Assembly (NCBI GenBank): GCA_001683735.1 | Contig: LUGG01000013.1 | Coordinates: 62,001-126,000, forward strand | Direction: 5' to 3' | Source: Grifola frondosa | Lineage: Eukaryota > Basidiomycota > Agaricomycetes > Polyporales > Grifolaceae | Length of the DNA stretch: 64,000 bases | In this document: positions 1-64,000 of the stretch, piece by piece | Layout: each line of letters starts with the position of its first letter | How positions within the stretch are numbered: the stretch's first letter is position 1 | Notes under the pieces: generated by a model | The model's input: only the letters and a program-made list of their open reading frames with translations | Told to the model about the DNA's origin: nothing | The model's database searches: none | Made by a program: the position numbers and the translations under genes

Positions 1-1760
1 CCCGCAATCGTGCGTCATCAGTATGCCAGCTGCTGAAGTGAGAGTGAACAGCAGGGCCCGCAACGGTCGCTCGCAGGAACGCGCAGAAGATGTAGAGTGC
101 GTCGTCCCATACAAACATAGTTCCATCTGACCGTAAGATTTCAAGGCACAGGTGGCTCCTCGGAGAAATCATTCACGCTGGCCTCGACCTGTGCAGGTAG
201 TGCGGGGAAGATGATAGAATGATTTGGGCTTGCCGCGAACACTTTACATGGCCCTTCGGATGTTTTATACAATACTTTGATCATTCGACTTGGAACAGCA
301 ATTACGTGAGGGACGTCTTTGTACGACTAAGTCATTCGGGGCCTAGAGTTTAGCCAATGCTGCAGGATTGGTCAGGACGCCGCGACCGTTCATCGCTCGA
401 AGCCCGCATGATTCACTCACATTGCACAATGCGAGTACACCAGCAAAGGCACTTCGGTGCTGAATATAGCGACATCGATGCAATCTGCCGTTCCCCGTCG
501 GCAGGTCAGCTACTAGTCAGGGCAGAATACGTAGCTTCGAGAAATTGCACACAGAAGTGGAGATGATGAGAACGACGCGAGCGCGCACGCACCCAACACG
601 GTCGGCTAAATATACGATGACGACTGTGTGAGTAGGTGAGTGTGATCAGGTGGACAGTGAGATGGCGTTGGTGAGAGCGTAGGGTGTGATAGCAGATACA
701 TTAGTCGAATATGGATTTGTGAATGAAAGATGGCGCATATTGAGGGAACGCGCGAGGGGACCGCCTAGGACGGGTAGAGTGCAGCCAAAGCCAAGCAAAG
801 TCGAAAGGAGCTCAAAAGTGGCGTAGTAGTACATATATGTCCTCCGCTTGTTCACAGCGTGCGATCTAATTGGATCTGGTGTTATCTGGTATGCCACATG
901 CAATCCATCAGCAGGCTTGTGCATGAGAAGAATGACGTACGGATGGAACACAAACTCTAACGCCACCCGAACCTGGCAAAGTGGATAGCGAAGGGTTGTG
1001 TAGGAGACATTGAAAGCGATAAGCAAGAAGGAGGAAGTGGTCAGGTGGTAGGATGGAAGAGAGGAGGAGACCCGGCGGGAGGAGGACGGTGGCTGACGAT
1101 GTTCGTAGAAGAAATGGGAGGAATTTCCGTAAGCAGGAAGGCCGGTGCCGGGCGCCTAGTCTGGCGGGCCATAAGAGACTGGAGTCACGGCGAGGGCGAC
1201 GCTCACGTTGGCTCACGCTTGGCCCACTCAGGAGAATTCCCGCCATTGTCGTCGCCAGTGTCGTCGCGAGCATGTCTCTGTCGCCCACAACATCCATCGA
1301 CTACGACGGCCCCTCGGGCAAGCGACGACGGACAAGCTTCTCTGTGAACACGAGTGTCGGGATGAGATCCGACATGGGTTCGCAGCACGACGCGCCGGGC
1401 GGGCAGGCGGGCCCTGCAGCCGTCCAGCCTGCGCACATTCCGAAGCGGGGCGCACGCGCCTGCACGAACTGTCGGAAGGGAAAGAATAGGTGCGAAGGAG
1501 AGGTCCGTCTTCCCGTCATGTCGTCTGCCGCCGGTTCCCTCACCCGCCATCTTGCCTCTCTGGCCCGTCCCTCCGCCCGGCCCGGCTCAGGCTCCTTGTC
1601 GTCGCTGCCAGTTGAGCGGCACCCCTTGCATCTTTGAGAAGCCAGAGAAGAAAAATGTGCAGGTCATGTCCAACGCCAGCGTTGAGTGAGTAGCCGTTTG
1701 CTTGTTGCAGCGCAGCACTCTTGCTCACCACTTCCGTTCGCACTCAAGACGACTCTCACG
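1..1760. repeat. Left arm of a large inverted duplication (TF promoter and 5' exons)
   Basis: This segment reappears in reverse orientation at about 29,530-30,885. Matching landmarks include the stretch around 360-560, found again near 30,345-30,540, and the stretch around 830-1,010, found again near 29,880-30,050. The similarity begins at the window edge, so the duplication probably extends further left. Bases 1-1,271 contain no gene I can support. On the minus strand around 60-210 there is a short open stretch (containing LRSDGTMFVWDDAL) that could belong to a gene running off the left edge, but its frame is broken in the other copy. The rest is treated as TF promoter and flank. Confidence 0.75.
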
Positions 1761-4447
1761 CCTGGAGGGACAGTATCTGGTATGTATCCTCACCCTATCG
1801 TCGTTTTTCAGGCTGACTGCCACCCTTTCGTCGGTCGTCGCCGTCGTCGTCATCGACGTCGTCTCTAGGTCATGCAGAGCCAGATGATAGGCATGCAATC
1901 CTCCCTCGACCGCATCCTCTCTGCTGTACAGTCCCAAAACCAGGCATTGATCCAACATCCAGTCTATGCCACCAGCACTTCGCGCGATAGCCCCATCCTC
2001 CCACCCCCGCTGCCCTCTATACGCAGCCATGTCGACATGTACAACTCTCCAGGCGGTCAAGACGGGTCCTCGCGTCCCAGGTTCCCTCCTCTTCCAGGCT
2101 TTGCTCCCCCAGTATGTCCTCCTACTCTATTTGAAGCCGTGATCGACTCATTGCTACGTAGCCGCACAAGTATGCAACGTACGGCATCGTACCGAGCACT
2201 GCGCCCTCCTCAGACGACGAGTCCGAGGACACCCTCCCCCGCTCAACCCTCAACGCCCCAATCGAGGCGCTCCAGGGGCTCGCCAACGCTGCTGCGGAGG
2301 CTGCCGCCGCCCCGTCCAATTCCCCTCCCAGGCGAGTTACTCTGACATGTTGCGCCTGCTGACTGCTCACATGACCCGTCCAGAGTTAAGAAGCGCAAGC
2401 GCGCAGAGCCGACACCCCGCAATGCGTTCCCCCATGTCGTCGAGAAGGTGAGTTTGTCCTATCCGAGATTCTCTACACAATCACGGATTCGGCACAGGGT
2501 CTTGTCTCTGACGCAGAAGCCAGAGAGCTTTATCACATGTGAGCGAGTGCCCGTCGCGCCTTTCTCCTGACGTTCACCTTCGAGCCCAGCTTCTTCTCGG
2601 GATGCCACATCTTTATTCCAGTATTCGATCCTAGCTATGATACCTATGAGGCGCTCATGGAGCGCACGCCTTGGACGTTCGACGCGATCCTCGCTATCGC
2701 AGCCAAAATCCGCAGCGGGACAGGCCCGCTTATTCCCGCGTTCTATCGCTGTCTCGAGGAGGCGCAGGGCATCGCGCGCTCGTCGCTTTTCGGGCCCGTC
2801 GTGCGCAAGGAGGCAGTCCAAGGTATGTTTTTGTGTATACATGCGCCATATATGCTATGGGGCTGATGGGAGTTTGCGCGTGGGGTCTAGGAATGCTGTT
2901 GCTTGCCGCGTGGAGCACGAATGGATGGCTCCCGAGTGGACATGCGATGCGCATGGCGCTGGATTTAGGCCTGCACCGTGCGCTGGAGAAGCTAGCAGAT
3001 GATGGCGGCAAGAAACGGAGTGAAGAAGAAGAAAGAAATCTCGGTGGGCATCGGACTCTCTCACACTGTCTAACTTCACGTCCCTCACACTGTATTCAAT
3101 GTCACAGTTGTGTCCGCGCGGATCTGGCTATGTCTCTATTGGTTTGACCACCAGTACGTTGCTTTTCAATGACACCGTGCACACTCTGAATTTGGCAGCA
3201 GGATGAGCCTGGGTACCGGTCGTCCGATCGTCCTTCGTGACGAGAGCTCGATCAGACATTGTCGTATCCTGCTCTCGCACCCCATGGCGTCCCCCACGGA
3301 CGTGCGCCTGGTCTCCCAGGTTGAACTGATCGCGCAAAAGAGTACGTGTGGCCGTCATCATGACTTCATCCCTTCCTGCTCATATGCTGGTGCAGCGCAA
3401 ATCTATGAGACCCTCTCCCCGCTGAATGGTCAAGTGAATCATAATACGCTTGCGTTCATCCGGCGCGCCAACATCGCGCTCGACAAGTGGTTCGCGGACT
3501 GCGACGAGCTCCATCGTACGCACCTCATTGTTTCTCGTTACCGGTTGCCATGCAGATGCTAACGGCCTCTACAGGACAGACGATGGGCGAAGATGCGCTG
3601 ACGCGCAAGATCCTGACAGGCGAACTACACTACGCCAAGTTGTGGCTCGTCTGCGTAGCGCTGCGCGGCGTGTCGTGGGACAAGATGCCATTCGAGCAGC
3701 GCGAGCTCGCGTTCCAGGCCAAGGACGCCGCGTCGAACTGCATCATGAATCTGCTCGACTCGCCCATTTACAGGTGCGCCCCGCCCCCCTCGCGTGCCGC
3801 GGACTCAGTGCTGAGAGATCGCACAGGGCGGCGCTGCGGTACGCCGTGCACGACAGCCTGGTCATGGCGGCTTTCTCCGGGCTCTTCCTGTTGAAGATGG
3901 CTAACCTGTTCCCCGCGGAGCTTGATCTCGGCGCGATCACCGTACAGGTCGAGCAGCTCGCAGAGTTGCTCTCTGACGTCGCTGCGGAACGGTGCGCCCC
4001 TCTCGCCCGTCTCCCTCCTCTTCGCGCGTGCGCTCACTTACATCCAGGTATGCGCTCACGCTGCGCATCATGCTCGCGAACCTGCGGCGCAAGATGGGTG
4101 GCGCCGAACGGGATGTCGCCGGGCGCGGAGCAGCCGATGATGCCGCCGCGCCGTCGTTCCCGACCCGAGGCATCATCTCGCCGCCCGCGTTCACCGTGGA
4201 GGAGCTCGGCACGTGGGCGGGCGACCGCGGGATGTTCAACCCGTCGTCGATCCCGCTGTGGCTGCAGGAACAGGTGTGTGCTCGTGCGCCCGCTCCTGGG
4301 TTGAGTGGCTTGCTCACGGATGCGTGTCCCATGTAGAGTTTGACGGATCTCGGGTTACCCGTGAATGGCTCGGACGGGATATTTTTGCAGATTGGGAATA
4401 CGAATGGGTGGATGGGCGATTTTCCACAGATGCCGGAGGCGTGGTGA
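1272..4447 (+). CDS. Zn2Cys6 fungal-specific transcription factor
   Basis: This is a nuclear DNA-binding regulator with the classical binuclear zinc cluster. Exon 1 (1272-1502) ends in CTNCRKGKNRC and exon 2 (from 1591) supplies PCRRCQLSGTPC, giving C-x2-C-x6-C-x5-C-x2-C-x6-C across an intron. Exon 3 (1749-1779) and exon 4 (from 1869) encode a linker and short coiled coil (RLSRLEGQYL, then MQSQMIGMQSSLDRI). A Ser/Asp/Ala-rich stretch and a basic KKRKR patch follow. The middle, around 2600-4050, matches the fungal_trans regulatory domain in style (FIPVFDPSYDTYEAL; ALDLGLHRALEKLADD; LAFIRRANIALDKWF). The last exon (from about 4336) ends in GDFPQMPEAW and a stop. The ATG at 1272 gives an N-terminus with a basic KRRR stretch; a longer upstream ORF is open but lacks family character. 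About ten introns are needed and no break was seen. The target pathway is unknown. Its 5' part is duplicated at 29.5 kb and its 3' end is copied into the downstream array. Confidence 0.85.
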
Positions 4448-5340
4448 ATGCGGTTAGGTTTGATTATAGTGAGTTGAGGTATTGTGGGACTCGGACGGCG
4501 TTGTTGCACTACTGTTCCTGTGCTAGTGGTCGCACGTGGCGCATTGTATATCTGTTGCTGATGATGTGTGGTTTGTTTGTTTGTTTTATATCATGCGCGT
4601 TGGATGTGCAATGATTTTGTACTTGACTGCGAGGAGATCGCATGTTTGCAGAGGGCGGGTTCTGGCGTTGTTCACTTGCGCCGTTCGTACGAGCGCGACC
4701 GTTGTACTCCTTGTTCTGCAGATAGCCATGGGGGACGGGTTGCGTTTGCATCTCGACGGAGTACTGTGGCAGGAGTCGTCGAGATGCTGCCAGATCCGAC
4801 GTGATCGATATAATATCTGTAGATCAAAATGATCGGTTTGAATGTACTGTACTTGTACCGCGGCGGTGACCTGCCAGTGGGAGTAGTACTCGGTTGTCAA
4901 CAGTCGTGCGCAACACGAAGTGCATGCTTTGGCATTCACGTTATACGAAGAGAGGGAGCACCTCAGGCGGCAACTCGTAGATCTGTGGCAACTGCGCTGG
5001 CATGACTAAATTCGTGCGGTCCTACGCTATCGCAGTACGTTCGTAATTTTGTAATTTGACTGCCGTGCTACTGGATATCTTTTCTAGTCCAATCTTACTG
5101 ATTGATCTTCATGACCTGGTGCGCATGCATTGACACAGGGTTCGCCAGATCTGGTAGGATAGACAGTTACTGATATCCTGCCAGTGGTACCCATGGAATC
5201 CGCTCATCTTGATGATTGTTGTTTTGAATGCGACTGTTCCTTCCTGGTCTCATTACATTGGTGCGTATCAAGTTCACGCGTTTAAACGAGGTTATGCGGA
5301 GGACAGCGAGGATATCTCAGTGCGGTGATGTTATCCTTGA
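4448..5340. other. TF 3' flank and spacer before the array
   Basis: No gene is supported here. Bases 4448-4870 resemble the segments embedded in the downstream repeat units, so this is probably the source of those copies (3' UTR and flank). From about 4900 to 5340 the sequence leads into the first DUF6533 promoter. Confidence 0.6.
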
Positions 5341-5344
5341 GGGT

Positions 5345-5353
5345 GGATATAAC
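5345..5353 (+). promoter_or_regulatory. TATA box of DUF6533 copy 1
   Basis: GGATATAAC lies 83 bp upstream of the ATG. The same box (GGATATAAG, AGATATAAG or AGATAAAAG) recurs 61-71 bp upstream of copies 2, 3, 5, 6 and 7. It is missing from copy 4. Confidence 0.6.
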
Positions 5354-5427
5354 AGTAAGAGCTCTCCATCTGAGTCCATCTCTCCTAAAGCATTGCCCTA
5401 AGTCTCTCAAACTAAGTACCTCATATC

Positions 5428-7108
5428 ATGTCGTCTGCCATCAGCGCAGAAGAGGATCAGCAACTGTGGGTGGTGCCCACTGCAATCTTTCCTCATCTGA
5501 TATATCCTGTTGTACAGTTTCATCGAAATATGTTGCTTTGCATCGGCAACCGGTCAGCAATTCACTCAGGATCTCCATTCATTTTCTCATTCACATTCAT
5601 CGCAGCTCTCCTAGTCTATGAGTATCTAATCACGTTTGATCGTGAATATCAACTCGTCTGGAAACGACCATTTTCGGCGGCCACCCTCCTGTTCTTGCTC
5701 GCAAGATACTCTACCTTTCTAGTGAATATTCTTGACCTTCCGACTATATATCCACTCTCAAAAAGGGTACAGATCTTACCCTAAATTTGCTAGAGATTGT
5801 CTTAGTTCACTTAAAATTCCCAGAGTTGTTCCGTATTGAGCTGGTTGACGACAGCTTTGGAGCTGCTTTTCATTTTTATTGTGGCCGGTGAGTGCCCGTT
5901 GACCCCATGATATCCTCTCTTACGACTGGTCGGTGTTATTTCCGCGCAGCATTCTCAAGTCTCCGAGCGTATGCGTTGTCTGGTCGTCGATGGCAGGTTG
6001 GTTCATTGGCATTCACCCTGTCGCTGGTCCGCTTCGGCATTGAACTGGTGAGCCCTGTCCTCTGCATTGAGCTTGATGTGTAATTAAAGCGTGACACATG
6101 CTCCTAGTTTGGGTATGTGCAGGAAGTAGTGATTGTAGCTCCACCTCCCATCAATTGCACAACAGTCTTTCTGCCCTCACCAGAGCTCATACACATGTCA
6201 GTGAAATTCACACATGTTACTGTGTCTCATCGGCTGAATCCGTGCGTCATATAGATGTATGTATTGCCATCAGACTCATACTGCCCAAGCGCTCCGCTCA
6301 CGCCGTGATACTCCCAGTGGCATATGTAGAGCGTGCAACGACAATCACTGCAGACCTAATTGTGCTTGCAGTAACTGTACACCAGACATACTGGAGAAGT
6401 CGAGGTGCCGCAGAGGCTAATCTCCGAACACCGTTGCACACTTTGATGTTGAGGGATGGTCAGTACTTATTCCTGCCTCGATATATGTGCCGACCTGATG
6501 CAGTTCCATCAGGTACAATATATTTCTTGTAGGTAACCGATAGTCGATATAACGCTGATGTTATTTTAACACCCGTGCACCTCATAGAGTCTTGTTGATC
6601 TTGAACATTGGAGATATTATACTGATATATTTGGGAGAAACCTTTGTAAGTAGATTCGTCTCGCGTCGGTGCTAATATTCACTTGCGGGACCTCCGTACC
6701 ATCATCAGGAAGGCTCCTCATATATCGCCTTGTTCGTCGACCCGTAAGTAACATCAATTAATTACTATTCATTTTTGTTTCTGTTGATATCCGTCATCGT
6801 ACAGAATCACGGCAATCATCATATCACGGTTTATGCTCAACCTCCGTGAGGTCGAAGCATCGCAATGCGGCTCAGAAGATCCGAGTCGCCCATCATCTGT
6901 CGGCTCTCTCCAGTTTGCGGCTTTCATCGAACCCCTCGGTGCTCCTCTAGAGCACGATTTCTCGTTCTCTGCGATCGATCCCGCTTCCTTGGATGACCAG
7001 CAAGACGATGAAGAGAGCTGGCACGAGGGTGTAATCAATATCGATGACGAAGTGGCGTCAGATGACGCTAGCGTTGTGTCGTGGCCCATTCCATCCATCC
7101 AGGAGTAA
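5428..7108 (+). CDS. DUF6533 multi-pass membrane protein, copy 1
   Basis: This is a predicted integral membrane protein of the DUF6533 family, which is expanded in Agaricomycetes and has no assigned biochemical role. About ten short exons splice to roughly 350 residues. Exon 1 (5428-5465) encodes MSSAISAEEDQQ. Exon 2 (5518-5552) joins in frame to exon 3 (5606-5766), which holds the signature YEYLITFDREYQLVWKR followed by a hydrophobic helix. Later exons give LRAYALSGRRW, a helix ending in VHQTYWRSRGA, TPLHTLMLRDG, and a last helix running into SRFMLNLREV. The acidic cytoplasmic-type tail after SRFMLNLRE differs from all other copies (ends in PIPSIQE), so this is the most divergent member. All splice sites look canonical. 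Long ORFs that read through introns here are artefacts, because exon 2 frame is conserved between copies only when the introns are removed. Confidence 0.85.
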
Positions 7109-7359
7109 GCTATCGGACTGAGGTATACTTTCGGTACGTTTATCCTCTTCCTCGTCGACGTCGAATGTATGCTGACGCTGATTTGTCCATACTAGAATTG
7201 GAGCGCGTTGAGGTTGGTTGCGATCTTGGACTACGATGGATGTCGTAATTTATACGTGCCTGCTGCTCCATGATATGGAACTACGTGAATCCAGAGTGAT
7301 CCTATTTCTGACTTGTGAGGATCATTTCTGGACGAAGAGGTGGCTCAGTCATTCAGCTG

Positions 7360-9770
7360 AATGGTAGAGAACACTGAATAAGGTCACATTTAACACGAAT
7401 TTTGGAGGTAGGCCTATAGTGAATCACGAAAAAAGAAACACGCATCAATGTTGGCGCCGATGCTGTTATACCAGATGCCAACTCCACTCTCCACCAACTC
7501 TCAGAGACTGACAGCAGGCAGAGTATACCGGGGTGAGATCGTGCGCTGAAGCACGAGCCAAAAGCGAAATGTACGTATTGCAAGTATGAGATACACCGCG
7601 GCCGAACCCTGGTCGGACTCGACAGCGTGCTGGCGAGGAATGTCTAGAATGGCTGCGCAAACACACAAAGTACGTTAGCATCCCCCGTAGATGTCGACAG
7701 CAAGCTGAGACTGTAATAAGTACGCACGAGATGAGACGGTGGTCAGCCGTTGTATGTACACCACATTTGCGGATTGGGAACACGAATGGGCGGATGGGCA
7801 ATTTTCCGCAGATGCCCGAGGCGTGATGAATGCATTTATTCATAGTACTTCTGAGTTGAGATGCAGTTGGGAACCGGGCGGTGCTGTCGCGCCACCGTTC
7901 ATGAGTTGGTGGTCGCACGGGGCACGATATATATTTGGTGCTGCTACCGTGCGGCTTGTTTGTTTTCATATCGTAGCTGTTGGACGTTTAACGGTTTTGT
8001 ACGCGACTGCGGGGTTCATGTATTTTCAGAGGGGCGGATGGTGACCTGGGTGAGCAAGCCGTCGCGCACAAGTGAGATCGCGATAATTCGGCAGTGTCAA
8101 GAGCGGCGGATTCCGTTCGCATGATGGCGTGATCTCAAGTGATCGGTTTCGAAGGTTCGCTGCAAAAATTCAAATGAGGTGTCAGACAAGCTAGCATTCG
8201 TGGATCACTTGTGTACAAACCCGGTCTATGTGAGTTCAACGAATTCTGGATTTGAGGCCGCGATATTTGTTCGGTTCGAGCGATGTCGTCTCCCCGCAAG
8301 GCTCGTCGATGCGCCCTAGAACTAGAGTGCGTTTGTTCATTGCAATCTTAGAATGCTGGAGATGCAGCACTTTACAACGACCTTCCACTGTATAGTCTCT
8401 TGTACAGAACTATGCAAATCCGGAGTATCACGGTTGTCTACATTTTGGGATCGTCCAACTTGTGCGGGTGAGGAAGTGACCGCGTCGTTCGATGGATGAG
8501 AGAACGATGACCAAATGATCTTTGATTCATATTTTGTATGTATCATTTTTGACATGTCAACTGAATCAAGACGAGCAAAAAGACGAATACCAATGTTTGC
8601 AACGCCAGATGCCCGTCCAACGACCCGACTTGACAGCCTGACAGAGCATACCACAACCATCATGCGTGATGTCATGCACGAGAAGTTAGCTGGAATATAA
8701 GATACTATGAATATAAGACACACCATAGTCAAACACTGGTCGTCGTTCACCGTCTAGAGCACTGGCGAGGGCCACCATGGGTGAATGCTCAGATACGGAA
8801 AATGGATCAGTATCCGGTATAGATATTGACTACAGGCTTAGCATGTAGTGAGCACGCACAAGACGAGATAGTCGTCAATATACAGTGGTTGTGCGCACGC
8901 AGAGGGTGCCGCGCGCGGTATGAGATATCTGAAGATCAGGCGCGATCACAAAGATGCCTCGAACGTGCTGAGGCCTGGCGACGGACATGAAACACAAGCT
9001 GTGCAATCGCAGGTGACGACTAGTGCCGGACATCTGACGTGATGTTGCGCCATGGCATCAGAAATTACTGTATTGGTAGGATGGCAGTGTACGGGTACGT
9101 ACCGTAGTATGCGCAAGCGGCTGCGTCTTCAGACGACGAGCACGATGATGGCACTAACTAGCAGGGACTCCGAGAAGCTTCTCTAGCACGACGAGGCCTG
9201 CCGCTGCGTATTCAGCACTTTTCTAGTTCGACCTTGGATGACCGCGTACTCGTAGGTGCAAAACTCGTATTCCGGCGGAAGCATACATCAGGCCGAAATG
9301 CTTCGGTTTTGCATATGTAGTCGATAAGAGGCACTGAAGAGGGGATCTGGAGCACAACAGTAGAATGTGAGCCAGTCGGAGACGTGCAACCGCGCATGCT
9401 TATGGTACGGCCGGTACTAGCATAAGGGATAGAAAGGTGAGGCTATAAGCAAGGGGCTGGCCACTCCAAAAACAAGAGAGCGATAACTAAGAGCAGGACA
9501 GCGTGTATCTGAGAGACATGATGCATGACCGCTGAGTCCTGACAACAGAAGATGCAGTAGCCCCGGGACTCGGATGCTCTTTCAAAGCTGTCCGTAGGAC
9601 TGAGCGGCAAACAAAATCGACACACGAAGGATGTCGAGAAGCAATAATATTTGAGCGAGAGGGAAGAGAGAAGAGCTGGAGCGGCCACGCTGCTACGCTA
9701 CGGAAGCGCATGGCATCACGTGGAGCATTCACGATCTCGATGGCCATGACCGCCCAGCACTGCTGCGATG
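7360..9770 (-). other. Conserved minus-strand candidate gene, unit 1 (probably decayed)
   Basis: The block lies tail-to-tail with DUF6533 copy 1 and head-to-head with copy 2. Its predicted 5' part (about 9,770-9,200) encodes a hydrophobic stretch (HAVLLLVIALLFLEW) and then DYICKTEAFRPDV. Further blocks lie near 8,340-8,750 (ASGVANIGIRLF) and near 7,420-7,660 (RYTLPAV...GIWYNS). The same blocks recur in every unit with many synonymous-looking changes, which argues for coding ancestry. In this unit one added base near 9,230 breaks the frame that stays open in unit 3, and a TF-derived segment sits in the middle. I do not recognise the family. It could be a degraded multi-exon membrane protein or simply a conserved non-coding part of the repeat. 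Confidence 0.35.
7768..8165 (+). pseudogene. Copy of TF last exon and 3' flank, unit 1
   Basis: From GATTGGGAACACGAATGGG onward the sequence follows 4,390-4,860 downstream of and including the TF C-terminal codons, including the equivalent of GDFPQMPEA. No other TF exon is attached, so it cannot make the regulator. It lies on the strand opposite the surrounding candidate gene. Confidence 0.7.
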
Positions 9771-10357
9771 TGGAACAGTCCCATTTAGCGACTTAACCAC
9801 TCACCGTGGCTGATGCACAGGCTGTGCCTCAGGTTGCACAGGCGTATGTGTTCACCCATGGTTGGGTTGTCCATCTGCAACCGTAGTCATGCACCTCCCC
9901 CGGCCGTCTCAGTGTCATATCGACTATGAACAACAGAACATACTGTGGTTGGCCAGATCGTTGTTCATCTTGCTGATGTCCAGGATGGTTCGTATGATAC
10001 GGTATTCTCGTGTATATACCGGTTCTTTATGGGTGCGGTGAAATCTACTCGTCTCAATTCCTCATGCATACGACGAACTTTGATTGTTTCCTCGGATCCT
10101 TGGGGACCCGATATATGCAGGCATCTTTAGTGAACACTATCACCAATGTTTGGATATGGAGCCACGGCTACTGAGACGAATTGCTCCAAGCTATCCTACT
10201 TAATTTGCTGTCTCGATACATTGGTACGTCTTGTTCCAGCATTTCGTTCTTGTAGTCGAATGGTGCGGGGATATCATAGTACAGACATGATCAATCAGAT
10301 CATGATTTCTACACACAGCGAGGCTCAGTGCAGTGATGTGATGTCGTCCTCGAGGGT

Positions 10358-10366
10358 GGATATAAG
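10358..10366 (+). promoter_or_regulatory. TATA box of DUF6533 copy 2
   Basis: GGATATAAG lies 71 bp upstream of the ATG and matches the box in the other copies. Confidence 0.6.
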
Positions 10367-10428
10367 AATTAGGTCTCTTCGTCTCTCCCCAAGCATTCAA
10401 TCTCAAGTCTTTCGAACTACCTCATATC

Positions 10429-12118
10429 ATGTCATTCACTATCACCGCCGAAGAGGATCAGCAACTGTGGGTAATGTTCACCACAATATTTCCTCATTTA
10501 ATGCTATATCCTATCGCACAGATTCATCGGAATCTGTTGTGGTGTATCGGCGACCGGTCGGTGGTTCACTTAAGATCTCCAGTCATTTCTCACTCCCATT
10601 CATCACAGCTCTCCTGGTCTATGAGTATCTAATCACGTTTGATCGTGAATATCAACTCGTCTGGAAGCGTCAATTTTCGGCGGCCACCTTAATATTTTTG
10701 CTAGCAAGATATCCTATTATTCTAGTGAATATTCTCCAGCTTCCTACGATACATCCATTGTCAACAAGGGTACAGTTCTCATCCTATTATTGGAGACTGT
10801 CTTAGCTTACTTAAACTTTCCAGAGTTGTTCTGCATTGAATTGGTTGCTGACAGCTTTGGGTTTGCTCTTCGTTTTGCTTGTTGCCGGTGAGTCCCGGTT
10901 GGTCATATGATATTCTCACCTCTAACTGACCATTCATGTTCTATAAAGCATTCTCAAGTCTCCGAGTGTATGCATTGTCTGGTCGTCGATGGCAAATTAC
11001 TGCATTGGTATCTATCTTATCACTGGTCCCCATCGGCATTGGACTGGTGAGCCCTTCCCTCTGCATTGAGCTTGGCGTGTAATTCAAGTGCCGCACATAC
11101 ATCCAGTTTCTGGATGTGCAGCAAGTAGTGGTTGTAGCTCCACCTCCCATCAATTGTGGAAAAGCCTATTCCAGCTCACCGGAGCTCGTAAACACGTCAG
11201 TGAAGTTCGTCCATGTCACTGCATTTTATAGACTGAACACATGTATCATATAGATGTATGCATTGCTATCGGCCTCATACTATTCAAGTGCTCAGCTCAC
11301 ATTACACTGTCAGTGATGTATGTAGCTCGTGCGACAGCACTCACTGTGGATATACTTGCACTTGCCGTAACTATACACCAGACATACTGGAGAAGTCGAG
11401 GTGCCGCAGAGGCTAATCTCAGAACTCCGTTGCACACTTTGATCTTGAGGGATGGTCAGTATCAATTCCTGCCTCGATATATGTGCTGACCTGATCAAAC
11501 TCCGTCAGGCACGATATACTTTTTGTAGGTTACGAATAGTCAAGAAAGGCATGATGTTATTTTGACAACCATGCACCTCATAGAGCCTTGTTGATCTTGA
11601 ACATTGCAGATATCATATTCGTATATTTGGGAGAAGATTTCGTACGTAGATTTGTCTCGCATCCGTCTCGATATTCACTCACGGGACCTATGTATCGTTA
11701 TCAGCGTGCTGTCTCGGATATCGGCGAGTTCATCGATCCGTAAGTAACCGCAATTGATCTTTTTTTTCATTTGGGTCTCTTTTGATATCTGTTATCGTAC
11801 AGAATAACATCAATCATCATTTCACGGTTCATGCTCAATCTCCGTGAAATAAATACGCCCGTCAACAGCAGCGAAGACCCAAGTCAATCATCGTCGGCTC
11901 GCTCGATCCGCTTAACAACCTTCATTGAACCTTTCGGTGCACCTCTCGACCACGAGTTCTCGTTCGCTTCCATGGATCCTAATGTCGCGGACGATGAAGA
12001 AGCGGACCAAGGGACCGGGGACGAGAACGCGCTGCGCAGGGACGAGGAAGTGGTATCGGGCCTGGCCAGCATTCCTGAGTTGTCTGAATTCAGCTCAGTG
12101 GTAGAGAATAATGTATAA
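10429..12118 (+). CDS. DUF6533 multi-pass membrane protein, copy 2
   Basis: It has the same exon plan as copy 1. Exon 1 encodes MSFTITAEEDQQ. Exon 2 follows an acceptor at ...ATCGCACAG, and exon 3 carries YEYLITFDREYQLVWKR and FLLARYPIILVNIL. The later exons give LRVYALSGRRW, VHQTYWRSRGA, TPLHTLILRDG and SRFMLNLREI. The C-terminal tail is acidic and Ser-rich (NSSEDPSQSSS; DDEEADQGTGDE) and ends at a stop at 12,116. The frame is open through all inferred exons, so this copy looks functional. The segment 10,478-10,790 is almost the same as 19,868-20,190 in copy 4, suggesting exchange between copies. The role of the family is unknown; membrane location is inferred from hydrophobic helices. Confidence 0.85.
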
Positions 12119-12179
12119 TAAGATCACATGGAATCCGAATTTTGTAGGTAGCTAGGTCGATATTGACTCACGTAGTACA

Positions 12180-14757
12180 ACCTGTCCATCACCCCGCGAA
12201 AAGAACACGTATCAATGTTAGCGATGTTGTTGTGCCAGACGCCAATGACACTCTCTGCCAACTCCTAGAGACCGATAGTAGGCAGAGTATACCAGTGTGA
12301 GACCATGCGCTGAAGCACGAGCCAAAAGTAAGATGTACATTTTGCAGGTATGAGATACACTGCGGTCGAATCCTGGTCGTCATTCACGGACTCGACAGCA
12401 CTGGCGAGCGACACCTAGAATGGGTCCGTAAAAAAAACAAAAAGTGCGTCAACGTCCCTCGTAGATGTTGACTACAACCTGAGGGTGTAATAAACACGTA
12501 CAAGATGAGATGATGGTCAGCCGTTACATACACAAAGAGGGCGCTGCATTTGGAGATTGGGAACACGAATGGGTGGCTGGGCAATTTTCCGCAGACGCCG
12601 GAGGGGTGATGAATGCAGTTATTCATAGTACTTGTGAGTTGAGATGCAAGTTGGGAACCGGACGGCGCTGTTCATGCGTTGGTGGTCGCACGTGGCATGT
12701 TATATATCTGCGCTGCTAGCGTGCAGCAGAAAGCTTGTCTGTGTTTTATCTCGTGGCCGTTGGACGTTTAATGAGTTTGTACGTGACTGAGAGGAGACCA
12801 TGCATTTGCAGAGGGCTGGATGGTGACCTGGATGAGCAAGCCCGGCGTCAGCAGTTCATATACATCTGACCTCATTCATTTGTGCCGCTCACACGAGTGC
12901 GATGACAGTGATATCTGGTAGTAGCCATGAGCTGCGGATTCGGTTCGCATGGCAGCGTGATCTGAAATATTTTTATTGATCAAAGTAATTCGTTATGAAG
13001 GTGCCCTGAAAAAAATTCAAATGAGATGTCAGACCAAGTTCGCATTCGCGGATCAAGAAAGTTCGAACCCGTCTATCTACAGTCAACAAGTCCTGGGTCC
13101 GAGACGGCTGTTCGGTTCATGCGATGCCGCCTTTCCTGAAGGCTCACCGATGCCGCGCTAGAAACCAAGCGCGTTTGATCGTTACAATCTTAGAATACTG
13201 TAGATGCAGCACTTTACGACGACCTTCTACCGTATGGTCTCTCGTACAGAACTTTGCAAATGCAGTGTCACAGTCATTTACCTTTTGGGATCATTCAATT
13301 TGTGCAGGTGAGGAAGTGGCCGATGGATGAGAGAACGATGAACAAATAATCTTTGATTCATATCTCGTATGTAGATACGTCTGTTTGGAATCACCTGTGA
13401 CATGTCCACTGAACTAAGAAGAACAAAAAGACGAATACCAATATTTGCAACGCCAGATGCCCGTCCAACGACCGACTTGACAGCCCGATAGAGCATACCA
13501 CAACCATGGTGCATGATGTCATACACGAAGAGTTACCTGGAAGATAAGATACTACGAATGTAACACACACCGTAGTCAAACCATGGTCGTCGTTCACCGT
13601 CTAGAGCACTGGCGAGGGCCACCATGGGTGAATGCTCAGATACGGAAAATGGATCAGTATTCGGTAATAGATATTGATATTGACTGCAAGCTTTGCAGTG
13701 AGCACGCACAAGACGAAAAAGTAGTTGTGCGCACGCAGAGGCTGCCGCGCATGGTATGAGATCTGGAGATCAAGCGCGAGCACGAGGATGCCTCGAACAT
13801 GCTGAGACCCGGCGACGTACATGAAGCGCAAGCTGTGCAATCGTAGTGGACGACTAGTGCTGGATATCTCATGTGACGTTGCGCCATGGAATCAGAAATC
13901 TGTATTGGTAGTGATGGCAGTGTACGGGTACGTACCGTGGTCAGTAATATGCGCAAGCGGCTGCGTCTTCAGATGACGAGCGTGATGATTTTGGCACTAA
14001 CTAGCAGGGACTCCGAGAAGCTTCTCTAACATGACGAGGTTTGCCACTGCGTATTCAGCACTTTTCCGGTTCGAGCTTGGATGACCACGTACTCGTAGGT
14101 GCAGAATTCGTATTCCGTATACATCAGGCCGACATGCTTCGGTTTGGCATATGTAATCAAGAAGAGGAGTTGAAGAGGGGATGTGGAGTGCAGTAGAGTG
14201 TGAGCCAGGCAGAGACGTGCAAACCGCGCGTGCTTGTGGTATGCCGGGTAGTAGCATAAGGGATCGATAGGTCAGGCTGTGAGCATGGGACTGGATATTT
14301 CAACAGCAAGACAGGGATAGCCAAGGGCATGACAGTGCGGATCTGAGGGACATGGGCGACTGAGTTCTGACGATAAACCATCAAGTACGCCCGGGATCGG
14401 GATGGACTTTCAAAGCTGCCCCAACACAAGGATGGTACGCTTGAAGGACGAGTAAAATGTGATCCGTGGCCGCCGTGGAGGACATCGAGAACGTAACAAT
14501 ACTCGAGCCAGAAGGAAGAGCTGCAACAGGGGGGCGCGTGTTGCCACGTGGAACGTGATAGCCGCCAATAAGCGCCCATGGTGGCGCGACGCTGATGCAC
14601 AGCCTGTGCCTCAGGTTGTTCCGGTTGGGTTGCCCATCTATAACCGCAGTCATGCATTTTTCCATATCGACTACAAACGGCGGAAGATATTGTGGTTGGC
14701 CCTGAGATTGTTTTTCATCTTGTTGATGTCCAGGATGGTAGCCGCGGCTCCACATTC
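12180..14757 (-). other. Conserved minus-strand candidate gene, unit 2 (probably decayed)
   Basis: This is the equivalent of the block at 7,360-9,770. A stretch at 13,997-14,257 stays open through LLDYICQTEACRPDV and on to YAVANLVMLEKLLGVPA, but the middle of that stretch is read in a shifted frame compared with unit 3. A block at 13,278-13,530 keeps GRASGVANIGIRLF. The end near 12,190-12,430 overlaps the 3' side of DUF6533 copy 2. The broken frames argue for a pseudogene; the function is unknown. Confidence 0.35.
12548..12995 (+). pseudogene. Copy of TF last exon and 3' flank, unit 2
   Basis: It begins at GATTGGGAACACGAATGGG and keeps the bases for NFPQTPEG-like codons and a stop, followed by the same 3' flank as at 4,450-4,860. 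It is an orphan last exon. Confidence 0.7.
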
Positions 14758-14977
14758 AACACTGGTGACAATGTTCATTTAAGACGCCGGCATGCCATTA
14801 TCATAATTAGCTCCCGAAGGATGCAAGGAAACAATCAAAAGTTCGCCGTATGCATGAAGAATTGAGATGAGCAGATGCATAAGGGTAACTGGTACACACA
14901 CGAGAATACGGTATCATACGAACTGAGGTGGGCATTGCTCCAGGTTATCTTACTTGATTCGTTGTCTCAATATAGGT

Positions 14978-14986
14978 AGATATAAG
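14978..14986 (+). promoter_or_regulatory. TATA box of DUF6533 copy 3
   Basis: AGATATAAG lies 71 bp upstream of the ATG. The spacer upstream of it is shorter than in other units: the TGATCC/ATGTCGTCCTCGAGG stretch found before copy 2 is missing. Confidence 0.55.
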
Positions 14987-15048
14987 AGAATGATCTCTCT
15001 ATCTCTGCTAAACATTTCAGTCCCAATTCTTTCAAACTACCTCATATA

Positions 15049-16730
15049 ATGTCATCTATCAGCATCGAAGAGGATCACCAACTGTAAGTGATGCCCGCCG
15101 CGATATTTCCCCATCTAATATATCCTATCGCATAGCTTCATTGCAACATGTTGCACTGTATCGGTAACCGGTCAGTGGTTCACTTACAGTCTCAAGCCAT
15201 TATCACATTCCAATTCGTCACAGCGCTCCTGGTTTACGAGTACCTCATCACGTTTGATCGTGAATATCAACTCGTCTGGAAGCGTCCATTTTCGGCGGCC
15301 ACCTTGGTGTTTCTGCTGGCAAGATACCCCATTCTTCTATCAAATATTTTCGAACTGCCAACTATATACCCACTGTCAACACAGGTACAGTTCTTGTTCT
15401 ATTACTGTAGACTGACTTAGCTCACTCAAAATTTGCAGAGCTGTTCTGCATTGATTTGGTTGCAGACAGCTTTTGATTTACTCTTCATTTCGATTGTGCC
15501 CGGTGAGTCCCCATTGGTGATATGATATTCTTACTTCTGACTCGCCATCTGTATTCTGTGAAGCATTTTCAAGTCTCCGAGTGTATGCGTTGTCTGGTCG
15601 CCGATGGCACATTGCATCATTGGTATTCATTCTGTCACTGGTCCCTGTTGGCATTGCACTGGTGAGTCCTCTCTTCTGCATTGAGGTTGGCATGTAATCG
15701 ACGTGTGACATATGCTTCTAGTTTACGGATATACGGCAAGTGGTGATTGTAGCTCCACCTCCCATCAATTGCACAAATAGCATTATGTTCTCACCGGAGC
15801 TCACAAATATGTCAGTGAAATTTGTTGATGTCACTGCATCTTGTCGACTGAATCCGTGTCTCGTATAGATGTATGCATTACTATTGGCCTCACACGGCTC
15901 AAGTGCTCACTCACGCAATACTCCCAGTAACGTGTGTCTTGCGTGCGACAACAATCACTGCGGATGTCCTTGTTCTTGCGGTAACTGCATACCAGACGTA
16001 CTGGAGAAGCCGAGGTGCCGCAAACGCTACTCTCCGAACTCCGTTGCACACTTTAATCTTGAGGGATGGTTAGTATCGATTCCTGCCTTGATATATGCGC
16101 CAACCTGATGAAACTCCATCAGGCACCACATATTTCTTGTAGGTTACAAATAGTCAAGACAGACCAGATGTCATTTTAACAACTATGCACCTCATAGAGC
16201 CTTGTTGATGTTGAACATTGCAGATGTTGTATTCCTATACTTGGAACAAACTTTTGTAGGTATATGTGTCTCGAATTCCCACCTATACTCACTCACGGGA
16301 CCTACGTGCTATCATCAGCAATCATTCTCGTATATCAACGAGTTCATCGACCAGTCAGTAACTGTAATTAATTGCTCTTCATCATGGTGTCTGTTAATAT
16401 CCGTAATCATACAGAATAACAGCAATTCTCATTTCACGGTTCATGCTCAATCTCCGCGAAATAAATGCGCCCGTCAACAACAGCGAAGATTTAAGTCAGT
16501 CATCGTCGGCTCACTCGATCCGCTTAACAACCTTCATTGACCCTTTCGGTGAACCTCTGGACCACGAGCTCGAGTTTCCTTCCATGGATCCTAATGACCT
16601 GGACAATGAAGAAATAGACCAAGCGAGAGGGGGCGAGAACGCGCTGCGCCGCGGCGAGGAAGTGGTGTCGGGTCAGGCGAGCATTTCTGGGTTGTTTGAA
16701 GTCAGCTCAGTGGTAGAGAACAATGTATAA
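15049..16730 (+). CDS. DUF6533 multi-pass membrane protein, copy 3
   Basis: Exon 1 encodes MSSISIEEDHQ. The first intron (GTAAGTGATGCC...CGCATAG) and the second (GTCAGTGG...CGTCACAG) lead into exon 3 with YEYLITFDREYQLVWKR and FLLARYPILLSNIF. The downstream helices and LRVYALSGRRW-type, AYQTYWRSRGA and TPLHTLILRDG motifs are present. The tail reads LNLREINAPVNNSED and ends ...SVVENNV. All exons join in frame by eye. From roughly exon 8 on, and into the following minus-strand block, this copy is almost identical to copy 6, which implies recent duplication or gene conversion. Biochemical function is not known for this family. Confidence 0.83.
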
Positions 16731-16763
16731 GATCATCCTGAACCCGGATTTTGTAGGTCGATA

Positions 16764-18900
16764 TTAAATCACGTAGTATGACCTGTCCATCACACCGATA
16801 AAAGAACACGCGTCAATGTTGGCGCTATTATGCCAGACGCCAGTGACACTCTCCGCCAACTCCCAGAGAGCGACAGCAGGCAGAGTATACCGGGGGAGAT
16901 CGTGCACTGAAGCATGAGCTAACAGTAAAGTGTACGTATTGCAAGTATGAGAACACTGCGGCCGAATCTGATCGTCGTTCACGGACTCGACCGTAGTACT
17001 GGCGACAAACACCTAGAATGGGTCCGCAAACACAAAAGGCACGGCAGTGTCCCTCGATAGCAAGCTTAGGGTGTAATGAGTACGCACGAGATGGGACCGT
17101 GGTAAGCCGTCGCATACACGAATGAGCGGATGAGCGATTTTCCGCAGATGCCGGAGGCGTGAACGCAGTTGATTATAGTCCTTGTGAGTTGAGATGCAAA
17201 CTGTTGTGGGAACCGAACGGTGCTGTCACGCACCGCCCGCGAGTTGGTGGTTTTGTACTTTACCGCGAGGAGATCGCGTATTTGCGGAGGGCCGGATGGT
17301 GACCTGGGTGAGCAAGCCGTCGCGCACGAGTGAGATCGCAGTAACTATTCGGCAATAGCCAAGAGCGGCGGATGCGGTGTGTACGTTATTGACCACTTTG
17401 TCACCATGGAGCTTTGAATTGGTCGATAGATATCTATGGATTAAAGTGATCGGTTTTGAATACAACAATTCAAATGAGGTGTCAGACCGAGTACGAACCC
17501 GTTCCATCTGAGTTCAACGAGTCTTGGATCTGTCGGGACTGCGATATTTGTTCGGTTCGTGCGATGTCGCCTTTCGTGCAATGCTCGTTGATACTGTGCT
17601 AGATATGGAGTGCGCTTGTTGGTTGCAATCTTGGAATGCTAGAGATGCAGCACTTCATAATGACCTTCCACCATATGGTCTCTTGCACAGAACTACGCAA
17701 ATCCAGTGTCACGGTCGTTTACATTTTAGGATCGTTCAACTTGTGCCGGTGAGGAAGTGGCCGCATCGTTCGATGGATGAGAGGACAACGAACAAATGAT
17801 CCTTGATTCATATCTCGTATGAAGATGTATCCGTTTGGAGTCACCTGTGATATGTTCACTGAATTAAGACCAACAAAAAGACAGATACCAATATTCGCAA
17901 CGCCGGACGCCCTCCCCAACGACCCGACTGAACAGCCTGAAAAGTATACCACAACCATCGTGCGTGATATCGTACATGAAGAGTTAGCCAAAAGATAAGA
18001 TGCTACGAACGTGGGACACACCGCAGTCAAACCCTGGATCTAGAACACTGGCGAGAAGCACCATGAGTGGATGGTCAGATATATAAAAGGATCCGTGTAT
18101 CCAGCATAGATATTGACTGCAAGCTCAGCATGCAGTGAATGCGCACAAGACGAGACACTCATCAATATACAATGGTTATGCGTACGCAGAGGGTGCAGCG
18201 CGCGGTATGAACTCTGATGATCAGGCGTGAGCACGAGGACGCTTCGAACACGCTGGGAGGTGGCGACAGACATGAAACGCAAGCTGTGCGATCACAGTGG
18301 ATGACCAGTGCCGGACATCTGACATGATGTTGCGTCATGGCATAAGAAATCACTGTATTGGTAGTGGTACATACCATGGTTAGTAATATGCTCAAGCGGC
18401 TGCGTCTTCAGACGACGAGCGTGATGATAGCACTAACTAGCGAGAACTCCGAGAAGCCTCTCTAGCACGACGAGGTTTGCCGCTGCGTATTCAGCACTTT
18501 CTGGTCCGACCTGGGATGACTGCGTAATCGTAGGTGCAAAACTCGTATTCCAGCGGTAGCATACATCGGGCGAAAATGCTTCGTTTTGCAGATGTAGTCA
18601 ATAAGAGGGGTTGAAGAGATTTGGAGCGCAGTAGAGTATCAGCCAGACAGAGACGTGCAAACCGCGCATGCTTACAGTACGGCAGGCAGCAGCATAGAGA
18701 ATCGGTAGGTCAGGCTTTAAGCACGGAACTGGGCACTTCAACAGCAAAAGGGCGACAGCCAAAAGCACGACAGTACTTGCGGATCGGAGACTCTGACATG
18801 GCGCGGCTGAGTAGCCTGCGCGTGTTGCCACGTGGAGCGTGCACGATCATCAAAATCTCGATGGCCGTGGCCGCCCAGCACTGGTGCGATGTGGAACAGT
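16764..18900 (-). other. Conserved minus-strand candidate gene, unit 3 (best preserved frame)
   Basis: In this unit the stretch around 18,430-18,560 reads DVCYRWNTSF-like codons straight into ESAEYAAANLVVLERLLG without the frameshifts seen in units 1 and 2. A conserved donor (GTATGTACC) follows near 18,375. The 3' block at 16,764-17,012 encodes RYTLPAVALWELAESVTGV. Codon comparison between units shows mostly third-position changes in these blocks, so they once encoded protein. A TF-derived segment interrupts the block, and the upstream end stops abruptly at about 18,901 where foreign sequence begins. Family not recognised. Confidence 0.38.
17119..17470 (+). pseudogene. Copy of TF last exon and 3' flank, unit 3
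   Basis: The segment starts at GATGAGCGATTTTCCGCAG and is a shortened version of the copies in units 1 and 2, lacking the part just after the stop that contains GTTTGTTTG. It is nearly identical to the copy at 34,080. Confidence 0.65.
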
Positions 18901-18901
18901 C

Positions 18902-19846
18902 TATGTATTTGCACGCTTTGGGCACACATGAATAATATTGTAGTAAGCAACACAACGTGCATGTAAGCACTGTCTCGAGCGACTCTATGGGCGAAGGCCC
19001 GGCAGGCGGACCTCCCGACCCCGAGCTCCGAGACGCCCAGAACTCTATCCCAAGAAGAAGAATCAGCGAGCGGCGACTCCCCGCTTCTAAAGTAGGAGTA
19101 AACCATGACGCGTCAGCGAAGCTGATTCCCCTTCTCAAGATAGGAAGTGGTTGTGACGCACCTGGCTGGCTCACCGCACTGGGGGCATTGCATACCGTAT
19201 AAACGACTCGTGCACCTCCGGCGTCGCTTGCATGTACGGGGCAAGGATTTCGGCGTGCTGGCGCAAGTATAAGGTGAACGTATCGCTGGCCCAACGGTCC
19301 TTCGACTTGACGACGTCGAACGGTACTCCTCGCAGCAGGTATTCGAGCGTTCCGCCGATCCTCAAGCCATGGCCTTGCAACGTCTGTAGGCCGGCTTTCT
19401 GAGCTGCCTTCCCGAGGGAGGCTGTAAAGGCATGCTTCATTAGCGGCCTGAAGCTTCCTTTGTACTTGTACCCAAAAAGCGGGTCTGTCAAAGCTGGGTC
19501 GTTTACTGTGAAGTGGTTCGTGATGGCCGCAAGCGGATCTGCCAGCCCATCTTGTCGCGCCCAAAAAACGTCTTCGCCTTCGGGTGCGGCTTTGGTCCGA
19601 GGGAGGCGGAAGACTGTCTGTGTCAGCCCATTGCGGTCCTCCACTTCTCTCATATGCTGGTGCGACACGTGGATTTCAGCGCTGAATGCTGATAAGTTTG
19701 GGACGGTGAACTCTCCGAGCCTCGCTACTGCCCAGAAAGTGGTCGTCGCGCATGCCCAGACAGCCGCATCTCTTGGCTCGGACAGGACTAGCTGTGCTCG
19801 TAGGGCAACTAGAATCTCAGTTGTGAAAGGGAGCCGCTTCTTCCAC
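18902..19846. mobile_element. Foreign insert with tyrosine recombinase, replacing a unit junction
   Basis: Unit 3 sequence ends after GATGTGGAACAGTC and unit 4 resumes inside DUF6533 exon 1 at GAAGAGGACCAGCAACT. The roughly 650 bp that normally sit between (spacer, TATA box and start codon) are absent and replaced by 945 bp of unrelated DNA. The insert carries the 3' part of a tyrosine recombinase gene and its flank. No terminal repeats or target duplication are visible, so this is a replacement or a truncated element rather than a clean insertion. Confidence 0.65.
19171..19846 (-). pseudogene. Tyrosine recombinase catalytic domain (5'-truncated)
   Basis: About 225 residues cover the catalytic half of a tyrosine recombinase of the kind annotated in basidiomycetes as DNA breaking-rejoining enzyme. 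The expected signature residues are visible in order: Arg in TFWAVARLGEF, HGLRIGG (the HxxR box), DRWASDTFTLYLRQHAE with the terminal Trp/Tyr region, then a stop shortly after FIRYAMPPVR. The N-terminal DNA-binding half is missing because the coding frame runs straight into DUF6533 sequence at the junction; the in-frame GTG/ATG there belongs to the neighbouring gene on the other strand. It is probably a relic of a Crypton- or DIRS-like element; no reverse transcriptase is nearby, so the two cannot be told apart. Confidence 0.7.
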
Positions 19847-21512
19847 GAAGAGGACCAGCAACTGTGAGTAATGTTCACTACAATATTTCCTCATTTAATG
19901 CTATATCCTATCGCACAGATTCATCGGAATCTGTTGTGGTGTATCGGCAACCGGTCGGTGGTTCACTTATGATCTCCAGTCATTTTCTCATTCACATTCG
20001 TCGCAGCTCTCCTGGTATATGAGTACCTCATCACATTTGATCGCGAATATCAGCTGGTCTGGACGCGTCCATTTTCGGCGGCCACCTTAATATTTTTGCT
20101 AGCAAGATATCCTATTATTCTAATGAATATTCTCCAGCTTCCTACGATATATCCGTTGTCAACAAGGGTATAGTTCTCATCCTATTATTGGAGACTGTCT
20201 TAGCCGACTTAAACTTCCCAGAGTTGTTCCGCGTTGAGCTGGTTGACGACAGCTTTGGAGCTGCTTTTTATTTTGCCTGCGGCTGGTGAGTGTGTATTGA
20301 TCATATGATATTCATACTTCTGACTGGCCGTTTGTATGATGTCAAGCATTCTCAAGTCTCCGAGCATACGCATTGTCTGGCCGTCGATGGCAAATTGCTT
20401 CGTTGGTATTCATCCTGTTACTGGTCTCCGTCGGCGTTACACTGGTGAGCCCTGTCCTCTGCATTGAGCTTGGCATGTAATTAAAATGCGACACATGCTT
20501 CTAGTTTCTGAATGTGCGGCAACCGGCGGTTATAGCTCCGCCTCCCATCAATTGCGTAAATGTTGATTTGTTCTCACCGGAGCTCACAAACATGTCAGTG
20601 AAATTCGTCCATGTCGCTGCATCTTGTCGACTGAATCAGTGGGTCATATAGATGTATGCATTGCTATCGGCCCCATGCTGTTCAAGTGTTCAGCTCACGT
20701 AATACTCGCAGTGATGTATGTAGCGCGTGCGACAGCAATCACTGCGGACGCACTTGTTCTTGCAATAACTGTACATCAGACATACTGGAGAAGTCGAGGC
20801 GTCGCAGAGGCTACTCTCCGAACTCCATTGCACACTTTGCTTTTGCGGGACGGTCAGTTTTCGTTCCATTATCAATGTATGCACCAACCTAATGCAGCTC
20901 TATCAGGCACAATATATTTCTTGTAGGTTACCAATAGTTGATTCTAGACCTGATGTTATTTGACCACAATGCCGGATAGAGCCTTGTTAATTATCAATGT
21001 GGTAGATATCATATTGATATATTTGGGAGAAACTTTTCTAAGTAGATTTGTCTTGCATTCCTGCCGATACTCACTCGAGGGGCCTATGTATCGTCAGGAA
21101 TCTTTCTCATATATCACCGTGTTTATCGACCCGTCAGCAACTATAATAATAAATCGCCCTTCATCTTAGCTTCTGCTGATATCCGCTATCGCACAGGATA
21201 ACGGCAATTATCATCTCCCGATTCATGCTCAATCTCCGTGAAATAAATACGCCCGTCAACAGCAGCGAAGATCCAAGTCAGTCCTCGTCGGCTCGCTCGA
21301 TCCGCTTAACAACCTTCATTGAACCTTTCGGTGCATCTCTGGACCACGAGTTCGAGTTCTCTTCCATAGATCCTATTGACGTGGACGACGACGAAGGAGA
21401 CCAAGCGACAGGGGGGGAGAACGCGCTGCGCAGCGACGAGGAGATGGGGTCACACCAGGCCAGCATTCCTGAGTTGTCTGAAGTCAGCTCAGTGGTAGAG
21501 CATAATGCGTAA
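19847..21512 (+). pseudogene. DUF6533 membrane protein, copy 4, lacking promoter and start
   Basis: Exon 1 survives only from GAAGAGGACCAGCAACT; the ATG, the first codons and the TATA box were lost when the recombinase fragment arrived. From exon 2 on the gene is well kept: YEYLITFDREYQLVW, LRAYALSGRRW, VHQTYWRSRGV, TPLHTLLLRDG and LNLREINTPVNSSED. An upstream ATG on the antisense strand of the recombinase (19,460) is open in frame with the exon 1 remnant, so a fusion N-terminus is formally possible. I consider a promoterless pseudogene more likely. The intact downstream frame suggests the loss is recent. Confidence 0.65.
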
Positions 21513-21539
21513 GATTACACTGAATCCAATTTTGTAGGT

Positions 21540-23731
21540 AGTTAGGTCGATATGGAATCACGTAGTACGACCTGTCCATCACCCCGAGAAAAGGACACGC
21601 GTCAATGTTGGCGATGCTGTTATGCCAGACGCCAATGACATGCTGCCAACTCCCAGAGAGCAGGCTGAGTATACCGGGTTGAGATCGTGCGCTGAAGCAC
21701 GAGCCAAAAGTGAGGGGTGCGTATTGCAAGTATGGTATACACCGCGGTCGAACCCCGGTCGTCGTCCACGGACTCGACAGCGCCGGCGAAAAACATCTAG
21801 AAGGGGTCCGCAAATACAAAAGGGACGGCAATGTCCCTCAACAGCAAGCTTAGGGTGCAATGAATACGCACGAGTCAGGCGTTGCATACACGAAGAGAAC
21901 ACTGCATTTGCAGGTTCGGAACACGAATGGGTGCATGGGCGGTGTTCCGCAGATGCCGGAGGCGCGGTGAATACAGGTATTCATACTACTTGTAGGTTGA
22001 GATGCGAGCTAGGAACCGAGAGGCCCTGTCGCGCCACCGTCCGTGAGTTGGTGGTCGCATCCGGCGCGGTGTATACCTGCTTCTGCTAGCGTACAGCTTG
22101 ATTACTTTTATATCGTGGACGTCGGACGTTTAATGATTTTTGTACGTGACCGAAGGAGATCGCGTATTTGCAGCGGGCCAGACGTTGCCCTGGGTGAGCG
22201 AGCCGTTAGGAGTTCATGTACATCTGACCTCATTCGGGTCGCTTGCACCAGTGCGATGGCAGTGATGATTCGGCAGTAACCAAGACCGGCGGATTCGTTG
22301 TGCACGTTGTTGACCACTTTGTCACGATGGCATAACTTCGAAATGATCAATAGATATCTGTAGACCAAAGTGATCGGGTTTGAATACAACAATTCAAATA
22401 AGGTGTCAGACTGAGTACGAACTAGGTCCATCTGAGTTCAACGAGTCTTGGATCCGTCGAGACTGCGATATTTGTTCGGTTCGCGCGCTGTCGTCTTCGC
22501 GCAGGGCTCGTCGATGCTGCGCTAGAAATGGAGTGCGTTTGGTCGTTGTAACCTTGGAATACTGCAGATGCTGTAGATATATCCGTTTGGAATCGCCTGT
22601 GACATGTTCGCTGCATCAAGACGAGTAAAGAGACGAATACAAATATTCGCATCGCCAGACGCCCGTCCAATGATCGGACTTAACAGCCTGACAAAACATA
22701 CTATGACTATCGTGCGTGATATCATAGATGAAGCGTGAGCCGAAAGATAAAAGAATGTAAGATACACCGCAGGTCATTCATGGTCTAGAACACCGGCGAG
22801 GAGCACCATGAGTGGATGCTCAGATATGGAAAATGGATCAGTATCCAGCACAAATATTGCCTGCAAGCTCAATGCAATGAAGACGCACAAGCCGAGACAG
22901 TCGTCAATACACAGCGGCTGTGCGCACACACGGGTTGCCGCGCATAGTATGAGATCTGAGGATCAGGGGCGGGCACAAGGATGGCTCGAACACGCTGGGG
23001 AGCGGCGACAGACGTGAAGCACAAGCCGTGCGATCGGTGGACGACCAGTGCCGAACATCTGACATGACGTTGCGTCACGGTATAACAAATCGCTATATTG
23101 CTAGCGACGTTATTGTATGGGTACGGATCCGTCGTTAGGAATATAGGCAAGAGATTCTTTCTTCAAACGACGAACGTGACGTGATAGCACTGACCAGCGG
23201 GGACTCCAAGCAGCCTCTAGCACGGCCAGGCTTCTCAGTACGCATTCAGCACTTCTCGGATTTGACCTTGGATGACTGTGTAGTCATAGTGCGAAACTCG
23301 TATACCAGGGGTAGCGTACGTCAGGCAGAAACGCTTCGGTTTTGCATATGTATTCAATAACAGGCGTCGAAGAGGGGATGTGGAGCGCAGGAGGGTATGA
23401 GCCTGCCAGAGGCACACAAACTGCGCGTGCTTGCGGTACGGCCAGCAGTAGCATAAGGGATCGATAGGTCAGGCTGTAAGCACGAGACTGGCTACTTCGA
23501 CAGCAAGGGAGGGATAGCCAAGAGCACGACTGTGAGATATGGCGGCTGAGTCCTGACAATAAAAGATGAAGTAGGCGCGGGACCGGGATGCTCTTTCAAA
23601 GCTGCGCCAACACAAGTATGGTACGCTTGAAGCAAGCTTGAAGGGCAAACACGTCGAGAACGCTACGGGCGTGTTGCCACATGGAACACCCGTCTCTTCT
23701 AAAATCTCGATAGCCGCCCATAGGCTCGAAC
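21540..23731 (-). other. Conserved minus-strand candidate gene, unit 4 (decayed)
   Basis: This is the equivalent of the block in unit 1. The 5' part contains FERASRSRAYFIFYCQD and SLAVEVASLVLTA in one frame and VIEYICKTEAFLPDV in another, so frames are broken. The 5' end stops at 23,731, where a composite insertion begins. A shortened segment near 22,560 (CTGCAGATG followed directly by TAGATATATCCG) shows a deletion of about 200 bp present in other units. The function is not recognised. Confidence 0.33.
21905..22390 (+). pseudogene. Copy of TF last exon and 3' flank, unit 4
   Basis: It starts at TTTGCAGGTTCGGAACACG and continues through GATGCCGGAGGCG, then the flank with TTTAATGATTTTTGTACGTG and GTGATCGGGTTTGAA, parallel to 4,390-4,860. 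It is an orphan last exon. Confidence 0.65.
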
Positions 23732-23835
23732 CTCGTAAGAGAGGCCAATGGGAGGTGAAGTCATAGTCTCGTAACCAGCCGTTATAGTGGTAGTTGTGCA
23801 CGGCGGCTGCGCCACCGGAAGAGTCCGGCGCAGAG

Positions 23836-24384
23836 CCAATCGGACATCGAAAAACCCCAGCACAACTACCACCTATAACGTCTGGTGACTTTGGTATAGG
23901 CGGGGGTGGTATGGTCACGCTTTGTGACCGACCGCGTCAGATTGCTCTCAACAACACTCGATATAGGCTGTGTATGCATGGCCAAATGCCATGAAATTTA
24001 ACCGAGTGATCACCCTATGAGTTAGAAGGGCCAAGAGATCTCTCTGACCCAGTCAAACATATCAAAAGTACCTCGGTCTCTGTACAGCCAATGCTTAGTC
24101 AGCATCCACCAATGTACGAGAGTAAGTACTGGGATGATAACAAATTATGACGAGATGAGCCAGAATCTGTCTCAGACCAATATAATTGACTAAAATATGG
24201 GTAGACAATTTTTTTCATGAATATTAAGAGCCAATTCGTAGAGTACATGACATGCGGCCGTGCGCGACGCGACGCGTAGAGCGCGTCTTAGGGCACGTGA
24301 ATGTGACCATACCACCCCCGCCTATACCAAATTCACCAGACGTTCTCTCCCTCTCTGTGCTGGTGTTTTTCGATGTCCGATTGG
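23836..24384. repeat. Fold-back with ~83-bp inverted arms
   Basis: The arm at 23,836-23,918 (from CCAATCGGACATCGAAAAA to GGTGGTATGGTCAC) is mirrored at 24,303-24,384. The best matched part is the run through TATAGGCGGGGGTGGTATGG; a stretch in the middle of the arms differs. A spacer of about 384 bp separates the arms. Transcribed from either side it would form a long hairpin. Confidence 0.75.
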
Positions 24385-24469
24385 GGGTCCGAAGGGAGAG
24401 AACGGCTGGTTCCGAGACTAGTGAAGTCAATAGGGAGAGAAGACGTGATATTAGAACTCCGCGCGAATA

Positions 24470-24734
24470 CTGTACATTACAGACCAACTCGGCGCGTCAC
24501 AGGTCACAAGGACGCTCGACGCGCCGGATTTTGGCGTAGTCACAGGTCACAAGCGGCTCCGCCGGCAGTGGCGCCGCATGTCACCTCTGCCCAATTTTCC
24601 GCGCCTGCGGCGCGACAATGTCCCCGCCGTTTTTCGCCGGCGGTCACACATCCCAAGCGGTCGCGCCGCGGCGCCGGATTGGGTGCCATGGGTCACAGGT
24701 CACACCCGGCGCCGAGTTGGTCTGTAATGTACAG
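24470..24734. mobile_element. 265-bp MITE with perfect 26-bp terminal inverted repeats
   Basis: The ends read CTGTACATTACAGACC... inward for 26 bp with no mismatch (24,470-24,495 and 24,709-24,734), flanked on both sides by TA (24,468-24,469 and 24,735-24,736). A TA target duplication fits the Tc1/mariner superfamily. The inside is GC-rich, has several copies of GTCACAGGTCACA and no coding capacity, so it needs a transposase from elsewhere. Confidence 0.85.
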
Positions 24735-25557
24735 TAGTAGATGATGCAGACGATGCTGTATACACAATCATTGACAGAAAATACGGCGAGAAAAATTTCT
24801 AGTGAGTTCAGAATAGCTTGCAGGTGGGCTTCTTCGAATTTATTTTACTGAGGTTGTCATCGCCGTTCTTGCAGACAGTCGGGTGCGGCATTCTCCGTTC
24901 CCACGGTGGACATCCTATTGGCCTCTCTTGCGAGGTTCGAGCCTCTGTAGAAGGAACGACTTCTTCTTCTTATACTAGAGGCTCGTCAGCGAGCCTAAGC
25001 TGCCTAGTGGTGCGACCGTTAACAACTCACCGTGGCTGATGCACAGGCTTGGCACAGGCTGTGCCTTAGGTTATTCCGGTATATGCGTTCATTCATCTTT
25101 GGGTTGCCCATCTACAGCCGCAGTCGCGCACCTTTCCCTCTTGTCATATCAACTACAAACAGCGGAAGATTGTTCAGGATAGTTTGTATGATACGCTCGG
25201 CGTTCTCGTGTATGTACCCGTTACCCTGATGCATCTGGTACAATCCGCTCATTTCAGTTCCTCATGTGTACGGGGAACTTTTGATTGTTTCCTCATATCC
25301 TTGGGGAGCTGATTATGATATATGGTATGCTGGCGTCTTACGTGAACATTGTCACCAGTACTTTGAATGTGGAGCCGCGGCTACTGAGGCGGACATTGCT
25401 CCAAGTTATCTTACTTGATTCGTTGTCTCGGTGCATTGTACGTCCTGTTGCCGCATTCCATTGGGTCAGATGGCGCGGAAATGTCACAGTGCAGATACGA
25501 ATTAATCAGATCGTGAACGCAAGGATATTTCGGTGTGGTGATGTTGTCCTCGAAGGT

Positions 25558-25566
25558 AGATATAAG
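25558..25566 (+). promoter_or_regulatory. TATA box of DUF6533 copy 5
   Basis: AGATATAAG lies 70 bp upstream of the ATG. Confidence 0.6.
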
Positions 25567-25627
25567 AGCATGATCTTCCCTTCTCTGCTGAATATTTCAG
25601 TCCCAAGTCTTTCATATACCTCATATC

Positions 25628-27316
25628 ATGTCATTTGTCAGCATCGAAGAGGATCAGCAACTGTGAGTGATGCCCGCCGCATTATTTCCCCGTCTAATAT
25701 ATTCTATCGCATAGCTTCATCCAAACATGTTGTAATGTATCGGCAACATGTAAGTGATTCATTACAGTCTCGAGTCGTTTTACCATTTCCATTCATCGCA
25801 GCTCTCCTGGTCTGTGAATATCTAATCACGTTTGATCGGGAATATCGACTCGTCTGGAAGCGTCCATTTTCGGTGGCCACCTTAGTATTTTTGCTAGCAA
25901 GATACCCACTTCTTCTAGTGAATATTCTCATTCTTCCAACCATATATCCGCTGTCAACAAGGGTATATCTCTCATCTCACTACTGTAGACTGTGGTTGCC
26001 CACTCATAATTCCCAGTGTTGTTCCGTGTTGAGTTGGTTGACGATATCTTTGACTTTCACCTTTGCTTTTCCTGTGGCCGGTGAGTCCCCATTTGTCATA
26101 TGATATCCCTACTTCTGACGTTCTGACTGGTCATTTTATTCTGTGTAGCATTCTCAAGTCTCCGAGCATATGCCTTGTCTGGTCGTCGATGGCAAATTCC
26201 TTCATTGGTATTCGTCTTGTCACTGGTTCGCGTCGGCATCTCACTGGTTCGCCTTGACATCTGCATTGAGCTTGACGTGTAACTGAAGTGCGACGCATGT
26301 TTCTAGTATGGAAGTGTGCAGCAAGTAGTGGTTGTAGCCCCATCTCCCGTCAATTGCACAACTATCAGTTTGGTCTCACCAGAGCTCACAAACATGTCAG
26401 TGAAATTCATCCGTGTCATTGCAGTTCGTCTACTGATTCCGCATACCATATAGATGTATGTAGTGCCGGCCTCATACTGCTCAAGTGCTCAGCTCACATA
26501 ATACTCGCAGTGGCGTATATAGCGCGTGCGGTAACGATCACTGCGGACATGCTTCTTCTTGTGGTAACTGTACACCAGACGTACTGGAGAAGTCGAGGTG
26601 CTACAGAGGCTAATCTCCGGACTCCATTGCACACTTTGATCTTGAGGGATGGTCAGTATCGATTCCTGCTTTGATATGTGCACCGATCTAATTCACCTTC
26701 ACTAGGTACAATATACTTCTTGTAAGTTACACAAGAGTTGAAATAGGTCTGATGTTATTTAACAACCATGCACCTCATAGAGCCTTGTTGGTCTTGAACA
26801 TTGCGGATATCATATTCATATATTTGGGAGAAACCTTTGTACGTGGATTTGTCTCGCATCCCTGCTGATATTCACTCGTGGGACCTACGTACCATCATCA
26901 GGAATCCTCTCCATATATCGCCTGGTTCATCGATCCGTAAGTTACCGCAATTAATTGCTCTTCATTTTGGTTTCTTTTGATATCCGTGATCGTACAGAAT
27001 AACAGCAATCATCATTTCGCGGTTCATGCTCAATCTCCGCCAAATAAGTACGCCCGTCAACAGCAGTGAAGGTCCAAGTCAGTCCTCGTCGGCTCTGTCG
27101 ATCCGCTTAACAACCTTCATTGAACCTTTCGGCGCACCTCTGGACCACGAATTCTCGTTCTCTTCCATGGACTCTCCTAATGACTTGGACGATGAAGAAG
27201 CTGACCAAGCGACCGAGGACGAGAACACGCTGCGCGGCGGCGAGGAAGTGGTGTCAGGCCTGGCCACCATTCCTGAGTTGTCTGAAGTCAACTCAGTGGT
27301 AGACAATAATGTATAA
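25628..27316 (+). CDS. DUF6533 multi-pass membrane protein, copy 5
   Basis: Exon 1 encodes MSFVSIEEDQQ. Exon 2 ends at an unusual donor context (CAACATGTAAGTG) and joins in frame to exon 3 with CEYLITFDREYRLVWKR, in which Tyr of the signature is replaced by Cys. Later exons give LRAYALSGRRW, VHQTYWRSRGA, TPLHTLILRDG and LNLRQISTPVNSSEG. The tail has one extra residue (SMDSPNDLDDEEADQ) and ends ...SVVDNNV. A block around 26,210-26,270 contains a short in-place repeat (CACTGGTTCGC), adding residues before the intron. All inferred exons are open. It is predicted to be membrane located; the family function is unknown. Confidence 0.83.
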
Positions 27317-27318
27317 GA

Positions 27319-27609
27319 TTATGCTAAACCCGGATTTTGTAGGTAGTTAGGTCGATATTGAATCACGTAGTACGGCCTGTCCATCACCCCGAGAAAAGAA
27401 CACGCGCCAATGTTGGCGACGCTGTTATACCAGACGCCAATGACACACACCGCCAACTCCCAGAGAGTGACAGCAGGCAGAGTATACCGGGGTGAGATCG
27501 TGCACTGAAGCGATATTGCAAATATGAGATACACAGCGGTCGAACCCCGGTCATCGTTCACGGGCTCGACGGCGCTGGAAAAAAACATCTCGAATGGGTC
27601 CGCAAACAC
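27319..27609 (-). other. 3' block of the minus-strand candidate gene, unit 5
   Basis: It encodes NDDRGSTAVYLIFAI and RYTLPAVTLWELAVCVIGV in one open frame and ends 3 bp from the stop of DUF6533 copy 5 on the other strand. Array similarity stops at about 27,610. The TF-derived segment and the normal 5' blocks are missing from this unit. Confidence 0.4.
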
Positions 27610-27639
27610 AAAAGGCGTGGCGGCGTCCAGCCAGACTCA

Positions 27640-29290
27640 GGGAATAGGCTATCAAGACATTTGACATTTTCTTTCGGTTCGTGTGGCATTGCTTCCTCAC
27701 CAATACCTCGTATTTGCTGATATTCATCTGAAGGACTCAGACACATGCAGAAATTGGAGTGCGTCGGGTGTCGCTGTTCATTGCTTTCTTGTCCGCAAAT
27801 CCAGAGCGTCGCGCTGTCTGATGTTTGCGAAGTATTATTTATGAGCGAGGACGTGACTAAGGCGTTCTGGTTGTGAATTACAGCAGAGATGACCGACGGA
27901 GACCTTTGTTACAGGCATACAGCTCTGTATTGATCATCACCTACAATACATTACCATCCCGGGCTGGCGGGAGAAAGAGATAGAACAAGCATCAACGTTC
28001 GCGCCACTAATACTGTACGCGCACCAAGCGAAGGTCTCAGCCAGCTACTGTCTTTCGCAGCGCGCGAGAATTCTTCACACTACATTCGTTCCTACCTCTA
28101 TACGTGTATCGGACTTCAAACTTGGGACGGCATTCTCGATACCCAAACTATGCGAAGACACGTACTACTTGGTCACCATCGCCACTGACCCTGGAGAATG
28201 AAGCTGCACATCCGAGGACCCAACAGGAGATCTCGTTCGTGATGTGCCGAGCTACAAGGTGATGCCTTGCGAATGGCAGGAGCTCGTTGTTAATTTCCAT
28301 CTGCAATAGGGTCTAGCCAGAGAATGTGGAAGGGAATTTCTGGTAACATAAAAGCTGTTCGTGAGGATATGCATGCATGTTACCATCGTGGCACTTACCT
28401 CCCAAACTCCAAATGAGAGGCATTGCGAACAGACCATGTCGTGATTCATGGGCTCCATTGACAGGATTTGTTGGAGTACTAGAAGCATATACTATAAGTT
28501 TGCGTCTCCTGTTGAAAGACTGACTCAGGAAACACGGAGTATGCACTAGTCGAAAGAGTCGTCGATCCAAAGTGCTGGCATACATAAGAGGATGTTATGC
28601 CTGGGGAGCGAGAGCAGGGCACATAACGTAGAACGTCCGGAACACGCTGGCGTGTGTCAAGAGATACGAACGAGAGCTGTGCGACGGCCGTTGACGAAAA
28701 ACCAAGACACGTGAGGAAAACAAAGAAATGAGCATCGAAAGAGATTGAAGTTTCTCAAGAGAAAATCCTGGAAAAATGAGGATCTAAGCCACGAGTCAGA
28801 CGCTGTGCATCAGGGATACGCTGCGGCCAGAGATCGCTGAGCTGGCGTAACAATTCACACTCTGCAGCGCCCGTCAGCTCCTCACGAGAAGTATCCGGGA
28901 AAGGTGCTTACATAAGTGCACACAATGATGGCGTCGACGAGCGGAGCTCAAGAACGTCCAGAAGGCTCCAAGCACGACAAGGTTAACGGCACAGCCGCAT
29001 AGTCCTCCGTTTGCCGCTCAAGGATTGGTATAGTAGACGTTCCCGAGCAGGATGATAGGCTTGAAGCAGGGGCGCGGTGTCACAAATCTGGTCTCGACAT
29101 AGGAGCAAGGCGCCAGTGAGCCTACGAGGACCGTGCGGCAGAGGCTATGTGAGAAACAAGTATGCATACCGCAAGATCGGTAAACGGACAAGTCTTGAGC
29201 CTTGGTCTCTGGTAGACGCGTATGGCCACGTGGAGCGCGTTAGATCGATCGCAGCTAAGTACAAAGATCGCCATCTCCGACTCACTGCCA
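27640..29290 (-). other. Divergent copy of the minus-strand candidate gene
   Basis: This region resembles the minus-strand blocks of other units only distantly. Near 27,980-28,080 it encodes SGANVDACS, matching IANIDACS of the 3' block. Near 29,220 CACGTGGCCATACGCG matches the CACGTGGCAACACGCG of the 5' block, and near 28,990 the codons for NLVVLGAF match NLVVLEKLLG. It lacks the embedded TF segment, so it may preserve the gene order from before that insertion. Stops and frame changes are frequent and no family could be named. Confidence 0.35.
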
Positions 29291-29529
29291 GAGACTAGCA
29301 GCTAGACTGTCCTGGTCATACATACTTGGTACTTCTCACATGATGTTCTTCGCTGTCCACCTTTCTCTAAGCTCGGTTTCGGGAGTGGACGCGGAGAGAA
29401 TGCGCGCGAGGGGAGGATTGATGTCTGGCTCTGTATGACCTGAGTGATGGTGACGACAACAAGGTGGCGGTCAGCCGGAAGAGCGAATATGGGGTGAGGG
29501 TGCTTATCCTTCTAGACGTGAGAGTTGTC

Positions 29530-30885
29530 TGAGTGCGAATGGAAGCAGTGAGTAAGAGTCTTGCGCGGCGACAAGCGGATGGCTACTTACTCGACGCTGG
29601 CGTTGGACATGATCTGCACATTTTTTTTTCTAGAAAAGTTGCCACTCAACTGACAGTGACGACAAGGGACAACGGACCCCTCCTATTAATTACGTACTGG
29701 TTCTTTCCCTTCCCACAATTCGTTCAGGCCCGTCCGCCATCCGCCGTCATTTGCCCGAGGAGCCGTCATACTCGATGGATGTTGCGGGTGACAAAGACTC
29801 CATGCTGGCGACGAGCATGGGCTATAATTTTCCTGAGTGAGCCAAGCGTGACCGTCGCCCTTGCTTATCGCTCTCGATCCCTCCTACACAACCCGTCGCT
29901 GTCCACTTCACCAGGTTCGGGTGGCGTTAGAGTTTGTATTGCATCTGTATGTCATTCCTCTCATGCGCAAGCCTGCTGATGGATTGCATGTGGCATACCA
30001 GATAACACCAGATCCAACTAGATCCCACGCTGTGAACAAGTGGAGGATATATATGTAGCCGACAACCTCGGAGCTCCCTTCGGCTTTATTTGGCTTTGGT
30101 TGCACTCTTCCCCATCCTAGGCTAATCCCCCCTTGTGCGTTCTCTCAACACATGCCATCTTGCACTTCGAAAATCCACCTCGTACCAATGTCTATGCTAT
30201 CGCTCCCTATGCTCTCATCAACGCCATCTCACAGTCCATCTAATTACACTCACCTACTCACACAGTCGTCATCGTATATTTAGCCGACCGTGTTGGGTGC
30301 GTGCGCGCTCGCGTCGTTCTCATCATCTCCACTTCTGTGTGCAGTTTCTCGAAGCTACGTATTCTGCCCTGACTAGTAGCTGACCTGCGCGACGGGGAAC
30401 AGAGATTGCATTGATGTTTATATTCAGCACTGAAGTGCCTTTGCTGGTGTACTCTCATTGTGCAATGTGAGTGGATCACGCGGGCTTCCAGTGATGAACG
30501 ATCACTGCATCCTGACCAATTCTGCCGCACTCGCTAAACTCTAGGCCCCGACTGACTCAGTCGTACAAAGATGTCCCTCACGTAATTACTGTTCCAAGTC
30601 GAATGATCAAAGCTACGTACAAAACATCCGAAGGGCCATGTAAAGTGTTCGCGGCAAGCTCAAATCATTCTATCTTCTTCCCCGCACTGCCTGCAGAGGT
30701 CTCGGCCAGCGTGAATGATTTCTCCGAGGAGCCACCTGTGCCTTGACATCTTACGGTCAGATGGAACTATGTTTGTATGGGACGACGCACGCGCTCTACG
30801 TCTTCCGCGCGTTCCGGCGGGCGACCGTGACGGTCCCTGCTGTTCTCGGCCTTCACCATTGCAATCGCTGTAGCACAAATGGGAC
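29530..30885. repeat. Right arm of the inverted duplication (TF promoter and 5' end)
   Basis: It is a reverse-orientation copy of about 1-1,700, diverged by scattered substitutions and indels. It separates unit 5 from unit 6, so the tandem array up to this point is bracketed by inverted copies of the TF 5' region. Confidence 0.75.
29533..29803 (-). pseudogene. Decayed TF 5' exons
   Basis: From the ATG at 29,803 the reverse strand reads MESLSPATSIEYDGSSGK and then a stop, against MSLSPTTSIDYDGPSGKRRR in the intact TF. Further on, the codons that gave CTNCRKGK have lost their cysteines (TGCACG/ACTGTC replaced), although the following GGAAGGGAAAGAA remains. The zinc cluster is therefore gone and the copy cannot be functional. 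Confidence 0.8.
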
Positions 30886-31480
30886 GACTGGCAACTATCA
30901 TGTGGACCCGTCCGACGTACACTTTCTTGTGCGCAAGAGAGCTTATCAATAGCTTTCGCAGCGTCAAACAATTGCCCCTCAAGCTTGGTCAATTCGAACC
31001 GAGCCCGTTGGAGCTCCTCGTCCTCGTCAGGTATCCCGCGCCGAATAAGGCTGAAGCCAGACGAGGCTTTCCGCCGGGTGTTCGGCGTTTGGCTGATAAC
31101 CAAAGTCGCTCTCAATAAAGGAGCGCAGTTTTTCCTCGTATAATAGAATAGGATCTCACTCGCACTTCTAGCCGCTGGCCCAATGATGACGTACGATTGC
31201 GGGCGACTGTATTTTGCAGATGCGCGTTTTCGGGTGGCTGAAATCCATCATCTGAATTTCTACGCTGTTCGGTACAACATGCAGAGTTGAACTTTGTTCT
31301 TCGCTTGTATATATGTTGTTGCGTGACAGTGGAGCATCGTTGCACTCCGCCGTGGACGCAGCACATCGCTTGACGCATGATTCTGTTGGTCAATGCCAGC
31401 TCGGCTGCGGTCGCCACTGGCTATATTCCTATCTCATCTGGCAAGCTAAGTAAAATTGGAGTTTTCCTGATGTAGCGAGT
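30886..31480. other. Spacer between inverted duplication and unit 6
   Basis: No gene is firmly supported. On the minus strand around 30,920-31,080 an open stretch (EELQRARFELTKLEGQLF) looks coil-forming and may be an exon of the gene that lies to the left of the window in the other duplication arm. Array sequence resumes near 31,475 with GAGTTAACCACTTCCCGTGG. Confidence 0.4.
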
Positions 31481-31948
31481 TAACCACTTCCCGTGGCCGC
31501 TGCACAGGCCATGCCTCAGGTTGTTCCGGCGTATGCGTTCATCCATCGCGGTTGTCCATCTACAACAGCAGTCGTGTACCTTCCCGGCCATCTTGTCGTA
31601 TCAGCTACGAACAGCGGAAGATATTGTGGTTGACCAGATTGTCGCTCATCTTGCTGATGTCGAGGATGGTTCGTATGATCCGGTATTCTCGTATACGTAC
31701 CGGGTATCTTTATGCATCCAGTGAAATTCACTCGTCTCAATTACCCATACATACGGCGAACTTTTGATCGTTTACTCGCATCCTTGGGGACCTAATGGTG
31801 ATATGCTAGCGTCATTAGTGAACACTATCACCAGTGTTTGAATGTGGACCCGCGGCTACTGAGGCGAGAATTGCTGCAAGTTATCTTACTTGATTCGTTG
31901 TCTCGGTACATTGGTACGTCCTGTTCCAGCATTTCGTTCATGTCAGAT

Positions 31949-31957
31949 AGATAAAAG
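31949..31957 (+). promoter_or_regulatory. TATA box of DUF6533 copy 6
   Basis: AGATAAAAG lies 61 bp upstream of the ATG, a variant of the array consensus. Confidence 0.5.
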
Positions 31958-32009
31958 AGCATGATTTCTCCATCGCTGCCAAACCATCTCTTTCGGACTA
32001 CCTCATATC

Positions 32010-33686
32010 ATGTCGTCTGCTGTCAGCGCCGAAGAGGACCAGCAAGTGTGAGTGATCCTTGCCGCAATATTCTCTCATCTAATATATGCTATCGCACAGC
32101 TTCATTACAATATGTTGTAGTGTATCGGTAACCGGTCAGTGGTTCACTTATGGTCTCAAGCCATTATCACATTCCAATTCGTCACAGCTCTCCTGGTCTA
32201 CGAGTACCTCATCACGTTTGATCATGAATATCGACTTGTCTGGAAACATCGATTTTCGGCGGCCACCTTAATATTTTTGCTGGCGAGGTATCCGATTCTT
32301 ATAGAGAGTATTCTCAACGTTCCAACCATATATCCTCTGTCAACACAGGTACAGTTCTTGTTCTATTACTGTAGACTGACTTAGCTCACTCAATTTGCAG
32401 AGCTGTTCTGCATTGATTTGGTTGCAGACAGCTTTTGATTTATTCTTCATTTTGCTTGTGGTCGGTGAGTCCCCATTGGTGATATGATATTCTTACTTCT
32501 GACTCACCATATGTATTCTGTGAAGCATTCTCAAGTCTCCGAGTGTATGCGTTATCTGGTCGTAGATGGCGAATTGCGTCATCGGTATTCATCCTGTCAC
32601 TGGTCCCTGTCGGCATTGCACTGGTGAGCCCTGTCCTCTGCATTGAGGTTGGCATGTAATTGACGTGTGACATATGCTTCTAGTTTACGGATATCCGGCA
32701 AGTAGCGATTGTAGCTCCACCTCCCATCAATTGTACAAATGTCAGTTTGGCTTCACCGGAGCTCGCAAACATGTCAGTGAAATTCGTCTATATCGCTGCA
32801 TCTGGCCCACTGAATCAGAGTGTCATATAGATGTATGTATTGCTATCGGCCTCATACTGCTCAGCTCACGTAATACTCGCAGTGGCATATGTAGCGCGTG
32901 CGACAATAGTGACCGCGGATGTCCTTGTTCTTGCGGTAACTGTATACCAGACGTACTGGAGAAGCCGAGGTGCCGTAAAGGCTACTCTCCGAACTCCGTT
33001 GTACACTTTAATCTTGAGGGATGGTCAGTATCGATTCCTGCCCCGATATATGTACCGACCTGATGAAACTCCGACATCAGGTACAATATACTTCTTGTAG
33101 GTTGCGAATAGTCAAGAAGGCCTGATGTTATTTTAACAGCCATGTGCCTCATAGAGCCTTGTTGATCATCAACATTGCAGATGTTGTATTGCTTTACTTG
33201 GGAGAAACTTTTGTAGGTATATGTGTCTCGAATTCCCGCCCATACTCACTCACGGGACATACGTGCTATCATCAGGAATCTCTCTCGTATATCAACGAGT
33301 TCATCAACCCGTCAGTAACTGTAATGATTGCTCTTCATCATGGTGTCTGTTAATATCTGTGATCATACAGAACAACAGCAATTCTCATTTCACGGTTCAT
33401 GCTCAATCTCCGCGAAATAAATGCGCCCGTCAACGGCAGCGAAGATACAAGTCAGTCATCGTCGGCTTGGTCGATCCGCTTAACAACCTTCATTGGCCCT
33501 TTCGGTGAACCTCTGGACCACGAGCTCGAGTTTCCTTCCATGGATCCTAATGACCTGGACAATGAAGAAACAGACCAAGCGACAGGGGGCGAGAATGCGC
33601 TGCGCCGCGGCGAGGAAGTGGTGTCGGGTCAGGCGAGCATTTCTGGGTTGTCTGAAGTCAGCTCAGTGGTAGAGAACAATGTATAA
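32010..33686 (+). CDS. DUF6533 multi-pass membrane protein, copy 6
   Basis: Exon 1 encodes MSSAVSAEEDQQ. Exon 3 carries YEYLITFDHEYRLVWKH, where the conserved Arg-Glu of the signature is His-Glu and the last Arg is His. The next helix reads FLLARYPILIESIL. Further motifs are LRVYALSGRRW, VYQTYWRSRGA, TPLYTLILRDG, LNLREINAPVNGSED and a tail ending ...SVVENNV. The exons are open and splice sites canonical. The 3' half and everything up to about 34,470 is nearly identical to unit 3, while the 5' half is not, which indicates a mosaic origin. Function unknown; membrane protein by hydrophobicity. Confidence 0.83.
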
Positions 33687-33719
33687 GATCATCCTAAACC
33701 CGAATTTTGTAGGTCGATA

Positions 33720-36032
33720 TTAAATCACGTAGTATAACCTATCCATCACACCGATAAAAGAACACGCGTCAATGTTGGCGCTATTATGCCAGACGCCAGT
33801 GACACTCTCCGCAAACTCCCAGAGAGCGACAGCAGGCAGAGTATACCGGGGGGAGATCGTGCACTGAAGCATGAGCTAACAGTAAAGTGTACGTATTGCA
33901 AGTATGAGAACACTGCGGCCGAATCTGATCGTCGTTCACGGACTCGACCGTAGTACTGGCGACAAACACCTAGAATGGGTCCGCAAACACAAAAGGCACG
34001 GCAGTATCCCTCGATAGCAAGCTTAGGGTGTAATGAGTACGCACGAGATGGGACCGTGGTAAGCCGTCGCATACACGAATGAGCAGCGATTTTCCGCAGA
34101 TGCCGGAGGCGTGAACGCAGTTGATTATAGTCCTTGTGAGTTGAGATGCAAACTGTTGTGGGAACCGAACGGTGCTGTCACGCACCGCCCGCGAGTTGGT
34201 GGTTTTGTACTTTACCGCGAGGAGATCGCGTATTTGCGGAGGGCCGGATGGTGACCTGGGTGAGCAAGCCGTCGCGCACGAGTGAGATCGCAGTAACGAT
34301 TCGGCAATAGCCAAGAGCGGCGGATGCGGTGTGTACGTTATTGACCACTTTGTCACCATGGAGCTTTGAATTGGTCGATAGATATCTATGGATTAAAGTG
34401 ATCGGTTTTGAATACAACAATTCAAATGAGGTGTCAGACCGAGTACGAACCCGTTCCATCTGAGTTCAACGAGCCTTGGATCCGTCGGGACTGCGATACT
34501 TGTTCAGTTCGTGCGATGTCGCCTTTCCCGCAAGGATGCTGCCCAAGAACTGGCATGTGTTCGTTCAATGCAATCTTAGAATACTGTAGATGCAGCACAT
34601 GATAACGCCCTTCTACCGTATGGTCTCTTGTGCAGAACTATGCAAATCCAGAGTGTCAATGTTGTTTACCGTTTGGGATCGTTCAACTTGTGCGGGTGAG
34701 GAAGTGGCCGCGTCGTGCGATGGATGGGGAGAATGATGAACAAATAATCTTCGATTCATATCTCGTATGTAGATATGTCCGTTTGGAATTACCTGTGACA
34801 TGTTCACTGAATCAAGAGGGCTAAAAATACAGATATCAATATTGGCAGCACTAGACGCCCGTCTAATGACCCGACTTAACAGCCCGACAAAGCATACCAC
34901 AATCATCCTGCGTGATATCATACACGAAGCGTCAGCCGAAATACGAATGTAACACACACCACAGTCAAACCCTGGTCGTCATTCATGGTATGAAGCACTG
35001 GCAAGGAGCACCATGAGTGGATGCTCAGATATGGAAAGCGGATCAGTATCAGGTATAGATATTGACTGCAAGCTTAGCATGCAGTGAACGCGAGACAGTC
35101 GTCAATATACAATGGTTATGCGTACGCAGAAGGCGCAGCATGCGGTATGAACTCCGATGATCAGGCGTGAGCACGAGGCTGCCTCGAACACGCTGGGGAG
35201 TAGCGACAGACACGAAACGCAAGATGTGCAATCGCAGTGGATGACCAGTGCCGGACATCTGACGTGACGTTGCGTCATGGCATAAGAAATCGCCATATTG
35301 GTAGCAATGGCAAAGGGATATGGGTACGTACCTGTCGTTAGCAATATGCGGAAGATGGCTGCATAAAACGACGAACGTGATGATAGCACTGACCAGCGGC
35401 GGTTCCAAGCAGCTTCTCCAGCACGACGAGGTTTGCCAGGGTTTGCCTATGCGCATTCAGCACTTTTCGGAATCGACCTTGGATAACTGCGTACTCGTAG
35501 GTGCGAAACTCGTATTCCAGCAGTAGCATATATCAGCCCAAATGCTTCAGTTTTGCATATGTAGTCAAGCAGAGGTGTTGAAGAAGGGATGTGGAGCGCA
35601 GGAGTATGAGCCAGACAGATTCGTGTAAACCGCGCGTGCTTACAGTACGCCCAGCAGTAGTATACGAGATCGAAAAGTGCGGCTGGAAGCACGGGACTGG
35701 CTACTTCAATAGCAAGAGGGCAATAGCCAAGAGCACGGCAACGCAGATCTGAGGGACATGGCGGCTGAGTGCTGACTTAATAGGCCATGAAGTAGGCCCG
35801 GGACCGCGACCTAGTGCTCTATCAAAGCTGCCCCAACACAAGCATGGTACGCTTGATCAAATGGCAGGCAAAATTTGACCCATGAGGGACGTCGAGATGC
35901 AATAATATTCGAGCGAGAGCGAAGAGCGACTCGGAAGAGCTGCAGCAGCCTGCCTGCTACGCTACGGAAGCCCGCGAGTGGTGCCACGTGAAGCACGATC
36001 ATCTAAAATCTCGATGCATGGCCGCCCACTGC
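33720..36032 (-). other. Conserved minus-strand candidate gene, unit 6 (decayed)
   Basis: A stretch at 35,338-35,529 reads LLLEYEFRTYEYAVIQGR and continues in one frame to ANLVVLEKLLG, then a possible 35-bp intron and FRILLTT before the donor GTACGTACC. In unit 3 the same region is open in a different frame, so one of the two is shifted. The block RYTLPAV...GVWHNS is kept near 33,750-33,960. The 5' end is cut by the giant element at 36,033. Family not recognised. Confidence 0.35.
34080..34440 (+). pseudogene. Copy of TF last exon and 3' flank, unit 6
   Basis: It is nearly identical to the shortened copy in unit 3, apart from a small deletion at GAGCAGCGATTTTCCGCAG. It is an orphan exon. Confidence 0.65.
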
Positions 36033-36035
36033 TGG

Positions 36036-36478
36036 CACGGCAGACGTGAGAGGATATTGAGACTCCGCATATTCGATAACTATACGAATGCATATTGTGA
36101 CCTGCCAGTAACAATATGGGGCTAGCGCAAATGTTGAAGTAGGTTCACAATAACCTCATTGTATCATCACTGTCCGCTTAGTTACCAAAAGAATCTTGAA
36201 TTTTTGGAGTGAATTTTCAGAAACAATATGCTTGTTACTAATGTACGCATCAAATCTTGCATATGAGCCACCTCTTTTGTGGCGTAAAACTTGACCCATT
36301 GTGCAAAATATGCAGTCGCAGCATACGTAAAGACACACTCCGGATATATTTGCTCTGCATGTGACATAAGGAAATGCTTTATGATAATTCTGAGTAATTA
36401 AAAATATTTTCGTATGCGATACATTCTAATTGGCATTCAAGATGTGCGTCGAACATATATGTAGCGGTCCACTCAGCG
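36036..36478 (+). repeat. Left terminal inverted repeat of the giant element
   Basis: By eye it differs from the right terminus at two places over about 443 bp: four T instead of five near 36,277, and CGTATGCG instead of CGTGTGCG near 36,411. Small ORFs inside (60-70 residues) are the same in both termini and are not considered genes. Confidence 0.92.
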
Positions 36479-36760
36479 GCCCGCTTAGTGGCCCACTCAG
36501 CGGCCCGTCCGGCGTCCGAGGAGCCCGTTGAGCACAGAGACGAGTCACGGGTACGGGCGTGCAGTGCGGTGTGGGCGCAAGCATAGAGTGTGGACGGAGG
36601 CAGCTGCGGGCATGGGGCACAGGGGTGCAGTGTGGGGCGTGGGCACATACGATGGTGCGTGCGGAGTGTGAGTGTGGATGAGTCGCGCGGGCATGGGTAC
36701 AGGCACGAGCACAGGCATGCGGTGCAGTGCAGTGCGAACGCAGACGTGGAGTGCGAACGG
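36466..36760. repeat. GC-rich subterminal repeats, left end
   Basis: Three closely spaced copies of a CCACTCAGCGGCCCG-like motif lie at 36,468-36,508. The mirror arrangement GGGCCGCTGAGGGGG occurs inside the right terminus at about 59,060-59,095. A purine-rich GTGCAG/GTGTGG-rich tract follows to 36,760. Such subterminal repeats are where CACTA transposases usually bind; here that is inference. Confidence 0.6.
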
Positions 36761-36928
36761 ATCATATAGTTCAGACATCATACATCATCCAGACACTGTT
36801 ACATATGTACGCTTCAAGGTCTTACAGCAGCATGAACGAGATATGGAGGCGACGACAACGGAAGGCGGCGAGCGGCGATGAGATATTGAAAGATGACACG
36901 AGCCGGGGAGGAGGGAGGGGGGGGAACC

Positions 36929-37236
36929 TCAACATATCACACTCCCTTGACCCTTCAACTTCTCGATGAGTGCTTCTCTCAGCTGCCATCGAAGTTTTCA
37001 ATGGGGAATCAATTAAATGATTAAATAACACATACCGATACAAGCATGAGGTGCTCCTCCTCGAGGGGGTCAGGGCGCTTAGGAGCAGGGCCCAATGGCT
37101 TCGAGATCTTTGACAACAATTCATTCAGCGAACGAATGACTATACAAGATATTAGTAAGGTGTTGAAAAGGGAGGCTTTACTTTACTTACACATCTCGCT
37201 CTGAGCGTTAGAAATTTCCTGGTCTTTGGGAGACAT
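36929..37236 (-). CDS. Very small protein gene near the left terminus
   Basis: Three exons join in frame: MSPKDQEISNAQSEM, then RSLNELLSKISKPLGPAPKR and PDPLEEEHLMLVS, then REALIEKLKGQGSVIC and a stop. The introns begin GTAAGTAAAG and GTATGTGTTA and end TATAG and GGCAG. The product would be about 67 residues, charged and helix-forming, with no cysteine pairs or membrane segment. A TATA-like CTATATAAC lies about 60 bp upstream. I do not recognise the protein. Its place just inside the transposon end and its clean gene structure suggest an element-encoded accessory protein, for example a DNA- or transposase-binding factor, but that is inference. Confidence 0.55.
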
Positions 37237-37447
37237 GATGGGTTTACAGGGGAAAGACGCGATGAATGAAAACAAGAGGCAGTCATGTAGTTATATAGTT
37301 GGTCAGCACCATCTGATCTCCGATGCATCTTGTCGGAGATATGCTAAGCATATGACTTTGCCGAGATCCCGATCCCTGAAAAGTAAAACTTGCCAAGATC
37401 CGATGTAAAAGGCTCCGCGGGCACGACCGCAATTTAGAACATCATCT

Positions 37448-38325
37448 GCTGCGAGAACACGTCAATTGGGAGAAGAACGGGCGAAGACGATTGAACACGT
37501 ACCCAATGTGTTCAATAAGGGCGCGACGGGGTTTTGAGAATCGGCCGTGAGACCTTTTCAGTTAAAAACGGGGCGAAGGTCATGGAACACGTACCGCGAC
37601 GGCGTTTTGAGAATATGAATACTATCGCGAGAACACGTCAATGAGAGAAGAACGGGCGAAGACAATTGACCACGTACACTGTATTCGACAAGGTCACGCC
37701 GGTGTTTTGAGAATACCATCTGCCGCGAGAACACGTCAATTGGGAAAAGAACGGGCGAAGACGATTGAACACGTACCCCAATGTGTTCAATAAGGGCGCG
37801 ACGGGGTTTTGAGAATCGGCCGTGAGACCTTTTCAGTTAAAAACGGGGCGAAGGTCATGGAACATGTACCGCGACGGCGTTTTGAGAATATGAATACTTA
37901 TCGCGAGAACACGTCAATTGAGAGAAGAACGGGCGAAGATCATGGAACACATACTCAAGGGGGCAACGGCATTTTGAGAATATATCTGCCGTGAGAACAC
38001 GTCAATTGAGAGAACGGGCGAAGACAATTGACCGCGTACCAATGTATTCGACAAGGGCACGACGGCGTTTTGAGAATGCTATCTGCCGCGAGACCACGTC
38101 AATTGAGAGAATGGGCGAAGACGATCGAACACATACTCAAGGGGGCAACGGCATTTTGAGAACATATCTGCCGCGAGAACACGTCAATTGAGAGAACGGG
38201 CGAAGACAATTGACCACGTACCAATGTATTCCGACAAGGGCACGACGGTGTCTTGAGAATACTATTTGCCGCGAGACCTTTTCACAGCTGAGAGAACAGG
38301 GCGAAGACAAATTGAGCACGTACAC
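37448..38325. repeat. Minisatellite of about nine ~90-110-bp units
   Basis: Repeats share the core GCGAGAACACGTCAATTG, then GAACGGGCGAAGAC, a CACGTAC box and GACGGCGTTTTGAGAAT. Copies begin near 37,451, 37,626, 37,717, 37,900, 37,991, 38,089, 38,172 and 38,270, with a variant form GTGAGACCTTTTCAG near 37,550 and 37,820. A higher-order doublet (37,451-37,620 and 37,717-37,890) is almost identical. It lies directly upstream of the small plus-strand gene, so it may act as its upstream regulatory region or as internal transposase binding sites. Confidence 0.8.
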
Positions 38326-38340
38326 CATATAAAAGACGAC
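38326..38340 (+). promoter_or_regulatory. TATA-like box upstream of small plus-strand gene
   Basis: CACCATATAAAAGACG lies about 130 bp before the ATG at 38,461, directly after the minisatellite. Confidence 0.45.
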
Positions 38341-38460
38341 GGCATCGAGCTCGTTAACTTCAGCGCCTCAACGCTATCTAGTTCCACCTACAATCTGTTA
38401 GTGCGCCCTCGATTTCTGAAACTAAAACTAAAACAATTACTCACCATTATATATAGCAAT

Positions 38461-38866
38461 ATGGATCGTGTACCCGACAGGCTCGAGCGCCGCCGAGCGT
38501 ACCTAGAGGAAATCGAGCGACTCACCGCCATCGTCGGCGGCAGAGCCGGCCACATCAACGTGGAGGACGCAAACGACAACCTCCTCGCTGACGTGGCGCT
38601 TCATATGAAAATAACAGTAAGTAGATGTGTTCGAATTACAGAGTGGTGCTTAAATACTCACCTTTTTTTGCCTTGCAGACCCGGTCGTCACTCAAATGAA
38701 CACGATTATCTTCGCGCTGGTCGGTGTGATTCAGAAGCTCCGCTTCGAGCTCGAGGCGCTGGACTACCGAACGCAATGCTTACACGAGCTGACAACGTTG
38801 ATGCTCTCTTATGAGCTGGGGGAAATTCGAGAAATAATCGGGTTATTTCTGGGACTCCAGCGGTGA
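38461..38866 (+). CDS. Small coiled-coil-like protein gene
   Basis: Exon 1 encodes MDRVPDRLERRRAYLEEIER and about 30 more residues to MKIT before a good donor (GTAAGTAG). After an acceptor at ...CCTTGCAG, a 62-codon open stretch reads PVVTQMNTIIFALVGVIQKL, RFELEALDYRTQCLHEL and ends GLFLGLQR. Both parts look coding and rich in Leu/Glu/Arg, like a coiled coil. With the splice sites seen, the two exons do not join in frame: a stop follows after six codons, so either an unusual site is used or one base is missing. No known family was recognised. With the minus-strand gene at 36.9 kb it forms a pair of tiny genes near the left end. Confidence 0.45.
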
Positions 38867-38989
38867 AGCATAATTACAATATGTATACTACGGTGTCCGC
38901 GTAACACATTTCGCCGAGGGGTTTTCGCCGAGGGGTTCAAACGAGACCTGTGAATATTGAATGAGTGCAAATCAACTAACACTACATCG

Positions 38990-39617
38990 AACACCGCACC
39001 TTTTCAGAAAGAGGGTTCAGCAGCACGAAACAACACAGGAAATAATAGGCGGCATATTTACCATGATGGTGGTGCTGTTGAGGGTAGCGGTAGGGATTGA
39101 CATGAGAAGACGGACATCGCAGGTTGTAATGATCTCCTGGAAGAGCTGAGTGGGATGGGAATATTGGAAGAATAGGAACCAGACCTAACGTAACGTTAGT
39201 AACAAACAAGCGGTGTTCAACTGATTCGACTTACGATTAAACCGATTATGAGCACTATAATGCTCTGGGTGAAACGGTAGCGACAGGTGGTGGACTTCGG
39301 CACAGGACGAAATGTCGCAGAAGAGGGTGCCGCAGTATCTTCAATGTGAAGTTAGCAGAAACTACCAAAGATATTAAATGGGGGAACTCACCCTCTCGCA
39401 AAGTCAGACGGGAAAATGCGTTACAAATGTTGGTGATCTTGGATGGGGGAAATACCGTGGGCGAATCATTACTGGAATCAGCTTCTTGAACATCTCCGCG
39501 GGCACGAAGGCGTGGTTGATGCTGCATGGAGCATCGAGGACAGACACAGGTAATGATCGACATATCTGTATTAATTAATTCAGCCAACGCCGACACTATC
39601 AAGTACACTGACAACAC
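38990..39617 (-). CDS. Unidentified candidate gene downstream of WD40 gene
   Basis: An open stretch reads MQHQPRLRARGDVQEADSSN and continues to NAFSRLTLRE before a donor GTGAGTTCC. After an acceptor at ATTGAAG it continues TAAPSSATFRPVPKS and a hydrophobic IIVLIIGLIV, which may be a membrane helix. A third block near 39,010-39,170 is rich in His, Pro and Ser. Frame joins are plausible but not certain. The family is not recognised; it could also be the 3' end of a longer WD40 transcript. Confidence 0.3.
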
Positions 39618-39802
39618 ACCTGCAGGTGTTCAACACCAGCGTTACTTATATTCTGAGTCGTTAAGTCAGTGTTCAACACTGAAGCACGATAAAAGGAATG
39701 ACTGACTCGAAGCAAAGCATATCCATTTCATGTATTTAAGCAGAAGACAAAGGCCAAAAAGCACTAGACTAAATCCATGACGGATGGTGGCGGAACGACT
39801 AA

Positions 39803-41843
39803 CTACGATTGGCCTGTAATTTTCCTACGCAAAACAATTAGAATAATCTGAAGCTTGTGGATACCTGCGCTAAGCAAATCGAGAACCAGAAAGAGGTGTT
39901 CGTTAAGAATAGTCACGGCCGTAGCAGTCGCAATAACAATAAAAACAATGTGGCGTCGGTGGAGCTCCGTAGCAGATTTCTCGTGGACTATGGCATCGTT
40001 CCGATCGGCAGGTGGCTGACAACCTCGAGGTCAGCTCTGCTCGCAAGAGCAACTAATGGACTCACCGTCGACCACACTTTGATGTCGGTCGAACCCAAAC
40101 CCGATGATCCTGTGACCACCGACAAAGTCTGGCTACCGCGAAGTTGCCTTCGACAATGTCAATACGAATGATTCAGATGAAAACAAAAAAAAATACTTAC
40201 CGCGACAACTTGAACTAGTGCACCAGCTGCAGTGTAGATGTCAATGACGGTATTACAATTAAAAGAATCAACACTTACGGGGACCATGCGTCAACGATGC
40301 AATCAGATGCCCATTGCGCCGATCGTAGACTCTCGCGAAGCCATCATCGCCGCCACTTACAATCCATCTGCTCCGTGATCCTGTGGTAACCACTTGCATC
40401 GGGTAGTTCTGTGATATTGGGTATGGAAAAGTCTGCACACGTTCTAAAGATGGGAAACTGTAATGGTCAAGTCCATCGAGCAGATTCGACACGATCAACG
40501 ATGTCTCGTCCTCACTCAGAATGGCGTGACCGCTGTCGAAACAAATTCAGATCATTTGAAACAAATATCAGAAACAGCCGCTCACATTCGAGTGGGTATC
40601 TCCTTAGCCCACTTCAACGCCCATGGTTCTATGCTGTAACACATTCTATAGCTGGATTAGCGTAGCAACATCATAAAAACCCGATGCTTACATTTCATGG
40701 GACTCCAGGTAGAATATAGCGATGCTAGCACCTTTGTCGCAAAAACATATATTCGTTGTAATATATTGACTCCGTGGTCCTTTGCAATTTCAGTAAGAGA
40801 GCCTGCGTTAATCAACTAGTGAGCACCTTAATAAAATGTTTATTAATGTTACGTACCCCCGCTATGAGACAATTTCCACACTCCCGGAATCCCGCCTCCT
40901 ACAGTGGCAACTCTGTTATGAACAGGATCATATGATATGTCCTCAACAGTGCTATCGTGTGCGACTACGATTGACTTGAACTTAAAAGCAGCCTTAAACA
41001 GCTTCATCAGCGAAATATAGTGCGACCATACGAAGGTACGTACGTTAAGGTCGACGCGTTGATATATGTGCAGTGATCCATCGGCACAGCCGAAGATAAA
41101 ACTCATACCACCGCAATTTTCCGTACCCATCCAATGTACGATACTCACCGGTCCGTTGAACAAGCACTTAACTTCTTGCATCTTCTCGTAAGTAGTGAGG
41201 TTCCATATGACCACCAGGGCATCATCACCTACGGAAGTTTATCAGTGATCTAACTGAAAGGTTAAAAAAGAAACGTACGCACCACCACTCAACAAAACGG
41301 AGCCATCTGGACTGATTGCCAGAGAATTTAAACTCCTCGTATGACGACTTAACGTCTTCTCTAGTTTAAACTACGGAACAAATGCGACTGAACCCCTGAA
41401 ATTTGCTGCCTGAAGAGCGTGGCACGCACCGTTGTTGGGATAGATTCCGTCATAGCTGCTGCTGAAAGGACCAGCTGTGAGTGCATTTCATGTCGTTTTA
41501 GTAGCGTGGATGACACAATAATGCATGTTCGTGAGCGCACCTAAACAAATACGTAGCAAGATAATAAAAATTCAATGTTGCGTCGTCATCGGAACATACA
41601 ACGCTGGACGACGTACTGAAGACAATTAGGACAGGAACAATCCTCCCAGTCAATGAGGGTTACTGGAGCTAACCAAGTTAGTTGCCTATATTCCGTGCCA
41701 CTTAAAAAAAGGACAAGCTTGAATGCGGAACAATTGACTTTCAGAGTGCCTAGATACGGTATTGTACCATATACAATCAGCACACCCTTCACCGCTCGGT
41801 CTGAACCAGTACCTAAATAGTTAGTGACACCAATCGAACTCAT
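39803..41843 (-). CDS. WD40-repeat protein with C-terminal membrane anchor
   Basis: WD40 blades are recognisable in several exons: RHTRSLNSLAISPDGSVLLS near 41,300, VVIWNLTTYEKMQEVKCLF and FGCADGSLHIYQR around 41,000-41,210, DPVHNRVATVGGGIPGVWKL at 40,870-40,930, then YPMQVVTTGSRSRWIVSGGD and DGFARVYDRRNGHLIASL at 40,270-40,400. A further blade (VVTGSSGLGSTDIKVWS) is near 40,070-40,140. The last exon is hydrophobic (HIVFIVIATATAVTILNEHL) and ends in RRKITGQS, a probable membrane anchor. The start at 41,843 (MSSIGVTNY) is the least certain part. Such anchored WD40 proteins occur in many copies in Agaricomycete genomes, often beside transposons; their role is not known. The gene shares an intergenic region with the divergent gene at 42.6 kb. 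Confidence 0.7.
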
Positions 41844-41989
41844 GTGGTGATTAAAAGAGCGCGTAAGAAAGAAAACAAACTAAAAAAATTAATATTAACA
41901 ATCTAATGTAATTGATTAACAGTCTCATAATATCAATGTATCTAAGTACAACGATCTAACTACAACGATGGAAAGAGTGGAAAGGACGA

Positions 41990-42235
41990 GCAAGAGCGTA
42001 GGCGCCGCACATATAGTCCCCAGAGATGACCGCCTGCCCTAAAATACATCACGTGATCTCCCAAAAAGTTCAGCCACTCCTGCCGTTCACTCCCACGCCA
42101 TCCAGCCAAGCGCCGATCGCTATTAATTGGCAAGTGGCTGAGCGGCCGATAGGTGGCGCTCAAGGAGCACGTGAGCACGTGATGAACTTAGGGCAAGCCG
42201 TTCATCTCAGGACTATATAGGTGGCGCCTATGCTC
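41990..42235. promoter_or_regulatory. Probable bidirectional promoter region with CACGTG motifs
   Basis: The region holds GATGACCGCCTGCCCTAAA next to ATCACGTG, then GAGCACGTGAGCACGTGATG and TTAGGGCAAGCCGTTCATC, i.e. the same motif in the opposite orientation. A very similar arrangement lies at about 53,657-53,800 before another gene of this element. It separates the minus-strand WD40 gene from the plus-strand gene at 42,612. Confidence 0.5.
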
Positions 42236-42470
42236 TTGGTCTTGCTTTTCGCGCTTTCCATCTTCGTTTATACAATTCATTTGTAACACCGATGAGTTAT
42301 TAGATTAGATTAGGCAGTTCTTTAATCCCGCGCGTGTGCTTTTCTCTTTAGACGCGGTACTCCGCTTCCGCCGTGGTTTGTCGGGTTGACCTTGAGGATG
42401 CGGTAGTCTAGATTTTGCTTCGTTCCCGTGTCTTGTAGAAAGTCCATTGGACTCGATGCCAGAACCCGTG

Positions 42471-42545
42471 TCCGCAGGAACAGAATAACGAACTGTTTCC
42501 GCGGGAACAGAATAACGAACTTGTCCGCGGAACAGAATAACGAAC
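42471..42545. repeat. Three tandem copies of a ~26-bp motif
   Basis: TCCGCRGGAACAGAATAACG occurs at 42,471, 42,498 and 42,524, shortly upstream of the ATG at 42,612. It lies in the probable 5' UTR. Confidence 0.8.
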
Positions 42546-42611
42546 GGTGTACGGAAAGTATTTCAACTTGTCTGATCACCCACTTGAAATACGTCTTTCG
42601 TCTTTCTCCCA

Positions 42612-44055
42612 ATGTTGTCCATGTCTTCAGCAAAAGCTCAGCACCTTGTCAACGTCCTTCAAGTCGCCATCGGGATGGTCCGTGACAACCCCCACCTTGT
42701 CGATTCCGCTCACATTGCATTCGCTTCCGGAGTTGCCTGGGTCGATAGCATGTCTGATGGTATGTCGTGATGAATTCTTTTACCGGTGTTACACTGATCT
42801 TTCGCACATTAGAATTGGATCATCGCTTCGCTGGACATACGCAAGACCTTGAGCTTGTCCGGTAAGTCAATGCCTTTACCGTATATATACATATATAATA
42901 TAACTCTCTTTCAGCGACGAGCCTGAAGGGCTAGGGAGGCGGGGTAACGCTACTGTCTCCACCGCGGGGAGAGCTATTCGAAGCGCATCCATCTCTGTGA
43001 TTGATGTGGACGAGTTGGAATATCCTGATGTCGAAGGAGATGAGCTCGCGGACGTCCAGGTATGTAGCCTTTTGAACAGGTAAAGTAATGATGTTAATTA
43101 TGTCTCCACGTTTTCGCAGGATACCCAGGACGTTGCCGAGGAGAGCGCTATCTCTGTGCTTCATGTGGATGAGGTGGAATCCTCTGATGTCGAAAGAGAC
43201 GAGCTCGCGGACGTCCAGGTATGTAGCCCTTCGACCAAATAAAGTAACGATGTTTATTCTGTCTCGATATTCTCGCAGGATACCCAGCCGAAGAAGGAAT
43301 GGGATATCGAGGATGTTGCCGAACACCTGGAAGGATTGTCATTTGCTAGTTCTCCCGATGTGGAGGACGAAGCAAAAAACGCATGGTCAAGGCTTGTGCA
43401 CGTTTGGAAGAAGTACGAGCAATCTAGGGGTTCCGAGTCACGTGTAAGTTGATTTAACTACGTATGTTTGGAACTGACCTGAACTGCTTCAGGTTGGTCG
43501 GTTGGGTGCTGTGAGCAGGCCCATCGCGATCTACAATTGGATGCAGAATCATCGCCCAGCAGGAACGCCGGAGGAGGTAGAAGCCGACCCAGATTTTGGT
43601 AAGAATTGGTTGGAATGGTGGACCGCTATCAATCCCGAGTGGAGACGCAAGGATGGGGTCCTAACTTCGGATAAGGCAAGTGAGCTGGCTGAGTGGAAGC
43701 AACTGGACAAGCGTGGCCCGAGCGGGATCGTCCTTACGCTGTATACGTTATCTTGGTGGGCTCCTCAAGGCGGGGAAGATAAAGACACTCTGTGGTTGTC
43801 CTGCGTCGAGGACGTCAGAGAGGTGGTCGATGATATGCTGAATTTGCGCACCTCCGACTCTGTCCAGACTTCCGCGAATGGGTGAGTATCTCTAGTGCTG
43901 TGTGATGTGATGTTCAGCTAATCCAAATTTGACATTGTAGGTTGAAGAAGCGAAGGGCCTCTGACGCTGGGGCTCGCAAACGGTACGTCGTTTCTTTTTT
44001 ACCAGGTGTTGACTAACAGTAATATACTAATAATTATAGTGTCAAGCATAATTGA
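42612..44055 (+). CDS. Agaricomycete transposon-associated protein of unknown function
   Basis: Nine or so exons join in frame from MLSMSSAKAQHLVNVLQVA to a basic end (KKRRASDAGARKRVKHN). The N-terminal third is helical, the middle is acidic, and the C-terminal half carries the recognisable block IAIYNWMQNHRPAGTPEEVE, then NWLEWWTAINPEWRRKDG, GPSGIVLTLYTLSWWAPQGG and VREVVDDMLNLR. Genes with this Trp-rich pattern are common in Agaricomycete genomes and lie near transposons; I know no assigned function. The basic C-terminus looks like a nuclear localisation signal. A tandem exon duplication lies in the acidic part (see findings). A second in-frame ATG at 42,621 is an alternative start. Confidence 0.7.
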
Positions 44056-44311
44056 ACATTGTCGTCAGCTAGGTTCTGGTGTCATGCGAACTTGTTACGG
44101 ATTAGTCGAGTGTTTTTTGTAATTACGACGTCCTAACTTCGCTATATATTGTAAGATGATTGTGGAACAATTGAAACGTGCTAGCCAAGCTCCACGCCGA
44201 GCAAACCAAATTTCTGACGGCCAAAACAATAGCCACTGGTTGACATTTGTCCGCTCCGCTCCGCATGAGTGTACTTTAACTCTACTGTTCGGTTGCAGGA
44301 CTTACACGAAC

Positions 44312-45887
44312 ATGGACAGCTCTCAATGCCACCCACAACCTTCGTTTCAGCTTGTGAATTCCAAGGTATTTAGTCCCTCCGCCATCAGGTTTGTCGTCGA
44401 GTCAATCCCTGCATAGGTTTCTGGCAGTAGATATCGTGGAAATGCTCCATTTTCAGGTACTGTTTGCCGGAATGAACAGTGCGTTGTAAGTGCTGACGTT
44501 TATCTGTGCGGCATGAACTGATACTGTCCCATTAGAATCCTTCTGCGTCCTTACTCGATCTTCCCCCAGAGCTCCTTATGCAAATATGCGTGAACCTGAG
44601 CAAGGACAGCACCTTCGCACTGTCATCAGTGTGCCGCGCTCTCCACTACTTCGCCCTTCCCTTCTATTTTAAACTCGTCGACTTCTGCATACCTCTGGAA
44701 AGGCCGGTCCCTTGTATCTATCACTAAATCCGGTTTCCATATGCTGGACATCTGGCGCCGATGTCTGTTTTACAGACCTCCCTCAGCGTTACTTTGCTGG
44801 CTCTCCGACTCAGTCGAAGATGCAGTGACTCAAATAGAGTGCCTGAGGCAATTTCTTCAGTTGTCGTCGTGGGACCAGCTGAATCTGATCATTTATTTTG
44901 CTAATATTGTTGGTGTTGAAAAAATCCTCTCGAATCTCATGGTCACGGCTCGGACCGTCGCCTCTCGTCTCCAAGTTTATTCTCTCTGTTCCAGCAAGCC
45001 AAGTCTAGCTGGCCTCCGCGCGATTTCACACACACATCTTCCCTCATCTCTCACTGTGCTCAACCTCGCCACTCCTATCTTATTTTCTCAGCCATTTTTA
45101 GCTTGGACCATCCAAACCATCAACAGCTCTCCGCTTAAAGAGTTATTGCTTCGTAGTATCGGGCTCTCAGCATTTCAGTGGTCACACCTACTTCCTCGCA
45201 TCGGTGTTCCTCGGTTACAATCTCTCGAAGTGGATGGCGGGATGACATTAAACTCACTTTTTCTGTTCCTATATCGACATGCTGAACTACGCCAGCTTCG
45301 TGTCGGTGTCTGGGCTGGCCGACTTCGCTCACCAACTATACATTGTCCCACACTCTCTCACCTGTCCTCCCTGAGCGGTCCCGTGTCATATATCACCCAC
45401 TTTCTCCATCCGCCACCACTTGGTCTTACCCAGCTCACAATCTTACCAAGCGACAACTTCCTTCCTTTCGCCGATGTGCATTTGCAGCTGGCTGCATGCC
45501 TGCACTGTGGCAACTTTCCATTACCATCCCATTCTTTCATGTTCAATTTCTCAGTTGCTGTTGTGGTCAAATACCACTACAGGAACTGTTCTGTCTTACA
45601 TTAACTGCCGATTCCTCAGGAGGGGTAGGTTGCTTCTGTGAAGAATTTCTGGTAAGCAACAAGGTTTATCATATGGTGCTGATTTGAATTGATGGAATAT
45701 GACGAATGCAGGATATTTTACCATCGTGGATCTCTATTCATCCATCTCTATCCGCTCTCAGCTTGTTGGAGGATGAGGGTCCCGATCGGCGGCCTCTAGT
45801 TTTGACCTTGCGCAGTCATTGCCCGCGAGTCAGATCGATAACCGTTGTCAGTGGAACTGTTGCGTTGGAATGGACAAACTCGGAGTA
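44312..45887 (+). CDS. F-box protein
   Basis: An exon starting near 44,536 encodes SASLLDLPPELLMQICVNLS, KDSTFALSSVCRALHYFALP and FYFKLV, the N-terminal pattern of an F-box. A long exon from 44,741 follows with LRQFLQLSSWDQLNLIIYF, SSLTVLNLATPILF, SPLKELLLRSIGLSAFQW and LRQLRVGVWAGRLRS, which look like degenerate leucine-rich repeats. A last exon gives ILPSWISIHPSLSALSLLED and SITVVSGTVALEWTNSE with a stop at 45,885. It would act as a substrate adaptor of an SCF ubiquitin ligase, by family. The first exon (MDSSQCHPQPSFQ at 44,312) and the join around 45,500-45,700 are uncertain; frames change there, so a frameshift is possible. Confidence 0.6.
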
Positions 45888-46479
45888 GTCAAGTTCCGTG
45901 ATTTATTTGCCTAGATTACAATTTAGCTACTTGTACATAATGTCCGACAGCACCTCCGCCCATTCCGCACTCCCCGCTCCCGCACTCGCGCTCGTCTTGT
46001 CCTGCTTCCTATGTAGTACACTGCATTGAATGTACTATAAATAGGATATATCTTTTAGTCTCCCCGAACATGTAAATAATTCGAGACGCACCAGACCAAT
46101 TCCACGGTGCGAGAGAGCGTAAGGTGCTCTTGCATGCTACAGCCCGGGCAGACAGGGGGCGCATAACAAATAACACCGAGCAAATGCACGCCACATGCGG
46201 TTGACGTCGTGAGACATGGGCCACGCAGAATGTGGGGTAGAGGCATCCGAAAGATGTCTCAGAAGCAAATCACCCATGCATATTCTTTCATGTTCTGCAT
46301 CGGATCATGGAAAAAGGCCGTTCACGCATCATGATTGAAGGATTCGAGGACTAAATTAATATATATCGTACAGATTGTTAGTTGCTTTGCTAGTGCTACA
46401 GTGTTGTATCAGAACGAAAGTGTATATTACTCTTCTTTTGGTCAGCGTCCGTCCGCTCCCTGGACTCCCTAGCCGCCCC
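45888..46479. other. Intergenic, nothing recognised
   Basis: The stretch contains a GC-rich tract (CCGCTCCCGCACTCGCGCTC), a TATA-like CTATAAATAGG near 46,038 and a short AT-rich part near 46,350. Open stretches here are short and lack family motifs. Confidence 0.4.
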
Positions 46480-47010
46480 TCAGTCCATCTCCTCAACTTC
46501 GATGTACTCCGGGTCATAGTCGATCCATGCTGTCCACGGTCGCCTCGTGGTTAGGAATGATCATCAAGCGGTTATGTGGGCCATCGAAGCGGACATGAAT
46601 CGTCTCGCCCTCGCGAATGCGCTCGGAGAGGATCATGACTGAAAGCGGGTTGAGCAGCTCGCTCTGGATGGCGCGGTTTAGCGGCCGCGCGCCGTACGTC
46701 GGTGAGTAGCCAATCGACACAAGGTACTGCTTTGCCGCGTCGTCAAGGTCGAGCGCCATCTTGCGCTCCGCGATACGCTCCTGTACCTCCTTGATACGGA
46801 GATCGACGATCTTGAGGACGTTTTCCACGCGACAACGTACACTAAAGTGAAGAATTCTTCAGCACACAGTTCCTAGTGACGAAGGAAACCCACAAGATAC
46901 TCACGAAGATGACGATCTCGTCGATACGGTTGATGAACTCCGCGCCAAGATTGCTCGTCATGATGATGACCGTGTTCTTGAAGTCGACCACGCGTTGGAG
47001 CGACATCAAC
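46480..47010 (-). pseudogene. Hsp104/ClpB C-terminal fragment with internal deletion
   Basis: The part encodes the end of the Hsp104 disaggregase: VVDFKNTVIIMTSNLGA runs directly into EFINRIDEIVIF, skipping the residues that normally separate these two parts of the second AAA+ module. After an intron-like gap come VLKIVDLRIKEVQERIAER, YLVSIGYSPTYGARPLNRAI and LLNPLSVMILSERIREGE. Near the end, a two-base loss after GTGGACAGCATGGAT shifts the frame; in the other frame DYDPEYIEVEEMD and a stop follow, the usual acidic tail. No Walker A or first AAA+ domain is present, so this is a captured, broken fragment of a host gene. Confidence 0.75.
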
Positions 47011-47423
47011 AGTCGGTCAGTTGGTCGCCACGTCGCTGTCAGTGCACAGGCAGGTTGTTGACCTCACCAGGATCGTGAGCTGCAGAGGCAGTGGAGAGCC
47101 GGATCGCGCATAGTCAATTTGATACGCACCGAAGTACCCCTCGGTGCGCTGGCCGCATCCCTGACTGACTGTACTCACATCTTTGTGTTCTTGGTCCGCC
47201 CTTCCTGCCCGACGACCATGATGCATGTCAGCAACCCGGCGTTCGAGCACGCGGCCACTGCGCCAGCCGGCCATTCCAGTGGAATCAGCAAGTTGCAGAA
47301 CAAGGCCTCGTAAGATTTCGTAACCTAAGAGACAATGATGAATATAAGAGCCATAAAGGAACAAGGCCAACAATTAAGTATAAGTGTGATATCCGGCCTC
47401 CCACGACACACAACACCCACTTC
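47011..47423. other. Unassigned stretch between Hsp104 fragment and transposase
   Basis: Open stretches exist on both strands (plus: EHAATAPAGHSSGISKLQNK; minus: EILRGLVLQLADSTGMAG) but neither shows family motifs. It may be further captured host DNA. Confidence 0.35.
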
Positions 47424-50400
47424 AATGGCACCCAAACAGATGCAGCATTGTTACTGTAAAACATATCGCTGCAGTGGGAGCCTTATCACATACAATGAAC
47501 TCCGGAAGCACCAGAGAGCAGACAAAAGCACGGTTAGCACTCGTTAATGATTTTATTGACCATATTTACACTGAAATGCCAATAGGAGTATCAGGATACT
47601 GTCGACCAGATTAATAGACAAATTTTCGATCTTACCTTAAGACATGATGGCGTCCCGCTGATGCAAGGCAGCACGATGTGGGGACACCGTGGAGGCCACA
47701 ATGCCTCTGTTCCTACTTCCGTTCCTGCATCCATTCCCCTTCCCGACATACCTACAACTCCACCCCCTTCATATCCACCTGATACTTCGAATCGCGTGGA
47801 GTGCAAGTCGTACGAAGATTTATACCTATGGGACGTGGAGATCGCATTGCGCATTGAAGCAGTGGCGAAAATGTTCAAACAGGGCATTGCGACAGCCGTT
47901 GGGAGTACAGAATCGCAACATGCCATCAACAGTCTGAGTGCTCAGCTACAGTGGTTCAGGACCACTTACCATTTTCTATCCATCACCCAGCCTTCGTCCA
48001 GCGACGACTCTGCGACTGTGTTGAAGTCCGCGATGCTTGAAACTCTGTTGACAGAGATTAGTCATATCGAGAAATGTGTGTGGCGATTGGAAGGAAGTTC
48101 GGTCAGCAAAACAAGCATAGCAGCGACGTATGACACCGGTACGTTCCAACGAAGATTAAATGATGATGTACTTACAATTATCGCCCAGCTAAATATTTCC
48201 ATCACCCATTTCAAACCACAAGTCCCCTGCTCCTTGTAGCCGTATTCATCGCTCTCGTCTTGAATATCCTGGGACATGTATCGCGACCGTCATGCAATCT
48301 CGTCCTTCGGATGTTGAAGATTCTGCTGCAAAGTATATTCGAGGAGAAAGGTGGCCCTACACAGGCCGAAAGTAGGATCTTACTCAATTTCCCCCGTGAT
48401 ATTCGATCAGTACGCAAGGCCTTCGACATCGAGCCAACCGTAACAATATGGGCTGCTTGTCCTAAATGCTCGTATACGTATGAGCCACAGGAAAATGGAA
48501 ATATTTCCACCTACCCTGCATGCTGTACCCACTGCGCGTTCCCAGATAAACCACCTTGCGGAGCACGTTTGACGACGAGACATGTGCTGAACGGTGAAAG
48601 TGTACGCGTTCCTATTCGGCCGTATCCCGTCCAGGATTTCAACGAATTTGTTGGAGCCTTCTTATCTAGACCTGGGATTGAAGACGCCGTAAGGCGTGGA
48701 GGCACGATCGCCTTGCGCGGTACTGCTAGCAGTGATCTTCACGACATTTGTGATGGCTCTGCATTGCGCGAAATCACAGGGCCCAATGGTAGACCTTTCA
48801 TGGAGTGTCCTGCAGAGGAAGTCAGACTGTTCTGGACACTATCAGCGGATTGGTTCAATCCGTATCTTAACAAAATCGCGGGGAAATCGGTGTCTACCGG
48901 TTCAATTGTAATGACCTGTCCCCTCTTGTCCCCTAGCCTGCAATACCAAGCGGAGAACATCTACTTGGCAGCGATCACTCCTGGCCCGAGAGAACCATCA
49001 CTCGACGAGGTCAATTACTTTCTGAACCCGGTGGTCAGGAAACTCATACCTGCATGGAAAGACGGTGTGTGGTATAACAGGACTCACAATCATCCTCGGG
49101 GACGACTCGCTAGGTCTGCTCTAGCATGTGTTGTGACAGATCTTCCGGGCGCTCGAAAGATCACTGGAATGGCGGGGCACAGTGCGAAACTGTTCTGTTC
49201 GTTGTGCAAGCTGACGAAGGACAATATCAACAACATCGACTATTGGACATGGGAGCGGCAGGATTACAGGGCTACCGGGACTGGACTTACCAGCATCGTA
49301 GAGGCGGCAACTCAGTGGAAGAATGCACCATCGAAGAGGAGAAGGAAGCAAATCTTTGCCCAGTATGGCGTGCGCTATTCGGTGTTAATGGAGCTAGAAT
49401 ACTTCGACTTTCACAAAATATGTTGTTGTCGACGTTATGCACAACATGTTCCTCGGCTTAGCCAAATTTCATGTCAGGAAGGTCCTGGGTATGGATCTCC
49501 CTCAAAATGACGTTGTCGAGGACGAACTGGCACTGACCTCGTCGACAACCCGACAAATGGCTCACGCACGCAGAATTCTGGCATCCGATCCCACGGCGAA
49601 AAAGTTGACAAGCATCACAAAAATTGCATTGCGACTGCTTTGTCGCGAGAGGAAAGTCGACTCTGCCGCCTGGACAAAAACGAAAGAGACGAAGAAAAAG
49701 GTGTTAATCGCTGCATTGTTGGTAAGAGCGTCATACCTGGTGTGTATTCCTCCACTGAGTGTGTCAACAAGGGCTCTCTGCAGTCGAACGGAGATGCAAC
49801 AAGAGCAAGTTTGAAGGAAAGTAATACAATTGAGAACCCTCGCCTGCCGACCGACTGGAAACGATTTTGATCGGAGAGCGCTGGTGGATGAATGTGTTGT
49901 CGCCATGCAAACAAACAATACGACAGCCGACTGGAGTCTTACCAGGAAGGATATTAAGCAGATACAACAGGATATTGCGTGTACGACACGCCCTACAACT
50001 CACACTCCGCCGCCTTCAAGAATCGGATCCAAAGGCCAGGGCAAACTGAAGGCCGATGAATGGAGATCTCTCTTGGAATTTGATCTGCCCGTAACACTTG
50101 TCAGTCTTTGGTGCAAAAGCCGATGTCGAGGAGAAACTCCACAGACGATACGTTACCAGAATCAAGTCGAAAGCACGATGCATCTAGCAATAAGCATGCG
50201 TTGGGGAACCTCGCATCGGACATCACACAAGCACAAACTCCAGTACCTGCACACAATGCACGATTATCTTCGAGATCTGCGGAAACTACTTCCAAATGAA
50301 AACTTACTTCGAATCACCATAACGCTCTCCACATTGCCGAATTCTTCTTGCGCTTTGGACCAGTACATGGATGGTGGATGTTCCCATTTGAACGAATTAT

Positions 50401-51210
50401 AGGGATCCTGCAGCAAGTAAACACCAACCGAAAATTGGGTAAGTGACCCTATGTGCAATCGTAAACTGATACTCAACTTGGTCACGAACAGGTCAGCTGG
50501 AAGTGACTATGCTCCAGACATTCTGCGCCGCTGCTAATATCAAAGCATTTCTCAAACGTGCCAATTGTCCCAGTGCCCTTCAGAAATGTGCTTCTATCAT
50601 TGAAGAGTGTTACCACGAGGATGCACGTGGCACTCTGATAACCGACATACATACCTTGGGTCACAGCATTTTCACCGAATCCACTACGGAACGTGTTGAT
50701 TGGAACAAGCTGACACCTTGGATTGCGAGTTCATCAACTATATGACCACCAACGCAGATGCTCTCACCATGGAAGTTACGGGTTGGGCCTTAAGAGGGCA
50801 GGGATTCCTTCATGACCGATATGTGCTTCGGGGTACCCATACGCCAACTACAAGATATGCGAAAAAAACAGCATAATCTTTTTCCAGTCCGCTCGCGATG
50901 GACCCCTCGTCCCTGGTATAGTTCGGCAGATCTTCTCCATGCTCTCAGGAGACAACTCGACACACCACACACTGAACAGAAGGTTCACTATTTCTTTGCC
51001 GTACACAGATACCTCCCTCCCTCCGAAACTGACCCATTCGAGAAATACGATGACTTCGGAGCTCGTCTTTGGTCGGACAAACTCGCCGACGAAGTTAATA
51101 TCATCCCAGACAATCGCCAAATTTGTCACGGTCTGCGCCGACGGTGGAATGGTAACCACTTCATTCTGAAACCACTGAATCGGGTGAATGCTCTACTTAT
51201 ATTCAATTGA
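47424..51210 (+). CDS. Tnp2-family transposase of the CACTA element
   Basis: Exon 1 begins MAPKQMQHCYCKTYRCSGS and joins across GTTAGC...AATAG to a long second exon; a third begins near 48,176. The Tnp2 core is clear: PVVRKLIPAWKDGVWYNRTH, CVVTDLPGARKITGMAGHSA, LFCSLCKLTKDNINNIDYWT, GVRYSVLMELEYFDF, VDVMHNMFLGLAKFHVRKVL. Further on are RKDIKQIQQDIACTTRP, GKLKADEWRSLLEFDLP, ALHIAEFFLRFGPVHGWWMF and PFERIIGILQQVNTNRKLG. These are the usual Tnp2 blocks, including the Asp-containing DLPGAR and VDVMHN motifs. At 49,415-49,418 an AAAA run puts ELEYFDF and VVVDVMHN in different frames, an apparent one-base insertion. Otherwise introns look canonical. The C-terminal part after 50,750 is less certain. 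The enzyme would cut and join the element ends. Confidence 0.8.
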
Positions 51211-51369
51211 CTAAGCAGACTTACCTCTTTTGCCAGGATTTCTGAATCGAAGGGCGCACTGAAATGCGTTCCATCATACTACGATGATTGTTGATCGTGC
51301 AGGAATCTCAGTAAATCGACGGGTAATATGTACACACAAATATAATTACATCGGCCATTAAAGAGTTTT

Positions 51370-53110
51370 TTCACACCTATTCGAAATATCAACAACCGGG
51401 CGAGTCCCATCAAATGAGAAGTACGTACCAGCGACGGAATCTTCATCGCGCACAATGGATTCAAACGATGCTTCTCTCGAGCTGAAAGGCTCCTGAGCCA
51501 ATGATTCTCGTAGAAGTTGATAGGCAATCCTTGTACGGGCAAACGAGACGAATCAGTCCTCAAAGAGGCACAATCCGCTGTAAGACTTGTTGCCCCGCTT
51601 TGGAAACAACTGCGTCCCGAAAGGCACATCATATGATTCAACCGCTTTCCACATCAGTGCAAGCTCCGGGTTGAGCCAACGTATTGCCACTCGACGCACT
51701 CGTTTACCTCGTGATTGAGTCAAACCCTCAGTCTCAGTTTCGTCCGAGCTCATCCCTCCAACTTGAAGAAGCCTATGGATTTCCTTGATGGCGCCCCATT
51801 GTTCCGGATCCTGGGGCTGACACCGTTCGATAATCACGGCTCGTTGATTATACGTCTCCTGGGCCGTCAACGACATCATCACGGCTATTAAGACAAACTC
51901 ACCCCATGTCGTCTTACAGTTCTTCTGGCCTTTACCGCCTTCTCGATTTCCTACTCGAAACTTCGGCGGGTCTCGCAATTGCAGGACATAAATGTCACGA
52001 GTACGTTGCAGTTTTTGGGTACATGTCTTCACCATCCTGTCCATGGACATCGCGACAGAGTCGTATTCGATAGGGGGGTGCTTGTCGGATTTGATCTCAT
52101 CAAGGAATTCGGCGGTCAAAAGAAAAATGACTTCTCTGTTCCAAGATGAACTAGAGGAGATCTCCAGTCCACCAGAGGAGCAGCGATATGGGCCCTGCAC
52201 CATCTCCACATGCGAAGGCTGCGACCAGACCAGATGGAGGAAGGGGAGAAGGAAGATTCTTCTCATGGAGTACACCCTTCCCGCGCAAGTATATTCGAAA
52301 CTTCTCCTATCGATTGAAGCTGTAAGACATGCATTACATGTATCAAAGCAGCGGCACTTACATTAAATAAGTTATGATGTTGACCTCCGGCACGCAATTT
52401 CAGAACTTGTCGTTTCGGGAACGCGGAGCTAGTCGGTGACTCTCTTCGTCAGCCTCATAGCCATCGAGGTGTCACCGTGACGATTCGCCTGAGCCGCTAT
52501 CCCACGCTCAATACCACGAGCTACAGCCTCTTCCACAAGTGCCATAATATGAGCAAAAACTGCCGTCTATGTACGATGCACAATGAGTCTTGTCTTAATA
52601 ACAAAAGCGATCACTTGCCGGAAGATCCGCTGGATGCAATGTCACTGCCGCAGGTGAATCTTCATGAATAGACGACCCTATCCACCTATTAATGTCGGAA
52701 CAGCGGCAATAGCAATGTCTACTCACTTTCAGCATCACGAAGCGCCAATTCTGTATAAAACGGTGAGCATCCCAAGTGAGTTCATTAAGCATCCTCACCT
52801 GGATAAAGGATTGCCTCAATCTCGTCCTGCATACTCTCGTCCTGCATGCTCTCGTCCTGATCTCCTCGCTGGATGGCCGGGGAGTCCGCCTGTTATCACG
52901 TTAGAAAGTAAGATAAATTTGCAAAATAGCATCACTTACAACATAGTCGATCCAGCCATCCCCGTCATCTCGCCGCATGCCACTATTATTAATGTGGTGA
53001 CTATCGCTTGGTAAAGCCATAGTGACTACCTGAATGTACTCACTTAAATAGGATGCGACGAAGACAGTTCCACGACCGATGGTGGCGGCTGTCGGGTCCC
53101 ACAAATAGCA
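51370..53110 (-). CDS. Agaricomycete repeat-associated protein of unknown function
   Basis: The long exon at 51,553-52,275 encodes LLTAEFLDEIKSDKHPPIEY, TWGEFVLIAVMMSLTAQETY, QWGAIKEIHRLLQVGGMSSD and RVAIRWLNPELALMWKAVES, then RGNKSYSGL. A following exon reads SSRLPVQGLPINFYENHWL and LSAREKHRL. This order is familiar from many Agaricomycete hypothetical proteins of repeat-rich regions; I know no function. Likely upstream exons include MALVEEAVARGIERGI near 52,540, DQDESMQDESMQDEIEAILY near 52,840 and TMALPSDSHHINNSGMR near 52,990-53,030. A more distal exon near 53,100 (LWDPTAATIGRGTVFVASYL) may belong too. Frame breaks near 52,440 make the N-terminal structure uncertain. Confidence 0.5.
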
Positions 53111-53254
53111 GGTCTGAACCTACCAAAAAACAATTGACAGTACCTATACGTACGAGTATACAATAACGTACCTTGCCACTCGATCTGAAGCCACCTAGTT
53201 AACAAACAAAAAAACAATTAGCGTCACAACAAAAATCCGATACGGCACGTACTT

Positions 53255-53405
53255 TTTTTTTTTTTTTTCCATCCATTTTACGTCCGTTGGGGCAAAGCCC
53301 TATGTCGGACGGCCTGTATAAACAGCTGAAGCAATAGAGTGTGCCCTCCTCCTACTCCGCATCGCATGTGTGCCCTGTCCATGTGCCTCAAACCTCCTTT
53401 CTCCG
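53255..53405 (-). mobile_element. Short SINE-like retroposon with 13-bp target duplication
   Basis: On the minus strand the insert ends ...CGGACGTAAAATGGATGG followed by a run of A. It is flanked by the direct repeat ACGGCACGTACTT at 53,242-53,254 and 53,406-53,418. A poly(A) tail plus a target duplication of this length indicates insertion by a LINE-type reverse transcriptase. The insert is only about 150 bp with no coding capacity. It sits between candidate exons of the adjoining minus-strand gene, so it may be in an intron or 5' region. Confidence 0.75.
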
Positions 53406-53639
53406 ACGGCACGTACTTACCTTTAACAAGCTCTCCGTTCCCGTATTGAACGTAATTATATTATATTCCTTCCGGTGTGACTTTAAAAGAGCGTGCACAC
53501 ACAAGTAAGAAAGTAAGAAAATCTCTATGTACCACATCTAATACTCAAATGAGATCATTTAATAGCTTATACGCACGCGCAAGTAACCAAAAATCTAATC
53601 TATGTAATCTCATTCTGGCGCAGAAGAAGTGGGGAAAGG

Positions 53640-53830
53640 AAAAGAAAGCGTGTAGGGCCGCCGATATAGTCCAGCGAAATGACGGCCTGCCCTAAATCAT
53701 CACGTGCAGTCTCATCCACTTGAGTCACGAGCAATACCACTCAGCTTATAGACGCCTCGGGCGTGTATGTGCACGTGATTGACGGTCTGCCCTGAAGTGC
53801 TGCGAGTATATATGATCTCCTTCTGTGCTT
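53640..53830. promoter_or_regulatory. Promoter region sharing motifs with 42.0 kb
   Basis: GCCGCCGATATAGTCCAGCG, GATGACGGCCTGCCCTAAAT-like sequence and ATCACGTG recur here as at 42,004-42,056. A second set (CACGTGATTGACGGTCTGCC) follows at about 53,772, and GAGTATATATGATC near 53,803 may be the TATA region for the gene at 53,953. Confidence 0.5.
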
Positions 53831-53952
53831 CTGTTTCCTTCGTTTGCTCCTCCCTCTAACGACCTCGTTATTGTTGCTTTTACTTTATTATCTTTATTAT
53901 CATCAGAGTAGTCTAGTTATAGTAATGAATAATTTGACATTAGTAGACTAAT

Positions 53953-54327
53953 ATGGTCAACGGTAAGTTCACCAAGATTAACCCGCTTGAGACGAACTAT
54001 AAGCCGCCACTCGAGTCAGACATATGGGATAAGTACGTGATAGTAAATCCGCTAATGAAGGCGACAATATTAATTTTCAAAGATCTAGACACGTTCGCTC
54101 CCTTCGCTGGCTCGAATATTAGTAGGTTTCTAATGTCGGGTAGGAAGCCTGTTCGAATGAGTGAATTTTCTATTTCGTCGCGAGTATATTCACATACTCA
54201 CTATGATGCCCAGGTGGCCGTCTTTGATCATGTCTTCCATGTCGGCCGCCTCCAAATATCCAGGAGTATATTCGTAAAAGGGTCGATGATTCTTAGGGTC
54301 GATAACCTAGTTGTCGCGCCGAGGTGA
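53953..54327 (+). CDS. Unidentified 124-residue protein
   Basis: It is a single open exon from MVNGKFTKINPLETNY through LIFKDLDTFAPFAGSNISRF, RVYSHTHYDAQVAVFDHVFH and GSMILRVDNLVVAPR to a stop at 54,325. The pattern of aromatic and hydrophobic residues looks like a folded beta-rich domain. It follows a promoter that matches the one at 42 kb. I do not recognise the family. An intron acceptor at 54,378 suggests a possible longer form, but the frame beyond is doubtful. Confidence 0.5.
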   Translation: MVNGKFTKINPLETNYKPPLESDIWDKYVIVNPLMKATILIFKDLDTFAPFAGSNISRFLMSGRKPVRMSEFSISSRVYSHTHYDAQVAVFDHVFHVGRLQISRSIFVKGSMILRVDNLVVAPR

Positions 54328-54612
54328 TGTGTCTTGTTATTGTGAAATCGTTAACACCCACTTTGCATCCTTTTGACAGGCCAAATGCTGTGGCGATCGC
54401 ATGGAGATCAACGTTGTCGGAAGGACCTATGGTATGTTCGATTTCTCTCATTGGTCTCCAATCTCTGAGCCCCGCATATATAGCGCAATTCGGATCGACT
54501 TTGCTTTCGTGCGCTCCTTTGCCAACCACTCAGTCGTATGCGCTGAGTGGGTGGTGGTCCTTCCTCTGCCGGCAGTTCTTCGTCAACAACAGAGACTGGA
54601 TCCTTTTTTTCT

Positions 54613-55372
54613 TCACCCCTCTAGCCGCAGGGGGGGCAAGGTGAGTCGTAATCGCTTAACCGCAATGTCGTTCTGTGTGATAATCGAAGATGATAAGGCA
54701 TTATGTGGAGGCGGAGGAATGCAGATAGTGAGTCGCGGTCGCTTCACGGATGCCTCATGCTCTTCGTTGTCGCTAATTGAGACCCTGCGCTTTTTTACGA
54801 TGCCTCGTAGGCTCCTCGACATTTGTGTCTGCTCCTTTTGAGCACTAAATAGTGTGAGTTGAATATATTCATATTCATTTCAAGACTGTTGCTTACGCAG
54901 ATAGTAGTACGTTCACGTAGTCAATTTTTTCGGGATATGCTGTCTTTTTCCTGTAGCCGTGCGTTCAAACCACGTAAATCACACAATTCCCTCAGAACGG
55001 AAACATTGAGTTTTTGCAAGTGTGAACGGCGCAGTCCTCCATCCTGTAATGCTGGCTCAGGTTGTGTGCGGCCAAATCCGTCACGCTTTGCATTTTCGAA
55101 CCGTTGGTTAGGTGTTGGGTTTTCATCCGGTGAGCCTAAAATGCATTTGTCAGAGTCCTCGTTATCAACATGAACATTTAACTCACCGCTTGGCACAGGG
55201 TCTTCAAATAATCTGCCTTGGGGATCCTTCCGGGTCCTTTGTTGCTTCGAATTACCTGAGGCCACGTTCTGCACAGTTCGCGCAACTTTATGGCACCGTA
55301 TCGATTGCAAGGCTTCTCTATCGAATTCTGTATACCGAGGATCTCATCTGTGTCTCTAGGTTGGGGAGGCAT
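54613..55372 (-). CDS. Candidate DNA-binding protein with SAP-like repeats
   Basis: Exon 1 starts MPPQPRDTDEILGIQNSIEK and contains IKLRELCRTWPQVIRSNKG and KADYLKTLCQAV. After an intron (GTGAGTTAA...CATTTTAG) the next exon has LQKLNVSVLRELCDLRGLNA. The two LRELC blocks resemble the first helix of SAP DNA-binding motifs. A last exon is basic (SRSLRGIVKKRRVSISDNEE; VKRLRLTLPPLRLEG). Acidic and basic tracts suggest a nuclear protein. It is convergent with the gene at 53,953 and its start lies close to a second gene on the plus strand. The SAP reading is an inference from pattern only. Confidence 0.45.
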
Positions 55373-55596
55373 CTGGAAAGGCACGATTGCTACGATCATC
55401 ATATTTAAGGTACATTTCGTATTTCTGTTCCTCAACAGCGCGGCACACAATAGTCATATTTATTCGTTTTATTGTGATGCGGAATTGTTTCTTAGTTGTC
55501 AAGGTAGCACAATCAGCTGTTGGAGTTGATTGTGAGAGCGTAAATAAAAGCACGAGGTGAGTTCAAGTTATTCAACACCGCTGCTCGAAATTCTCA

Positions 55597-56200
55597 ATGG
55601 TATCCAACAGATCACGCCGCATTCAACGACACTATCACCCTCTTACTCTCCGGTCTCGTTTTAGTCCTGAACGATTGTATACGCCTCCTCCTTCAACAGT
55701 GCGAACATTGTTTGGAGCAGAAGACATTCGCTGTGTAAACCCCTTCCCTCCACTCTCTGGCTTCGGATCCCGCTATTGGCAACAGAGCGAAAGTAGGATC
55801 CAGAAGCCAAGTGGAGAAGTCACTCGCCTCAGCCAGAAGGTTACAATCTTCCGAAATGTACTGGGATGGGAATGTGATCTCTACGATGAAGTGCAGGTTG
55901 CTCAGATTGTATTATGCCTTTTTATTCTAACTCGCTTTTGTGCAGAGTACGTTACACCGCCTCGCTGCTGAACACCTCAACCTCGATAGCACCTTCCAAA
56001 GCAAAATGCTAAAAATGTGGAAACCGTCTTTACTCTCTGCGCGCCAGGCATGTTTATACTTGATTGTTCTTATAATATATCAGGTCGCAACTCAATATCC
56101 CATCTTGAAAAATTATGTCGACAATTGGGCGACAGCTGACTTTCTGTGGATGTTTTTGAAAAATAGCGCCCACCGAAGCAGAGTCTCGAAGAAGACTTAG
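55597..56200 (+). CDS. Agaricomycete hypothetical protein, three exons
   Basis: Exon 1 encodes MVSNRSRRIQRHYHPLTLRS through VTRLSQKVTIFRNVLGWECD and ends DEVQ. Exon 2 gives LHRLAAEHLNLDSTFQSKML. Exon 3 gives YPILKNYVDNWATADFLWMF and ends SRVSKKT. The first intron is GTTGCT...TGCAG; the second starts GC (GCATGT...ATCAG), a rare but accepted donor. The product is about 170 residues. Short proteins with a YPIL...Y...W end are frequent in Agaricomycetes in repeat-rich DNA; no function is known to me. Confidence 0.6.
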
Positions 56201-56419
56201 GTGAGTGCATTTGCCGGTCGAAAGACCCTTCTAACGAATTTTCTAGGCCCTGAGCCGCTCGGTGCTATGTGAAAATTGTACTATATCAGGTTATGTAATC
56301 ATGTACATTCGCGCGACCGTGTGTTCGAATTGAAGTCACGTGTTTGCCGTGAGTGCATTAAATGCATGGAGGGAGAGCCTGAAGTGCGCGGATTCAGCAC
56401 ACATACATAAGAGTAAGAA

Positions 56420-58938
56420 ATGGGAAGAGTAAGTAATCTGAGATTATCCTTTAACAAGGTTTTAAATTGAATATGTATCTAGCTTGATCCCTCGCGTTTC
56501 CTCGACGTTGAAGCTGAGGTTGTTGACGATGATGACGAGCAGAGCTCTGATGAAGAAGACAAGGAAGACGTAAGCGCTTAGATTGTTGGCTGCTTTGGAG
56601 ATGCTAATAATGTTTATAATAGGTTTTATAGACGACGAAGGAGAGACGACGTCGGAACAAGGGGGGCATCCAAGTCTGCTTCCGTTGGATGGACTTGTGA
56701 AGGCAACGAAAGGAAGAGTTGGAGCTATCGCCCAAGGATTAACTGCGAGGTATGCCCCACATATACCGAAGAATACGTCAATTTGGACGACATTCCGCAA
56801 CAATTTCTCCTTCCAACATCCTCGGACCCCACACTTTGGGTGGTTCACGTCGAAGTAAGTGCTGCACTTGCGTGGTTTCAGTGCACTCACAAGTTTCGAT
56901 AGATGGGAAGGGAGGAGGATGCATCTTACAGCTGTGCACACAGTTGTTTGACTTGGAACTGTCTCTAACGACCTAATATCCGCCTTCATGAACCCTCGCT
57001 TTCCAGGTCAAGTATACCTCGAAGGTTCATCTCTGCGCTATGCGCAGCTCCGTGCATTCATTCCTACTTTCTATATTCGTCGCGATTACTCGGTAGTGGA
57101 GGTGGAAGAACGAACACGTCTGTTGCATGTTGGATCTGATGAGGATTTCGACATTAAGAAGGCCCAATGGGTTCGCATTCGTAAAGGACCTTACAAGTCT
57201 GACATTGCCTTCCTTGTCGACACAGTGGGTTATATGGCCAAGCTGAATGTCGTTCCCCGCGTCGTGATGGAAAGGGCTTTGGGCGCCCATCGTCCCCCAC
57301 CCAAGCTCTTCGATCCTGTGATAGTAGGGGCGACCTATGGCAGTTCCTCGGTAATTCAAAAGGATCAAACTTACAAGTTCAAAGGGCGAACCTTTAACAA
57401 GTTCGGCCTTGAAGAGCTCATCATCCCAATCACGGATATTCAAGATTCTCGTCCGGTTATCACTCTCGCTGAAATTATAGGTTTCTTCGAGGCCAGCCCC
57501 AAAAACGAGTTAAACATCGATATTGCGGAAACTGCCAGGATCCTGAATCAGGACTCTCTCCGAACACTTTCGTTTGGAGACCGGGTACGCGTGACTCATG
57601 GCGAGCAGCAAGGACTCTTTGGATACTTCCATGGTTTTGAGGAGACCAGCGCACTTGTGCAGGTCGAGCATAATGATGTCGTGGACGGTATGCTTATCCC
57701 GACGGCACAGTTACAGCGTTACTTCAAGCTCGGCGACTCGGTGAAAGTCCGCTCCGGTCAATACAAAGATCGCAGCGGTATGATTTCGAGGTTAGATGGG
57801 CTGTTCGTTTACATCGTTGAGAGGGGCACGGACGAACATGTAAGCCTTGATTGCTGACTACGAGTAAAAAATGTGGCTGATGTTTCCGTGCTTAGCTTCA
57901 GGTCCTCGCTGCAAATCTGGATTTCTGCGTGCCAGACTTTGCGTTGGTTGCGCAACCTTCTTCAAGCACTTCGGTGGATGGTCTGTCGCGTCGGGATCCT
58001 AAGGATCCCATTGTCGGCCGATCAGTCCACGTTTCCAACGGACCACTCAAAGGGCAGCGCGGTATCGTCAAGAGCGTTCGCGACTCTACTGTTGAGTTGG
58101 AAGTGACCTCCCAACTCATCGTGCATGGGAGTGGTACACAGTTGGTGCAGCGAGAGGATCTACTGTTGGTCCAGTACGTGTACTTTAACTTGTTGAAGAC
58201 AGCTCACTTAAATCTCCTTTTTAGCCGCAGGGGCCGTCTTCGGCCGCTCTCATGGGTCCTATCTACAGAAGATCTCGACTTTTCGATGAATTCCACAGTC
58301 ATCCCTCCTGTAAGGGCATCGACACCTATTCCCGAGGTCACTGCGACGTCGTCAACCTCAGGCACCGAGAGCAGTGCGCTCAGTCCTGCATGGAACCCGT
58401 TAACGTCAAACCTAGAGCCGAATCCTCCAGAGCTGAGTCCTCCAGGGCAGAGTATCTCAGAGAGCTCAATCGGTGCTAACGGCAAGTAGCTGGTACTTCA
58501 TTTAACTGTTATTGAATTTTTGCCCCAGGCCCGATGAATGATCATTGGCTCTTTGTGGAGATTCTTCGCCCTACTTTGGGGAAGAATGCTATCATGTTCA
58601 CGTTATCTGGTACCAACGGAAACGATAGGTTCATGGATGGTGCGTATGAAGGTCAGACTGTGCGCACTGTCCCTGGTATGCCTCTGGATCCAAATGCGGG
58701 CACCTGCCTCGTTCAACTACTAACGAAGGCTGGTACCCGAATTCACGCGCCTGTCCGTTTCCTGTCGGAGATGCCACCATTGCGCGGTGACCGCGCAATG
58801 ATTATTGCTGGTGATCGCGTTGGTGACGTTGTGAATGTCAGGCAAATCATGGATGGCGAAGCACAAGTGGCGCATAGCAATCAGAGGAAGGTGACGAAGA
58901 TTGAGACTCGTTTCCTTGTGAAGGTGTCCGGCCGATAG
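56420..58938 (+). CDS. Spt5-like protein with NGN and KOW domains
   Basis: Spt5 is the transcription elongation factor that clamps RNA polymerase II. Exon 1 is a short MGR, then comes an acidic segment (FLDVEAEVVDDDDEQSSDEE) like the Spt5 N-terminus. SDPTLWVVHV at about 56,830 starts an NGN-type domain that continues LCTQLFDLELSLTT and ends FPGQVYLEGSSLRYAQLRAF. KOW motifs follow: WVRIRKGPYKSDIAFLVDT, GDRVRVTHGEQQGLFGYF, GDSVKVRSGQYKDRSGMI and GRSVHVSNGPLKGQRGIV. A Ser/Pro-rich part and a final KOW-like region (58,534-58,938) close the gene. Between 56,905 and 57,000 the NGN exon changes frame twice, so this copy may be damaged. It diverges strongly from a housekeeping Spt5 and sits 150 bp from the right terminus of the transposon. 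Confidence 0.72.
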
Positions 58939-59087
58939 TATGATATCTACTTAACGTGTATGCAACGATTTCGAGATATACGTGGTTATGAGTGACCAAA
59001 AATGTGCTTCAATGAAGATGTAATCCCTAGCTCCCTTGATTATCCTAGAGGGGCATTAAGTGGGCCGCTGAGGGGGCCGCTGAGGGG
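58939..59087. other. Spacer between Spt5-like gene and right terminus
   Basis: It ends in GGGCCGCTGAGGGGG repeats that mirror the left subterminal motif. No gene is present. Confidence 0.5.
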
Positions 59088-59531
59088 CGCTGAGTGGACC
59101 GCTACATATATGTTCGACGCACATCTTGAATGCCAATTAGAATGTATCGCACACGAAAATATTTTTAATTACTCAGAATTATCATAAAGCATTTCCTTAT
59201 GTCACATGCAGAGCAAATATATCCGGAGTGTGTCTTTACGTATGCTGCGACTGCATATTTTGCACAATGGGTCAAGTTTTACGCCACAAAAAGAGGTGGC
59301 TCATATGCAAGATTTGATGCGTACATTAGTAACAAGCATATTGTTTCTGAAAATTCACTCCAAAAATTCAAGATTCTTTTGGTAACTAAGCGGACAGTGA
59401 TGATACAATGAGGTTATTGTGAACCTACTTCAACATTTGCGCTAGCCCCATATTGTTACTGGCAGGTCACAATATGCATTCGTATAGTTATCGAATATGC
59501 GGAGTCTCAATATCCTCTCACGTCTGCCGTG
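59088..59531 (-). repeat. Right terminal inverted repeat of the giant element
   Basis: It is the reverse complement of 36,036-36,478 with one substitution and one 1-bp length difference by eye. It is followed by the target duplication TGG and then array sequence GGGGAACAGTCCCGTTTAGC. Confidence 0.92.
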
Positions 59532-60078
59532 TGGTGCGGTGGGGAACAGTCCCGTTTAGCGAGTCAACAACCCACCGTGGCTGATGCACAGCCTGTGCCT
59601 CAGGTTGTTCCGGCGTATGCGTCCATCCATGGTCCGGTTATCCAACTACAACCGCAGTCATGCACCTAGCTTGGCCATCTTGTCATATCGACTACGCAGA
59701 TTGCTGATGTCCAGGATGTTCGTATGGTACGTTACTCTCGTGTATTTTCCGGGTCTTTATGCGTCCGGTGAAACCTACTCATCTCAGTTCCTCATGCATA
59801 CGACGAACTTTGATTGCTTCCTCGCATCCTCGGGGACCCGATGATATTCTGGCGTTGTTCCGGCGTCTTCAGTGAACACTGTCACCAATGTTTGGATGTG
59901 GAACCACGGCTACTGAGACGATTTACTCCAAGTTATTTGATTTGTTGTCTCGTGTTCCAGCGTTTCGTTCTTGTAGTCGAACGGCGCGGGGATATCATAG
60001 CACAGATGCGATCAATTAGATCATATTTTTTACGCACAGCGAGGCTCAGTGCAGCGCCGTGATGTCGTCCTCAATGGT

Positions 60079-60087
60079 GGATATAAG
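60079..60087 (+). promoter_or_regulatory. TATA box of DUF6533 copy 7
   Basis: GGATATAAG lies 69 bp upstream of the ATG. Confidence 0.6.
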
Positions 60088-60147
60088 AGTTGGACCTCTC
60101 CGACTCTCCCCAAGCATTCAATCTTAAGTCTTTCAAACTACCTCGTC

Positions 60148-61822
60148 ATGTCATCTGGTGTCGACGCAGAAGAGGATCAGCAACTGTGAGTCATGCTCAC
60201 CACAATCTTTCCTCATCTAATATATGCTATCGCATAGCTTCATTGCAATATGTTGTAATGCATCTGCACCCGGTCAGTGCAAGTTCAGTTATAATCGCAA
60301 GCCATTTTCACATTCCAATTCGTCGCAGCTCTCCTGGTCTATGAGTATCTAATCACGTTTGACCGTGAATATCAACTCGTCTGGAAGCGTCCATTTTCGG
60401 CAGCCACTTTAGTCTTTTTGCTGGCAAGATATCCCGTTCTTCTAGTGAACATTCTCAACATTCCAACCATATATCAACTGTCAACAAGGGTATAGTTCTT
60501 GTCTTATTCCTGTAGACTGTTTTAACCACTCAAAATTTGCAGAGCTGCTCCGCATTGGTGTGGTTGAATACAGCTTTAGAGTTTCTCTTCGTTTTGCTTG
60601 TGGCCGGTGAGTCTCCATTGGCTATGTGATCCTCCTACTTCTAACTGACCATCTGTATTTTCTAAAGCATTCTCAGGTCTCCGAGCGTATGCGTTGTCTG
60701 GTCGTCGATGGCACATTGCTTCGTTCGTATTCATCCTGTCACTGGTTTTCGTCGGCACTACACTGGTGAGCCCTGTCCTCTGCATTGAGTTTGCCATGTA
60801 ACTGAAGTATAACACATCCTTTTTTTAGTTTGTGGATGTGCAGCAAGTAGTGATTGTAGCTGCACCTCCCATCAATTGCACAGTAGTCTCTTTGGTCTCA
60901 CTGGAGCTCACAAACATGCCAGTGAAATTCGTTGATGTCACTGCATCTTGTCGACTGAATCCTTATGTCGTATAGATGTATGCATTGCTATCGGCATCGT
61001 ACTCCTCAAGAGCTCAGCTCATGTAATACTCGCAGTGACGTCCGTAGCGCGTGCGACGACAATCACTGCGGATATACTTGTGCTTGTTGTAACTGTACAC
61101 CAGACATACTGGAGAAGTCAAGGTGCTGCAGAGGCTACTCTCCGAACTCCATTGCACGCTTTAATCTTGAGGGATGGTCAGTATCGATTCCTGCCTCGCT
61201 TTGCGCACCGACCTAATGCACCTCATCAGGTACAGTATACTTCTTGTAAGTCACGAATAGTCAAGGCAGCCCTGATGTTATTTTAACAACCATACATACA
61301 TCTCATAGAGCCTTGTTGATCTTGAACATTGCAGATATCATATTCGTATATTTGGGAGAAACCTTTGTAAGTACATTCGTCTCGCATCCCTGCCGATACT
61401 CACTCACGAGACATATGTACCATCATCAGGACGATGCCTCGTATATCAGCACATTCATCGATCCGTCAGTAACCGCGATTAATTGCGCCTTATTTAATTT
61501 CTATTAATATCCGTTATCATACAGAGTAACGGCGATTATCATTTCACGGTTCATGCTCAATCTCCACGAAATAAATGCGCCCGTCAACAACAGCGAAGAT
61601 TCAAGTCAGTCATCGTCGGCTCGCTCGATCCACTTAACAACCTTCATTGAACCTTTCGGCGCACCTCTGGACCACGAGTTCTCGTTCTCTTCCGTGGATC
61701 CTAATGATTTGTGCGATGAAGCAGACCAAGCGACCGAGGGGGGAACGCGCTGCGCAGCGACGAGGAAGTGGTGTCGGGCCAGGCGAGCATTCCGGGGTTG
61801 TCTGAAGTCAGCGCAGTCGTAG
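60148..61822 (+). CDS. DUF6533 multi-pass membrane protein, copy 7 (tail frameshifted)
   Basis: Exon 1 encodes MSSGVDAEEDQQ; exon 3 has YEYLITFDREYQLVWKR and FLLARYPVLLVNIL. LRAYALSGRRW, VHQTYWRSQGA, TPLHALILRDG and LNLHEINAPVNNSED follow. In the last exon, the run GACCGAGGGGGGAACG has lost bases relative to copy 5 (GACCGAGGACGAGAACA), so the tail ends KWCRARRAFRGCLKSAQS at 61,822 instead of running to ...VVDNNV near 61,837. The membrane core is unaffected. The gene lies just right of the giant transposon, whose removal would place it 4.6 kb after copy 6, the normal array spacing. Confidence 0.8.
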
Positions 61823-61879
61823 ATAATAATGTATGAGATCACACTGAACCTGAATCTTGTAGGTAGTTAGGTCGGTATT

Positions 61880-64000
61880 GAATCATGTCACCCGAGAAAT
61901 GAACACACGTCAAGTTTGGCGATGCTGTTATGCCAGATGCCAGTGACGCTCTCTGTCAACTGCCAGAGAGCAACAGCAGGCAGAGTATACCGGGGTGAGA
62001 TCGTGCGCTGAAGCACGAGCCAAAAGTGGGTCGTACGTATTGCGAGTATCAGACACACCACTATCGAACCCTGATCATTGTCCACGGACTCGACAGCGCT
62101 GGCGAAAAACATCTAGAAGGGGTCCGCAAACACAAAAAGCGCGTTAGCGTCCCTCGTATATGTTCACAGCAAGCTGAGGCTGTAATGAGTATGCACGAGA
62201 TGAGACGGTGGTCAGCTGCTGTATGCACGAAGAGGGCACTGCACTTGCAGATTGAGAAGACAAATGAGCGCATGGGCGATTTTCCGCAGGTGCCAGAGGC
62301 GTGATGAGTGTAGTTGTTTGTGAGTGGAGATGCAAGTTGGGGACCGAACGGTGCTCTCGCGCCACCATTCATGAGTTGGTGGTCGCATGTGGCGCGGTGT
62401 ATATCTGCTTCTGCTAGCGTACAGCTTGTTTGCTTTTATATCGTGGCCATTTGACGTTTGATGATTTTGTACGTGACTGCGAGGATACCAAGTGTTTGCG
62501 GAGGGCCGGATGGTGACCTGGGTGAGCAACCGTCAGGAGTTCGTGTACATCTCACCTCATTCGCATTTGTGCCGCTTGCACGAGTGCGATGGGATAATTT
62601 GGCAATAGTCAAGAGCGGCGGATTCGGTGTGCACGTTGTTGACCACTTTGTCAAGATGTATAACTCTGAAACGATCGATAGATATTTGTAGACTAAAGTG
62701 ATCGGTTTTGAAGGAGGTATCAGACCAAGTAAGCATTCGCGGATCAATAAAGTTCGAACTTCGATCGAACTCATCCATCTGAAGTCAACGAGCCCTGGGT
62801 CTGAGACTGCGATGTTTATTCAGTTCCTGCGATGTCGTCTTCCCGCATGGCTCGTCTTCCCGCATGGCTCGTCGATGCTGCACTAGAAATAGAGTGCGTT
62901 TGTTCGTTGCAATCTTGAAATACGGTAGATACAGCACTTCATCACGACCTTCCACCGTACGGTCTCTTGTACAGAACTATGAATCCGGAATGTCACGATT
63001 GTTTACCTTGTGGGATCGTTCAACTTGTGCGGGTGAGGAAATGGCAGCGTCGTTCAATGGATGAGAGGACGATGAAAAAATTATTTCATATCTTGTGTGT
63101 AGATACGTTCGTTTGGGATCACCTGTAACATGTTCACTGAATTAACACAAGTAAAAAGATGAATACCAATATTCGCAACGCCAGACGCCCGCCCAACGAC
63201 CTGTCCTGACAGCCTGACAGAGCATACTACAACCACCGTGCGGGATATCACATGAAGCGTTAGCCGGAAGATAAGATGCTACGAATGTAACCCATACCGC
63301 AGTCAAACCCTGGTCGTCGTTCACGGTCTAGATTACTGGCGAGGACCACCATGAATGTATGCTCAGATTGGAAAACGGATCAGTATCCGGCATAGATATT
63401 GACCGCAAGCTTAGCACGTAGTGAGCACGCACAAGACGAGACAATCGTCAATATACAGCGGTTATGCTCACGCAGAGGGTGCCGCGCGCGATATGAGATC
63501 TGAGGGTCTAGCGCGAGCATGAGGATGCCTCGAACATGCTGAAGCCCGGCGACAGACATGAAACACAAGCTGTGCGATCGCAGTGGACGACTAGTGCCAG
63601 ACATCTGACGTGAGGTTGCGTCATGGCATAAGCAATCGCTATAATGGTAGTGATCGTATTGTATGGGTACATACCCGTCGTTAGCAATATGCGCAAGATG
63701 TTGCTCCTTCACACGATGAACGTGGTGATAACGCTGACCAGCGCGGGTTCCGAGCTTCTCTAGCGAGATTTGCCAGTGCGCATTCAATACCGCCCGGACA
63801 CCGAATGACTGCGTACCCGTAGGTACGAAACTCGTATTCCAGCGGTAGCATACATCAGGCGAAAATGCTTTCGGTTTTGCAGATGTAGTCAACAAGAGGC
63901 ATTGATGAAGAGATTTGGAGCGCCGCAGAGAATGAGCCGGCCAAAGACGTGCAAACCGCGCATACTTACAGTACGGCCGGTAGTAGCATAAAGGATCGAA
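61880..64000 (-). other. Conserved minus-strand candidate gene, unit 7, cut by window end
   Basis: The 3' block at 61,888-62,112 is well preserved (IRTTHFWLVLQRTISPRYTL; PAVALWQLTESVTGIWHN). The 5' part at 63,700-63,900 reads EYEFRTYGYAVI in one frame and DVCYRWNTSFVP in another and is shortened after that, so frames are broken. The 5' end lies beyond the window. The family is not recognised. Confidence 0.35.
62246..62720 (+). pseudogene. Copy of TF last exon and 3' flank, unit 7
   Basis: It starts at TTGCAGATTGAGAAGACAAA and keeps GATTTTCCGCAGGTGCCAG and the flank ending GTGATCGGTTTTGAA. It is an orphan last exon. Confidence 0.65.

What the first reader, a model, noticed from the sequence alone, without database searches (positions are those of the whole stretch)
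36036..59531. A 23.5-kb CACTA-type transposon loaded with many non-transposase genes
Seen in sequence: ~443-bp inverted termini with two differences, ends CACGG...CCGTG, TGG on both sides, a Tnp2 transposase inside, and an empty site readable from sister repeat units. Known: 3-bp target duplications, CAC-type ends and Tnp2 define CACTA elements. Inference: the element moved recently as one unit with WD40, F-box, Spt5-like, Hsp104-fragment and several unknown genes. The cargo size and long termini make it look like a basidiomycete giant mobile element rather than a normal CACTA.
Basis: partly seen in the sequence, partly recalled or inferred. Interest (0 to 1): 0.9.

Follow-up and report, generated by a model that had tools for sequence, protein, structure and literature searches.

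The report
Giant gene-carrying CACTA transposons in maitake
A mushroom genome holds two related families of very large jumping genes, about 23 and 43 kb long, that share a set of conserved extra genes besides the enzyme that moves them, some resembling proteins that control transcription and chromatin.

Summary
Window 36036-59531 is one transposon: 471-bp inverted termini (98.5% alike), ends CACGG...CCGTG, TGG on both sides, an empty site readable in sister repeat units. The genome is Grifola frondosa. The terminus occurs four times in it: here, and at both ends of a second copy on contig C32, collinear over its length. That copy is 34.8 kb because two other repeats inserted into it later; without them it is 23.9 kb. 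So the whole block is the unit that moved.

A diverged relative on contig C19 begins CACTA, is about 43 kb long (inferred across a contig break) with about 4.5-kb termini, and has two insertions with 3-bp duplications (AAG, with an exact empty site; TGT). Both families share six homologous genes in different order: Tnp2, SPT5-like, WD40, F-box, two unknowns. Silent sites are near saturation while amino-acid change is limited, so selection has kept the set. The relative also carries a KDM3-like JmjC gene. Most differences between the two window-type copies are CpG decay, which suggests host methylation.

Verdict: a CACTA/EnSpm element of a giant multi-gene variant. That the kit counters silencing is plausible, unproven. 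Every assembled Tnp2 has frame breaks.

The parts
36033..36035 (.). target-site duplication TGG, left
   Evidence: empty site in sister units
59532..59534 (.). target-site duplication TGG, right
36036..36506 (+). left terminal inverted repeat (471 bp)
   Evidence: 465/472 columns identical to the right one; four places in the genome
59062..59531 (-). right terminal inverted repeat
36465..36505 (+). 12-bp subterminal repeats (CGGCCCACTCAR type), about 430-470 bp from the end; the C19 family has them at about 454-494 bp
   Evidence: 11 matches with up to 3 mismatches against 1.05 expected; with up to 2 mismatches only at element ends in the window, C32 and C19 stretches
59051..59101 (-). 12-bp subterminal repeats, right end
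37419..38323 (.). degenerate minisatellite; one nested insertion of copy 2 lies at its counterpart
40274..41373 (-). WD40 gene, part conserved with the C19 element (script's model spans 39017-42101, 20 exons, ends uncertain)
   Evidence: Pfam WD40 4e-12; model; C19 homologue
42621..44416 (+). gene of unknown function (428-aa model); relatives at 37 merged loci of the genome
44442..45604 (+). F-box gene
46514..47274 (-). ClpB/Hsp104 C-terminal fragment
   Evidence: ClpB_D2-small 5e-24, 9e-26 on the model; not found in the C19 element
46933..50745 (+). Tnp2 transposase gene (domain 48812-49216; conserved with C19 from 47398 to 50673); frame change near 49.41-49.43 kb
51417..52397 (-). unknown gene A, shared with the C19 element; no Pfam match
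54181..55354 (-). unknown gene B, shared with the C19 element; the C19 protein has a weak SAP-like match
   Evidence: (E 0.01, below cut-off)
56462..58938 (+). SPT5-like gene (NCBI protein P0001, 687 aa)
9606..9926 (+). sister repeat unit that shows the empty site

Best explanation
A giant CACTA/EnSpm DNA transposon. Shown: inverted CAC...GTG termini with subterminal 12-bp repeats, a Tnp2 gene, a 3-bp duplication and an empty site; a second whole-length copy elsewhere; a diverged family with the same core genes and the same kind of ends. Inferred: Tnp2 binds the termini and subterminal repeats, cuts the 23.5-kb block out and pastes it at a staggered 3-bp cut, so that the other genes travel with it. 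The core (Tnp2, SPT5-like, WD40, F-box, unknown A and B) is an inherited kit of the lineage, kept by selection; the ClpB fragment, the KDM3-like JmjC gene and the GH16-like remnant are lineage-specific gains. Most likely role of the kit, inferred only: to keep a large element transcribed or mobile in a host that methylates it.
For: Termini, TSD, empty site. Terminus at 4 places = 2 full copies; collinear at 98.5% over 23,263 aligned sites. The extra length of copy 2 is two insertions with 7-8 bp repeats at their edges, one a foldback repeat with 1.76-kb arms, the other holding a member of a genome repeat family. C19 family: ends CACTA..., TSD AAG with an exact empty site (159/159 and 96/96 bases), second insertion with TGT on both sides. 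Six shared genes; pN 0.23-0.39 against pS 0.69-0.84. Outside the three assembled elements, gene A and the F-box gave no match and WD40 one weak match. CpG decay: 219 of 251 C/G-to-T/A differences of known context, window to C32, are at CpG.
Against: Transposase frames are broken in all three assembled copies, so present autonomy is not shown. Copy 2 has no TSD and a 1128-bp inverted flank. The 43-kb length rests on joining contigs C19 and C12 by flank logic. Order and strand of the shared genes differ between families. No expression data. The window element itself has no JmjC gene.
Confidence: 0.87

Rival explanations
1. Passive capture: a CACTA element that merely swallowed host genes (as Pack-type CACTA or Tgm elements do), with no function for the cargo.
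For: The ClpB fragment in the window element and the GH16-like remnant in the C19 terminus look like such captures. The unknown 428-aa gene belongs to a family with 37 merged loci in the genome.
Against: Six genes are shared by two families that are 41-65% identical in protein over the compared codons and all show pN well below pS. Passengers should have decayed. Caveat: tblastx picks conserved stretches and so favours low pN.
Confidence: 0.1
2. Segmental duplication of a host block between inverted repeats, not transposition.
For: Only two copies of the window type; copy 2 has an inverted flank and no TSD.
Against: Window copy has TGG duplication and an empty site; C19 family has AAG with an exact empty site; no flanking sequence is shared between C12 and C32.
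Confidence: 0.03
3. Anti-silencing module as the main purpose: the SPT5-like protein helps polymerase II through methylated or compacted copies, and in relatives a KDM3-like demethylase removes H3K9 methylation, as TET/JBP genes are thought to do in other fungal transposons.
For: CpG decay of copies. JmjC protein matches KDM3B (E 5e-20). JmjC loci cluster with Tnp2 loci: 5 of 11 within 40 kb against 0.43 expected, 0 of 5000 random placements. SPT5-like gene under purifying selection. Precedent: PMC12730594.
Against: No activity test; the window element has no JmjC; WD40 and F-box genes need other roles; JmjC and 428-family loci are partly copies of each other, so they are not independent.
Confidence: 0.35

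Closest known systems
CACTA/EnSpm (CMCT clade) DNA transposons
   Same: CAC...GTG ends, 3-bp TSD (criteria in PMC12730594, section 3.1 read), Tnp2 transposase, subterminal repeats.
   Different: 471-bp and about 4.5-kb termini; 23.5 and about 43 kb; shared core of six genes. PMC6431247 (passages) cites 16-20 kb EnSpm with 4-5 ORFs in the alga Chondrus crispus; PMC5738225 (passages) gives 2 to over 30 kb for Gypsy, Copia and CACTA elements in barley.
TET/JBP-carrying fungal DNA transposons (Kyakuja, Dileera, Plavaka, EnSpm and others)
   Same: A fungal DNA transposon with a captured chromatin-type dioxygenase next to its transposase (C19 element: JmjC).
   Different: A JmjC/KDM3-type protein rather than TET/JBP, plus SPT5-like, WD40 and F-box genes. 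For Polyporales that paper lists only Kyakuja as TET+ (section 3.2 read).
Starship giant elements
   Same: Tens of kb, a mobile unit with changing cargo around a stable core.
   Different: Starships use a tyrosine recombinase captain (recalled; PMC13066641 passages mention captain genes); here a Tnp2 transposase and no tyrosine recombinase hit in six frames.
Styx of Zymoseptoria
   Same: Fungal DNA transposon that took up extra coding sequences (PMC10853768, passages).
   Different: 7.9 kb, four ORFs, IS3EU-derived.

Membership tests
CACTA/EnSpm | 5'-CAC...GTG-3' termini | tested here: met
   CACGG...CCGTG in the window; CACTAGAG...CTCTAGTG in the C19 family
CACTA/EnSpm | 3-bp target-site duplication | tested here: met
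   TGG; AAG with empty site and TGT. Not met at copy 2 on C32 (TGT/ACA)
CACTA/EnSpm | Tnp2-type transposase | tested here: met
   PF02992, 37 bits against cut-off 28.6; in C19 only 17.9 bits, below cut-off, but 46-65% identical to the window protein by segment
CACTA/EnSpm | catalytic D, D, E with C(2)C and H(3-4)H motifs | tested here: inconclusive
   By eye only: DWFNP, DLPGARK, CSLC and FERIIG in the window translation, HHNALH and FEQIIG in C19; no alignment to characterised transposases was made
CACTA/EnSpm | transposase cuts these termini | not testable with these tools
   needs an assay
Starship | tyrosine-recombinase captain gene | tested here: not met
   no such Pfam match in six frames of the window element at E <= 0.1
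Polinton/Maverick | protein-primed DNA polymerase B and integrase, 5-6 bp TSD (TSD length recalled) | tested here: not met
   no Pfam match; TSD is 3 bp
Helitron | Rep/helicase, no TSD, no TIR | tested here: not met
   long TIR and TSD; no Pfam match
Plavaka | TGT..ACA or CATCA..TGATG termini | tested here: not met
   termini CACGG/CACTA; criteria from PMC12730594 section 3.2

The most novel reading that the evidence does not exclude
Grifola holds a lineage of giant CACTA elements that is a basidiomycete counterpart of the Starships in life style: a Tnp2 engine plus a conserved, selected gene kit that works on the host's transcription and chromatin machinery (SPT5-like elongation factor, in relatives a KDM3-type histone demethylase, F-box and WD40 proteins) to escape methylation-based silencing, with modules exchanged among many elements of the genome.
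Probability: 0.35. Interest if true: 0.88.

Novelty: new variant of a known kind. Interest (0 to 1): 0.73.

Why it matters
Cut-and-paste CACTA elements are usually small machines with one or two genes (PMC6431247 passages speak of the usual 1-2 ORFs). Here two families, diverged to near-saturation at silent sites, share six genes and keep them under selection. That makes a testable case of a DDE transposon that evolved a self-protection or regulatory kit. A transposon-borne SPT5 paralogue and a KDM3-like demethylase would be new weapons beside TET/JBP. Because the elements break assemblies (contigs C19, C12, C6 and C26 end inside them), such giants may be missed in many mushroom genomes.

Tried and rejected
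Concerted evolution of the termini: one site differs between the copies but agrees within each; it is a CpG, so two independent decays explain it; dropped.

A real 34.8-kb element on C32: rejected; the excess is two later insertions.

Copy 2 inserted at the centre of a palindrome: rejected; other members of that foldback repeat are not palindromic there. The cause of the 1128-bp inverted flank stays open.

Programmed frameshift in Tnp2: both families change frame at the same place but with opposite sign, which argues against one programmed shift; 11 of 104 retrieved proteins matched the motif and run straight through. Assembly error cannot be excluded.

Structure predictions of the 428-family core and of gene A: mean pLDDT 51.7 and 36.5 from single sequences, not used; no fold search was run. 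Viral contigs: no relative of Tnp2 or of the SPT5-like protein. Protein database: the SPT5-like query found 4 proteins, 3 of them Grifola; gene A found one, Grifola; both searches have limited reach. Tnp2 found 99 proteins at E <= 1e-20, mostly metagenomic, best 51%, without context. Codon-usage gene finding was weak; the models come from a home-made script and are approximate.

Association test: 14 of the 33 JmjC rows were entered, the other 19 lie at the same loci; contig ends were ignored; four JmjC/428 pairs have almost equal spacing and are probably copies of one unit. Tnp2 with the 428 family is weak once the three elements are removed (1 of 20 within 10 kb, 1578 of 5000 random draws as good; 5 of 20 within 40 kb, 54 of 5000). 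The alignment left out window 37881-37902 and 42130-42248.
Full report
Observation. The terminal repeats, ends, TGG duplication and empty site are as described. The window is contig C12:62001-126000 of a 39.06-Mb genome in 64 contigs.

Second copy. The 471-bp terminus has four matches in the genome, all four candidates scored: two here and two on C32 at 287878 and 322662. The 34,785 bp between them contain the whole window element in order plus two blocks of 4,273 and 6,642 bp. The blocks have 7-8 bp repeats at their edges. The first has 1.76-kb inverted arms (99.7%); the second holds minisatellites and a member of a repeat family with 79 matches. Without them copy 2 is 23,870 bp. Over 23,263 aligned sites the copies differ at 350.

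CpG decay. Of the 350 differences, 259 are C/G in the window and T/A in C32; of the 251 with known context, 219 are at CpG, where 25% of C/G sites are CpG. The opposite direction has 46, of which 30 are at CpG; 45 are transversions. Without CpG transitions 101 remain, 0.43%. I infer methylation-driven decay, stronger in C32.

Copy 2 oddity. C32 has no 3-bp duplication. Its right flank is an inverted copy (1,129 columns, 99.8%) of its left flank, whereas other members of that repeat continue with different sequence. I take this as a later repair event at the right end.

Diverged family. A Tnp2 search gave 38 matches, 23 merged loci. Those on C19 are 46-65% identical by segment, and an SPT5-like match lies 18 kb away. 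The C19 stretch starts CACTAGAGACGG at 1034744. This end recurs at the starts of contigs C12, C6 and C26, 99.75%, 99.6% and 100% identical over 2,006, 2,006 and 568 columns. C19 ends inside a 2.5-kb inverted copy of its own 16749-19286 (99.3%), exactly the part that follows the 2 kb at the start of C12. The left flank of C19 (159/159) and the flank of C12 (96/96, including AAG) meet in an uninterrupted sequence at C19:969.6 kb. So C19 and C12 hold the two ends of one insertion with TSD AAG, about 43.35 kb long with about 4.5-kb termini (inference). C6 and C26 fit as the ends of a second one, TSD TGT; chance agreement of 3 bases is 1 in 64.

Shared kit. tblastn finds WD40, F-box, Tnp2, gene A, gene B and SPT5-like of the window element in the C19 element; the 428-family, the ClpB fragment and one piece of gene B give no match there. 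Order and strands differ: C19 has SPT5-like, JmjC, WD40, A, F-box, Tnp2 (inverted), B. pN/pS: WD40 0.23/0.83 (282 codons), F-box 0.38/0.77 (238), Tnp2 0.30/0.72 (809; dN/dS 0.15), A 0.32/0.82 (235), B 0.39/0.84 (140), SPT5-like 0.33/0.69 (541; dN/dS 0.22). Genome searches: gene A 12 of 12 matches and F-box 7 of 7 lie in the three elements; WD40 13 of 14, the other (34%, E 1e-4) being 3.5 kb from a Tnp2 locus on C24; SPT5-like 4 of 7, the rest on C3 and C16 at 31-49% (the F-box and WD40 queries were C19 models).

JmjC and wider lineage. The C19 element carries a JmjC protein (Pfam 6e-7) closest in the PDB to KDM3B (5e-20); HVD and a later H of the iron site are seen by eye. JmjC occurs at 12 merged loci; of the 11 outside C19, 3 lie within 10 kb and 5 within 40 kb of a Tnp2 locus (random means 0.11 and 0.43; 1 and 0 of 5000 draws as good), and 4 lie within 2.5 kb of a 428-family gene (0.06; 0 of 5000). 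More giant elements with exchanged modules are likely; I could not fetch them.

SPT5-like protein. The C19 protein matches solved SPT5 (9e-19) with Spt5_N, KOW2 and KOW5 above Pfam's cut-offs and a weak NGN.

Transposase state. The window Tnp2 has a clean 447-aa exon, then a frame change near 49.41-49.43 kb that C32 shares; C32 has more breaks; C19 has frame changes, one at the same place with the opposite sign. So the copies may now need a helper, or the assembly errs. The near-identical C19-type ends still suggest recent movement.

Mechanism. Cut-and-paste by Tnp2 at a 3-bp stagger (from family knowledge). The kit genes travel as part of the unit. A counter-silencing role fits CpG decay, the SPT5 and JmjC genes and the TET/JBP precedent (PMC12730594, outline and sections 3.1 and 3.2 read), but is inference.

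Literature. Nine searches of the held open-access library listed no paper on such an element; EnSpm with SPT5, transposon and fungi gave none. Subscription papers are not held.

Noticed in passing
window 5303-36035 and 59532-64000: Tandem array of about 5-kb units, 75-87% alike in most comparisons; the unit at 59.6-64 kb has a DUF6533 domain (E 2e-12). The element sits in this array.
   Followed up: partly
L005:6750-7877 and L009:2663-3790: 1128-bp inverted flank around copy 2, a member of a foldback repeat family with 79 matches in the genome.
   Followed up: partly
L045 (C19:969300-969800): Exact empty site of the 43-kb element, inverted and 65 kb away on the same contig: a paralogue or another haplotype.
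   Followed up: no
L033:4744-9286 (C19 terminus): The 4.5-kb terminus holds a GH16-like remnant (Pfam 5e-4, below cut-off), KRE6/SKN1-like by eye.
   Followed up: no
window 49410-49430; C19 near 1058.9 kb: Tnp2 changes frame at the same place in both families, with opposite sign.
   Followed up: partly
C13:1296.8k, C32:404.9k, C3:2738.6k, C48:73.8k: JmjC gene 1421-1429 bp from a 428-family gene at four loci, likely copies of one unit.
   Followed up: partly
   Followed up: no
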